In this document: positions 1-64,000 of the stretch, piece by piece
Layout of the letters: each line of letters begins with the position of its first letter
Numbering within the stretch: position 1 is the first letter of the stretch
From: Amphirosellinia nigrospora
Taxonomy: Eukaryota > Ascomycota > Sordariomycetes > Xylariales > Xylariaceae
NCBI GenBank assembly: GCA_004123355.1
Contig: SCHM01000002.1
Span: forward strand, 10,513,569 to 10,577,568
Length of the DNA stretch: 64,000 nt
Reading direction: 5' to 3'
Notes under the pieces: generated by a model
What the model saw: only the letters and a program-made list of their open reading frames with translations
Databases searched by the model: none
What the model was told of the DNA's origin: nothing
Made by a program: the position numbers and the translations under genes

Positions 1-324
1 TATACGGCTACAATTAATTAATTATTTTGGCAACTAGCCTATTACCCATTACCATGTGCCAACACCTTGATATGACTACAATTTCTATCACCTTAGCCAC
101 GAGGTGAAGATCTCAGTATCTTGTTCAAAATTTCATTTGACATAGCATAAATCGTTCAGCAGGCAGATATATACAAGTAATTAATATCATCGTGCCTTAG
201 TTTTTACCTAAACGCCCCTTTCTATGCGCCAAACGTCCCAGTGCCACCCTCCACACACGTCCGATTATATGACTAGCTCTTGGCGCACTACGCGACAAGG
301 CGAGGTATCCTAATGTACAAAACA
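1..324. other. Left-edge spacer, no gene seen
   Basis: AT-rich DNA downstream of the mannosyltransferase stop codon. No reading frame with recognisable protein content was seen on either strand. It probably holds the 3' UTR of the neighbouring minus-strand gene. Confidence 0.5.
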
Positions 325-1686
325 TTAATCCATGTGCGCATATTTGAACCAGTTCGGCCGGCAGTCTTCTTTATTCAACCACTTCTCGCCGTCTGTCAAC
401 CGCCCAGTCTCACAACCTCGGCATTTGGGTGAGTTGGGGCAGTTGAAGAATGGAATATGCTGGTACCCAATGTCTCGGAACCTGATTTACTCGTCAATCG
501 GTGCTCAGCTCTCGAATATTCGTCTCAACTTACCAGTGAATCTTATTCTTGTCTTCAAACAAACCTAGAGCAATACTATGTACTGGCGCGTCGCCCCAAC
601 GTTCGTAAAAGAAGCCACCGGCTCGATCGAGATGATTGAAGTAGTCTTCGTAAACCTGACTTCGCCAGAAACTCATATCGGCGATTTCAAAGTTTGTCCA
701 AAAGTGGCAGGTGGAGTACCCGTTGGCCATCTCATTATGAATAGGCCGACGTGTTCTGTCGGTCAGCCAGCCCTCTGCGCGGTTCGGATGGAGATAGTCG
801 GGATGCTCCGCAATAAACTTGGTTGTCTCAGGCCACAGGGATGGGATCGATTTTGGAGCATCATATAAGGTGATGGTGAACCCATAAGTTTTGTTGTGAT
901 CCTGCATGTAACGGAACATCGTAGTCGACATCACAAAAGAAGTGCACTTTGGGCTCAACTCGCCAATAGTACTGTATATCGGCCAGAGCAGGATGTTTGT
1001 AGAAGAGGCCACTATTCCATCGGCACATTTGGTGGTATGAGAGCATGCTCGCGTATTGGATGTCGTTCTCTTCGAGGATTTTGACGGATTCGGCGAACAA
1101 ATCATCGTTGATCCATGATGGCTTCTGCCAATGTTCTTTTGGAATCACCTCTGTCAAACTGCGTCAGTATTCAGCCCCTTTTCGCAGAGTTGTTGGCGTA
1201 CCATATCTACACTCCGCCTTTGTGGCAGCGCTCGTCTTGCGTTTAAATTCGGCGGTGAAGGGGACGTCATTGAAGAAAGTCCACGGATAGTTGAACTTGT
1301 GGTTCCATGTTCGCTCCAAATCCTCCATCGACTGCAGCATCCCCGCAAGCTCTTCGTTACGGACCAGGGCTAGTAGGGTCGCGGGGATTCGAGCGGTACC
1401 GGCTTTGCCCGGCGCATAGGCATCGGAGGCTCGTACTAGATTCCCTGGAGGCTCGCCCGTGGCTGTGTGGTTTGTCGGTCAGGGTGTCGATAGGACATAT
1501 ACAAAGCCTAGGATTACTCACGATCTAAGTTAGGATCCTCTCGATTGTGCCTTGGAAGTCGGCCTTGGTCTTGAGGCTTGTGAGGTCGTGGGCACCATCG
1601 CTCGGCCGGAATATGGTGTAGAAGCAAAAAAGGAGGACAAAGATGGCGGCAAGCGCTAAAGCGCGGACGGGCCTCGCTATGGCCAT
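325..1686 (-). CDS. KRE2: GT15 alpha-1,2-mannosyltransferase (KRE2/MNT1 type), frameshifted
   Basis: Golgi type II membrane enzyme of the Kre2/Mnt1/Ktr family (GT15), which uses GDP-mannose to extend O- and N-linked mannans. The start at 1686 gives a short cytoplasmic tail and a hydrophobic signal anchor (MAIARPVRALALAAIFVLLF). The family blocks follow: FNYPWTFFNDVPFTAEFKRK, SYHQMCRWNSGLFYKHPAL, VEPKVHFFCDVDYDV, GYSTCHFWTNFEIADM and GGFFYERWGDAPVHSI, then a Cys-containing tail ending FKYAHMD. Introns are inferred at 1463-1521, 1151-1201 (51 bp, phase 1) and 482-533. The frame changes near 1624, 1538 and 916; the first two fit single-base losses, the third fits loss of two T. Length (about 400 aa) is normal once these are allowed for. 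It is divergent from the GCP5-type gene. Family assignment is very secure; whether the gene is functional is not. Confidence 0.93.
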
Positions 1687-2396
1687 TGTAATGTACTATA
1701 ATCTCATACGCATGAATTCAGATATGTGGTTGAGAGGAAGACGGGCCGCCCAAAAAATCGAAATGGCAATCCGGGGATGTGATGCGAGCTGTAAAAGCAA
1801 AACTCTAAAAGATGGAGGTCGATAGGATTGGCAGCGGATGGACAAGTAGAGCCCGTACGTATCGCATAGACTAGAATGGGATAGGAAAGGTGGCAGATTC
1901 CAATGTGTACAGTTGAAATGAAGATGGAGCGTCTTGCGATCTAATCCCCAAGGCACTGAAAGATTGTCAATCAGGGATGCTCTCATCGCGCCCCGGAAAG
2001 GGGGGCTATGTACCACGTACGTAGCGCATGGTGTATCTGCATAGGCGTTTCGGGTAGGTAAGGTACCTATTACAAGCTGAAGTACTGCTAGAGGTATGCC
2101 TAAATAATCAGCATATACTTGGCCTATTATCTACACAGTATATTAAGTAAATTGCCCTATCTACTTAGATGCAGTGGCATGTTGCGCGCTAGCAAGACGC
2201 GCCCACATTGACGCGTATTTTCCCAAGCAATCAATCAATCAATTTACGCCCTGCAAGCAGTAGCACAGTGTATGAGTTGAGCGGACATTTCACCCCACCT
2301 ATTCAACAACTTGGAAGACTCAATATCGTAGATTCCTTTGACATCCTCGTCTAATTCCATCTTAGATTAGAATGGGCAAATAGGTAAGAGCAGAAA
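1687..2396. promoter_or_regulatory. Divergent intergenic region KRE2 / GCP5
   Basis: About 0.7 kb lies between two divergent start codons and should hold both promoters. It contains TAGGTAAGGTACC-like repeats near 2055 and CAATCAATCAAT near 2230. No supported coding content was seen. The regulatory role is inferred from position only. Confidence 0.5.
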
Positions 2397-5111
2397 ATGT
2401 CATTTTCTGCTCAACTAGGCAGCTTGACGGATGAGCTGATCGAGGTCATCGCTTCCACAACATCCCAAGTCAGTTTTACCCAACCTCTCCCAATTACCAA
2501 ATGCCAAAGACATCTCACTAAGGACATCAAGTGACCCCTAGACCAATCACGCTCGCTTTGACGCATTGAGAGAATCGAGTCTACGGAACCTCCGTCAACA
2601 TAGTTTTCTCCGAACCAACCAATTTGAAGTGTATTCCGCCCTCGACGGCTATGAGGAAAGATTTCGAGTTCTCAATCGCGATGGGCTAGCCGATGCATTG
2701 AGAGATCGCTTGGATGCTCTTGCACTATGCTCAAACAAATGGACGCCCGATGTACTTGATTTATTGCTAAAACTAGCGGATCAGCCGGTTCAAAAGTCGA
2801 ATCTTGATGACCTCTTACTATTGAGAAAACCAGACGAAGATTCGGAGCCAAGGCTAAAATGGAGCGATATCGCCAAGGAAGATGGATGGGATGAGGACGG
2901 CGAACTTTGGCGGAATACCGACTTTGGTGGATATGGCTCTGATGATGACTATGCTAATTATGAGACGGATGCGTCCGCAAGCTCGGAGCATACATCATCA
3001 TCTAGTATCGAAGCCCGTTATCGTAAGCGGCCCGCAGATTATATTGATTGCCTACAGAACCCGTTGAATCTCGACGAAATTCGCAAGAGTCAAGCCTGGA
3101 GACATCAAAGGCCGTGCGTAAATTCGACGGTCCAGTCTCAGGAGGTACCCATCACAGAAATCCAAGCAATTCGAGAAATACTTTTCATGCTAGGTGGTCT
3201 TGAGAGCGTATTATTCGATCGTCAAGGGAAGGTTTCATCCGATATTCAACTCACACATGCCTCTGGACAGATCTTCAGATCACTCCTCGTTTCTGCCAAT
3301 GATGCTGGACAGAGATTGTCCCTTTTACGCCAGTATGTTAAACAACAACAAGACATACCCCTTTTACAGGTTTTTCAAGCAGCTATACAGAGCCGCCTAG
3401 GATTATTTGACAACACACCATAGCCAGTATGCAAGCACATTATACAAGTACCAACCAGGATTTAGTTGCGAGCGTCATGAAGGTCTTGAATGACCTCGAC
3501 CCACATCTCTCTCCTTTGAAAACCCTTGCGGAAACTATAGAAAAACTAGAGAAGTCGAAGAACGCTCAGCCATTTCACTTTCTAGAGTTGCTATATGACT
3601 CTGCTCAGGCCCTACAGTTGGAAGGTGACGAGAGCGCTTACCGCTTCACCAGCCAACTCTTTTTCGAATGTTTCGCGGTATATCTCCAACCAATTCGTCG
3701 TTGGATGCAAAGTGGCGAGCTTATAGACAACGATAGAACCTTCTTCATTTCCCGCTCAACACTTGATGTCCCAAGGTCTCAAGTTTGGGCTAACCAATTC
3801 GACCTAAAAAGGACTCCTCAAGGGTCATTATTTGCACCTCGGTTTCTTCAACCAGCGGCGTCTAAAATATTCACGACTGGAAAGAGCATCGTAGTCCTTA
3901 AGCTGATGGGGAAGCAATGGCCAATACAAGAAGAACAAGAACATACTACCGAAGTAGACATGACTATGGTATCGGACCTCAAACCCTTCTCGGAGATATT
4001 CGAAGACATGTTTGATCAGTGGATGCAATGTAAGCATCATGCAGCTTCCGCAACCCTCAAACAAACGCTATTCCAGACCTACAATTTCTGGTCGGATTTG
4101 GACATAATCCAACACATCTATCTAATGATGGATGGGTCGCGTTCCGAGCAGTTCGCTAGTGCCGTGTTCAAAAACATCGATCTTTTCAATGTTGACTGGC
4201 ACAACCGGTTTAATCTTACTGAGATGGCTCGCGAGGCTTTTGACGGGCTCGTTGAATCATACCGCCTTAATGTCAGCACGGCAGAGAGTAATTCGGCTAG
4301 TGACATCAAGAATGTTCGACGCACTGTCCGAGAAGGGCTGCCATTGATTTGCATCACTTACCGGCTGCCTTGGCTGACACGTATTGTAATAACAGACGAG
4401 AGCCTAGACCATTACCAATTGGTTTTCACATTTCTTCTCCAACTGCGAAGGGCTAATAAAGTGCTAACTGGGCACCGTATCCTCTCGGATGGTTCATCTT
4501 ATACAATTGAACAAGAAATGTTCTACGGTCTACGTGCCAAACTACTCTGGTTCTGCAATACTCTTCAATCATACCTCAGCACTCTCGTGCTTGGCCCGCT
4601 AGTTGGGAACTTTCGAGAGAAGATGAGACAGGCAGAAGATATAGACCAGATGCTGACGTCACACTCTACCTTTACCAAACAATTGGTAGATGAGGCTTGT
4701 CTTGGAGGCAAACTAGACCCAATTCGCCAAGGTATCCTAGATATTTTTGATCTGGCCATTCGATTACGAGATGCTCGCCAAACTGAGTTAGGGGGAACAG
4801 CAAACGAATCGCAAGAACTGTCTCAACTGTCGGTCGTGTCTTCAGTTAGGGGGAAACGACCCAACCGATACATAGAGACCAGCGAGGAAGATGACGAAAC
4901 ATTTCTTGGCGAGCAAGATAAAGGCGTGACGGCGCAAGATACAAGCGCCACCTATGATCAAATACTAGGCGAAACCCGGTCCGCTCTCGATCGGCATTTG
5001 AAGTTCATCTGCGGCGGCTTGAGGGGTGTTGCGAGAGCTAGTAGTAGCGAAGCTGCGAGCAAGTGGGATATACTAGCAGAAATGCTTGAAGTAGGGATCC
5101 GAGGACTTTGA
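2397..5111 (+). CDS. Gamma-tubulin complex component, GCP5 type
   Basis: Spc97/Spc98-family protein of about 875 aa that would act in the gamma-tubulin ring complex at spindle pole bodies. Exon 1 (2397-2468) encodes MSFSAQLGSLTDELIEVIAS; a phase-0 intron spans 2469-2541; exon 2 opens TNHARFDALRESSLRNLRQH. The N-terminal third is acidic (residues about 95-170) with KEDGWDEDGELW. The GRIP-like half contains SQVWANQFDLKRTPQGSLFA, and the C-terminal half contains FNVDWHNRFNLTEMAREAF and RAKLLWFCNTLQSYL. The long insertion before the C-terminal domain fits fungal GCP5 better than GCP2 or GCP3. Near 3413-3419 an ACACAC tract shifts the frame, joining DNTP to IASMQAHY. GCP5 rather than GCP4 or GCP6 is my best call from overall pattern. 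Confidence 0.85.
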
Positions 5112-5411
5112 GATCTGCTAATGACACCAGGTGCACCTTTAGCGAGATGGTACCGACGATGTTTGTCATCCATCTCATCGAGATTGGAGCTAAATCCGTC
5201 TGGTAATGAAGTAATGTGGCGATGGTTTTGATGATGATATAGTAGATGCTCCATATATTATATAATCACTCTTCCTCCAAGACAAGTAGCAGGGGTCGCC
5301 CCCAAAAGCCCATGATCTACAATATTAGCTCCATCTTGGACCTAGTTAATAAAGCTTGTGCGGTTTGGAAGCGGTAGATATTGACGTAAATCGTTGATAG
5401 AGGTTTCTCCC
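5112..5411. other. Spacer downstream of GCP5-type gene
   Basis: Non-coding stretch between the GCP5-type stop codon and the inverted-repeat element. Short open frames on the minus strand only shadow the end of the plus-strand gene. Confidence 0.5.
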
Positions 5412-5851
5412 CGCACGGTACTCCCCGGTACAGAGTGGGTCGAACAACACTCCACACACGCACCAAAGCCGCCATAAAGTTCGACACTTCACAAATCAGC
5501 ACAAATAAATCGTAAAAATAAAATCTCAGCTGTAGGCTATTATTTAAGTAGTAATTATTATACTGCTAAAATTTTATCTGATTTGAACTATTATTTCGCT
5601 AGTTATTTATATATAAAATTATAGTATATATAAGTAATTTTATACGTTAAATAGCTTTTTTATTTTAAAAGGTATAGAAATAAAAGCGATATCGTAAGAA
5701 CCGCGTTAATTAACTCTATCTATTTGAAATTTCTTTTGTTTTTTAATAATTTCTTTGACGTAGTTCTTGATAGTTGAAAGGGTAGAGTTTAGGTGGTGTT
5801 GGCTGCGTGTGTGGAGTTTTGTTCGACCCACTCTGCCCGGTATGTACCTGG
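5412..5851. mobile_element. MITE-like inverted-repeat element with AT-rich core
   Basis: Two near-identical inverted arms flank a strongly AT-rich core. The left arm runs from about 5425 to 5463 (core CAGAGTGGGTCGAACAA then ACTCCACACACGCA). The right arm at 5804-5840 is its reverse complement with very few mismatches, and weaker similarity (GGTAC..CCGG) extends outward on both sides. The termini CAGAGTGGGTCGAAC resemble Tc1/mariner-type ends, and TA dinucleotides lie just outside. The core (about 5520-5720) is dominated by TA, TTA and ATA, as expected of RIP-mutated DNA. At about 0.42 kb it has no room for a transposase, so it would be a non-autonomous element or a solo relic. Confidence 0.7.
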
Positions 5852-6104
5852 GGACCTTACATGCAGTTGGTGAGCCGCAGCGGGGCCACACGTTGGGGCT
5901 AGCTGACCCAAAGTGAGGCTGAAAATACGTCACGTGATTATTTCAGCCACATGTATTAACCATCCCAGTCATCCTCCCATGCAGTAGGCAACATACCTTA
6001 GAGAGAAAGCCCGGATCGCAACTTCATCATACTTCAACGCGCATCGTGACAAGCGCTTCATATTCGCCAAACCCTTTTAGAGCTGGAATCTAAACTAAGC
6101 CGCA
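5852..6104. promoter_or_regulatory. Upstream region of YJU2
   Basis: About 250 bp between the inverted-repeat element and the YJU2 start. It contains CACGTGATT near 5931 (an E-box-like core). The promoter role is inferred from position. Confidence 0.4.
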
Positions 6105-7612
6105 ATGTCTGAGCGCAAAGTATTGTCCGTCATGGCTCCCCCCCCCTTCCGCATTCTATATGCTAACCTAACGCAGGACCAAATACTATCCTCCGGATTG
6201 TAAGTATCGCCGGTAGTTCTCGAACCAGTGTCTCGAAGTGCATTCGCTTCTCTCACCCTCTCGAGGCGCGCTCGAAAAGGAAAATGCTGACTCTTTTACC
6301 ACAAAGTCGATCCAAGTGCGATTCAGCGGTGAGTAAATCTAATACGCCATGAGAGCACGCCGCAGTCTCACAGCCTCACCGCAATATAACTAACTCGGTA
6401 TCGAAGTGTTCGCAAAACGAAAGCGACGGGCCCTAAGGTTCAGACGGTCCGGTTGATGGCACCATTGTAGGCCCTCCACCTCGATGTTGGCTCCTCGGTA
6501 GGAATGATGCTGACTATGCCGTAGCTCCATGAAGTGTCTGCAATGCGGTGAATGTAAGCGACTCTCAGAACCATTTTCTTACTGTTGCTAGCAACTTTTA
6601 GAGCACGAAGTTTCTTCTTTGAGGAGAAGCAAGTGTCTAGAAACTCCTGGGACCTACAAATCAAATTCCAAAAGGCGACAACTAACTCCGTGTTGCAGAC
6701 ATATACAGAGGCCGCAAATTCAAGTGAGTTCTATCCAGGGTTATGCCCATGGGGGAATGCCCCCAAAAGAGCAGGTACTGAGTTTGTGTAAAGCGCACGC
6801 AAGGAGACACCACTTGACGAGAAATATCTAGGCATCCAGTAAGCAATCCTCGGAACCATTTTCAAATTAGCTCCAAATAGCAATAGCTAACTCTAGGGGT
6901 TGCAGGATCTTCCGGTTTTATATCAAGTGCACGCGATGCTCGGCTGAGGTAGGTACACCCTACAACAGCCTCATTCTTTTAAAGTACGACGCCATGGAGC
7001 CATACTTACTGTTCCAGATTTGTTTCAAGACAGACCCAAAGAATAACGATTATGCGTGTGAACGAGGTGCAAAACGCAACACAGAACCGTGGCGCGTGGG
7101 ACGGGAGGAGACGGATGAGGAGCGACTGGACCGACTGGAGAAAGAGGAGGAGGAGCGCGATGCCATGGTGGAACTTGAAGCTAAGACAGTTGACGCGAAG
7201 CGGGAAATGGCCGTCGCTGATGCTCTAGACGAAATTCGAACCCGTAATGCGCGCGTGGAACGTGCAGATCGAGACGGTCTAGAGGCTAGCGTAGCCCCAG
7301 CTGTTGACGACGATGCAGAACGCCAGGAGAGAGAAGATGCTGAAGCTGCAAGGCGCGCGTTCTCCGCAAGGCATTTGGACGACATGATCATGGAGGAAAC
7401 GATCGACGATGGGGGGCGCAATCACATCCTCTTCCACGTTCACCCAGGAATCTGACGGAATTGCGTCAAAACCGCAAGCGGTGCTGGCCAATCCAAGGCC
7501 GAGCAGTGGTATAACCACTGATATGCCACCACCGTCATTCAAGCGCATAGTCAAAAAGAAGAAAGATCACGCTGCGCTTCTGGGAATTAAGAAGAAGCCA
7601 TCGTTAGTTTAA
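6105..7612 (+). CDS. YJU2: Splicing factor YJU2/CWC16 (CCDC94 family), nine exons
   Basis: Step-one spliceosome factor that joins with the Prp19/NTC complex. Nine exons can be read: 6105-6124, 6177-6199, 6307-6328, 6407-6466, 6525-6553, 6699-6723, 6794-6838, 6906-6948 and 7018-7612. They give MSERKVLTKYYPPDFDPSAI, then GPKVQTVRLMAP, then two CxxC zinc-binding pairs (MKCLQCGEYIYRGRKFNARK and FYIKCTRCSAEICFKTDP), then a long charged coiled coil rich in E, R and D. The C-terminus is basic (SFKRIVKKKKDHAALLGIKK). Several exons of only 20-60 nt are unusual but the protein match is exact across the junctions. The six-G run at 7411-7416 shifts the frame: five G would link the coiled coil to the basic tail. 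YJU2/CCDC94 is favoured over CCDC130 by the N-terminus. Confidence 0.92.
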
Positions 7613-8340
7613 TACCCACAGAATGCATGTTTGTGAGAAGATATGGTTCATTCAGCATAGCGGGTAGTGGTTCAGGCGTTTTTCAGACTGTCATGTAACT
7701 CTCGAAAGATTTCTTCCCCCACCTATGTGAAATATCACGAAAGTGCAATGGTCTAAGGATATTCAGACATATCTGTGCATAACAACAGCCATACAAATGT
7801 CACAGGATACAAACGCCGCCAGTACGACTTCGAAAGTATTGATAGTATATTTCGAAGTCCTAATACTTCAACTATTGGTAGAAGTAAAGGACGATTTTGA
7901 AAAGACTTGAATCAAATAATAACTCATATCACATATGGTATAGAGCACAATGCTTCCATTGTGCAGCCAGGTGATTTGTTTTAATATGTCATGTATTCCG
8001 CTACCAAACCCATTTGATATGCACCGTGACTACCCCGCTCGCTAATGTATACGCTTCGCATTTTCTATTTATCAAAGTGGCATTTCCATTTCCATGAACC
8101 AATGCTATGCTTCGTGTGCGCCATACCATTATGGAATGCCCGGACGCCTCGCTAAAAACCAGATAAAATCAAAACCCAAACTCCAAAGGAGTCCAGTCAT
8201 GTGTACGTAAATCATTTCTTCAGAGCCGCCGACAAGCGGCGACGTTCTGTTATTGTTGTTGATGTTGTTGTTGTTGTTGTGTAGGTATCATTTGATGATG
8301 ATGTTGGCTCAGGAGGAATGACTGAGTAGATGTAGTCACT
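7613..8340. other. Spacer between YJU2 and small minus-strand gene
   Basis: Convergent 3' region. It includes a TTG/TTGTTGATG microsatellite at about 8250-8280. No coding content was recognised. Confidence 0.5.
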
Positions 8341-8588
8341 TCAAGAGCGGAACTGGCGTGAGCCGTTCATGCCCCGACCCGAATCCGGAGACTTGATGTG
8401 CCGTTGGGCATAGATGACACTGGCGAGTTCTGTGAGTGGCCGCCGCGTTGACGAGACGTCGACGTTATGTTGGCAGCCTCCATCTGTCTTTTGGTGTGCG
8501 AGTGCATAGACCGAGAGTAGCTGGTCAGGATCGTGAGGTGGTGACATGTTGGCGGGCATGGAGATGTGTAGGTGCTTCGAGTTGACAT
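8341..8588 (-). CDS. Small Ser/Thr-rich hypothetical protein, probably frameshifted
   Basis: Two overlapping minus-strand frames end within about 25 bases of each other and appear to be pieces of one 75-85 aa protein. The most protein-like path starts MSTRSTYTSP, moves to PANMSPPHDPDQ, returns to SYSRSMHSHTKRQMEAAN, passes NSPVSSMPNGTSS and ends PDSGRGMNGSRQFRS. No domain or signal peptide is visible and I cannot name the family. The stretch SMHSHTKRQMEAA has the look of a conserved motif. A TTG microsatellite follows downstream. It could be spurious; the alternating frames match the homopolymer-loss pattern seen in the secure genes here. Confidence 0.4.
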
Positions 8589-11500
8589 TTCGGTTGATAA
8601 AGGTTGTTATGAAGCTGAGATGTTTGTAGTATGTCGAGCTGTGATGCTAGGCGATCAAGAGTAGTGGTGATAAGTAGTAGATAGGTTTAATTTGAGGTTG
8701 CTCGTTGATCTTTAAAAAGATTTTCGATGAGATGATGGTTTGGTGATGTGATGCTGATGTTTGATGATGAGTAAAAAAAATTAGGGACAGTCCTGGGATC
8801 TGGACTCGTTTATATGCGAAAACAAAGGCAAGACAAGACGACGGTACAGCGAGACCTCTGACTTCAGAGGTGGCCCCAAACGCTAACAGGACAAGTTCAG
8901 GGTACCTAGTGCAATACCCTGATACTCACCAATGTGCGTAACATGCGAGTTGATTGCTCCAATTCTCCAGGATTTGTCGCGCAGATCGACATTGAGCAAA
9001 AGCTGTTTCTGGAGCCTGGACGGGAGAGGGCCAACAGCCGGCGAGAGACAGTGGGTGTAGGGCAGTGGGTCCCCTGACCAATCAAGCGTCCTCAGTCGAG
9101 TTAGGGGATTCCCGATTTTCGCCACGAATGATGCAGTCCCTTCTGCTGCGAGACCGGGGTCCTGGTTGATAGTCGGGGCTAGATTGGTTGGGCCACACCT
9201 TGTGTGGGCCGCTGCTGCGCTCGTCGCCAATGACACTCCTCCGATGACGACTGAGCCTGCATGCGGGTGGCCTATTATGCAGGGTGCAGGATCTAGTCTC
9301 GATACGTAGGACCCTGCAGATCCCCTGAAGTCATCGCATTATGTCATCCCATTGGCCATCGGGGCCATATGTCAGCCTTGAGGCGACGGCATACTCGATT
9401 CTCGCGAGACGGAAAATTTGGGTGATCAGCTTTGGGATCGACTTCATGCGGCTCTCAAATGTTCTAGCCCCAGAATCCCGGTAATTGATAATAATTTAAG
9501 TACATTAAGATTGTACAAGTTGCCTCAAGGGTCTACTTTCGAGTTCTGGGGCAAGTGTGCGAGCTATTGGAATTGCATCACAAATTGAAACCAACCGCTT
9601 CGAAAGATTCTCATGAACTTCGCTTGGTATGTGACATCATCCGAAACAGCGAACTACATATATACGATTTGTTATGACTACCTAGAGTAGTCTGACACAT
9701 CATTCATAAATAGAATTTGCCGTATTCTAGTGAAGATAGTCATTCCGATAGATATATCGGCCCTATTGAAAATTCTCCCTCCTCGTGGCTTATTTCATAT
9801 CATCCGGGCGATTTCGTAGGTTAGCATCAAAAGTTCAGCAAGTTCCATCTGATTATAACCCTGCGCCTTGGCAGGGCGTAAGCATACATCACGTTTCCAA
9901 GTTAGCCCATATAAAAACGCCCACACCTTTGCCCTGCTATCTTCAGCAACACAGGGTTACATAGTGTACTAAACACACAAATCAGACAGCCGTGGTTCCC
10001 GCATAATGAGATACATTAATCCTCCCGCTTATAGTCGTTCGGGTCACCTGAGTTGTCTCACAATATACACTTGGCGTAGATAACAAAGATGGACTTAAAG
10101 GACATTTCTTATGATCAACAACCTGATGGATTAGGCTTAGATACTAAACTAGCCGGCAGACAAAGCGTACTTTACCTCATTCAAGATCAACCTGATATTG
10201 ATTAGTCGCCATGTGGCCCCAGCTCCCCTACCCCTGTCCCTAGAGCTTTAGTGCACACGTTCTGGCTCTAGCCTAAAATGACGTCAGTCTCCTCAATACG
10301 CCTAAGGGGTGTGCATATATTCATGCAGGAGGCTATTTTCTGATTCACGCAGTTGATTCTAACCAAGCTCCCCGACAACCTTAGCTTGGATAGGACAGGA
10401 TTTATTCTTTGTGAACACCTGTATTCCCCTTTAAATGCACCATAACATCACACATGTGGATACTGAGAGGAACTGGGGAACAGAACAGAAAATGGTATAC
10501 CCAATAACTATTTCAAGAGTTTGAAGACGAAATGGAAACTGTTTTGGTAGACTATGTATGTACGTTCTATTTCGTCATTCTACCGGAATCTGCTTTGTGA
10601 GTTGTTACCCCTGGGGCTGACCTCAGTAGCCATGGCAATACCATGTCATGACGAAACGGGAGGCAATGTAGAGTTCTGGCCCACCAAGCAAGTCTGTATT
10701 ATCGGGTGTGGGTTGAGTCATCACCATCACGACAAACATAAAGCTTTTGTTTCTATCCACTCCATGTACTCGTATAACCAGCCTCATCAGCCTTAAACTG
10801 TTAGGTCTCCATATCCGTCCTTCGTCATGCCCGCTATTTCTCTATTAGTTCGTCACTTGCGCCATTCTTAGGCTACTGAGTCCATATTGGGACTCTCGGA
10901 TCATTACGTCGCGCTGTAGTTCCATTGTAGTAGACTACTTGCCGATCTATTGCTTCTAGCGTACGAAGAACAGATATGAATAGGACGTTAGTTTCAAACC
11001 GTTGTTGTTTTGATTCACACCCTCCATTGCATCATTAAAGGCTAACCTTCATTCGTGACGGATCTTTCCACATTTCCTCGTTTGAAAGTCCCCCTGAAAA
11101 TGAATTGTTACAGAACTCGAGAACCACCCATTACCATATACTACCATATTACCATAGCAACGTATTTACAGCGTCACCGTCCCCTATTCCCTGTTGTGTA
11201 TTTACTTACTCGTGCTGTGGGATGACGTATCAGCCCGGTCATCGCTATCCACACCTTCCATCCAGATAGCATCCAGATCTAGATAATACAGAATACAGGG
11301 AAACCTCGGAGCATTGGTAAAACAGTTACTAAGTCGTTTGTATAATGATATTCCCAGTCGGATCAGCATAGCAACTCAATGAGCTACCTACGATCTTGGT
11401 GGCTTGATAACTGACATCCACGTTGCCAACTACCCGCGACCATGAGAGAAAAGGCAATAAAAACGGGTTTGGTTTCATTCATAGTATCTATGAGGCCGAA

Positions 11501-14500
11501 TTCATTCAGGTAAGTCCTGGATGGGTGCAACCCTGCAACATATAGATAGGTCATAACCCGCCCGTCGTATGCCGCCACGCGACGCACAACTACGTAACTA
11601 TGCACCGTCAAATGCAACAGCCAACATCCCTTCCTCTCGTATAGCCAGTAGGGCCGAGTCCAAGGTGAGACGATAGGTGACATGCTCTAAGCTTTTAGCC
11701 TCCGCGGCCAATCTATACTTACTCACACCATGCACCCACCCGGTTCCCGTCCCCTCGGAGAGAGTAGTTTAGCCCATCTTTTTCACTTACAAACGTCACA
11801 ACCTAGACTCTTGCTAACCCCACTGAAGTGTATAGCTATCTCCCGATGTCGACACACCAGGAATAAGCCATCGATCTCGACGTTTCGCCTGCTTGAGAAC
11901 CAGTTCGTTTCGGTGGTCTGCTATAGTGCTCCTTGGCCACACCTGGCTAGATTTTGGGACTCTCGCCACTGTATCCCATGCGCCGATTAAGCCTCCATGG
12001 GGAAACACGAAGATCATAGCGATGATACACGATTGTCGCTTCATCGACGGATTATATTACATGGATTGAGTCGGTTTGGGGCGAATGTGTCTTGTCTCGG
12101 CAGTACACACCACTAAACCTGTCGAGTATGCTACGTCGATTATCTCGTCTATCGTCCAGGAAAAAAGCGTCCAAAATTCTCGATGGTAATTGCTGATGAT
12201 CGCCGATGTCATTGTTCCTCACCCCTCCCTTAGAAAGGCAGTCGGCACCGCAAAATACCATCGAAGGATCGATCAGATAAGCGGAGCAGAAACGAAACAT
12301 ACCCAACAATCTGCCAGAAGACTCGGCTGGTGTCTTTTGATTGCCGTTCTCTGCTGTTGAGGGATTGATTGATGCGGTCCCCAAAAATTTTCCTTCCATT
12401 CTTTTTTCGTATTGTCGCACTATATTGATGGCCATGGACGAAAGCTTGGTTAAATCATATTATAGAGCTCGTTTACGCACAGCAAATAGTGCCTATATTG
12501 CTTTTGGTTGCTTTGCTAATTACTGTGCCTATGCTCTCTAGCTGCATGATCTGTGCTACCCTTTTTCACTATCCATGCCACACTTTATGGATTAGCTCTC
12601 AAGGGATTAATTTGGGAGGTACCAAAACAAAGGCTACATCCTACTATATCATGTCGACATCAACATCTAACGTGTTGAAAGTTTCACATGGCTTCGTAGA
12701 ACAATAATTCAAAAGCTAGCAGCCAAGTCAGCTCTTGAGCCATCCTTTCGCACACACTACCTAGCCAAAGACTCTATCTTCCTTGGGGTTTATCCTAGGC
12801 CTTTGGCAGCTAGCCCAGTGTAAATTTGATCTCGTCTCATAGGCTGACGTACAGAAGAGGCAACCCCGTTTACACCTTAGCAGGATCGATGAAAGCCTAG
12901 CAAGGGGTACATAGTAGGGTACAGCCCTGTACTTTCATCCCTACTCAATTTGTCTATTAAGCAGATTAATCTTGTAGGTAGTCAAAAGTTTGGCTAAACT
13001 TTTATATTATATCAAGACTTTACACGTTACAAGCTTGTATGTTGTGGACCACCCAAGTCCGCCACCCATCTCGTTATGGATTTATATTTCTAACCCTGTT
13101 GTGTGTCTACTATATATATGTCTGCCCAGTTAAAGGGTCTTTGTGTGATTTACGATATATAACACGCTGCGTAGACCAGTAAGGGTACGTTTTGTTTGCC
13201 ATGTTCGTTTCATTTAAAACGTCACAATAACCTTGACCAAGTAAGTGATAATTATTTCAGTATACGGCATGTATTAGTAAAACGAATGGTAGTGGACCCA
13301 GCGAGAAGGGTGGCAGATCTAGGTGGGCAATGAGCAACTCCTCGCCCCCTGTGTCATTGCCCAGACAATAACATAATAATTTCAACAATACTTCAAACAA
13401 TATTCCTTCACTTTTGTTTCTTTAGGTTTCAGTAACTTACTCTATTCCACACGTCTCTGACTTTAAAAAATCTCCACAAGCCTTTTACTTTACAAGATAG
13501 CTATCGATGTTTACCTCTTTCTGTAGCATCTTACCCATACTCCCGTGAATACGGTATTTACGATACCAGGGATCATATTTGTCATTCTACTACTCCTCAA
13601 TGTCGGTTTGTTCAATCTTTTGTCGTTGGTCGGGATTTTGACTAAGATACTGTCACTTGCCACGAATGATAATAAAAAAGCTCCTACGATTCCATGCAAG
13701 AAATTTGCGGGAAAGAGTACCTACTGAAGGTCTATCTAGTTTACTGATATCTTCCTGAGAATGAGGCTTTTGGAGTTATGCCTGAAGAGGAGCCTGTTTC
13801 TGGGCTGGGAAGTATCTCTCAATAAGGGCCATGTACGAAAGCTAAACATAGCTACGTAGCAACAGTCGAATATCATGCCAATTGATTTATGCAAGGATTC
13901 TTAATCGAAAACCAAAGAAAATGAGAACTTTCGCATACTAATCCTATAATACCGGCATTAATATAGATTATTGTAGTTATGATTGTTATGTGAGCTCTTG
14001 TACTAAAGTTGTTGGACTTAAGAGAACTAGTTTACATAAAAGTATCTCCTAGTCCTCCTGCGTTTTGAGTGGATTAGTGCATTGTCGAACTAGTGCCCCT
14101 TACGATTTCCTATTTCATGCTTATTATTAATAAATAGGGGTTTGGCGAGTCATTTGCCCCTATTACTAGACGTAGGGATGGTCTTAGGTGTTCGCGTGAT
14201 CTGAACTAACGGCCACTGAGCTTCTAATTCTGAATGACTCACCCTAGTCTTACAGAGTCAAGCCTTTAGAGACTTGATTTTTAAGTTTACTTATTCAAGT
14301 GCAACACAAAGTTAGATCTTGATTTCTGTTACTAGCTTACTTACGTAAGACATGAATACCAGAAACTAGCATGATCTATGGAGGAAGAATCAAGTCCATT
14401 AACTGATAGTTGTATATTCTGCAATTTTGACAATTGTAAAACTAATTTACGTATTCGAATGTGAGTGATTAAGTCCACCGTCTCTGTCCTCGGCCCAGAC

Positions 14501-14890
14501 AGTGCGTGTCGACATTAGTTATCCATCTCGATATGTAACAGGGTATTACTGTATACGATGCTATTAGGTATCCTTCCCGTATTTATTAACTCCTTGAAAT
14601 TCTCAAAGCTGGGTATCAATTTATTTCTTCCATTGGCCAAATGGTACGTGGATTATACTGGCATAGGATCCTGCTGTTTCGGATTTCCTACAGCTCAAAA
14701 AGCCTGCTCTTGCCGATGCTCGGTTGGGTTAAGAAAATCGAAATATGACAAAGGTTGTAGCCTGGTTGGCATTCCGAGTGGATCTAGTGCGAGCCGGTAG
14801 CCAGAGGTGTAATTATGAATTCCGCGCTCGTCGGCTGCGCACCGGAGGGCAAGCTTGGCTCACACTCCTTATTAGTGCCTTATTAGTGCT
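8589..14890. other. Gene desert, about 6.3 kb
   Basis: No conserved protein fragment was recognised on either strand. Open frames are all under 130 codons with unremarkable composition. A hydrophobic 60-codon frame at 13545-13727 and a 117-codon minus frame at 8883-9236 are the best candidates and neither is convincing. Base composition is moderately AT-rich and mixed, not the extreme AT of RIP islands. A long non-coding RNA, very divergent effector-like genes or decayed repeats cannot be excluded. Confidence 0.5.
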
Positions 14891-15594
14891 TTAGTGGCGA
14901 AGGCCGAGAGATCCTGCGTCGTCCAGAACCTCAAATATACCACTGATCTTGCGTGTGGGGCCCCTCACCGGACCGCTGAAGATATCGAGTGTGCCCGGCG
15001 CCCCTGAAGGCGGTGGTTCCAGCAAGTCGAGTTCCGGTCCTTCGCTCTCGGCTTGTGTGTAAGGAGAAAACGGCGATCGTGGTGTAATCGGCGGCGACAG
15101 CGTAACGAGGAACTTGTCGAGGAGGGAAGTACCGTCGAAGCGTCCAGCAAGTATGCCGCCAAGAGCTCGGTGAGGTCTGCGGCGGCCGAGGGCGCGGGGA
15201 TAGGGAACACCGGACGGCTGATCCGTTTGTATGAACGCGACGTCTTCTTGGAGCTTGGAGGAGAGTCTAGATTTCCCGCATTGGCTGCTTGGGAGTCTTG
15301 ATGTGCGGACGCTCGTTTGCTCTGTCGCCTCCTGAGCGATGTCTGCTTCCGGGGCGACAGCGACGTCAGGAACTTGCGTCGTGGTGCTGGTGGTGGCTGC
15401 GGGTGTATGGCTGTGGGATTTTGACCAGGACGCCCGAACATATCGATACCCCTAGACACAGCGATGTTGCCTGCCACAGTAGCCTCGGCCTCGCGAAGAA
15501 GTAGCTCCATCTGGGGTTCGTCTAATTCGCTTAGGAGATCCAAGACGCGGTCGATGGACGAGTTCGACCGGTGGTGGGATTTGCGCGACGACAT
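14891..15594 (-). CDS. Uncharacterised basic/Pro-rich protein, frameshifted
   Basis: The protein starts MSSRKSHHRSNSSIDRVLDL, followed by an acidic amphipathic helix (SELDEPQMELLLREAEATVA), a Pro-rich linker, and a Lys/Arg/Ser-rich segment (residues about 70-130). The frame that opens at 15594 degrades into Arg/Ser-rich residues after LTELLAAYLLD. The +1 frame from about 15144 gives a sensible continuation (FDGTSLLDKFLVTLSPPITP, then GTLDIFSGPVRGPTRKI, then IFEVLDDAGSLGLRH) to a stop at 14891. A single lost C at about 15140-15145 would join them into a protein of about 233 aa. I do not recognise a named family. Disorder plus a C-terminal conserved block suggests a regulatory or scaffold role, but this is a guess. 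Confidence 0.6.
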
Positions 15595-16777
15595 CTTGGA
15601 TCTGCCTTGTTGTTTTTCATTTGATTAGATAGCTTGACGTCTGCAAAGGGCTCGTGGATTAAGGAGTGACGTTAGAATTGACGTGAGAAGGATGGGAAGG
15701 CATTTGAAGATTGTTTGTTTAACAATCAACAGGAACAAGCCGAGATGGCATCGCTTCGTATTAGTGCTATATTTAATAAGGGTGGATGGTTTGCACCACT
15801 GGTTCGGTGCGATTGGCCAATCAGAACACTGTAATTACCCTGAGAAGCTACTAGTTTCCAGAAATGGAAAGCATCAGTGTTTCATGCATGCTAGGGGCCC
15901 TACTGTAGGGGGTTACTTACGCATCGGTAACTTCAGCAGCACTTGATATCTGTTTCACTTTTGAATCATGCTATGTTTGTCCTCTATTGTCTAGATCTCT
16001 GCTTTTTGAGACACCTAAGTATGCTTTATTTTTGGTTTAACACCTCAGATAGTGTCTCGTGTATGTAGGTGAGCAGCCCAGACATTGGCGTATAGTTCTG
16101 TTCTAGTGTACAGTAGTGACCTAGCCCAGAAACCGCACACATGCTATTTGCCTCACAAGATCTGCTATCTTAAAGCTAGACAGAACGACTAGTAATATTC
16201 TAAAAGAATCATGAGTCTTTAATTATCATTGCCAGTTGAAGGACGAAGTTTGGAATATAAGTTGATCATGATATATTGTCCTAGCGGAAACAGGCATTTA
16301 ATCTAACTAATGAACACGCTGACGCCACTACAACACACAATCCCTTGCGATTTTATGCTTATCCTCATCCCCGTACACATACAAAATGCTCTACATCACA
16401 TTTGGCAGCATATCAATATGACCTACGTTACACGTTACGGCCGGAATCATGGGAGACAAGTAAACGCCTACGATAATGGCGCCGATAGGGCGGGGAATGT
16501 GAGAGCCACTTCATTATTAGATGAGTACAGCTCAAATTTTGGCTCACGAGAGCCGTATAGAAACTATTCTGGATATGAGAGGTCCATGTGTGCTGAGAGA
16601 GAGTATAAGTCCTCGTTTCATCTCTTCATGAAACCTGATGTCCAGATCGAGCAAGGTATGGGCATTAACTGAGCAGAGCGACTCTAGAAACACGCCAGTA
16701 TAGCGCGTTCCCGTTCGTCACTTGCCCGTGAATATCGCAGGCGTCTCGTCCATCCAGCCGGTATATTGCTAACTGCG
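15595..16777. other. Spacer, no supported gene
   Basis: Contains the probable promoter of the minus-strand gene that begins at 15594, and the 3' region of the acidic-protein gene. A plus-strand open frame of 120 codons at 16310-16672 has no recognisable domain and is treated as unsupported. Confidence 0.45.
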
Positions 16778-17450
16778 TCAATAGTCATCGTCGTCATCGT
16801 AGTCGTCGTTGTCGTCGTCATCATCGTAGTCATCGCCGTAGTCCTCATAGTCATCACAGTTATCGTAGCCATAGTCATCAGCGCTGCCATCATTGTTAAA
16901 CTCAGGCTCAGACTCGGTGTCATCATCCAGCTCTCTTTCAGCTTCAGAACTAGTCGCAGCATCAGCCTCACTTTTCTCCTCGTTTCCGCCTTCATAGGTT
17001 GCCCAGTATTCTTCGTCATTCTCATGGTATTGGCTTTCTTCCTCAAAACGGGGTCCTTGGTTGTAGTCGGCAGAGGTCTCATGAGAGGATTGCGACGGAG
17101 ACGGACTGGGCGTGGGACGGTTAGATGATGTGCCGTAGGGTCGCTCCTCTTCAGATGAATCAGCGGTCTCTCTAAATAGAGTGTGTCTGTTAGATCATAG
17201 TTTCGTTAAAGATTGGGTTGGATAGGACGGATGGACTTGCCTATGGCCTGCCACGCGAGAGTAAGTTTCGTGTCGGCGACTTTCTTCAGAGCCTGAATCT
17301 TGACCCTCCTCATCTTCTATCTGAGTTAAACAAGTATGTAAGCACATGCCGCAAGTTTGGGGGGTGCTTCAGCAGTACCTCGCGCTGAGCATCGTCGAGC
17401 GAACGGAGCACCTTGCGGTGCTCTAACCACTCCCGAAAGCTCTCACCCAT
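16778..17450 (-). CDS. Small highly acidic protein, three exons with a GC-AG intron
   Basis: Three exons read cleanly on the minus strand: 17379-17450, 17241-17320 and 16778-17171, total 546 nt or 181 aa. The N-terminus MGESFREWLEHRKVLRSLDD is an amphipathic helix. The middle is Ser/Glu-rich (EDEEGQDSGSEESRRH, TADSSEEERPYG), and the C-terminus is an extreme acidic tail rich in D and Y after EPEFNNDGSADDYG. Intron 1 (17321-17378) is GT-AG. Intron 2 (17172-17240) has the donor GCAAGT, the usual form of a GC-AG intron, and the frame is preserved across it. No catalytic motif is present. Such acidic tails occur in histone- or RNA-binding chaperones, but no function can be assigned. This is one of the few multi-exon genes here with no frameshift. 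Confidence 0.75.
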
Positions 17451-18835
17451 GATTTCCGAGTGTGTCGAATGTGTTGTCGGAACTAATAATCCAGCAGACG
17501 CTGCCTAGGTTGTCGCGAATACTACCTGGTTTAATTGATGAATGAGAAAGGTACGCGGGTCTCGTCGAGATGGCAGTGTAGGCAAACGGATAGATATATC
17601 CTTATCTGGTTGTCCCTCCGAGCATTGTGCTTCTCTGCGTTGCCTAGGTGCGAGCATAGTGACGGTAGGTAGTTGTTGGGTAATAAACGTACATAACTCT
17701 CGGTTATTCCCACGGTGTTCCTAAGTCTTCCGCAGTTGACGGATAGTAACAGTATCGAGGTGAAGGTCTGTTTTAAACTAAGACATTCGCTGTTGTCTAT
17801 GCATATTATTTACTATAATGTTTGCATGATATTTACTCTATTGACAATAAGTGTCGAGGATTAATTTATCGATATACCCTCTTGTGGTGATTATATTCCT
17901 AGTATACTGGTATTAATAAAATAGTAGATGAAGAGGAACTAGTAACAGTATAATTCGATAATAGCAACCTGGCGATGTTTTTGCATCGACCGAACTGATG
18001 CACCTTGCGCAAATTCCGACCTCGTCTTATAGGCTACGAATAACGGTAAATTTCTAATGTGATGAGAAGGCAGCATTGGCGAATTACAGCGCCTTTTGCT
18101 TGATCGTACTGTCCTCAGGCTCTGAAACCGGTGACGTGCTCCCCTATCTTCATCCATGATAGTATGCGAGGCTGTATAAGCCTCAGCAGTCGTGTTAGAG
18201 TTAGCTTAGTGTGTTAAAGTAACTACCTATTCAAACAGGCTCGACGCGGACGTGCCGACCGCTAACAACGAGTTAGCTATACATTTGGTCATTAGAGATG
18301 CACATTGAAGTGGTGGACATGGCCATATGTGAGTTTAGGGGTAGACAAAACTATCCTAAGGGCTTGGAGGATCTAGTGAATCGTCTTCGGATCTTGCAGT
18401 GGCTAATCAGGAGTCATCTATACTTTAGTTCATGTAGCTCATGAGTCAGAATGGAAGAAAGACTAGCGGAGGGAATACGTATTCGTATTATACGTTGGGT
18501 AGGTAGCTACAATTCTGCATCGCACGTCTTGATTCACTTGTGGAAGAATGTATATCGCGAGAAGGACAAAAGAGCCTACCTAGGCCGTTATAGTCCATGT
18601 CCTACGTTTTCCGGCGGCCATACCGTACGGAAACGAAGACACACTGTACCTCACTATCTGCTCAAGAACCTACTAACTCCACTCGATGCTTTCATAAAAG
18701 GTGAACGTTGAGCAATTCATTTTTACATCGAAAATCGGAATCTGGCATCTTCATCACTCCTCGAGTAGCTCTCATATTATATACACTTTCTCCCGTCTTC
18801 ATATTTTCTCAGTCGCCTGCAAACAAACCCTGATT
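17451..18835. promoter_or_regulatory. Divergent spacer, acidic gene / CAF16
   Basis: About 1.4 kb between two divergent genes. A plus-strand frame at 18451-18711 has no recognisable content. The region is expected to carry both promoters, but no individual site can be named. Confidence 0.4.
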
Positions 18836-19950
18836 ATGGCACCGCCCGAGATCAGCGTCAACAACCTCACATACACATTTCCCCAATATGACACGGGGTT
18901 AACCAACGTCTCTCTAGACGTGCCTGCACGTAGCCGTACGCTTCTCATAGGCGCCAATGGTGCAGGAAAAACTACGCTTCTGCGTCTGCTCGCCGGTAAG
19001 CGCCTCGCGCCGAGCAACACTATCAGCATCTCCGGCGTGGATCCTTTCAAGGAGGGCCTCGAGGGCGTCACCTATCTGGGTCTGGAATGGGTGCTTAACC
19101 CGATCGTTAGGACGGTATGTGTCAGGATTTCCCGTGCCTGATTCCTCGGTCTCTTTGTTTCGTATGGTGTACCAAGCTCTGTGGGAGGAGACTTGGAGAT
19201 CTCGACTAATGTGTTGTTTATGCTTGTAGGATATCGGTGTTGCTGAACTGCTCCGCTCTGTCGGTGGTGATGCGTACCCAGAGCGTCGAGACGAGCTCAT
19301 CTCCGTCCTAGACATCGACGTGAAGTGGCGCAGTGAGTAATTCCCTGACTGATTTTTTTCTTGGCTTTTCTTCTTGGCTTGTCTTGGTTTTTTCCTCTGC
19401 TGAGGGGGTCCCCTGGGCCCGGTGGGGAAGGGTCCGGTAAGATGTGAAATACTTACAGACCACGCTCAAAATGGCTGCGACTGACTCCGACTATTGCAGT
19501 GAGCGCCGTAAGCGATGGAGAGAGGCGGCGGGTGCAGTTGGCTATGGGCCTTGTGCGCCCCTGGACCATACTACTTCTTGATGAGATCACCGTAGACCTC
19601 GACGTGCTAAGCCGTGCCGAGTTTTTGGGCTGGCTGAAGCAGGAGACGGAGAACCGTGACTGCACCATCGTCTATGCTACGCATATTCTCGATAATCTGG
19701 CAGGCTGGCCTACTCACCTCGTTCACATGCATCTGGGCACTGTCCGCGAATGGGGCCCGCGGACAAGTTCCTCGGAGAGAGTGCGAATCTCCGTAGTACG
19801 GGCAATAGTCGGCTTGGCGAATTGGTGCTTGGTTGGCTGCGGGACGATTTGAAGGCGCGCGGCCCGCGAAATGTTCAGACTATGGGCACCGAGGGCATGG
19901 CTTATTCAACTGGCGGTATCGGCGGCTATGGTCTTGAGCACAAGGACTGA
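18836..19950 (+). CDS. CAF16: ABC ATPase of the CAF16 type
   Basis: Soluble ABC protein without membrane segments, related to yeast Caf16, a CCR4-NOT-associated factor. Exons 18836-19114, 19230-19332 and 19500-19950 are separated by GT-AG introns. The Walker A is [16 protein letters not shown] (residues about 40-55), the signature region is [15 protein letters not shown], and Walker B is [13 protein letters not shown] followed by the H-loop region [19 protein letters not shown]. The C-terminal tail is Gly-rich ([15 protein letters not shown]). At 19751-19755 the frame shifts: one more G in the TGGGG run would join VREWGP to ADKFLGES. The start at 18836 (MAPPEISV) fits the family better than the longer in-frame start at 18701. 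Single-domain ABC architecture of about 290 aa supports the call. Confidence 0.92.
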
Positions 19951-21068
19951 GCTCACCGTCTGAGTTCAGCTTGGCAGAGGTGCGACTTAACATGGGGATT
20001 ACGAAAAGGGAGCCATGTCAGAGCGATATTTGGTTTTCCGTACATGGCATAACACACGGCGTTGGGCGACTGCACTTAACTTGCATTTGCGGGCGTAGGG
20101 GTTTCAACATTCGCCGTGAGTGGCGTTTTTTGGGGGGCGGTTTTCATCATCCGCCTTGGACTGTATCTGGAATTTATGACGGAAGTTTCAAGATACCCTT
20201 TCAACAATGGCTAGTTAGAATAAAGATAGAAAAGTCGGTTTACGAATATAATGGGCTCATGTAAACATTTTAAAGGTTCCTGAATATGAGACAAGAGGCA
20301 CCTGGATTACCATCAAGTCTCTAGGCTAGGAAGTATTTAATAGGCGTATCCATACAACTTTCGACAGATTAAATGTGAGTACTCGCACTGATAGCGAGTG
20401 GAGCTTCTGCCTCTCTGACTAGCTCAAACCAAGGCTGTTACTTACTTGTTTGTTGACTTGGAGTTATCGACATTGCATAGCCAGACAGTTCGTCGTCATT
20501 GACGAATAAATAGATGCGGCGTAAGGCGAATGACTGGGAAGGGTGCAGCAAGGGATGCACGATAATCTACTTCGGTGCACTCGCAACTACGAAGTCTGCG
20601 AGGCGGAAACCATCGGCAATACTTAGATGTTCGTTGTGGTACTTGTGTATTTTTGAGTAAAGAGACAATGGGCGATAATAGGCTTTTGTCGGTCAAGAGA
20701 CTTAAAAAAAAATCGATGCAATGCAACGCTGAACACCAATATCGATTATGTGCATGTCAGAGTTGTACTCTGGGTCATTTCCAAGGTTGTACCGTATAAT
20801 ATCTGCATATGCTGAATAGGAGCATCGCCCCTCACAATCCTCCATTGTCGTGTCTCGTGTTCTCACCTGGCGAATGGCGATAGACGCATCGCGATTCTAT
20901 ACCGAATAAAACTAGGGAGCTAAACAGTAGGTTGTCCCGTCGCAGAGTTTCAATCGTATTAGATAACAGGTTTTCAACCCCATCCATACCGCGCTTGTTT
21001 AGGTAGTTCAGGACGCCACGACGATATTCATCCCAGGAAATGTGTATACCGCCTCTATCAGCCAGTGC
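19951..21068. other. Convergent spacer CAF16 / CENP-I
   Basis: About 1.1 kb between two convergent genes. No supported coding sequence was seen; short frames here have no recognisable content. Confidence 0.5.
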
Positions 21069-23415
21069 TTAAGGTGGGTTTTGTAACGGGGCCGGCGTGC
21101 TTAATACTGAGCCCTCTTGCTCCTCCACTTGTTCCTCTAACTCCCGCAAAGACGAAATCGCGAATAGACTGAAAACGGGCGAGTAGGACAACGAGAAGAG
21201 ATTCGCCAGGGAACCACCCATCGAAAGACTTGTGACGTAAGATGATAAATCCATGACCAAGGATTGTGGAATCATACATCCTTTCGCGTTAGAGTCTTTG
21301 TCACTTAAAGCGCGCTGTCTCCATAGGCAGTTACAGATATCCATTAAGAAACCGTTGAATTCGGGAATATGCCTAGGTGTGTAGTTGATATCTGCTACGT
21401 CCATCGCAATCTGAAACCCCACTTTATACTTAGCGACAACGGAACACACACGAGACACGGTTAAGGGCGAGGTAGCGAAAAACATGTTGTAGATTAGTGT
21501 CGCCGGAGGGACTGCAGTGGCCTGACCATGCGTAAGGAGATGAGAATCGGAAGCCAGGGAGGACGTTTGGTAGTAGAAATCTAGAACCTTTCCATGTGTT
21601 GACATGCTAGGTGACGTTTGGATGAGGGTTAAGCAGAGGCTATTGACGTGTGCAACAAGGCTGGCGGTATTTTCGGAAACTTGTGTGCGCTTTGTACCTG
21701 ACGACATCCAATATACTATCCAACGACGCAACAGAGAAGTGAAGAAATCCAACATTTGGATCTGAGAATGTGGCGTTCCATCGAGTACTTTTCGTTCAAG
21801 AGCTTGGAATATGTTGGCTAGGAGCTCTGCGTTTGGTTAGTGCGGGTGTCGAGATTGTATATCGCCATCACCCTTACCTCGAAAAGCCGCCAGCGGCGTA
21901 TATGTTAATATTTCAAGGACGAGTTCTCTTCCCTCATGGCCGTCCCACGTATTCATAAGTTCTCTGAGGAAAGCAAGAAAGATGGGGGAAGCGCCTAGCA
22001 AGTGTTAGTCATATTCTAGAAGAGTGTTGCTTATGTTTATACTTTGGTGGCTGTGACATAACTCTTCAGAGTACGAAGAATACCCAATAGACGAGTATCG
22101 GAATCTCCCGCCATGAGGTCTTGCGTATATGATTCTAGCCAATTGCATGCGCGCAGGTGTCCCTCAGCTTCTGGCCGTAAGAGCAGAAGCTTTTGCAACA
22201 AAGGATCGCCGAGGATCGCAATTAACTGGTTCGGCAATTCGATTTTTTCTAAGTTCTTTACGAAACCTTCGACAGTCTCAATTTCCTCTAGCGTTACAGA
22301 GTCCTAGTTTAGTTAGTTAGCAAGAATAGCTAACGACACTCGTACAAGATAGACTGACCTCTGTAGCGTGTGATGTATGCACTTCGGGAACCGGCCAATT
22401 GCCGGCATCCTTTAGTCTATGGCGCGCGATTCTGAAGGCATCCAGCGGCATTTCTGCCCGTGATGCGCGTCGTTGCGCGTGGGCTCGCCGAATCTCATCA
22501 AGCCGCTCGCGCCATTGCGAATCCGGGTGCTGATTGTGGTTAGCGATCATGAATAGTGCCAGCTAGTTTCCACACACGCACGTTGAAAGCTGATGCTTTA
22601 CCTCGAGTCGCTTCTCCAACGATGATCTCCGGATAGTAGTCTTTGTAAACTCTTAGCAGACCCGTGAGCGATGGGTCACTGCCAGTCTGTCTGGATAGCA
22701 AGAGGCTGCGAACTGGTTAATAAAAGGCTAAAAGATATGCTGTTGGGACTAATACCGACAGTTCTTGGATTCGGTGAGGCCGGACATGACGGCGGCGTGT
22801 TATGAGTGCTAGTAAGTGGCATGCATAGGCCCTAAAATGTAAGCTGCGAAGGGCTGGCCAACAACACAACTAGACTTACCTCAGCGCAGCGGTGTCGAGT
22901 AAATTGAACAGGACTGGGTATGCCTGTAAAAAGCATGTCCGATTCTCGGCCACATGGTGTATCATGATGAGCCATTTTAACAAAGCAGCTTGAATAGTGA
23001 GAGATGGTTTTAGCTTGCCATGGCCAAGGCACCCTATGACCTTGATGATGAGTTCTCCGCTCACAGATGCTGCAGGGTATAAGTTTTTGACAATGGTAGC
23101 AAGACTAGCTTGGTCTAGAAAATTTGGCGTAGTAATTAAATCAATCAATTCATTCAAGTCGGCTGGTAAGAGGCCTTGATCGTAGGCCAACGACGTCAAC
23201 TGTTCAACTGTTGGCTTGATATTCGTCCCCCGATGCTTTGCCGGTAGTTTTGATGCTTCTTGATTTAGCGACGGTTACGAATCTGAGAGCGTGCTAAGCA
23301 TACCTCGGAGGATATCGGATAATGGCTCCTGCATTTCTGGCCATTTGTCTGCGGAAGACGACGCAGCTTGGGCCTCTCTCGAGTGCTCGCCATCTGTATT
23401 TAGGAATACCGACAT
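21069..23415 (-). CDS. Inner kinetochore protein CENP-I / Mis6
   Basis: Mis6/Ctf3/CENP-I family, a HEAT-repeat subunit of the constitutive centromere network needed for CENP-A loading and kinetochore assembly. Exon 1 (23304-23415) begins MSVFLNTDGEHSREAQ. The next exon carries the family hallmark LVKNLYPA-like block (TIVKNLYPAASVSGELIIKV), then GKLKPSLTIQAALLKWLIMI. The next exons give AYACHLLALITRR..HVRPHRIQ and GLLRVYKDYYPEIIVGE, which match the family closely. The rest runs through WRERLDEIRRAHAQRRASRA and a helical C-terminal half to a stop at 21069. At least five introns are present. A CENP-I homologue of about 700 aa is expected and the spliced length fits. Exact exon borders in 21750-22560 were not all resolved. 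Confidence 0.85.
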
Positions 23416-24295
23416 AATGACGAAGAGTAACCTGGAAGAGCGGTCTGCATGCGCAGTGAAATAGACGTGCACGATTAAGAATATATTGAGCTTTGAGCTT
23501 GTACGTCTTTTGCTATTCCATTATAGAGACACATGTAGCTGTCGTTGTGAGTTGACGCGCTTCATTAAGGTACCTCCCATAAAGCGCGTTGTCTTGTGGT
23601 ACCTACCTGTCGTGTGTCACCGATATATAACTGCGCCCCGACTATTCGCATATTTACTTGCTCAGAAAGTACCTAGTACTTACGAATGTGATACCTGCAT
23701 AACTAGGTACGTAGCCCTACCTAAGGTACCTACCTAGGTACCCACATGTAAACCAATACAATCTCATAGGCAAACGTTGTGGTTCCACATTGAGGTTATC
23801 CCACGATTGATCTACTGATTTAAGACATGGCACTTGTATGAATTTAACATTTGAAAATATAATCAGGGCTGTTGTTTATGTTTATTTATCTATATATACA
23901 TCACATAATACCTGCTTACGTAGGTACGTGTCAGGTCCCGACGTTGGTTCTGCCTGGGCAGGGCCTAGGCCCACAGTTGGTAGTACCAGGCAGGAACGTT
24001 TAGCCGATGAAGAAACACCAAAAGGTATTGCCCTTGCCTATACCTAGGCAAGAGGTACAGAGTGTTACAGAGGTATCTCCAACATCAGACCAAAACAACT
24101 GGACTGGGTACTACCCGTCTCTCGGTGTGCACAACACTAGCCCGCAATCAGTGTTTCCAACCAAACTCCAGGAATGGAGGAATGGAAGGGTGTACGCAAG
24201 AGATTGGGAAACTACACTCGCTAAAAGTGGACATTCTTTGCCTGGCTAAGTAGCTTCCGCTTTCCACTCCAACGTAACGTGCATCATCGCCTCCG

Positions 24296-24345
24296 AGTGT
24301 CTGTCTCCATCTCCGTCTCCATCTCCGTCTCCATTCCCATCCCCA
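24296..24345. repeat. Tandem CTCCGTCTCCAT-type microsatellite
   Basis: Roughly four imperfect copies of a 12-base unit TCTCCGTCTCCA followed by a diverged tail. Visible directly in the sequence. Confidence 0.8.
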
Positions 24346-24834
24346 AACCCATCTCCGTGCTCCATGGAGGTGGAGGTGCAGACCTGACCAGTGTCAGGCA
24401 TCTAAACAACAAGAGGGTCCTGTGTTACCACCTCCTCACTCTTCGCCGTCTCCTCTGCTCCTCCGTTGCTCGTCATCCTCCATATTCTACCGACCTACGG
24501 CCTATGGGAATGCATGAGGTTGTCAGCCTACAGATGAAGCCCGCGCTCTCGTGAGAAAGGCGATGCATGGGTAATGCGTGCCGACAAATCACCCCCCGTG
24601 GCCCCCTACCTGTGCCATTGTGCAACTTGAACTCGTGTGCTCCTGGACTTGAGCTTTCTCTTCAAGGTTTCATCGATCCCATGCGACCCAGGCTGCCTCT
24701 GCTGCTACCTAAGCTACCTGTGCACGCCGGTAATATACTTACTGATTGACCGACCAATATGACATGGCCATTAGCATGTACTTGCTGGAACCGCGACACA
24801 CATGGCCGTTTCCTGCCGCCCTGTCGGTGTCATT

Positions 24835-24955
24835 GTCATGCCTTGTCCTGCCCTGCCCTGCTTTGCTCTGCTCTGCTCTGCCCTGCCCCGCCGCCCTGGC
24901 GGTTTGACCTGATCTAGCCTATCCTATCCTATCCTGACCTGACCCGAGGACCCGA
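24835..24955. repeat. Pentameric tandem repeats (CTGCC, CTCTG, CCTAT, CTGAC)
   Basis: A run of related 5-base units that changes phase and sequence in steps: CTGCC and CTTTG/CTCTG copies, then CTATC copies, then CTGAC/CCGAC copies. Typical of slippage-prone intergenic DNA. Confidence 0.8.
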
Positions 24956-26155
24956 CCAGACCCGTGTGAGCTGCTCAGAGACATCATTGGAATTCGGCGG
25001 AAATTCGTTGTGCTCTACTTGCTCTACTTGCTCTGCCACTGCCACACAAGCTTACATTACAAGTAGTTCCAGCATGCGTTGGGGCGGCATGGCATGGCAT
25101 GGCTGGTTAGCTAGCTGGCTGGCTGAGAAACGGCGCTTACGGAGCGCTGGGCCTCTCCCTTACTTACTTTGCCAGGCCCCTGCAAAGTGTGTGCAACATA
25201 GACTGTAATATTATCCCACCTCTCGTCGGGTTGCCTGACTGGAGTTCCTGCGTAACCACTCTCGCGGAAGTGTAAGGAACTGTGGTACCTTCACACGCCG
25301 TACGTGGTCTTTACCGACTCCACCCTGTAAGCATCTCTTCTCACGGCATATTTTAGCTGAGTGCCATTATATTTGGCCGTCTTATTATCACTTGCAGTCA
25401 TGGTTGAACAACGTTGGGACGGTTCAAGAATGGAAACGCCTAAATAGAGTCATTCGAGTTCCAAGCCGTCTTATATCCCAAACTTTCCCATTTACTAATG
25501 ACGTGATTCCTAGATTGTTGAGCCCTATTATCGTCATTGGGTGCGGTACCTGGATTACCTGTTACAGTCATCAGCAAGTTGAACCAACTCTTCTGCCGAG
25601 ACTCAAGACCAGGGTTGTCCGGGCGCCATCGTGTTAATTGGCTTGTTCTTCTGATCGTCAAGAGTTGCCGCACAGCGCTCCCTTCCCCGCGCGTTGTGCG
25701 CTCCCTTCTGGAAACCCAGCTCTAAATTAGGATTGGCTTTCGTCCGCTAAGCGCGACGACCCTATAACACCAGACCTTGCTGCCAATCACTCTATCCATC
25801 ATACACCGCCCGCCACTCATTCATCCACCTTTCCCAAATCACTCCACAAGATCTATTCCCGAACAGGTGATATCCTAGTTCTCCGACTAGGCCGTGCGTC
25901 TATCTCCCGCGAAGTCCTTCCGCGTATATCAAACTATTCAACTGCCTCAAGTCACCCTCAAAGCCTGTATCATGAATATGTTAATCTGACAATGCTTACA
26001 TCGTAGCTTTTGCCCAACGGCGTCTCTTGTGAGTTTCCCAGCATGAGCTGACCAAGGCTCGCCCAACTTCTTGTTTCTTGAGCTGACCTTATCTTGGCAG
26101 AAGGCTTGTTTCAAGGAGGCAGGGGGGCTCTTGAAACAATTCTTGCCCTCTAGAA

Positions 26156-27828
26156 ATGATTTCAGGTCAATCTGCCCTGACGCCCGGAAATCGTGGAGGT
26201 CCTCGTCAACCCCAGGTGACAGTAATTCGAGACTATCAGGCCTGTATTCCACTCACTAGAATCCTCGGGGAAGGTGACGTTGTGCTGCTTCTGACGCCAG
26301 TCGTCACCCCTTGCGAGCAGAATGGCAATGATCCTTTCGAGCCCTTTGGTCGAGCGCTGGCCACTCGACATCCGTGGATTCGGCATGTCCCATACACTGC
26401 TCGGAATGGGATTACAAGCACCCATGTTGGTTTCATAAAGCGGGCAAAAGCGGTTATCTTCATTATTTCGGGTCTACCTTACGCCGGGCAAGCATCGCAG
26501 GTCGATATTGCCGGAGTTTCTCGGACATTTGGAGATGAAAACCACACGTTATCGTTGCGTGTGAAAACATTCATGACTTCGGTGTGGAAATGGACTTTCC
26601 GACGATCGTTCAGTTATCTGGATATTCATCGACGGATCTGAGAGCGGCAGCGGCGGTTCTCTTTGGCGAATCTACAGGGACCGGTACGAGCGGTGTGAAA
26701 GTTCAAGAGCTGATTATGGCTCCGAAGCATTGGCCGCCGGAGGAATGGGACGGACTCGACGTCAAGCCAGTGTACGATCTCTGGAATCACTGTTTACCCG
26801 ACCAATTTCACCTTGAGAAATTTCCCTTACAGAACTTGCTCCAGCGGGATGGTTATGCTATGCATTTTGTCGTCAGACTTCCGGAAACGCGTGAGATAAT
26901 AGGTTTTTGTGCAACCTACACTACATTTGTTGATAAGGCCGGAGAGCGGTTGATCGGGTCTCTTGCTATGATTATAGTGAAGTCTCCATATCGGAGGCGA
27001 GGTGTTGGAAGAAGTCTTTACGACCATGCGTTGGGGAGGTTAAAGAGGATTCGTGGTGTAGATCGGCTTAAGCTAGGCTCGACATACCCACGCCTATTAA
27101 GCGGCATACCTGCAGGCTTTTCATCGGAAGAATGGTTTCAGAGGCGCGGATGGCATATGGATAGGCTTCGCCCCGGCCGCGGGCAATACATTTGCGACTG
27201 GTTGCTGAAAATCGAAGACTGGCCGGATGGAGGATTTTCAACTGTTCCTCCCGGGCTCGCGTTTCGCCAGGCTACTTTTGATGATTTTCAATCTGTATTG
27301 GATTTTATTGAGAGGGAGACTACTCGTAAAGACTATACGGGTTGGTACGATCAGTACATGAACCTCGCTCATGATGGGCGATTAAACGACATTATTCTGG
27401 GGTTAGATCGATCACGAATCGTCGGGGCCGCGTTAGTCTACACGCCGCATGATGGTAGCCCCTTAGCATTGGACATTCCCTGGGCACGGACGATTGGGCA
27501 TGACGTGGGAGGCGTGACGTGTATTTGTATTGCGGGTTTGTAACATGCTCTGAAATTAACTACGAATGAAGGGCTAACTCTCACGGTAGACGATAACGGT
27601 GCGATGACGAGCAGTAAGGATACCATTATGATTAGGCTCCTCGATGCCTGTATCAATGTGCTACGGGACCAAGGGATGCAACACGTGTATCTTGACGCCA
27701 TTAAGGGTGGCGATGAAGGATTTCAATCAATGGGTGAGTATTCTTAAATGTATGTAAAATCTCAACTACTAACGACAAAAGGCTTCCAAAAATGGGCTAG
27801 GTATAGTGAGCTCTGGCAGCAAATATGA
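26156..27828 (+). CDS. GNAT acetyltransferase with a GH3 C-terminal domain; GH3 catalytic part missing
   Basis: In filamentous fungi a GH3 beta-N-acetylglucosaminidase-like domain is often fused to a C-terminal GNAT domain. Here only the second GH3 subdomain remains: VIRDYQACIPLTRILGEGDV, RHVPYTARNGITSTHVGFIK and AVIFIISGLPYAGQASQVDI. The GNAT part follows from about 26560: DFPTIVQLSGYSSTDLRAAA, then the acetyl-CoA loop PYRRRGVGRSLYDHALG, then DVGGVTCICIA. Introns at 27536-27589 and 27734-27781 lead to IKGGDEGFQSMGFQKWARYS and a stop at 27828. Near 26539 one lost A in GAAAACC shifts the frame; its repair gives HVIVACENIHDFGVEMDFP. The family is about 900 aa; the upstream 450-500 aa catalytic domain is absent. 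The start at 26156 is nominal. Probably a truncated gene. Confidence 0.72.
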
Positions 27829-30800
27829 CCTATGTGCGGTCCGGTCAATGTCTGATAAATGATTCATCAAAATTGAGATCTGTGGACAAGTTCAGACCTA
27901 TCTTAGCAGTCAAATTGACGTACTACAGATGGCCAATTAGGTCAAGATGATCGGCTGATTCCCCTCTGAGATACCGCATAGTTCTTCCAAGATATTTGGA
28001 ACAAACGCCCTGATTACGATATCAGCTCAACAAAGCAGTCCCCCCTCCTATTCTAGTCAATCGCCGTTGCAGCAGACAACTTTCAGTATGAGAGCTGTTC
28101 GTATTACGAACAATCGAGGTCTTCGGCTCAGCTTAATCTCATGCGTTCTTGAAAAGAAAAGGGGGGGGGGTTCGAATATAGGTGTTGCGAAAATGGAACA
28201 TATAAATATCCCATCACCGCATATGCCTTGCATTCCGGTCGATCTCCGACAGAGAGCGATAGATAGCTCTCGGGAAGTTACTGTGCCTCCGATGCTTTGA
28301 GTTGAGGTATATGCTTCTCTTGGAGTAGGTGCAGACCATACACAGATCATTGTACATATCTATGTTGGCTGGAGTGTAACGCCACCGAGCCATAAATACC
28401 AGATCGCTAAACATATTACCGCAGAGTCTACCGGCCTACATTACACGCCCATGTCACTCCACATCTTGGCAATTTGCTGGCACTATTAGGCTTTAGACTT
28501 GGGCGGGGGTTCGTGGGGGCGAAATCCTACGAGAATATATCCAGGAATTTCTGCTCATCAAAGCCAATAGGAATGAAACCGCTTCACCGACTCTAGTCTT
28601 ACGTCGCGTCGGTTGTTTATCTTTTGGGTGGGAAGATGGTCATAAGGGTCGGATGCTTTGGATGAAACTGGGGAATACACGACTACTTACACGAAGCTGT
28701 CGGTGATTTTCCAAGCTGACGCCTACCAGCTTCTCGAATAGTTCCGTTGCCCCAAAGCCGCTTTCGTTGTCGAATGAAACCTGTTACTGTCCTCTATAAT
28801 AGGTTACATGGGTCTCTGTAACCCCCTTGCTATTCGATTTCAGCAGAGCTCACTGCATGTCAGCATCAGAATACTACAGCGAATCAACTTTCACATTCGG
28901 AGTTACAGCAGTTTCCGTCCTTTCTTTGTCTTACCCTGCCGAGGGCAATACATATATGACGGGCATAGATTGGCCAATCTAGGTTGCATGTTTTGACTAC
29001 GTCGTAAAGCGTATTCATAGAAACTAATTTCACAGCTTTTGGATTGGGCTGGCATCCCTGGAGGCTGGAAAGGGCTGTGGTACGGCTACGACAATGTGTC
29101 ACGCGCCAATGTTGGAATGGTTAGGGTGGCACAACTACAACCAGCGTTGCATGCATCAAGGCAGCCTACTGGAGTTCTAATGCGCAATCCTAACCCCCAA
29201 CCCGCATATGCACCCACGAGCTGTCCGCAGTCAACCGTCAGCACTGGGCATATCGCTCTATTCCGCTCCCATATTCGTACGGTCCGTCTCATGTCCAATA
29301 TCAAGTGATTCTCATTTTTCATTATAGCCAGTCATTTGCCTCATCAGATGCAAGCCCAAACTTACCTCGCAGGATGCTCATCCCGCGGCACAGGTGCTTG
29401 TGGTGATTCACGTCCTGGACCAAGCTCCATGTCTGATACACTTCTTCCAAATAAGTAGCATATAGGTGTGGAAGCGGCTAGACCCATACTCACTAACCTT
29501 ACTCTTGTAGCTAAAGACTGGCTCAAGTTACCGATTCTGAAACCCCAAACGACAGTTTTGGTGCATCTTGAACTTATGCATGGCATTGCAGTTTTTTTTT
29601 TCAAGGATACCGGAGCCCTCTTCGAGTATTAGTCATCGCTATCCGTTCAATACCGGGACCCAGTGACTGCGCCTTTCATGATACAGCCCTGGTACAATGG
29701 TTTGTCAGCGCATGTGAAATTCTAACCTGAGTCTGTCGATGCTTGTGTGTCCGAAACGTGTTCCTAAACGTAGGGCTGGAATTATCTCGGGTAGAGAGTA
29801 TACTTTGGTTACTGCTGTCTTGAGTACAGTATAGTCTGATGTTCATTTATCGAAAACTATGTTAGACGAGTTGGGTGTGACCGACAACTGTTTCAACCGT
29901 GCGATGAGACCGCGCCATCTATCTAGTATACAATCTTACTCTATCCATTCAGCGGCCCAAGCCGCGTTTTCTATTTATTCACAAGTGGCCACAAGGTACT
30001 ATACTATGTCGAGTCACCAAACTGCCCATTACACCAATGCTCCGAGTGGCTGCGGTGTGACACCCATACCTCCGGTTGTGGGATCGAGCTCGAACTCATC
30101 GACTCTTGTGCCACCTCAGTGTTCTATAATCGTATCATTCGTACTATGTGCCGGGGCCAGAACCAAGAATCGGAAGAAACGGTGAGAGGTGGCGATGAAT
30201 GACCACAGACGACGATAAGTCGACCAAGTTGTGCCACATGGGTAAATATCCCTTGCACACACTTCATGGTCTTGTGTTAACTCTGTGACTTATGTATCTG
30301 TAAACCACGTTACGCTCTCTCGCTTGTCTCAACTGTATTCATTCTGTATGTGTGTTTGTGCATAGTAGATTCCGCCGAATATTTCACCCCGTTTTCATGG
30401 CCCCCATACCTTTTTCCTTCGGCCCTTCAGCGGTAAATGCCTTTCGAAATCCGACACGAGTATAATCACAAACCCTCTCCTTCCCATCCGGCAAGGACCG
30501 CCGAGCGACGGCTATAAGCACAGTGCCCTGGTCAGAACCGCTATCGGGGCTCCGCAACTCCGTATTAGTCTGTCTGTCTGCCTTACCGATCTTGATCGGA
30601 AGTTTGCCGTGAGACAAGCAAGGAAGGACGAGGAAAGGAAAAAAAGATTACAGGGCATATACCGCTACTTCGGCTCTGTCTGCCTTTTCTCTTTCTACTT
30701 AGTAACCTAGGTAGCTAGAAAGAGAGGTACCTACATGCCTGAAGTAACGAGAACCTGTTGACCTACCCAACCTTGCATAAGCGCAACCTTCGGTTCTTGA

Positions 30801-32952
30801 CACGGCGTCCAAACCCACTTCCCCGTGAAACAATGGTGAAGTGTACACTAATGTGTGCGTGTGTTTGTACGTATGGGCGCGCTCGCTCGCCCACTCACTC
30901 ACTTCTGTCACTCGCTATGTATGTGTGAGCAAAGTACACTACTGTACCTACATAGACGAAAGCACGGCCGAAGCGGGAGGTACAGCGCCGGAGCGTGATC
31001 GCCGACGGACAGATTACAAAGATGACAAAGATTACACGCTTTTTTTTTTTTTTCTCTCTTTCCCTTACCCCGCCCCCCCATCTTGAGTTGGGACTAAAAA
31101 AATGATCCGAAACGTTTTGGTATATCCGTTTCCCTTTACCAAACTAAACCACCTATGCGTATGACCCAACGTGACCTTTTTTTTTTTTTTGCTTCCTTTT
31201 CTGTCTATTTGTTTCTCTACTCTCTTAACGAATACTGCCTTTTTCCCCCCTCCCTGCCGCATTCCCGCAGATCGACCCGGAAGATCGACGCCCTTGTGTG
31301 CTGACATACATGGGGGGGAAAGAGAACACACCCAACCTACCTACCTACCTACTTAGTTACCTCCCTACGTATGTAGGTAGCGTAACGTGCTCCCGTATCT
31401 GTGTCGTGTGTCGTATTCGGTTTCCAAACTTTTGTGTTTTTTTCTCTCTCTCCGCGCTATAGCCTCTCTCTTTTTTTTATTTTCAAAAAATACGCCTCTT
31501 ATCTAATGAAGAAAGAAGTGAATCCGAGTTTTTCTTGGCAGGCAATCCTTCCCTATAATCAGGTTTCCCAGAGCCTCAAATTAACCTGCCCGAATATACA
31601 AAAATAGATATTTCGTCATGTCAAGGGTTACACACAAAGGAAAAAGAAGAAAAAAAAAAAGAAGAGGCTTATAATTCCCGCTTCCTCGGCATTTCCCATG
31701 ACGCTATTCCCCACACATTACTTGTAGGTATAGGTAAAGTAAGTATGTAAGTAAGCAGGTAGGTAGATATTCTGCCTTACGGTTCACCTTGCACCAAGCC
31801 TTGCTCTCTTGCTTGTTCGCATGCTCGCATGTATGCATCAGATGAATGCCTCGGCAACTCCCACCATCTCATCTCCAAATCTGCAATCTGCAATCTGCAT
31901 CTGCAATCTGCAGAAGTTCAGTGGCATCAACCAACGCATCTCGTCTCGTCTCGTCTCATCTCACCTTTTTTACCAGATACCGACATAGCCGAGAGGACCA
32001 CATGGATGGGTAGGGGAGAGGAGCCGAGTCTTCCAGCAAAGAAAGAACCATGAGACACCCAAGTTGCTGCTGCCTGATACATAGGTCGTGAGTTGGCGCC
32101 CCCTCCGACTCCGTTTCCCGCTTTCGGCCAACAACATGCTCTCCCCCCTCCCGTGCTATGTGTGCTGTTGTGAAACCTTGAGTTGGGGTCGCCGATACAG
32201 GCAAGTCGAGATGTGAACGTACTACTGTCTCATCTAGACCTAGAAATGAAACAAAGGGGTTCGTCTCAAGACATATCAATAGCATAACACAGAGAAATGG
32301 CAAAAGGGGTTTTGGAAGATGATAGATACCCGGACAGGAAACGTAGTTGCCTTTTATTTCATCTTGTCTTCTAGTATACACGGAAGTTCTATCATTAACT
32401 TTTCCGTAATAAATGAAGAAAAAGGCGCCGGATACCACACTCAAGCCGGCTCAATTTTGCGATAATCAACATCTAACAATAGTTTCCGGTGTAGAGAGGC
32501 GAGTATCACCAACAATCACCAGCTAGAAATATAGCCTGTACATGCCTCATCGCCACCCTCGTATTCCCCTCAACCCGCCAATTTTGAGTCTTTACTTATG
32601 TCCGCTGTCTACGTGAGCGTTAAGCGTCGATGGAATATGAACGAACGGAAATGAGAAACCCGCCCGAAATCAGAACGCCAACTTTTTTGGACCACGCGGA
32701 AAGAGAGGGAATATCAAACTACCAGCCGCAACCATTACCCAGGGCAAGAGAAAATTCAGAAACTCCAGTGGTATCCCTATCCAAACGCCATTCCATAACC
32801 CGTTACCTGGCCCGGATTTTTGTCACCCTTTCCTTTTATTACTCGACACCAAGTCCCGAACGTTTCATGCACACGTCGCCTGCGTGGCGCCTGCATGTTG
32901 AACGTGCGAAGCACTCGTGCTTGGTCAATGCCATGATTCAGGCTAGGTAAGC
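27829..32952. other. Long spacer with poly-T and CT-rich tracts, 5.1 kb
   Basis: No recognised protein. Features seen: T-rich tracts at about 31040-31055 and 31178-31192, A/G-rich runs near 31640-31665, ACCTACCTACCTAC at about 31336-31350, a tandem CAATCTG/CATCTG array at 31880-31915, and CTCGT repeats near 31941-31960. The CT-rich block 30850-32000 looks like a promoter or 5' UTR, yet no gene follows it on the plus strand. A plus-strand frame at 29859-30185 and a minus-strand frame at 31956-32444 are unsupported. Confidence 0.45.
31862..31961. repeat. Short tandem arrays (TCTGCAA/CATCTG and CTCGT)
   Basis: Imperfect copies of TCTGCAA at about 31880-31915 followed after a short gap by CTCGTCTCGTCTCGTCTCAT near 31941. 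Seen directly. Confidence 0.75.
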
Positions 32953-35900
32953 TCATGCCCACCTTGAAAAGTCGAGACTTTCGACTAGTGAGTCTGCCGC
33001 TGTAGGCGGCCCGACTTCTGTGTTGTCGGTAGTCGCACTCGAAAGCATTGATGAGCGGTGGGAGTTTTGCTCACTCGAATTGGTGAAGAATGTGACTACT
33101 GAAGACCGTCTAAGACCTATGCTGTCGCGGACTGTGCTCCCTTGCCTGGAGTCAGCCTGTAATCCAATACCCGAGACTACTGCATTGCCATGACTCTGGG
33201 CGGTGCCAGGGGCGAAGGCGTTGGTGGTCCATGTGTTGTTTTCGGTCCATATTTCTCACGCAACCGATTGATGTCCCTAAGCCGATTACCCCATGAAGAA
33301 ATATGTTCTCCGCCTTCGCGGTTGGCCCAAACATGGGAGAAAAAGGATGCATTCAATGCGAGAAGCCTGATGAAGTCTGGTAATGCCTTCAAGCTGACAA
33401 TTTTGGTCTCTGCGGCTGGCGATATCTCGGGAAAACCAGGCTTACTCATGACCTGAACTTTATAGAAGGAGTCCTCTAAGTCCTTCGGCGTCCTCTGCCT
33501 AGTAGCGACAAACGAAGCACGAGACTCCGGAGTGATCACGATATTGACGTAGTTAAACTCCGATGGAAATGTATCAAACTTAAAGGGAAGACCGGAGTCG
33601 TTGAAAATAACGTTGACGAAGTCGTTACCGATATGCCGCTTCTTTTGAGTACAGCGTGGGTCGCGCTCTAGATCAGTAGGCATCTGAGTTGTGACATGAA
33701 ATACAACTTCCGTGACACGGTCTCTCCAGCAGAACGTATACTCGCCATCCGTATCGTACTGCCTATCAAGACCTTGCAGATTAAAAGCCGCACCTTTTAT
33801 TTTCGTCAGCACCCCAAGGCCATTCAAGAATTCAACGTAATCGCCGCTGCCAGAGACGTTGGCTAGAATTTCAGCCTCGTCCACTTGATTTTCTCCGATA
33901 TAGACAACACCAACTTTGTGGCCATCCAAAGTAGAGTTGCGATCGAAGACCCTGATGGCCATGTCGACAGTTTCGTTGTTAGGTAGTGGGATTGGCTTGC
34001 TCATTTCATTGTATTGAGGCATCGAGGACAGTAACTGTACTAGTAGGTGGTTTGGTAGCACGAAGTTTGTGTCTCTAGTATTATCGTCATTTCTCATGGG
34101 TTGTTGATGTGCGGGGGGCGGGCGGAACGATTCGCAAATGGTGAATGACGAGGTACCTGAAGGTTGTCTTTTCGTGATCTGAGCCCAACCTGAAGTTACG
34201 GCCTGCTCCACAGTCACGATACTATTGCCAATCAACCATCTCTTCTTGAGAATCTCACCAAATCGGTCCGGGGTAAACAAAGGATCGGCAGCGGACTCAT
34301 CAACGTCAGCGTAAGTTACTCGCTGTATGAAATCGATTGACGTTTGGGCTTGTTCATCGAGAACTTGCGAGCCATCGACATCTGTAAAAAGATTCTTTGC
34401 AATCCAAGAAACGTGGCTTGCACGGTCTTCAAGCTTCAATGCTAGAAACCAAAATATGATGACATGATACGCTAATGTATAGACATATTGGGGGAGGTCC
34501 TCAGATGCATTGGGACGGGGAGAATTATCGACCGGGAGCGACGGTTTTCTGAACTGGGCCACGTCGCCAATGGAACTTGGCCGATAGCTTTGTTTCTTAC
34601 CCCTGACGAATTGGAGATAGCGAACACAAATGCCGAAAACGATTTGGTACTCCTCTTTGCGAAAGTTCTTATATAAGAATGGCAACCGACTAAGGCAGGC
34701 CAAGAACTCAAGAATATGCATTGCCACATAAGGTTGTGTGATAATTGTGGCCATGCGTTGTAATATAGGGATCAGAGCCTTGCCTGTAGAGGAGGGAAGC
34801 TCATGGCAACAGATTGTGAGCGCATGGATGCAGTATTTAGCGCTACGCTCCCATGTTGTTATAGCCTGGACAAAGGTCCAAACGATTTCATCTTCTTCTG
34901 ATTTTTGAAAGTGGCGATGGTAACTCAGTATCATTGTAAGAGTGTGGAGGAGACAGACTGCAATATCAGCTTTACGTAGCCCAGAAGCGCTGGGGGTTCC
35001 TGCAAGGTTCCCTGTCTGATTTGCTCACAAACAAGCCTCCGTAGCTCTTGTAACTGGGGTACGGCACTGTTGAAAACAGCATGGTTGGTTAATTGCGAAG
35101 GAAGATGGACGAGAATATAACTATAAATTTCCCAATCACAGCCAGTCTTCATCAGGTGTAAGATTGCCTCGAGCCATAGCCCTACGGGCAGTAGGGTCTC
35201 CTCCCCTTCCGATGTGCTAGTGTCGGAAATACGAGAGTAAAGCACGAGACTGGCGGTTGCAGATGGAGGTTCCGGCAATGCCTCCAGATCAGATGCAATC
35301 CACAGCAATTGGTTTGGGGCGTTTCCTGTTTTCGTTGCAGCGGCAGCTCGATATGAAGCAGTCCGTTCTGGCAACTGCGCCTGAGGAAACGATAGGCCCC
35401 GGGCAGACAGAGACGACGCACCTCCGGTCTCGGCTCTCAGTCTTGTTTGTTGTGACGCCTCTTCGGCCGATTTGCGCGCCATAGCGGCTTCGGTCCGGCA
35501 TAGTGTTGTAGCCAGACTGTTGGTATCCGTATGCGTGGTAATGAAGATTCGATTCGCCCAATCAGCCCTCACGCGAAATAGCAGCTTCATTGCAGTGAGG
35601 CGAGCATCTGTCTCATTGCTTAGCCTTGCTATTGAAACGAGAGTATTGAAGAGACGAATAGCTTTAGCAACATCCACGTTCATGACGCGAAGAAAAGTTT
35701 GAACGAAGCCCTTCGTAACGACATTTGCCGGAGTTTGGCCAGCCGGAAGCTTTGATGCCGAGTTGGACGCACTGGCGGGGTTTTGTGAGGGCGAAAGGAC
35801 GCCGGAACGTGATCGGTTAGTACCGCCGACGATACCGCCTAAGGTATCCGTGATATAACAGAACATAGGGAAGCTCATTGTAGTCGCAACGGACGCAGCG

Positions 35901-37755
35901 AATGACACGACCTCTTGCAGAACTAAAATATCCGTCTCCTCAGCTATTCCTGTCAGTAGGCGCTTTACGAGGTTGGGGACAAAGTCTGGCTCTACTCCGT
36001 CGTTGATGAGTTCCAGCATGCCAAAGGCCTCTGTGATCGCGTGTAAAGCCTTCAATCTCACATCTGTAGAACGTTTTCTGTTCTTGAAGAAAGCGTCCAA
36101 GACTGTATCTAAGTTCGCTTTCCATTGTGCATCGGAAGGAAAACAGCAATGGAACTCCCTGTAGTAATCCAAAACCAGTGCCGCCGCCGAGTCAGGGATT
36201 GCTTGGTGAACCTTGGTGAAGAATAAGATACAATCTTGTCTCTGAACCAAATGTCCTTGTTGGTTCCTGACAACTCTCTCAACTTGAGATACTAGTTTCA
36301 ATAGTTCTTTGATGATCAATGCTTCAGGATGATCACTGTCTTCTCGAGATGGCGGTGAAGTGATGTTCTGGCTAGATTTGGCAAGAGAAGTAATAGCGCC
36401 AGCAGAACAGGTTCTTGCAACATCAAAACCAACGTCCAGTCTTCATAAACAAGCGTGCTGTTGATATCCCCTGGTTATCGCAAAATAATGCATTCGCTAG
36501 TTTTAAGATATCTAGCGAGATTTTCGAAACTGGTACAGCCTCCATAACTCTGGACAAGCCGTTTACTAAAATAGCATAGGGAATAGGTGGGTAGCCCTTC
36601 TCGGGGTCCTTCGTTACAAGTCTTTGAAGAATCGAAAGGGCACCTCGGATGTGTCGTATATCGTATTTCTTATCTTCACGCGCCCCAGTATTGCTCAGAG
36701 CATTGAGCAGCACCCTAATTGTTGCTTGGCCGTTGTGGAGAGGCATAGGATGCTAATCGTATGCCATGCGTCTTTTTGAGCGTCCCGTACTAAACAATGA
36801 ATAGAGGAAAGAATCTCGACGCATGGCTTGAGCTTGTTCCCAGGGAGTACTCCAAAGGTGATGATAGCGTCTAGAATACCACTGCATGCTCGCATATCAT
36901 CAGCGTTACTAGTTAATGAGCATATTTCCAATAAGGTGTCCACCAGGGCTTCCGCCGCCCTATCGTCAGCAAGGACGTAATTGAATTTGATCACGTCTGC
37001 TACAAAGGCGAAGAGCTCTGCAAAATCTCTGTCTTCTTTGGTGACGATGGACTTGCTCTTTGAACGCTGGCCTTGCCTTTTTGCCATGACCTAGCAGCAC
37101 GTACTATTTCAAAACTCGAACGTAACCATGTCGACAGAAGTGGAAACATATCATAATCGAACCAGCAATGTGTCGGCCATTCTGAGCTAGATTGATGAGC
37201 GTGATGAGCTGATAGTGAAAATCATCCTGATTTTCAATTATACAAATCGCCTGAAAGTACTCTTTTCGCTCCAAATCGAGGAAGATGGATGCTTGACACA
37301 CTCGGCTAGGAGTTCCCAGCCGGCACCACGAGTGGCCCTAGGGTTCGTTGGCTCTATCAGATCCTTTGCGGACGCCAAATACTCAGCACTACGTATCCTT
37401 GATTAGTGTTGAAATCCTAAAATCGGGTGACGACTGAACATACTGGGTGGTGAGGATACTTGGCTATCATGGCACGGAGTGAGTTAGCAGCCGCCACTCG
37501 CTCGTTCATTGTTCCATCCTTGAGCTGATCGAATAAGGCGATAAGATCAGATGGCAAGGCATAACTAACGGGTATTGAGCTTAGGCGTTCAGTTATTTCG
37601 GCGTGGATGGCCTCGGCCCGGATGACTGAGCGCGGGATAGGTGAGGGCTTGGTCAACTTTGCAGCGCCGGCAAGGCCCTTGAAGACGCCGGCAAGACCCC
37701 CCACGGCCTTCGAGTCTTGCGACGGCGGCGCCCCATCTCCGGGAGACGGGGGCAT
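32953..37755 (-). CDS. TSC2: Tuberin (TSC2), RapGAP domain protein, frameshifted
   Basis: GTPase-activating subunit of the TSC complex, which inactivates Rheb and restrains TORC1. The N-terminus is MPPSPGDGAPPSQDSKAVGG then GGLAGVFKGLAGAAKL. The helical tuberin domain runs through DVIKFNYVLADDRAAEALVD, GYPPIPYAILVNGLSRVM and FPSDAQWKANLDTVLDAFFK. The RapGAP domain lies near the C-terminus (VGVVYIGENQVDEAEIL, KKRHIGNDFVNVIFNDSGLP, FPSEFNYVNIVITPESRASF), with the catalytic Asn in the HIGNDFVNVIF block. The tail ends SLVESLDFSRWA at 32953. Frame changes near 33189, 34972, 36425, 36469 and 36742 each fit one lost base. At least one intron lies at about 37300-37420. Predicted length is about 1500 aa, normal for fungal tuberin. 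It is divergent from CSE1. Confidence 0.94.
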
Positions 37756-39678
37756 TTCTCGTTCTAGAATAAAGCGCCCTTCGGTAGCCGACTAGTTAGG
37801 CGATACTATTCGATTCGACATGTCAGCTGTGAAGCCATAGCTGTAAAGGAACTGAGTAGGCAAGACACCGAGACCATGTACTAAGCTACGCGAAGGGGTG
37901 GGCTGTGAATGGGCTAAACTAGATGGACATGTACATGCTAGACAACATTAAACAAGCATTCAAAGCGACCGAATTGCACGCGCATCAAACACGCACCCGC
38001 AGCACAAGCACCACGAGAGTGGGAGTAAGTAACGGCAGCAGCAGAGAGAGGTAGAGGCATACGGGAATCACCAACCTATAGCTAAAGGAGATATCGCATG
38101 TGATCAAAAGCAAGTCAAAATGATCACCGAGCAACTACTCAAGCATTCGCAAGCTTATCAAGACTAAGAAGGGCGCAGTAGTGCTGGCTCTCTTCGACCA
38201 GCCTATATATGCGCCCGAATCGTGTCCGGGATATTGGTCCTCACCCTCCGCCTCTACTGGAGTAGATGTCTTGCAGCGCCCTCTTTCTCTTCTAGCCCTA
38301 GCTTCGACGTCTCCAAGTAATATATAATGGCGTATCCCGAGGTTCGCTTCGACGAAGAGATGGGTGAGTGTCGGAGGCGCACATTGGGAGACGGGCGCGG
38401 GGACGGAAGACGGTGGGCGGTGGGTGGTAGGCGGCGGCGGGGAGAGAGAGGGGGGAACGGCGGCGGCAAGGTAAAGGACGACGAGGATGTTGATATCTGT
38501 TGGTGGGCTCGTTTTGTAGCGTCACTGGCGGTGAGTAAGAAGTTGGGTGTCTGAGCGAGGCAACACAACAGCAGAAGGAACGATGTGAAGTTGAACTGAA
38601 TGCTGATCTAAGGTTAGTAGTCCCAGTCTACCCGCTGAAGAAACCGACCGGATGAGTCCGCATCTCCACCACCAGTTACCCTTTTGGTCCCCATGCAGCA
38701 CAACACCCATACGAATATCTACAGTAGACGCTGATCTACTGTAAGTACTTACTTAGTACTATGTTAACCTTGTCTAGTTTTTGTAGCTTGATTGAGTTCT
38801 GTTTCATACTCCACAACAGCTAGTAATCTCAACCCCCCAATAAAAAGTCAAGAATCTGAACTTGATAAAAAAAAAAATAGGCCTTGTGTAAGGTTATCTG
38901 AGCCGTCCTTAGCCGATCTCAAGCATAGATTGTGTACCTCTCATGAGGTACTGTACTACCTACCTACCTGGTAGTCCTAAGAAGTAGGTAGGCATATGCA
39001 AGGAGCAAACATAGCCTCGCTCAGAATAGAACTACATGTAACTACATATCCTTATGAGTATCCGAAGAAATAGCAAAACTTCGTAGACACGCCTAACTTT
39101 GTAGTCTTGAGCGAGGGTCTTAAACTAGGTACCTAGTTACCTATCTATATACCTAGTATTATCTAGTAGGTACCTAGGTTGTTTCTGTGTATTTCTATAG
39201 AGTGCGCTTTTCGGCTGCCTACATTTTTGGGCACAGGTTATCGCGGGTGTCTGCATACACACACTCACACACACATATATATACTAGATACCTACCGCAC
39301 AATAACCATGAATGACTACTTAAAAAGTACACGTATGGCCTGGCGCTTCAAATTCACCTCGTAGGTAGTGCATATACTACTTACATGTAGCTAATAGCTC
39401 TAAGCTTTGGCAGCCCTGCCCGTGCCCTCAATCCGTCAACAGCGGGGTTAGTGTACCTATCTAAGCTATCTAATCCACCATAGGACCCAGCCCAGTGTCT
39501 AGGGTAGCTAACTGGCGTTGCCCGGAAGCCTTCTGTCATGTCAATAAAAAGTTCAGAAGTTCAGCATCATTCCTCAAACAAAACATCTCCCAACTAGAAA
39601 CGACTACTCACCACTCCGCTTCCTCGTCCACCACCAACCCTGCGGCTGTTCTCATCGGCTCAGCACTAGGCAGTCAAC
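37756..39678. promoter_or_regulatory. Divergent spacer TSC2 / CSE1
   Basis: About 1.9 kb between divergent genes. It contains a G-rich/Pro-codon-like block at 38380-38470 that gives open frames on both strands without conserved content, many TAGGTACCTA-type motifs (38950-39180) and a CA/TA microsatellite at about 39256-39285. The GC-rich block probably belongs to a 5' UTR or promoter. Confidence 0.45.
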
Positions 39679-42600
39679 ATGGCTACCGACATTGGCCAGA
39701 TTGCCCAGCTACTGGACGCAACACTGGACCCTGTGAAGCACAAAAAAGGTACCAACAACGCGCAGCCTCCCTACCCCGCCATCGGCACCACCCGCCTCTC
39801 GTCTCCCTCGTCTCCCCCGCCGCCATGTCCTCCCTTTATACCCAATTCCTACTACTATCCTAGCTGTTGCTGACCCGAGCAACATACAGCCGAAAACCTG
39901 CTCAAGCAAGAGGAAAAGAAACCTCAATTCTCTCTGCAGCTTCTTAAAATCGTCGCCACCGAGTCCTTCGAACACAAGATCCGTCTCTCGGGCGCCCTCT
40001 GCTTCAAGAACTTCATCCGGCACAACTATGTGGTATGTCGACGGGACCACTCGTATTTTTACCCTGTGTGGCCTTGTGTATCCGCTAATTGGCTATCTTG
40101 CACAGGATGAGGACCGCAATTACAAGCTACCTCTCGACGAGGTCAACACATAAAACAGGAGCTTATTGGACTTATGATCTCATGCCCCGCCACCATTCAG
40201 ACACAGCTGGGAGAGGCCATCAGCATAATCGCCGACTCTGATTTTTGGGACAGATGGGACACCCTGGTTCAGGTACCGTAATCTTTCCCCAGCTGCATCA
40301 ACTCACTTCTCTAACGTATAGTGTCTTGGCAGGATCTCGTCTCTCGTTTTACGCCTGCTAACAGCAAGGTCAACAATGGAGTTTGGAGGTTGCGCATTCC
40401 ATATTTGTACGATGGCGGCCGTTATACCGGTCCGATGCCTTATACGCCGAGATCAACCACGTGCTAAACACCTTTGCCGTGCCGTTCCTCAATCTCCTTA
40501 GCGTGAGTCCTTGCTGGCTTGTTCACCCATGGTTGAGTGCTTGCATCTAATATGACGTAGGCGACCGACCAACAAATCGATGCGAACCAGAATAACAAGG
40601 ACGCACTCAAAGGGTATTTGATACTCTGAGCCTCTTGATCAAGGTTTTCTACGATTTGTCGTCCCAGGACATGCCGCCTCAGTTCGAGTCTAACCTAGAA
40701 CACATCTCGACACTTCTCCACAAGTACCTCGTCTACGAAAACCCGATACTGGCGACAGATGACGACTCGGAAGGGTATTATTGAGATTGTGAAGGCTGAC
40801 ATCTGCGAGGCCTTGCAGCTTTACGTGCAAAAGTATGACGATGATTTTGGTCCATACACCCAGGTTTTCATCTCCAAGGCCTGGAATTTACTCTCCAGCA
40901 CTGGGCCAGGACCAAGTATGACAACCTTGTTAGCAAAGCTCTCCACTTTTTAACAGCCATTGCCGGAACAACAAAGCACTCAGCAGCCTTCAACGACGAA
41001 AATGTGCTCAGTCAAGTTGTGGAGAAGGTGGTGCTCCCTAATGTCGCACTTCGAGAATCCGATATCGAACTATTCGAAGATGAACCCATCGAGTTCATCC
41101 GTCGTGACCTTGAAGGGTCGGACACAGATTCCCGAAGACGGGCTGCAACAGATTTCTTACGCCAACTTCAGGTCAGATTCGAACAATTGGTGACCTCTGT
41201 AACAGGCAGATATATCAACCACTACCTTGAGCAAGGCAAATCCAATTGGAAAGACAAAGACACTGCCATTTCGCTTTTCCTATCCATCGCAGCCAAAGGT
41301 GCCGTGACAGCGTCGCATGGTGTGAAGACGGTTAATGAACTGCTCAACGTTGTCGACTTCTTCCAGCAGCACGTTGCGAACGATTTGGTTGGTGATGCTG
41401 GCGTTGAACCCATCGCGAAAGTGGATGCTATCAAATATCTATACATGTTCCGAAGCCAGTTAACCAAAGAACAATGGCAGGCTGCTTTCCAGCCTCTCAT
41501 ACAGAACATGGGCTCTTCCGACTATGTCGTATACACGTACGCAGCTATTGCTGTCGAGAGGTTGCTGTACCTTACCGACAACACCGGTGCTCGTATTTTT
41601 GGAAGGGCCGACATAGAGCCTTTTGCGAAAGACCTACTGGACCACCTATTTAAGCTGGTTGAAAAGGAGAATTCGCCTGCGAAGATGCAAGAAAACGAAT
41701 TCCTGATGCGCTGTATCATGCGTGTTCTCATTGTCATGAACACGGGCATCCTGAGCTTCGATGATATGGTGCTTGATCACCTCGTATCAATTACTAATGC
41801 TATCAAGGCGAACCCGAGCAATCCTAGATTCTACTACTACCATTTTGAGGCGTTGGGTGCTGTCATTAGGTAATGTTTGAACGACCAACCTCAAGTATGT
41901 TTTATTTAGCTAACCTAAGTTAGCTGCGGCTCGCCTAATGGAACCTCGAAGCTAGAAGATCGCCTCTGGGAGCCTTTGAACTTGGTTATCACGGAAGAAG
42001 TGAACGGTGAGGATTGAGATCGAGATGGTCGCGTCATAGGATGCTAACAAGTCGGTAGAATTCATGCCCTACGTGTTCCAGCTTTTCGCCAAACTGTTAG
42101 AGTTGAATCCATCAGGAGCACTACCTAACCATTACCAGGCCCTCGTTCCCCTTTGATGTTACCCGCTACTTGGGAAACTAGGGGCAATGTGCCCGCGCTC
42201 ACTAGATTACTAATAGCGATAATACCTAGAGCTACACAGTACATCGTAGGGGAGAACCAAGTTCAACCTATTTTGGGCATATTCCAGGGCCTATTGGCAG
42301 GCAAGAAGACCGAGCCGAATGCATTTGATCTCTTAGAGGCCGTTGTTGCATCAATACCTCAGTAGGTTATGTCTCATCTGTTAATTCTTTATAGCAGCTA
42401 ATTTTTGTATAGACCGACGCTTGAGCCATATTTCAAGAGCATCCTGGAGCTTCTCTTCATAAAGCTACAAAATAAGCCATCAGACTCATTCAAACTACGG
42501 TTTGTGCGCTTCTATCACCTCATAGCAGCGAGACCAGAGTCTGGTCTTGGCGCAGATTTCTTCGTCAGTCAAGTTGATCTTGTGCAAAACAACCTGTTTA

Positions 42601-43034
42601 CACAAATCTATTTGACCATCATCTTACCAACATCGGGCCAACTTGTCCGCCCGGTAGACCGAAAGGCAGCCGTCATCTCATTCGCCAAGTCGATGGGAGA
42701 CAGCAGGGCTTTCGCTCAACGCTACGTCAAGGGCTGGCGGTTCACTTGCGAAGCTATGCTCAACATGCTCATGAATCCACCCAAGGTGACCATTGGCGCG
42801 GTGACGACGTTGTTAACGAAGCTGATGTCGACGACATCGGTTTCGGTCTAGGTTTCACGCCTCTCAACACATGTAAAAGGCGGCACGCGACGACTTCCCC
42901 GAGGTCCAGGATATACAGCCGTGGGTGCGCCAATACCTCATGGATGCTAACACCGACATAATGGCGCCATCGCAGGATATATGGATCGCCTGACGGATGA
43001 GGGAAAACAAGCTTTGGCCATGTATGTGTCTTAG
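39679..43034 (+). CDS. CSE1: Exportin-2 (CSE1/CAS), nine frameshifts
   Basis: HEAT-repeat karyopherin that recycles importin-alpha from the nucleus with Ran-GTP. It starts MATDIGQIAQLLDATLDPVK, then AENLLKQEEKKPQFSLQLLK; later blocks include GEAISIIADSDFWDRWDTLV, VVEKVVLPNVALRESDIELF, EPIEFIRRDLEGSDTDSRRR, SDYVVYTYAAIAVERLLYLT, NEFLMRCIMRVLIVMNTGIL and ADVDDIGFGLGFTPLNTCK; the end is ALAMYVS at 43034. Seven or so GT-AG introns fit (for example 39749-39891, about 40034-40106, 42008-42059). The frame breaks near 40150, 40384, 40614, 40772, 40912, 42150, 42799, 42878 and 42955, nearly all consistent with one missing base. The protein is essential in yeast and the sequence on both sides of each break remains conserved, so sequence error is more likely than decay. 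Confidence 0.95.
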
Positions 43035-43550
43035 ATGCACATGTTTCGCGATACGAGAGACAGCAATTATCAAGGCGATAAAGAATTCTTGAGAAGTACT
43101 ATTCACAAGAAATGTTGTACACCAGGAGGACACTAATTCCGTCAGCTCTTGGGTGGCAACACGACGGCTTGAACTTGCCAGATGGAGCAATAGAAATCAT
43201 GTGATTGTCTAGTGTTAGCCTTCGTTGACGGAAGATACCTATTCGCTTTTCATAATACGTAACGTTTGTAAGGAATAGAAAACCTATTCATAATTCACAC
43301 TCATGTGCCAGAGTGCTGGCAACAGTAGTTCTCTATGTACTAAGTAGTCAGTACTAGGTAATCGTCTAAATTGTTAATCCTGTTTAAAGGTAGTAGTAGT
43401 ATATTCTCGTTGTGAAATGTCTGCTCTCTATCGGGGTATCATATCATAGTCTTAACTCCTTGCTTGTAACCAATTAACCATGCGCCTATCTGTAACTACT
43501 CCGTGCTTCCTCTCGCCTGTCGCCTGTCCATCTATACCCTAAGCTGCTAG
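43035..43550. other. Convergent spacer CSE1 / ESS2
   Basis: About 0.5 kb between two convergent stop codons. It probably holds both 3' UTRs; nothing else was recognised. Confidence 0.5.
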
Positions 43551-44936
43551 CTATTTCGATATCTGTTTCAGCTTGGATCCTCTCGCCGTGCGCATAGGCG
43601 TGCCCTGTCCGAACGGCGTACGGGGCGTCACGCTCGCCGAGCTCCCGATCTTTCCCCACAGGCGCTGCGCAGCCGGCGTCAAGCCGCCGCCCGTCACGCG
43701 CGGGCTGCTCGGGAACTTGGGCACGGGGTCCTGTCGACCTTGCCCGTGGCGCCCAGCTTCGAAGAGGCGCGCTTCGACTCGGATATGCGATCCACCATGG
43801 AGTGGTGCAGCGCCTCGCGCCGGCTCTGCTGCTGGATCATGAACGGGTTCGGCGTCGCGTCCGGGCCCAGGTCGATCTTGATCTGTGGCGGCGGCGGCGG
43901 CGGCGCATGCTCGGGCTCCTCGTCGTCTACGAAGGCGTACCCGTTCACGCGCGGGGTCTCGCTGCCCGCGGCGGTGGAGGTGGCTTCGCTGTCGGGGCGC
44001 CTGCGGCCGGCGATGGCGTCCCTGATGGCGGAGAGCGAGGGCGAGGGCGGGATCGATTCTGCGTCGCTGATTTGCGGGACGGGGAGGCGCGTGTTCTGGT
44101 AGTTCACGGCCTTGGGCGGGGCGCGCGACGCCGCCTCGGCGACCTGGATCCGCGTCTCCATGTCGTCCTCGATGCCGTCGGGCGCGAACATGAGCGCGTT
44201 GTTGGGAGGAGCCTTCCAGGTGTCCGGCTGCGCGGGGCGGCTATCGTCGTCTTTGTCCTTGATGGCGAGCCTGTCCTTCTTGGCGAAGCCGTCGTCCTCC
44301 AGGCTCGTGCCGGATTCCAGCAGCCTCGCCTCGACCTGCCTCTGCGCCAGCTGCATCTTGGACGGCAGCTTGTTGCCCGCCCACAGCCACGCGTACTTCT
44401 CGGCGCGCTTCGAGTTCTGCTTGTCCAGCAGCCTGTAGAAGCTCTCGTTGTCCTCGCTCGTGTACTTGGACTGGAAGGCGCTGAGGCTCATGTCGGTGTC
44501 GATCTCGGGTTTATCGTCCTCGTTCTCACCGTCGTCGTCGTCGTCGTTGCCCGGGCGCGCGACTCTGCGGACACGGAGACGGGGTGTCGCCGACGAAGCC
44601 GCGGGGCGTCTGCGAGCCGGGCGCGAGCGACGTGCCCCGCCGCGCTCGCTTGCGGCGGCCCGGCGTCATCACATGCTGCAGACGTCGGCCGGCGCTCGAT
44701 ATCCACGCCGGGTCCTGCGAGTCGAGGGCGTCGAGGTACTCTTGCTGGGTCTCGCTCTCGAGGAGGCCCGGGAAGAAGTCCCGCGCGATGATGTGCGAGA
44801 GTGCGTCTGCGTAGCTGTCCTCATCTATGACTTTCTTGGGCCGTTTGATTCGTTTCGGAGGCGGGGGTGGGGGCATCAGCTCGAGGTCGTCCCGTTTGCG
44901 GACGAGGGCGGTGCTAGAGTTGGTGCCTGACTCCAT
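43551..44936 (-). CDS. Splicing factor ESS2 (DGCR14/Bis1 family)
   Basis: Nuclear protein of the Es2/DGCR14 family, associated with the catalytic spliceosome. It starts MESGTNSSTALVRKRDDLEL, has a PPPPPPKRIKRPKKVIDE linker, then the family core YADALSHIIARDFFPGLLES..QQEYLDALDS (residues about 40-75). It continues with DTDMSLSAFQSKYTSEDNES, RLLDKQNSKRAEKYAWLWAG, WKAPPNNALMFAPDG and NYQNTRLPVP, and ends in the conserved RVTGGGLTPAAQRLWGKIG and TPRTPFGQGTPMRTARGSKL. The coding strand is GC-rich, which makes long antisense open frames. Frame changes near 44582 and 43724 each fit one lost C in a C-run. Length after repair is about 460 aa, as expected. No intron is required. Confidence 0.93.
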
Positions 44937-45999
44937 GATTGATGGTAAGACGAGCGGACAGGGTCAGTGTGGTTTTCTTGTTGTAGAGTAAGAAGGCGAG
45001 CTGGATAGATGATGAACAGGGTGAACAATGGCGATACCTTAGTACCTGGAGCCAACAATCTTATCTTATCGATATGCCGGTACTTAATCAGCAGGTGTAC
45101 ATACCAGCGCCCATGTTCTATGTTCTATAGCTTTTACCTCGCCAGCCTAGGTAAATTAACTATGACCCCGTCCTTTGAGTCGTAATAAACTTCTTGATAT
45201 TTATTATACCAACAGTATCTTCTAAATCTTTCATTAAATGAAAATGGGTACAAGAACTGAAGAAGCCCATTTTATCATACCTCTTGCCCATACATAGTAA
45301 TGCTTGCTATTGGCTTCCCTTTTCGTACGGCTAAGTGTAAAGCTAGAGGATGACCTGCCCAAGATGCCACTCGTCATGGCCGAGCCGAAGGAATCGATCC
45401 AAGAGGTTTGTCTACGTTGCGCCTTACATCTTCAACCATTTCATCGTTATGACCTACCTTATCTAACTAAGTACTTACCTTACAAAGGTAGGTGACCACA
45501 CAGCAGCATCCTACTTCTGCCAGCACCCACTAGGTGCCTACCTTGAACTATAAAGTAGGTATATGAACGCAACACCATGTGAGCATAGAAGGCTATTACT
45601 GTGTCATGCCATTCACGATGGCAAGAAGCTTCCGTGACGAGTAAGATATAAATACATGTGCCTGAGAGCGTAGAGGCCTTAGATCAAACCACAACATTCA
45701 CCTCTTCAATCAATCAACCAAATATATTTCAACTCAGTATTTCGCTGTTACAGCGTACGTTCCCGGCAATGGCTGGCCGTAGAATAACGTTCTCGGAACA
45801 GGATAATGGAGGGCCCAGCAGAGCCTCTCACTCCCTCTGCATCACTGAGGCGTAGGCAAAGTTGGACTGACTCGATCCCCGAATACCGAGCCTTCTGGGG
45901 CCTAACCGCACAAAGGCTCACTCGCTTCTAGAGCGAAAGTCTGGCCGCAGAACACCAGCTCCTCCCCCTGAAACTTCTCCCACTCTCATCGAACCCATC
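44937..45999. promoter_or_regulatory. Spacer ESS2 / methyltransferase
   Basis: About 1 kb upstream of both genes, with TAGGTACCTA-type motifs near 45480-45560. The coding start of the methyltransferase gene is uncertain, so part of 45760-45999 may be its N-terminal exon. Confidence 0.4.
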
Positions 46000-47121
46000 A
46001 TGGCTCATTGCGATGAGGCAGATGAGTTCATTGACTTCCTTACGCCGTACATCGAGGAAGGTGACACGATCCTGCACTTGGGCCGTCGGGACGAACCCAT
46101 CACCATCGAGCTTGGCATGAGGGTACCCAGAGGTCACGTCACTTCAATTGATGCTGGTGACCGAGACATAAAGTTCCTCACAGAGTCCTCCCGAGCGGCA
46201 AACGTCCACAACCACCTCACCTTCCTTGCAGTCCAAGACCTGAGGGCGCTCCCTTTCCTAAACGATACATTCGATATCGTCTATGCCTCTGATTTGGTAA
46301 TATGTCACATATACACGTCGAGTATCCAAGCTAATATTAAAATGGCAGATGATTCATCTCCCGCCAAAATTTGATCAGTACGCACTCCGCAGTCGTTCGT
46401 TTTTTGTTTTAGCAACGTTGAGGCTCCTCCATGCTCCTAAGATCCCAAAGCCTTAGCTAAATGCTCTTTGTTGGAAGCGCTGATTCTAACTAATGATGTG
46501 CTATAGTAAGTTTGTTATTAAAGTCCTCGCGGAGATGAAAAGAGTAACAAGGCCTGGTGGTATTATTGCATCCCGTGATATCGCTGAGCACCACTTTTTC
46601 CCCAACCACGACCTTCACGATTTAGTCACCAGGACCCTATTCAAAGCTTCTAGTCTAAGCGGGTGGTATGGTCCTCTCATGCCGCAATTTTACTCTAAAG
46701 TTGGATTGAGCCGCGCCATCAGTTGTTCGACCTCTAGTCCGCACGGAACAGCCAGTAAGTAACTTTCGGCTCTTTTTTTTCCGTTTCCCTTCGATTTTTT
46801 TTCAGAGTGTAAACAGTGTGACTCGGGCTCTAAATAGGCTTTGAGCGCTCCCTCTACTTCTAAGTATTCAGAGGTTTACTAGAGATGACAATCGCTAATT
46901 TTGGCATGGCAGGTGGTAACCCTGAGTGGGCCAAAGACCTGGTGAAGCTGCTTGCGGAAGGAACCGAACTCCGAGCAGGTTGGTTAGCAGCTGGGGTTTA
47001 CGAGCCGATTATCGACTTAATAAGGACAAAACTCACAAAGTGGGGATCGTTAGCCCAGTCCTGGCACGTGAACTTATACACGGAAATCACAGCTGAGAAA
47101 GAAATACCGCGGAACCCTTAG
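46000..47121 (+). pseudogene. Class I SAM-dependent methyltransferase-like, probably degenerate
   Basis: Fragments of a fungal UbiE/COQ5-like methyltransferase appear in order: ADEFIDFLTPYIEEGDTILH, RVPRGHVTSIDAGDRDIKF, LPFLNDTFDIVYASDL, then after an intron MIHLPPKFDQY, and after another intron EMKRVTRPGGIIASRDIAEH and HHFFPNHDLHDL, ending GWLAAGVYEPIIDLIRT. The usual motif I (DVGCGPGTIT-like) reads HLGRRDEPITIE, so the glycine loop that binds SAM is lost. A frameshift near 46704 (one T missing) leads to GFEPRHQLFDL followed by an in-frame TAG at 46736-46738. Two independent kinds of damage make this more than a sequencing artefact. The start at 46000 is nominal. Substrate is unknown. Confidence 0.7.
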
Positions 47122-47275
47122 AGCGCATCTCCTCTAAGTCTAGCACTAGCAGACCTTCGTCCACCAATCCCGAAGGGACTCAGGCCCATCAGGTTCATCA
47201 GGTTCATCATATGACCCAAACGAGGAGGCAATCGAGACAGACGACGAAGACGACGAAGACGACGAAGACGCCGAG

Positions 47276-48356
47276 GTGGGTCTGGCTCTTGATCTTCGGG
47301 TCCGCCGTGTAGCGGCCTCTAGTTTACGACGTATGGCTTCCATAGACTCCGTTCTTTTAGACCATTTCCCAGCTTCTGATCCTGTAATCCCCGAACGTCC
47401 AGTCTCCGGTCCATCGGTCTCTAGTTCACAGGCCTCCAGCAGTCTAATCTCCAGTTCGGCCTCTGATCAGCCGGCCTCTGGTTTACGACCCATGGCTTCT
47501 AATCCTTTAATCCCCGAACATCCAGTCTCCCGTTTCTCGGTCTCTAGTTCAGAGGCCGACAGCAGTCTAATCTCCAGTCCGGCCTCTGATCAGCCGGCCT
47601 CTGGTTTACGACCCATGGCTTCTAATCCTTTAATCCCCGAACATCCAGTCTCCCGTTTCTCGGTCTCTAGTTCAGAGGCCGATAGCAGTCTAATCTCCAG
47701 TCCGGCCTCTGATCAGCCGGCCTCTGATTCGCCGGTCTCTGAACCTCTGCTTTCAAACGGTCTGGATTCTAATCCGCCGGCCTCAGACCCTCCAGTCCCT
47801 GATCCCCGGTCCCTGATCCCCCGGTCCTTGATTCTCTCTGGCAATCCAGTTTCTGATCAACCAGCCTCCGATCCTCAGGTTTCTGCTCCTCCGGTTTCTG
47901 CTCCTCCGGTTTCTGCTCCTCCGGTCCCTGATTCTCTGGTTTCTGATAACCCAATCTCCGATCAACCGGTCTCTAATCAGCCGGTTTCCGTAGTCCAGTT
48001 TTAGATCAACCAGCCTCTGATCAACCGATTCCTGATGCTCTGGTCTCAAGCCCTCCAGTTTCTGATCCGCCGGTCTCTGACAGTCCAGTCTCCAAACCGG
48101 CTCCTGGTCAACCGGCTCCTGGTCAACCGGACTCTGGTCAACCAGCTTCTGGTCAACCGCTGTCTAATCCGCCGGTCTCTAACGAACCGGTCTCTGGCCC
48201 TCCGGGCTCTAAGGGCCTAGTCTCTTTCCTCCGCCTCCGGGTTCTGATCCTCCGGTCTCCGATCCACCGCCCTCTGACGGCCAGCAAGAGGGCTCACCTC
48301 GCGCAAAGAAGAGCAAGTATATAGTTCTTGCGCACACTGTTTTACCCGTTGCCTGA
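47276..48356 (+). CDS. Pentapeptide-repeat Ser/Pro-rich protein with 123-bp tandem repeats
   Basis: Long plus-strand frame of low complexity. An acidic stretch precedes it (EETDDEDDEDDE-like, 47220-47275), so the true start may lie upstream or at the Met at 47333. The first part contains a 41-aa unit (ASDQPASGLRPMASNP ... SSSEADSSLISSP) in two nearly perfect 123-bp copies (47457-47579 and 47580-47702) after a diverged copy. The second part is a pentapeptide array with the pattern (S/P)-(D/A/N/G)-(Q/P)-P-(V/A), for example SAPPVSAPPVSAPPV and GQPAPGQPDSGQPASGQP. Single-base shifts near 47989 and 48227 lead to SDPPVSDPPPSDGQQEGS and a basic tail RAKKSK before the stop at 48356. No signal peptide or known domain. 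It could be a cell-wall or disordered nuclear protein; function unknown. Confidence 0.6.
47333..47703. repeat. 123-bp tandem repeat inside coding sequence
   Basis: Two copies of a 123-base unit (47457-47579 and 47580-47702) differ at only one or two positions, and a third, diverged copy precedes them. 123 is a multiple of three, so copy-number changes keep the reading frame. Confidence 0.85.
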
Positions 48357-48534
48357 AATAAATCATTCTGAGTATATTACATCGATCACAGCGACATAGT
48401 CATAGCGAAGTATAGCAGATCTGACTTTTAGTAACCATCATTCATTCCCAGAACACTCTATAGGTAGTTTAGTTTCATTTAAACAAGCTTTGCCACTAAT
48501 CTATTCACATCGCAATATCTGACGCAAGTGCCTA

Positions 48535-49599
48535 CTACTTGGGAATGTTGGCTTCTTCATTCGGCTGCAGCAGAAGGTCCTTCAGCTCCTCGCGGCCTTG
48601 ATAATGTCGCTCGACTGACCCTCCCACTTCGCCCGTGATTCAGGTGAGACTAGAGCAATGGGAGTTAGTTATCGCCATGTAGAACGTAGTTTTGACGGGT
48701 TTAGAAGCTTCTGGGCTACTCTCTTATCACAAAGAGAAATTTCGTTTTCTGGAAGTTGCCAAAAACAAGTATAAAAAAAGACAATGGCTCCGAGGATATT
48801 GCTTACCCTTGCCCTCGCTCAAGATGCCGCCCATCTCCGCCCTGGCGTCGGCGAACGCCAGCTGAGGCCGCGTCTCCGTGACCCGCAGGCCCATCCCGCT
48901 CAGCATCTCCTTGGCCTGCTGGCTGGCCTTGGAGCCGCCCTGGGCGCCGTAGCTCACGATGGTCAAGGGCTTGCCCTTCCACTCGTTTAGGAGGTAGTCG
49001 ATCGCGTTCTTTGTGCCGCCGGTCACTGTGTGACAAGCTTTTGTATTAGTACCACGGGGGAAAAGAGATAGGATTGTGAACAACAGTATGGGTCGATGAT
49101 CATTTTTTTTGGTATCAGGGAGGAAATGGGTGTGGTAACGCACCGCCGTAGTTATACTCGGGGATGACGAGCACGTAGCCGTCGTGCTTGGCGATCTCGG
49201 CGCTCCAGGCCCTGGAGTGCTCGTGCTCGAACTGCGCCATTTGGGGACCACTATATCGTTTTTGTGTTTAGCACGACGATCCAGTTTTACTTTTTTCCCA
49301 TGAATCTCTTCCGTTGGCTGACTGAGGGTAAAGAGTCTTCTTCGCCTGGCTTCTTTGTTTGGCTTAAAGCAAAACGAACCCAGATAGGGGGGTGAGGTGA
49401 ACAGGGATACACGTACTCGCTGGTGCGACGTTCTCGTTGAAGATGGGAGGTTGAAGTCCTTCAGGTCGACAGGGGATATCTTGATATCGCTCGCCGTCAA
49501 CGTCTTCTCCAGGTACGGCTTGACGAAGGCCGCGACGTTGACGCCGATCCGCGCGGGACGCAGACTCATGGTGATGAGGGCGACGGACTTGGACGACAT
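48535..49599 (-). CDS. NADPH-dependent FMN reductase (flavodoxin-like)
   Basis: Flavodoxin-fold NADPH-dependent FMN reductase family. The protein starts MSSKSVALITMSLRPARIGV. Then come AAFVKPYLEKTLTASDIKIS, DLKDFNLP followed after repair by IFNENVAPA, an exon with MAQFEHEHSRAWSAEIAKHD and GYVLVIPEYNYG, and GGTKNAIDYLLNEWKGKPLT with YGAQGGSKASQQAKEMLSGM. The last exon gives KWEGQSSDIIK and ends NEEANIPK at 48535. Four exons are needed, with introns inferred at about 49260-49430, 49026-49140 and 48660-48810. Frameshifts near 49446, 49244 and 48595 each fit one lost C. The PEYNYG block contacts FMN. It is about 210 aa, the family size. A specific electron acceptor cannot be named. Confidence 0.88.
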
Positions 49600-51761
49600 T
49601 TTGACGGCGGGGTTCTATTTTGATGAGAGAAGGGATGAGGAATTCTCTATATTCTAGATTTCTTCTAAGTGATGATATTGCGAGTGGAGGTCGAGGTGGT
49701 CTTTAACTACATTCTTTCGACAAACGTCGCCGGCTTTATATAGCCTGGTTCTTTTCACCCGTCCTCGGCCGTACGCGCCATCATACTTCTGATTGTCACC
49801 ATCCAAACCCCCTCGTTTCCATGATACGTGTGATGATGATGATGATGAGTAGGTGTTGATTGGTAACATCTCACCTCCTCGTAGATTTGTAAGAGCCTCA
49901 TTTCATTACACCGACTCACTTTGGTCCGTGATATAGCGATTTCAGAGACATGAAGCATTGATTTCGCATCATGAGTAGGCTTACGCGATCATTTTATTGT
50001 GGGCGGAGCGCGCTAACGAAGCTGATTGGCTAGTGACGTCCATTTTGGGTAAAACATCGCGAACGGAAGGGCGAGCCGGGAGGGAAAGTCGACACGGGCG
50101 ACTAGAGCGCGGGAAGGATTGTGATTGGCTGATTGACTCGCAGCTCGTATCAATTATTGAAGCATCTTGGTTGGAGTTCGCGCTGTATCATTATCCCCAA
50201 GTCTTTTTTATTTTTTTATTTTTTTTTAGCCTTCATTCAAAAACAACATCGTTTGCACATCGGGTCTGATACTGATGAATGTTATTCTTTGTTGTTAATA
50301 TGCCTCGAAATCGGCGTAGGGCGCTCGAGCGCAAGCTATTACGGTGCAAGACGTTGGCTATCCAGCTAATTAGCCCAGAGTGTCGGTTGCCAGCGAGACA
50401 TACGAGACGGCAATCTCGATTTATTCAAGGTTCACCTCGAGAAAACTCACTTCTCAAAACAATAATACTGCAACAGTTATCACGCCGGCCACATGTTTCG
50501 TCGGCACGCCTTGTCACGATTCCTCTAGTCTCACGACTGCTATTCTAGGGTCACCTTGATACAATCCACTCCCCCGGATTGCCAGGCTATATCTAGCCAC
50601 TTCATCATTCAATACATCATCGTTCAAGGCGATTCAAAACTTCTATTTGGACTTTGAAACTCTCAAAGCATGACCGAAAGATGGTTTCTTACAATTTTGG
50701 CAGTTAAATCTCGACCTCACAGGAGGTAATAGGAGACACGCTCTAGGAACCCCTTCTCTTTCAACAACGACAACGGTGACGTTCGCCTTCTACTATTGCC
50801 TTTTACCTGTCTTCGTATCAGTCTCTCCCTATTTCCACGTTTAAAATACTTTCAATGCCACGCTGCTAAGAAAGTCAGGAAGGCCTACAACGGGTATCTG
50901 TTCTAGAAGCGAGCTGAGACTATAGACGCTGGCAGAAACCCCCTGGTAGCACAAACGCCAGAGGTAGCCTCTGCTTATATAGGTAGGCCTTTGTGACTTC
51001 GGTACCTTATTAGTGCGCCGATGAGGTTCATATGACACACCCCGTATCCGAACCTTGGAAATGACGTGAATCGTACCAGACAGAGTGATGAAAAATTATA
51101 TGTCGACGGCTTCTATTAACCCCCCATCCAAATTCCCAGGTATTAGAGCAAAGAAGCAAGACTGTAATACTGCCTGATAAAGCACCGGGGCTTACCTTAC
51201 CTAGACCTTGTGACCTTCCCGATTCACCTTTCTATCGAAGGTTCAGTACGTGCTAGTAGTTTTAGTCCAGCAGAATGACTTCAAGCTTTACATTCCCTAG
51301 TTTATGTTGACACGCACACTTATTGCCAGTACCATAGATTAAGCTTAGAGTACGCCTAAGTATTTGACTAGAAAGGGGGTTGTTTCATCAGTAGCACCCG
51401 CCTCCTATGTTCATTTGTCTCATGCTCTGAATAAGCCAACCTGGTGAAGGGGAAGAGGTGAGTGTGGAGTTGGGTATGCCGCCTGTATTTATGTTTTTAA
51501 AGTGTCTTAGACCTGAAGGTTGTTTCTTAGTAGCTTTTAGTCCCGTGTAGTGCAGTCCACCCTGACTATACAGGACATGAATCCAACTTGCATGATTCTC
51601 CTGCATTCCCCATTTACTAGGGGTGTGAATTCCGCTCTGGAGAGTGAATATACTATATATCGTCCCGTACTCCTCTTACATGGACGCGTCACGGAGACAA
51701 GTGGGAGCTATGATCTGGGTAGCTTGTCATATTCTTGCCACGAATTCCCATTATCCGCCTA
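49600..51761. other. Spacer FMN reductase / calcineurin B, 2.2 kb
   Basis: No supported gene. It contains a GATGAT microsatellite near 49832-49848 and a T-rich tract at 50205-50228. Open frames are short and unlike known proteins. Confidence 0.5.
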
Positions 51762-52661
51762 CTAGAATTGGTCTAGAGTATACTATGTTAGTGTCCAGTA
51801 ACTGAGTTGGTTGTGCATTGATTTACTTGAATAAGGACCAACATGAACTAGGAGGACAACATAGGAGAATTGGTGTTAAAACGTACCAAGAGTCATGCTC
51901 ATGCTCACGTCTGTGTTTTCGACCATCTTCGTGAACTCCTCGAAGCTAATCTTGCCGTCCTTGTCTAGATCGGCTTCCATAATAGTCTTGTCCACAATCT
52001 GCTGCAGCTGTTGGTCCTTCAAATTGCTACCAACCATCATCTTCAGAACAAAAACAACTCCCCGTTGCTGATATAACCATCACGGTCAATGTCATAAACC
52101 TTGAAGGCAAACTGCAACTTTTGTTCCTTGTTCCCCTTGCTACTAAAGGCGCTAAGGCCCGAGACGAACTCTTGGAAGTCTACATCGCCGCCACCATCCT
52201 CGTCGAAGATGGCTATTAGCCTGACAAACAACTCGCGTTAGCTGACATGTCTTTCGCGTACGTCTCAGCTGTGCCTGGAATGTTTGGTTCGCAGGGTTGC
52301 TTGGGGGGGTTATGGCGACAGAAGTGTGTGTACCTTGTCGCAAGTGGGTTTGACGATATTTGTGGTAGGCTCAGGAATTCGTCGCGCTCAATCGTGCCGT
52401 TTTGGTCCTAGGCAGAGCGCAGCAGGCTTTTAGCACAAGTCTTGTTGGGTGACATGGGTGATGTGGCTGTGAGCACGGCGGAGTGCATTCTCTTACTTTG
52501 TCAAGCTTCATAAACCTTTTCTTCAGCCGTTCTACCTCGTCGCGATCGACTTTTGATTTTCCCCATCAGTATGCGTTCGAATTGTGGTGGGCGCTGTATC
52601 ACTGCTTACAATTGGTTCCCTGGACAATGTTGTCCAGGACCATGCTGGTGCTGTTGCCCAT
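51762..52661 (-). CDS. Calcineurin regulatory subunit B
   Basis: Calcium-sensing subunit that activates the calcineurin phosphatase. It starts [17 protein letters not shown] with the N-myristoylation context MGNS. Exons then give [38 protein letters not shown] and a long exon with three EF-hand loops: [35 protein letters not shown] and [20 protein letters not shown]. The first EF-hand is split ([14 protein letters not shown]). The end is TDVSMSMTL then DQF from a tiny last exon (51762-51772). Introns include 51773-51886 and the one after the first exon at 52610. One base is missing near 52048: the G before the valine in LFLVLKMMVG. Identity with fungal calcineurin B is very high. Confidence 0.96.
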
Positions 52662-54074
52662 CGTGCGTCGAGGCCTCCTTTATAAGGTCACACGATCAGA
52701 GAGGGGGGAGTCGTCTCAAATAAACGGGCGGGGCACCGTTGCCTGGCGAGTACGAGGGTGAGCAAGGGGATCGTAGGCGGATAAGGATCGTTGTATGTAT
52801 TCGAGGTTGGGTTCGAGGTTGGGTTTAGATGCTCCTGGTTTCGTAGAACGATAAGGCTGAGTGGGCTGGCGGGACTAGTGTAATTGTAGTGTGGTTAGGT
52901 GTAGGGGGGGGATCGTGGGTCAATAGAAGGAGGACCTTCAGCTGGAGGCCATCACTGAGGTGGCGCTAGCTCAACGCCACAACGCCACACTCAGTGAGAA
53001 GCCACAGCCTGGATCTCCACAGTGCATTCAAGATTGGATACCAGGCCCATCTCTTTGGTACTCGTATCATCTTGTCTGACTGATAGCTTCGCCGATATAA
53101 TAAATGATAATCTATGAGGCAACCATAATCATTTATAATGATTAACTAATGTGTAGGGGCTCGGAAATAAATTTAGAAATGCACGCGACTTTTGCTTCAA
53201 ATTGCGACCAAACTTTGTAGCAAGAAAGAGTTATGTCTTCGATATTTAAGTCAATATAGCCGGAAGTGGTTGTGAGCTACTCCAGTGTCTCTATTATTAT
53301 AAGTTTATTTTGAAGAAAAGGATACTAGAAAGGAGTTTTGCAGTCGGGCGATATATCGGGAACATGGAAGCCACTCAGACAACCTTTGTTTTCTCAACAT
53401 AGAAACGGCCCTATCTATGGGTGGCTCTGTAGTGAGGTTTTCAGGGGTATTGTGGGTAGGTAATGAATACCGGATGATGCTCCACTTGAACCACTCCGTC
53501 GGTTGGAGCCTGTCTATTACCTACCTAGGCAATCCCTAGCACCGGCGGTCTAAACTGTCTCACGGGGCGTGGCGCCGCTTTCCTCGGCGGCCCAGGGTGT
53601 GAATCCCACTAAGCTCATCTACGTAACACCTTTTAAGGACTCACATCTTCGAGGTTTAGAGGTCTACTAACTATCAGTATATAATTTTCACTACGTCTTG
53701 TCTAGTTCCTACTCTGAAATCGACACTACCGAAACGAGCTCTAGATGGCGACAGGGAATGAGGGAATATTGCTCCTTTAGGGAATGCAACGATGTCGAAA
53801 TGTACAGTCGTGGATTAGAGTTGAAATTTCACGGTCTCTCGGGCGTTCTTATACAGATAAAATTTTATATAAATTGCTGTTATGCTCTAGTATCAAGTAT
53901 TTCCGTTCCAGTTTTCTCTATCATGTTGAACCCTGCCACTTTACGAATACAAGTACTTTTCCCATACGATATTCCACAACGCTCGCCGTGTACTTGCTCA
54001 GGAAAGTTGAATTACCAAATGCTCCAAACAGCCTGCTTGCTGAAGGTCATCAATCAATATATATGCCCCGCTTT
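52662..54074. other. Spacer calcineurin B / phosphoglycerate dehydrogenase, 1.4 kb
   Basis: No supported gene. Two overlapping plus-strand frames at 53698-54137 lack recognisable content and run into the 3' exon of the minus-strand gene. A GC-rich stretch near 53540-53610 was compared with rRNA-like sequence and rejected. Confidence 0.45.
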
Positions 54075-55838
54075 CTAATACAGGACGCGTGTCGTAATAC
54101 GGGCTGCGTAATTCGAGTTAGCTTTCATTCATTATAATATCATATCTAGATCATGGGCGCTTACAGCTCAGAGCCTCTAGACTGTCGAGAATGTCCCTGA
54201 GATCACTGGTTTGAACACTGCTTATGTCCGCCATGAGGTATGCGAACTATAACGACATTAATATTTGTGTACCCAATCCACGTAAAAGGTGTACTCACAT
54301 CGCCTCTGCTATCGCTGATTTGCTTCTCCACGTTATGTTCACCGAGGATCTCGTTCACTGGTGCACCGGTAAGCAACTGATTCATGTTTATCATGTAAGT
54401 ACACAATGCGATCTCACCTCTACGAAGGACACCTGGGACATTTTGATGGATAAAGATAACCTGCAACCAAATTAGCTCCTCTGTCCCCAATATATTGGTA
54501 ACTGTACTCACTCTGGCATAGTCTGGCTGATCAGACGTCATGGACCGGAGGCTGACCTCTGGCATATTGACACTACCTATCGTGACACCTTGGTTGATGT
54601 ACCGGACAAGAGCGTCACCAACTAATCGGGATGTGGATTAGCAAAATACTTAAAGATCATATGAGAGAAGGAACAAGATACCTTCAACGCCAATTGCCCG
54701 CTGGGCTTCTTCCGTGCTGCCACCGATGTGCGGAGTAAGAATGATGTTGTTCACACTGCGAAGTTCTTCGTCCCATCCATTCAAGCTATTGTTGAAGTAG
54801 TCACCGTTGGCACGGGGTTCGGCCGGGAAAACGTCAAGAGCAGCACCTGCGATCTTTCCGCTCCGCATCGCGTTAATTAGAGCTGGTATGTCAACCACTG
54901 TTCCGCGGCTCGCGTTAATCAAGTAAGACCCTTCCTTCATTTGTGCGAATTGAGTGGCTGAAATCATGTTCTTGGTTTCAGCAAGTTCCGGCACGTGCAG
55001 GGTGACGAAATCTGCCTGTTTGAGAAGGTCTTCAAGTGTCGGTACTTGTCGGGCGGTACCCAGCGCCATTAAGTTTACAGCATCATAATAGATGACGCTC
55101 ATACCCATAGCCTCAGCCAGAACAGACAATTGAGATCCGATGTGACCGTACCCAATTATGCCTAGCTCATTACGGTCAGCACGGTGACTAAAGCAACGCG
55201 GAGAAATTTCAAAGACTGACCCAGGGTTTTGCCACGGATCTCCCAGCACTTGTTGCTCACTTTATTCCAAGTCCCCCGGTGCATCTCGTTACGGTCGCCA
55301 AGCTGACGCGCAAGCGTTATGATTTCAGCAATGACTAGCTGCTACACTACGAGAGTTGGCAAACGGTGAGTTGAAAACAGCAATGCCATGACGAGCCGCA
55401 TATTCGAGATCAACCTGATTGGTTCCGATACAGAAACAGCCGATGACGAGTAGATTCTTAGCCTCTCTCAGAACCTTTTCATTCAGCTTGGTTTTGGATC
55501 GAATCCCGATGACATGTACATCTCTGGATTGTGTTAGTTACTCGGAGGCAATGAATGAGCCATCACGCCCCGAAATCGGCCACCGAGTTCCGTACGTACC
55601 GAATCTTCTCTATGAGCTGATCTTCGGGCAACGAAGATTTCAGGGCCTCGACTTGGTAGCCCTGGCCGGTCAGGATATCCTGTCCGCTCTGATTCACATT
55701 CTCGAGAAGGAGGATCTTGATGTCTTGGGTGTTGAAGGGCTTGAGCTGCCTTGGTGCTCCTCGTTGAGCCAAAGCCCCGCCAAAGCTAGAAGAATGCGGG
55801 GACCGGAACGTGGTTGTAGGTGAAGTCGATACGCTCAT
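54075..55838 (-). CDS. D-3-phosphoglycerate dehydrogenase
   Basis: First step of L-serine synthesis: oxidation of 3-phosphoglycerate with NAD. The start at 55838 gives MSVSTSPTTTFRSPHSSSFG. Exons carry FNTQDIKILLLENVNQSGQD, DVHVIGIRSKTKLNEKVL, FNSPFANSRSVAE, then the Rossmann loop LGIIGYGHIGSQLSVLAEAM, the substrate and catalytic blocks LINASRGTVVDIPALINAMR, AALDVFPAEPRANG and LTPHIGGSTEEAQRAIG, and a C-terminal ACT domain (VPGVLRRVNEILGEHNVEKQ, FAYLMADISS). The last exon ends SSRITTRVLY at 54075. Several GT-AG introns fit, including 62 bp inside the Rossmann loop codons. Near 55339 two bases are missing in VAELVIAEII. Fungal orthologues end in RVLY, which supports the small terminal exon. 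Confidence 0.95.
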
Positions 55839-58089
55839 GTGTCTCTGCGCATCGCCACGTTGGGGATATTCAGGATATTTTGTGCATGCGCCATGATTGC
55901 CTGGTAGTTTGGTTGAATGAAAGAATGACCTGTGACAAAAAAAGGACATAGAAAAAAGAAAAAGAGTACCTACGTAGGTAGTATGGATATGCAGTCACAT
56001 GACTCACATGCTAGAGCCACACCACAAAGATACCGTACATGCTTAGCAAGTTATACAGTGTGGAGGATCCATCTCACGACAAAGTAAATGCCAACATGCC
56101 CACGATTACCGCAATTGTGGTATCTACTTGTAATACTTATATAACTCCCTCTCTATTAGGTACATTAACTAGGTATTGAGTATTGTGGACTAACAATAGT
56201 TTGGACAAGGCCATGTTCGAGCCAGATGACAACTTTTGCAAGATGACTAATAGCATTTAGACTGCCTCCAACGCAGGCAACTCACAGAAAGGGCATGCAT
56301 GTCGAGCTAAGTAAGCGGTGGGGTGTTTCTAGAAATTGTGACCGGATCTAACCGGAGTACTAGGGGACTGTGCATATAGTCAGTAGATAATTATAAGCGT
56401 AGTTGATCGTACCTCCAAGTTAAAGTCTACCTACGTGGTTGTAATTGGTCCGTCGTACGATTCTAGAAAGTCTATACATTTGACTAGGCTAAGCAATGTA
56501 TTCTTTAAATTAAGCTTTCTTCGATACAGTCACTTGATTAAACCATTATGTGAGCACCAAATGATCAAAAAGAACGGCAATGAAGCCTTTAAAAACATGG
56601 ATGTAAGCAGAGATCCATTTATAAATCTGTTTACATCCGGGATCGGGACATCATTATATGATACGGCAACATCGTAGATTTCCGAGATAGTTTTAAGAAC
56701 ATGAGCTACAGATACGCACGATTAACAGCCGCCTATTCATCTTGTTGATGGAGGGACTGAACTAAGAAGACCGGCCAATGGATTCAGTACGACAACAAAC
56801 AAACCTGTGTCGGAGCCCCAATGCAACTCGCCCATTAGCGATACCTAGGATGTTAGTTCGATCGTCTAGTGTATTGCGACCCTGTTAGACATGGTGGAGC
56901 ACAATGTACTCATCGCATTCTCCTGGGTTGAGTCCTGCTGCGATGGTGGGATTACATGGCATCTCCCAAGGCCTATGCGGTAGTTCATTGAAAAGTAGTA
57001 ATTTAGCCGAAACTAGAAGCAGGGCACTGTCGGATATTTTATAGCCTTGTGTGACAGGAGTGTGGACTACACGAGGTATCTGCCCCTCTAGGTTTTGTAC
57101 CTTCTGTATTACTTGGTGCGCGAGAGTGATGGAACCGGTAGCCGAAGGACAGGCATGTCTGCAGAAGATGGCTCTCCTTGTAGAATAGGTAGTGCGTATG
57201 AAAATCATCGTTGGGAATGAAGTTGTACTACCTACTGTACCTACCAGCCAGTAGGGCTGATGCTAAAAAGAAAGGTATTGAAGAACAGGTGGGACGAATG
57301 CAGCGCACGAGCCATATGCTGGCTTTTGCGTTTAGTCTTGGGTATAAGTACTCTGCTAGCGTGCCTGCCACGACTGTCCCCATGCGATCGAAATGGCTAC
57401 TACATAGATAGTAGGTACTTAGGCAGATAGGTAAGTAATCATTCAACTATTCGTGCATTACCTCATAGCTGAGATTATTACCTCACCACGAAGCTATGTA
57501 AATGCCCTCATGTATAGGATCAGATACAGCTTAGGTCTAGGCTCAGGCTAAAAGCGGGATTGCTCAGGTAAGACCCCTCATTACGAAATAACCTGATAAC
57601 CTACTATGTAAAGCTGTTGAGTCAGACCTGTATCGGGAAGTTGCACGGTGTTTATACACAGTGCGCAGCATTGTCTCCTGACACGTACCCAAGCGCCCCA
57701 TTCCCTCCCCTCACCATTCCTTTTGCCTGGCCGCCAGACTGGGGAAGGTTTGATTTGGGCTGCTTTTAGCTTTGTTTTGCTCTTTGCTTTCGCCTGTGCC
57801 CGCTGCGGCCACTCGCCCACTCCACTACACAACCACTCGCACCACCCAACAGCAGAGCGGTCCCCCAGCAAAGTCGGTGAAAATTTGCGCCCCAAACCAA
57901 ATTGAACGTCACGTCGTCGCATCTTAACACTTCGGCCATCAAAAAAACCACCTCAACACCGGCTTATCAATCAGTAAACCTGATTTTCCATTGTCGCATG
58001 ACTTGAATTATTCATCCCCGAATTTTTTCGGGATTTTTCCCTCCCGGTCCGCACCTTTGCCGCCTCCACCCTCTCGCCCTCCGCCCACC
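55839..58089. promoter_or_regulatory. Divergent spacer SER3-type / EPL1, 2.3 kb
   Basis: Long divergent spacer that should contain both promoters. A plus-strand frame at 56435-56677 is unsupported. The CT-rich, ATG-poor block at about 57650-58085 looks like the EPL1 promoter and 5' UTR, with CCACTCGC-type repeats near 57805-57840. Confidence 0.45.
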
Positions 58090-60024
58090 ATGACTACCCG
58101 GAAAGTACGATACAAGAAACTTAACATCAAAACACCCCTCCTGTCCTCCGAGAGCACCAGATTGATGCCAACGAATACGAATCCCTCACAACCGAATCAC
58201 AAATAGCTACTGGCGTCGAACAAGCAGAAGAAAATGTCAGTATAAAACACATATCAATTGCCATGGCAGCCTAAGTCACGTGATGAGCATATCACGTGAC
58301 ATCCCGTTCATGTCTCTCAGTAGTAGTGTTCCGCCGAGACTCACGCACTTGCCTGCTAACATGACTTATGACAATAGGAATACCATCTTCAGGCCGCCCT
58401 CAAGGGCGTCGGCGCCAGTGTGGATAATGAGATTCCCGTCCCGCCGCCGCAGAAGAGTGTGGAAGTCGACTATGACGAATTATATCCCACACCCTATGTA
58501 GAGCCTCGCAATTACATCAAGTCTTCCGATACAGTCGAAGAGACACTGAAGGGAAGTCTTTATGATATGACGACTGAAGATGACGAATTTCTCACAAACC
58601 ACAATGCAAAGAGACCTACTCATGCTCACCTATCTGAAAATGATTTCGAGCGTATCATGGAGGTATTTGAAGACACAGCTGCTGAGAGTGCACCGTATGC
58701 CGAAGTCGATAACACCTCTATCCCATACGAGCTAATGTCGCCGGCGATCAATCACCACATTCGTGAAAAGGCCGTTCAGGCTCATGCTAAAATCATTTAT
58801 GAATATTGGAGGAATCGCCGACAGTCTGTTGGCAACAAATCACTCCATCCTTCACTCAAGTTCGAGACTCACCAAGAACATGATGATATGGATCCCTATG
58901 TCTGCTTCCGTAGACGTGAGGTTAGACAAACCCGAAAGACGAGGGCGCGGGACGTGCAGGTTGCCGATAAGCTCAAGAAGCTTCGTAGAGAACTAGAAGA
59001 CGGTCGTCAGCTTGTCGTCTTTTCTCACCGGCGAGAAGTCCTGAAGCGGGAGTTACTCAAGACAGACAAACTTGTTTATGAGCAACGTGCCAAGCTCAAG
59101 GAAACCAAGATTAAACTCAACATCAAAGCAGATGATGATGACTTGGTCAATACAAAGCCGCAGAAGCGCCCCAAGACAGAGCCTCAAACAACCGCCGCGT
59201 GCTGCTCCTCACAATCAACAACTCTCTGTCTCGCCAGTGTCGCCAGATGGCGGTCGATCCATGGAACCTGTCGAACTCACACTCCTTCGTGACAAGCAAG
59301 CTGAGAGACAACGCAGAGCTTCTCAATAATATGAGCTCAAGGTCCAGGAGCATCGCCGATGGAATTCCAACTATATCGACCTGACGGCCGACCCTCTGCC
59401 TCCCGTGAAGGAGGAACAGGAGCAAAATTTCCGTCCCGCCAAGACGACATATTTGATGACGCCCCCCGCCTCTGCATCTGACTCGATGGAGACTGATGAA
59501 ACACCGACAACCCCTGAGAAGTTGATTGCACCATTCGCTTCAAAGCCGCGTCGTCTGAAGACTCAGACGAGGAAAATATGCCTTCTTTCCGCCGTCGCGT
59601 CGGCCGGCTCGGTCGTTTTTTCATAGATCGTCGCCCTGGAAAGTCGCGGGTTGGGCTAAATAGTCCTACTCGGGAGCCTTCTTCCTTCCTAAGCGACCGT
59701 TGGAAGTATGATGATGACGATGATGATGATGAACCGTCCGTGTATAAGATCGATACCAATAGTTTGAGACAGATGAAATTTCGCTCAACTATTCCTCCTC
59801 CTCCTAGCCTTTTGAGGAGGCCTGGTATAGACATGACCCAACTTCAAGCTGCCAATCGACCAGCGTTGCCACAAGCGCAGGCACTAATGCAGGCAGCCCA
59901 GGTTCAGGCTCAAGCAAAAGCGCAGGCGCTAGCAGCTCACACGCAGGCCCAAGGCTCAGGCACACAAACATCTCCAGTTCCATCTGCAATGACTCAGCAG
60001 CCCTCACCTGTACAACCTCCATAG
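58090..60024 (+). CDS. EPL1: Enhancer of polycomb-like protein EPL1 (NuA4 subunit)
   Basis: Scaffold of the NuA4 histone acetyltransferase complex that holds Esa1, Yng2 and Eaf6 on chromatin. It starts MTTRKVRYKKLNIKT, then after repair PVLREHQIDANEYESLTTES. An intron follows with the donor at GTCAGT near 58235 and the acceptor at about 58377. The next exon gives EYHLQAALKGVGASVD, EIPVPPPQKSVEVDYDELYP and YDMTTEDDEFLTNHNA, then the basic helix REVRQTRKTRARDVQ and a C-terminal Gln/Ala-rich tail (QAQAKAQALAAHTQAQ) ending PVQPP. Frames change near 58134, 59185 and 59534, each fitting one base. An in-frame TAA at 59327-59329 after ERQRRASQ is different in kind. Length is about 620 aa. Confidence 0.92.
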
Positions 60025-62531
60025 ACAGCATCAGCTGTCCACCCAAGGGTGTTTGGAGATGAGTTCAATGTGAGGTACTGTTTGTTGGAGATGAGTTCCG
60101 TGAGAGGTGCTGTTTTTCCTCTTGTAACAACGACAATAGGGAGCCCAACTCCTCGTCGGTTCAAGTTTATGATTGATACCCAATTCCCATCAGTTAAGAG
60201 GGATGGACAAGGAAGAAGAAGCAACTGTATATACACTTCTTCACGTGTCCGCAAGGCGTAATCGGCAGCGGTGGCGTTGGTCGAGGCATATTCCCTGTAA
60301 ATATAGATAGTTTCGAAGACACGTGCATAGTCTGTGGAGTGTAAAGAGAAGGGGGATCACCACAGTGGTATCTGCCGAGGGTTTAAAATTAATTCAAAAA
60401 AATTAATAATTCCGATATTGATGACATGTTTGTTCAGGTCATATTGGGGTATTTCCTCCTGAATATGGCCGGTGTCGTGTATGCCGCTCTCCTAGAGGGG
60501 TGTTTTGTTTGTGTCTCGATTAGAGCTTTTTGGCCGCCGTTATAGTGTTGTCCAATTTAACTCAACTCTCCTGGAGACGAAAGAAAATGCTTTGGTCTGA
60601 CAAGCCTGGCATGATAATTATGCCTGTATGAGCTATTTTGTGCGGTAATAGCTGCAGTCATGAACAAGCGACAAGACGAGCGCCGCTAGCTATAGGAACA
60701 CCAATGATAGTGAGCGGGGTTGGGTATAACTTCTCGTATTTTGCCACCGCCATAGACCGAGAGGCGATCGCCTAGGACGTCTTAAAAAGCTTTGGCTATC
60801 CGGAGGAGGCACGTCTAGCGGCGTTGATTGCAGGATATCGTGCTGGCACCCGAATAATGGTTTTCCCAGAGTATGAGAGAAAAGTATCCTTCCTCTTATA
60901 ACCTCAGTCGCGGGCAAGTGACGTTCTTCCAGAGACAAAAAAAGCCGCCAGAATGCCCCATGCCGGCGCTCAACGAGAATGATAGAAGAGCGCACCCGGA
61001 TGGTGGGGGGCCTTGACTCATCGAGGGACATGATTTTCGAAGGAAACGAGGGGAAAAGAGGGATGGAAAAACTAGTTGCGTCTAGGCAAAAAGATGTCAG
61101 CGGACGTCGTCGAGGGCGAGAGGAGACGGTCGTGCGACCAACTCACTCATGGTGAGGTCAGACAAGGTGTCAGGTGCAGAAACATGCATCACCTCATGGA
61201 GATGAGAGCTTCGCGAGGGAAATACCAGCCGGCGAGGCGCCCGGATTTTAGATCCATGCTATAGAGCAGAGACGAGAGGAGCTTGGGCACAAGAATAGGG
61301 AAGAAAAAAAGAAGCGGAAGGGGCCACTTTGGTGTTGCGGTTTTCTTGCGAGAGGCCGGGCGGGTGGGCGTAGTAAGGTTAGCAGGTAGGGTCAGTAGGT
61401 CAAGAAGAATAATAGCCGTCGGCCAAGTTGTGGGACTCCCGGACTAGGAAGGCCGCCGCCTGCTTCTGGTACCTACCTTCGACCCTTCGACCATTACTGG
61501 ACTGGATTGTGGGCTAGCAGCGCCCGTCCCCGCCGCGCCCCACTCTTCCACACTTAACATAGAGTAGCATTCAGTCAGGTGGGAAATAACCGCATGCCTC
61601 TTGCGAAATCAAAATCATAAAAATGAGCTATAGTTATAATAACCATGAATATCTCTGTTCAAACTAGAGAGTTAACATGATTATCCCTTGACGCGAAATT
61701 TATTAAAACAAAAAAAACATCGCAACAAAGGGAGTTCGTGCTGTCTCGAGTTGAAATGTTTGCTCTTACAGCAGTTTCGGAATCTGCATCGCTAGCAAGG
61801 TAGGTTACAGGTGTTCAGCCTCACTTTTCGAGGACACACGTCCAATGATATTTTTCGAGGACACACGTCCAATGATATCACGCAGAATCCACATGACATC
61901 AACCCACGCCAAATACCATCCACGTTTTCTTTGGGCCTTGCTGCCCAAACACGTAAATGGTCGTGTGCTGGTGCCTCTGATACCATTGAAGGATATTTAG
62001 GTGTTGTCCAGTGTAGTTATTGTCCCGTTTATAAAACTTTTTTCAATTAAATACCTAGATACTAACGATGTAACATGTCCAAGCAAGGCATGTTCAAAAA
62101 CGGGACTGGGCGTACCTAGGTACCGGCGCCAATGAGACCTGGGTGGTGAGGTCGTTTTAACTGTACCGCGTTGGTGCATAATGTGCTTTGATGCAATGAA
62201 ATCCATAGGTACTCCGTACCTACCTCTTATATGGGGTAAGTACCTAGTCTGCGATGACAGCGGGAATGCGTTGGAATTGTTGACATGGATCAGCCCCACC
62301 CCACCATGAATTGCGCCATGAATGCGAATGCCCCTCATGAGCTTTCATTTCCAATATACGCGTCGAAAGTGATCTATTTGGATTCGCTATTGGGAAATGG
62401 AATAAGCGGAGAGTTTTACTTTCCGCCTTGTGTCTACTCAGCTCACAACCTCCATCCCCGGACCTGACCCTTCGTGGCATTGCATCGCATCGCATCGCAT
62501 TGCCTAAGCACACCAGCAGCAACCAAGCGCA
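60025..62531. other. Spacer EPL1 / KAE1, 2.5 kb
   Basis: No recognised gene. It holds an AT-rich island near 60385-60410, a perfect 27-bp tandem duplication at 61825-61878 and TAGGTACC-type motifs near 62105-62240. GCATCGCATCGCATCGCATT repeats lie just upstream of KAE1 at about 62480-62502. Confidence 0.5.
61825..61878. repeat. Perfect 27-bp tandem duplication
   Basis: The unit TTTTCGAGGACACACGTCCA (first 20 bases) plus ATGATAT occurs twice in a row without mismatch. Seen directly. Confidence 0.9.
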
Positions 62532-63647
62532 ATGGCGGCGCCGGTCGACAAAATACCCAGCGATGCGCTGATATCCCTCGGCTGCGAAGGCAGCGCGAAC
62601 AAGCTCGGGATCGGCATCATCGCGCACGACCCGACGACGGGGAAGTCGAGCATCCTCGCCAACATCCGGCACACCTTCGTGTCGCCGCCGGGGAGGGGTT
62701 CCTGCCCAAGGACACGGCCAAGCACCACCGGTCGTTCTTCGTGCGGGTGGCGCGGTCGGCCCTGCGCGCCGCGGGGTCGCGCCGTCGCGGCTGTCGTGCA
62801 TCTGCTACACCAAGGGGCCCGGCATGGGCGCGCCGCTGCAGAGCGTCGCCGTCGCGGCGCGCACCCTCTCGCTGCTCTGGGACCGGCCGCTCGTGGGCGT
62901 GAACCACTGCGTGGGCCACATCGAGATGGGCCGCGAGATCACGGGCGCCGGCAACCCCGTCGTGCTGTATGTGTCGGGCGGGAACACGCAGGTCATCGCC
63001 TACGCGGAGCGGCGGTACCGCATCTTTGGCGAGACGCTCGACATCGCCGTCGGCAACTGCCTCGACCGCTTCGCGCGCACGCTGGCCATCAGCAACGACC
63101 CGGCCCCGGGCTACAACATCGAGCAGCTGGCGAAGCAGGGCGCCGGCGCCGGCGTCCTCCTCGACCTGCCCTACGCCGTCAAGGCATGGACTGCAGCTTT
63201 AGCGGGATCCTGGCCGCAGCCGACATCCTGGCCGCGCAGATGCGGGAGCAGGACGCGCGGGAGGCGCGCGGGGAACCGGCGGTCGACGAGGCCGCGGGCG
63301 AGGTCAGGATCACGCCCGCGGCGCTCTGCTACAGTCTCCAGGAGACCGCGTACGCGATGCTAGTCGAGATCACGGAGCGCGCCATGGCGCACGTGGGTAG
63401 CACGGAGGTCCTCGTCGTCGGCGGCGTCGGCTGCAATGAGCGGCTGCAGGCCATGATGGGCCAAATGGCCGCCGAGCGCGGTGGCTCCGTTTACGCTACC
63501 GACGAACGTTTCTGCATCGACAACGGCATAATGATTGCGCACGCCGGCCTCCTGGCCTTCGAAACCGGCTTCCGCACCCCGCTTGCCGAGAGCACGTGTA
63601 CACAGCGCTTCCGGACCGACGAAGTCTACGTGAAATGGCGAGACTAG
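62532..63647 (+). CDS. KAE1: KAE1/OSGEP, tRNA N6-threonylcarbamoyladenosine synthase subunit
   Basis: Catalytic subunit of the KEOPS/EKC complex, which makes t6A37 in ANN-decoding tRNAs. It starts [20 protein letters not shown] with the ASKH nucleotide-binding fold. After repair it reads [33 protein letters not shown], the metal-binding HxxxH block [58 protein letters not shown] and [20 protein letters not shown], ending with [14 protein letters not shown] and [13 protein letters not shown]. Three one-G losses (about 62692, 62774 and 63184) shift the frame through all three phases and restore it, so the protein end is in the start frame. All metal ligands are visible. About 372 aa, close to the family norm. 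The local DNA is very GC-rich. Confidence 0.95.
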
Positions 63648-64000
63648 AGGCGGCGATCATAGAATCTAAAAAGTGAAGCCGCCAAATCACGAGCGGGTTT
63701 AATAGAGAAAGTCCTGATAATGTCTAGACGAGTGGCCTCATATACCAAAGAACAAGTAGACATGCCAGGCAATACAACTCACGGGCAGAGAGATGCCATT
63801 CCGTTTTGTAAGTCGGGGCAATGCGCCATAGTACAGCGAAGAGCATCCCTTCCCGTAAACAGGCCGCGCCGATAGAGGGGAAGACGAACATAGTTGAAGA
63901 ACTGTTAGAACATTACTAGGGGACCTATTACTACCTCTAACGTGTCTACAAGCCAAGGCCTCTTCATCATCGAGCCAGGCTGGCTAACGTGAAGCTCCTG
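63648..64000. other. Right-edge spacer
   Basis: Downstream of KAE1, no gene recognised before the window ends. A minus-strand frame at 63738-63956 has no known content. Confidence 0.5.

Follow-up and report, generated by a model that had tools for sequence, protein, structure and literature searches.

The window, i.e. the whole stretch of 64,000 nucleotides that was analysed, lies on contig C4 (positions 10513569-10577568) of a fungal assembly that comprises 48.1 Mb in 11 contigs. Profile searches identify Pfam matches to GCP5-Mod21, Yju2, tuberin, Cse1, EPL1, Es2 and TsaD within it; an additional match to Mating_C (E 0.003) fell under its cut-off and was treated as chance. The accepted matches, taken with short introns of about 55 bases and with 5S genes dispersed over the genome, suggest that the source is a filamentous fungus. 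Tandem repeats are present at 47372-47726, where 123-base units (2.9 copies, 94% matches) lie in a repetitive, coding-like surrounding stretch, and at 61825-61878, where a 27-base unit is perfectly duplicated.

Frame breaks in conserved genes of the window

At the start of the window a KTR-type mannosyltransferase gene (Glyco_transf_15; 327..1740, minus strand) contains introns and, besides these, two breaks of the reading frame near 916 and 1541, both identified from Pfam matches and three-frame reading and both called by the strict coding-frame model described below. The GCP5/Mod21 gene (2397..5111, plus strand) shows a single break at 3403-3417, supported by reading and by Pfam pieces in two frames, without a strict-model call: GCP_N profile positions 1-84 are matched in 2542-3420 and 89-295 in 3411-5108, with the match resuming in the next frame, 14 bases on. 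In the TSC2/tuberin gene (33200..37790, minus strand) we located approximately six breaks, at about 37263, 37160, 37075, 36722 and 36432 by reading and at 34985-35003 from Pfam, which matches Tuberin profile positions 111-190 and then 199-321 in pieces 17 bases apart; a lenient model placed one call near 36437, and the strict model made none in this gene.

The CSE1 gene (39661..42900, plus strand) contains, between genuine introns, eight breaks (about 40150, 40380, 40617, 40779, 40910, 42150-42168, 42800 and 42880) identified from Pfam, a PDB match and three-frame reading; two received strict-model calls. The CAS_CSE1 profile is matched at positions 131-168 and then 163-435, the latter stretch itself crossing four stops, and the middle piece of the gene matches yeast Cse1 in the PDB with an E value of 1.2e-82. 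In Es2 (43551..44963, minus strand) one break of the minus-two/plus-one class, at 44550-44614, is evident from Pfam pieces that overlap in two frames (profile positions 1-105, then 83-396), with a strict-model call at 44595. Finally, the KAE1/TsaD-type gene (62532..63647, plus strand), in which no intron was seen, contains three breaks, at about 62695, 62720-62790 and about 63185, as judged from PDB alignment, reading and Pfam pieces in two frames that cover overlapping TsaD profile positions (45-173 and 165-263). The strict model called breaks here at 62726 and 63201, the former probably representing two neighbouring breaks merged into one.

Reading by eye in three frames, made in part against homologues, gave eight breaks in CSE1, three in KAE1, about six in TSC2, two in the KTR-type gene and one in GCP5. 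A single lost base is indicated at 17 of these 20; the other three, which fall singly in CSE1, TSC2 and the KTR-type gene, indicate two lost bases or one gained. With Es2 the total for these six genes is about 21 breaks. An earlier note reported about 35 breaks in at least 14 genes, a figure that the present count does not establish. The claim of the earlier note that conserved genes in this region carry breaks of single-base type stands where the Pfam pieces on either side of a break meet or overlap in different frames and leave no space for an intron, and needs qualifying to the extent that genuine introns share those genes.

Breaks and introns across the genome

To separate breaks from introns we considered adjacent profile pieces within one gene and, at each junction, obtained the number of extra bases by subtracting three times the gap in the profile from the gap in nucleotides. 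Among 15 junctions in CCT/Hsp60 genes, eight lie within 4 bases of zero, six at 52-68 and one at -31; protein kinases provide 38 junctions, nine within 2 bases of zero and 29 at 47 or more with none in between (+3 to +46), although at two of the nine, where 18 and 24 profile positions are unmatched between the pieces, more than one event is possible; and the ten HSP70 junctions divide into six within 4 bases of zero and four at 38 or more. Pooled, 23 of 63 junctions are of break type (-4 to +4 extra bases), 39 intron-like and one unclear, counts that are not rates per gene because the profile searches scored best candidates only. The frame is changed at every one of the 23 break-type junctions (15 in the minus-one class, eight in the minus-two/plus-one class), and these are spread over six contigs (C1, C4, C5, C6, C7 and C8).

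These measurements bear directly on the proposal that reading by eye mistook ordinary short introns for shifts of frame. The affected genes do contain true introns of about 50-70 bases (some 55 being typical at CCT/Hsp60 and kinase junctions), the intron-like junctions have at least 38 extra bases, and the lenient model accounts for many frame changes through introns. Against this, the 23 break-type junctions change frame with next to no additional sequence, and the kinase junctions leave the interval below intron length empty. The intron explanation is refuted for those 23 junctions and, as an account of the breaks in general, is exceedingly improbable, whilst for some breaks on the list in the earlier note it may still hold.

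For a blind estimate of break frequency we used a coding-frame model whose training data were the sequence itself, kept its introns strict and set a penalty of -9. In the window this strict model made 14 break calls over 17.9 kb of coding sequence (0.78/kb); 15 other loci (the GC-normal subset of 20 loci at round coordinates, five AT-rich ones being excluded) gave 27 over 52.6 kb (0.51/kb), and a 60 kb control of synthetic intact genes gave none. The breaks exceed what chance would produce, and the window differs little from the other loci. It recovered only about seven of the 21 eye-read breaks in the six genes and is thus insensitive, and actual break rates are therefore higher. An earlier, lenient intron-and-frameshift model (penalty -10; 19 breaks in 33.0 kb of coding sequence for the window, 48 in 86.4 kb for the 20 loci) had been replaced, its introns having soaked up frame changes. 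Long unbroken genes occur alongside broken ones, e.g. an open frame of 508 aa at locus L001.

The five excluded loci (10 kb each) are extremely AT-rich, with GC contents of 12.1% and 19.1% (L035 and L036, contig C4), 9.9% (L040, C5) and 11.2% and 5.6% (L043 and L044, C6), compared with 44.6-52.5% for the other fifteen; the values below 10% are in themselves remarkable. Their TpA/ApT and CpA+TpG indices are altered, as after repeat-induced point mutation.

Losses in tRNA genes and their sequence context

A tRNA family search, in which 63 of 1644 candidates were scored, listed 58 matches, five of them of 71 bases or fewer. Four of these five short copies (L049-L052) were read as sequence, their siblings being known as table rows only. 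Covariance alignment shows that a tRNA-Thr (L051) and a CAU-anticodon tRNA (L050; probably tRNA-Met, with no gene reported there by ARAGORN) each lack one position in the 3' acceptor strand; the two short tRNA-Ala copies (L049 and L052) are separated from one another by gaps alone, with zero substitutions. In comparison with the genome, tRNA-Ala has four copies of 72 bases that match at 99% and two that are shorter, the CAU tRNA shows the same numbers at the same length and identity, and tRNA-Thr has two full-length and two shorter copies. Six of 16 copies across the three families are accordingly short by one or two bases, a proportion that is not a rate because the families were picked for containing a short member. 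For five of the six, the listed identities and lengths allow missing bases only; the sixth matches at 96% identity. Excluded from the tRNA-Ala count was a split copy (G000:C4:8529808-8529912) made up of two matching pieces 34 bases apart, perhaps reflecting an intron or insertion. The genome also contains 33 dispersed matches to 5S rRNA, of 115-132 bases, a spread of lengths to which genuine variants and lost bases may both contribute.

The earlier note had attributed nearly all of the breaks to loss of one base from a short homopolymer. We could not substantiate this: around the 41 model-called breaks, whose positions are imprecise, runs within 8 bases average 2.98, versus 2.85 for coding positions drawn at random (P 0.21), and a window of 3 bases on the same comparison shows zero excess. 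Runs of four or more accompany 29% of these imprecisely placed breaks and 19% of random coding positions. A protein match cannot say which letter was lost. Of the four losses readable in the tRNAs, one sits in a dinucleotide repeat, another lies clear of any run, and two fall in a G run, placed there by sibling comparison in one case and by stem pairing in the other. Run-length profiles did not clearly show truncation, their one departure being that runs of five are scarcer than simple Markov statistics would predict. Near position 8889 of L043 there are 37 consecutive A, and further A/T runs of more than 20 bases are found in the AT-rich loci; since such runs persist there at lengths of up to 37, long runs have not been generally truncated. 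The absence of significant homopolymer enrichment at model-called breaks counts against consensus error, as does the survival of these runs, which does not resemble plain truncation of long homopolymers.

Origin of the frame breaks

The frame breaks most likely reflect sequencing or assembly error, because like losses recur elsewhere in the genome and in tRNA genes, and we regard it as nearly certain that they are errors in the consensus of an assembly that is highly contiguous but un- or under-corrected. Shown directly are the breaks themselves, their spread over six contigs, the bias towards the minus-one class, the presence of losses in tRNA genes and the absence of any other CSE1; small indels occur genome-wide regardless of the importance of the gene, and non-coding RNA genes are affected. 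On such a mechanism one base (mostly) or two (sometimes) would be dropped from the consensus, presumably during base-calling or assembly, at a genome-wide rate on the scale of one site in every kb; a loss within a protein gene would shift the reading frame, and one within a tRNA gene would shorten that copy by one or two bases. In the DNA of the organism itself the genes are very probably intact. In favouring error over decay the earlier note is thus upheld, by the distribution of breaks over contigs, by the lone CSE1 and by short tRNA copies that, in resolvable cases, differ from full-length siblings by missing bases alone.

The broken genes might instead be decaying pseudogenes, or the lineage one with fast indel mutation; genuine mutations commonly remove one or two bases. 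CSE1 and others among these genes are needed for life in yeast, where HSP70s and CCT subunits are likewise indispensable, and yet HSP70 and CCT genes are broken here too. A genome profile search matched CSE1 at one place and found no second copy, and for KAE1 it gave, besides the match in the window, one weaker match on contig C5, which we take for the mitochondrial, Qri7-type relative. Neither gene therefore has the intact copy elsewhere, or the dispensability, expected of a pseudogene. Protein similarity also remains high, as in the middle piece of CSE1, and the tRNA losses argue against decay as well, such that we consider this explanation highly improbable.

Alternatively the losses could be real in the DNA and bypassed on expression, whether ribosomes shift frame pervasively or RNA editing inserts the missing bases, either of which would suit a genome-wide pattern in which one class is favoured. 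Ribosomal frameshifting cannot repair tRNA genes; similar losses in these, rather than in translated genes only, exclude programmed translational frameshifting as a general cause. Editing, by contrast, could serve tRNAs too. Full-length tRNA siblings and long unbroken genes (L001) nevertheless coexist with broken ones, and inspection of the eye-read breaks by eye revealed no common context. Bypass of either kind is hardly credible, and we give scarcely any credence to the specific case in which bases truly absent from the DNA are restored by insertional editing of nuclear mRNAs and tRNAs, which would to our knowledge be the first of its kind. A consensus that is a mosaic of two collapsed nuclear haplotypes has a precedent, in that collapsed haplotypes are reported to yield apparent frameshifts in Trypanosoma (PMC8445201). 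Mosaicism should, however, add substitutions, whereas the tRNA-Ala copies that were read differ by gaps alone, and this origin is very unlikely.

Consensus error remains the preferred explanation, and the conclusion that the breaks are an artefact relevant to annotation, and not a biological feature, is well supported. Any gene count, orthology table or inferred gene loss based on this assembly would be in error; essential genes would appear split, truncated or absent, and automatic annotation may introduce spurious tiny introns. Comparison of the copies of one tRNA within an assembly offers a cheap, read-free check that distinguishes consensus loss from biology.

Similar patterns occur in known biological systems. 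Euplotes ciliates employ programmed +1 frameshifting tied to stop-codon context and, as here, many genes need a change of frame to be read; unlike Euplotes, the present breaks share no context that we noticed and extend to tRNA genes. In Physarum mitochondria, where insertional RNA editing operates, bases are missing from genes for mRNAs and for structural RNAs alike, which is also the case here; the losses in this assembly are instead distributed over large contigs rather than confined to a mitochondrial genome, and the same tRNAs have full-length copies. Closer parallels, which give consensus error a published precedent, are found among uncorrected nanopore assemblies of fungi. In a nanopore-only assembly of Drechmeria coniospora, fewer than 1/6 of 305 conserved genes were reportedly predicted at full length prior to polishing; errors there lay mostly in homopolymers, with insertions the commoner kind once polishing was done (PMC7500977). 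The present assembly differs from that account in that losses dominate and homopolymer enrichment is not significant, and resembles the pre-correction Drechmeria assembly in that small indels split conserved genes genome-wide (PMC7500977). Judged solely by the finished sequence, it likewise resembles low-coverage nanopore assemblies of filamentous ascomycetes, which are reported to contain gene-disrupting indels both in and out of homopolymers (PMC9453082).
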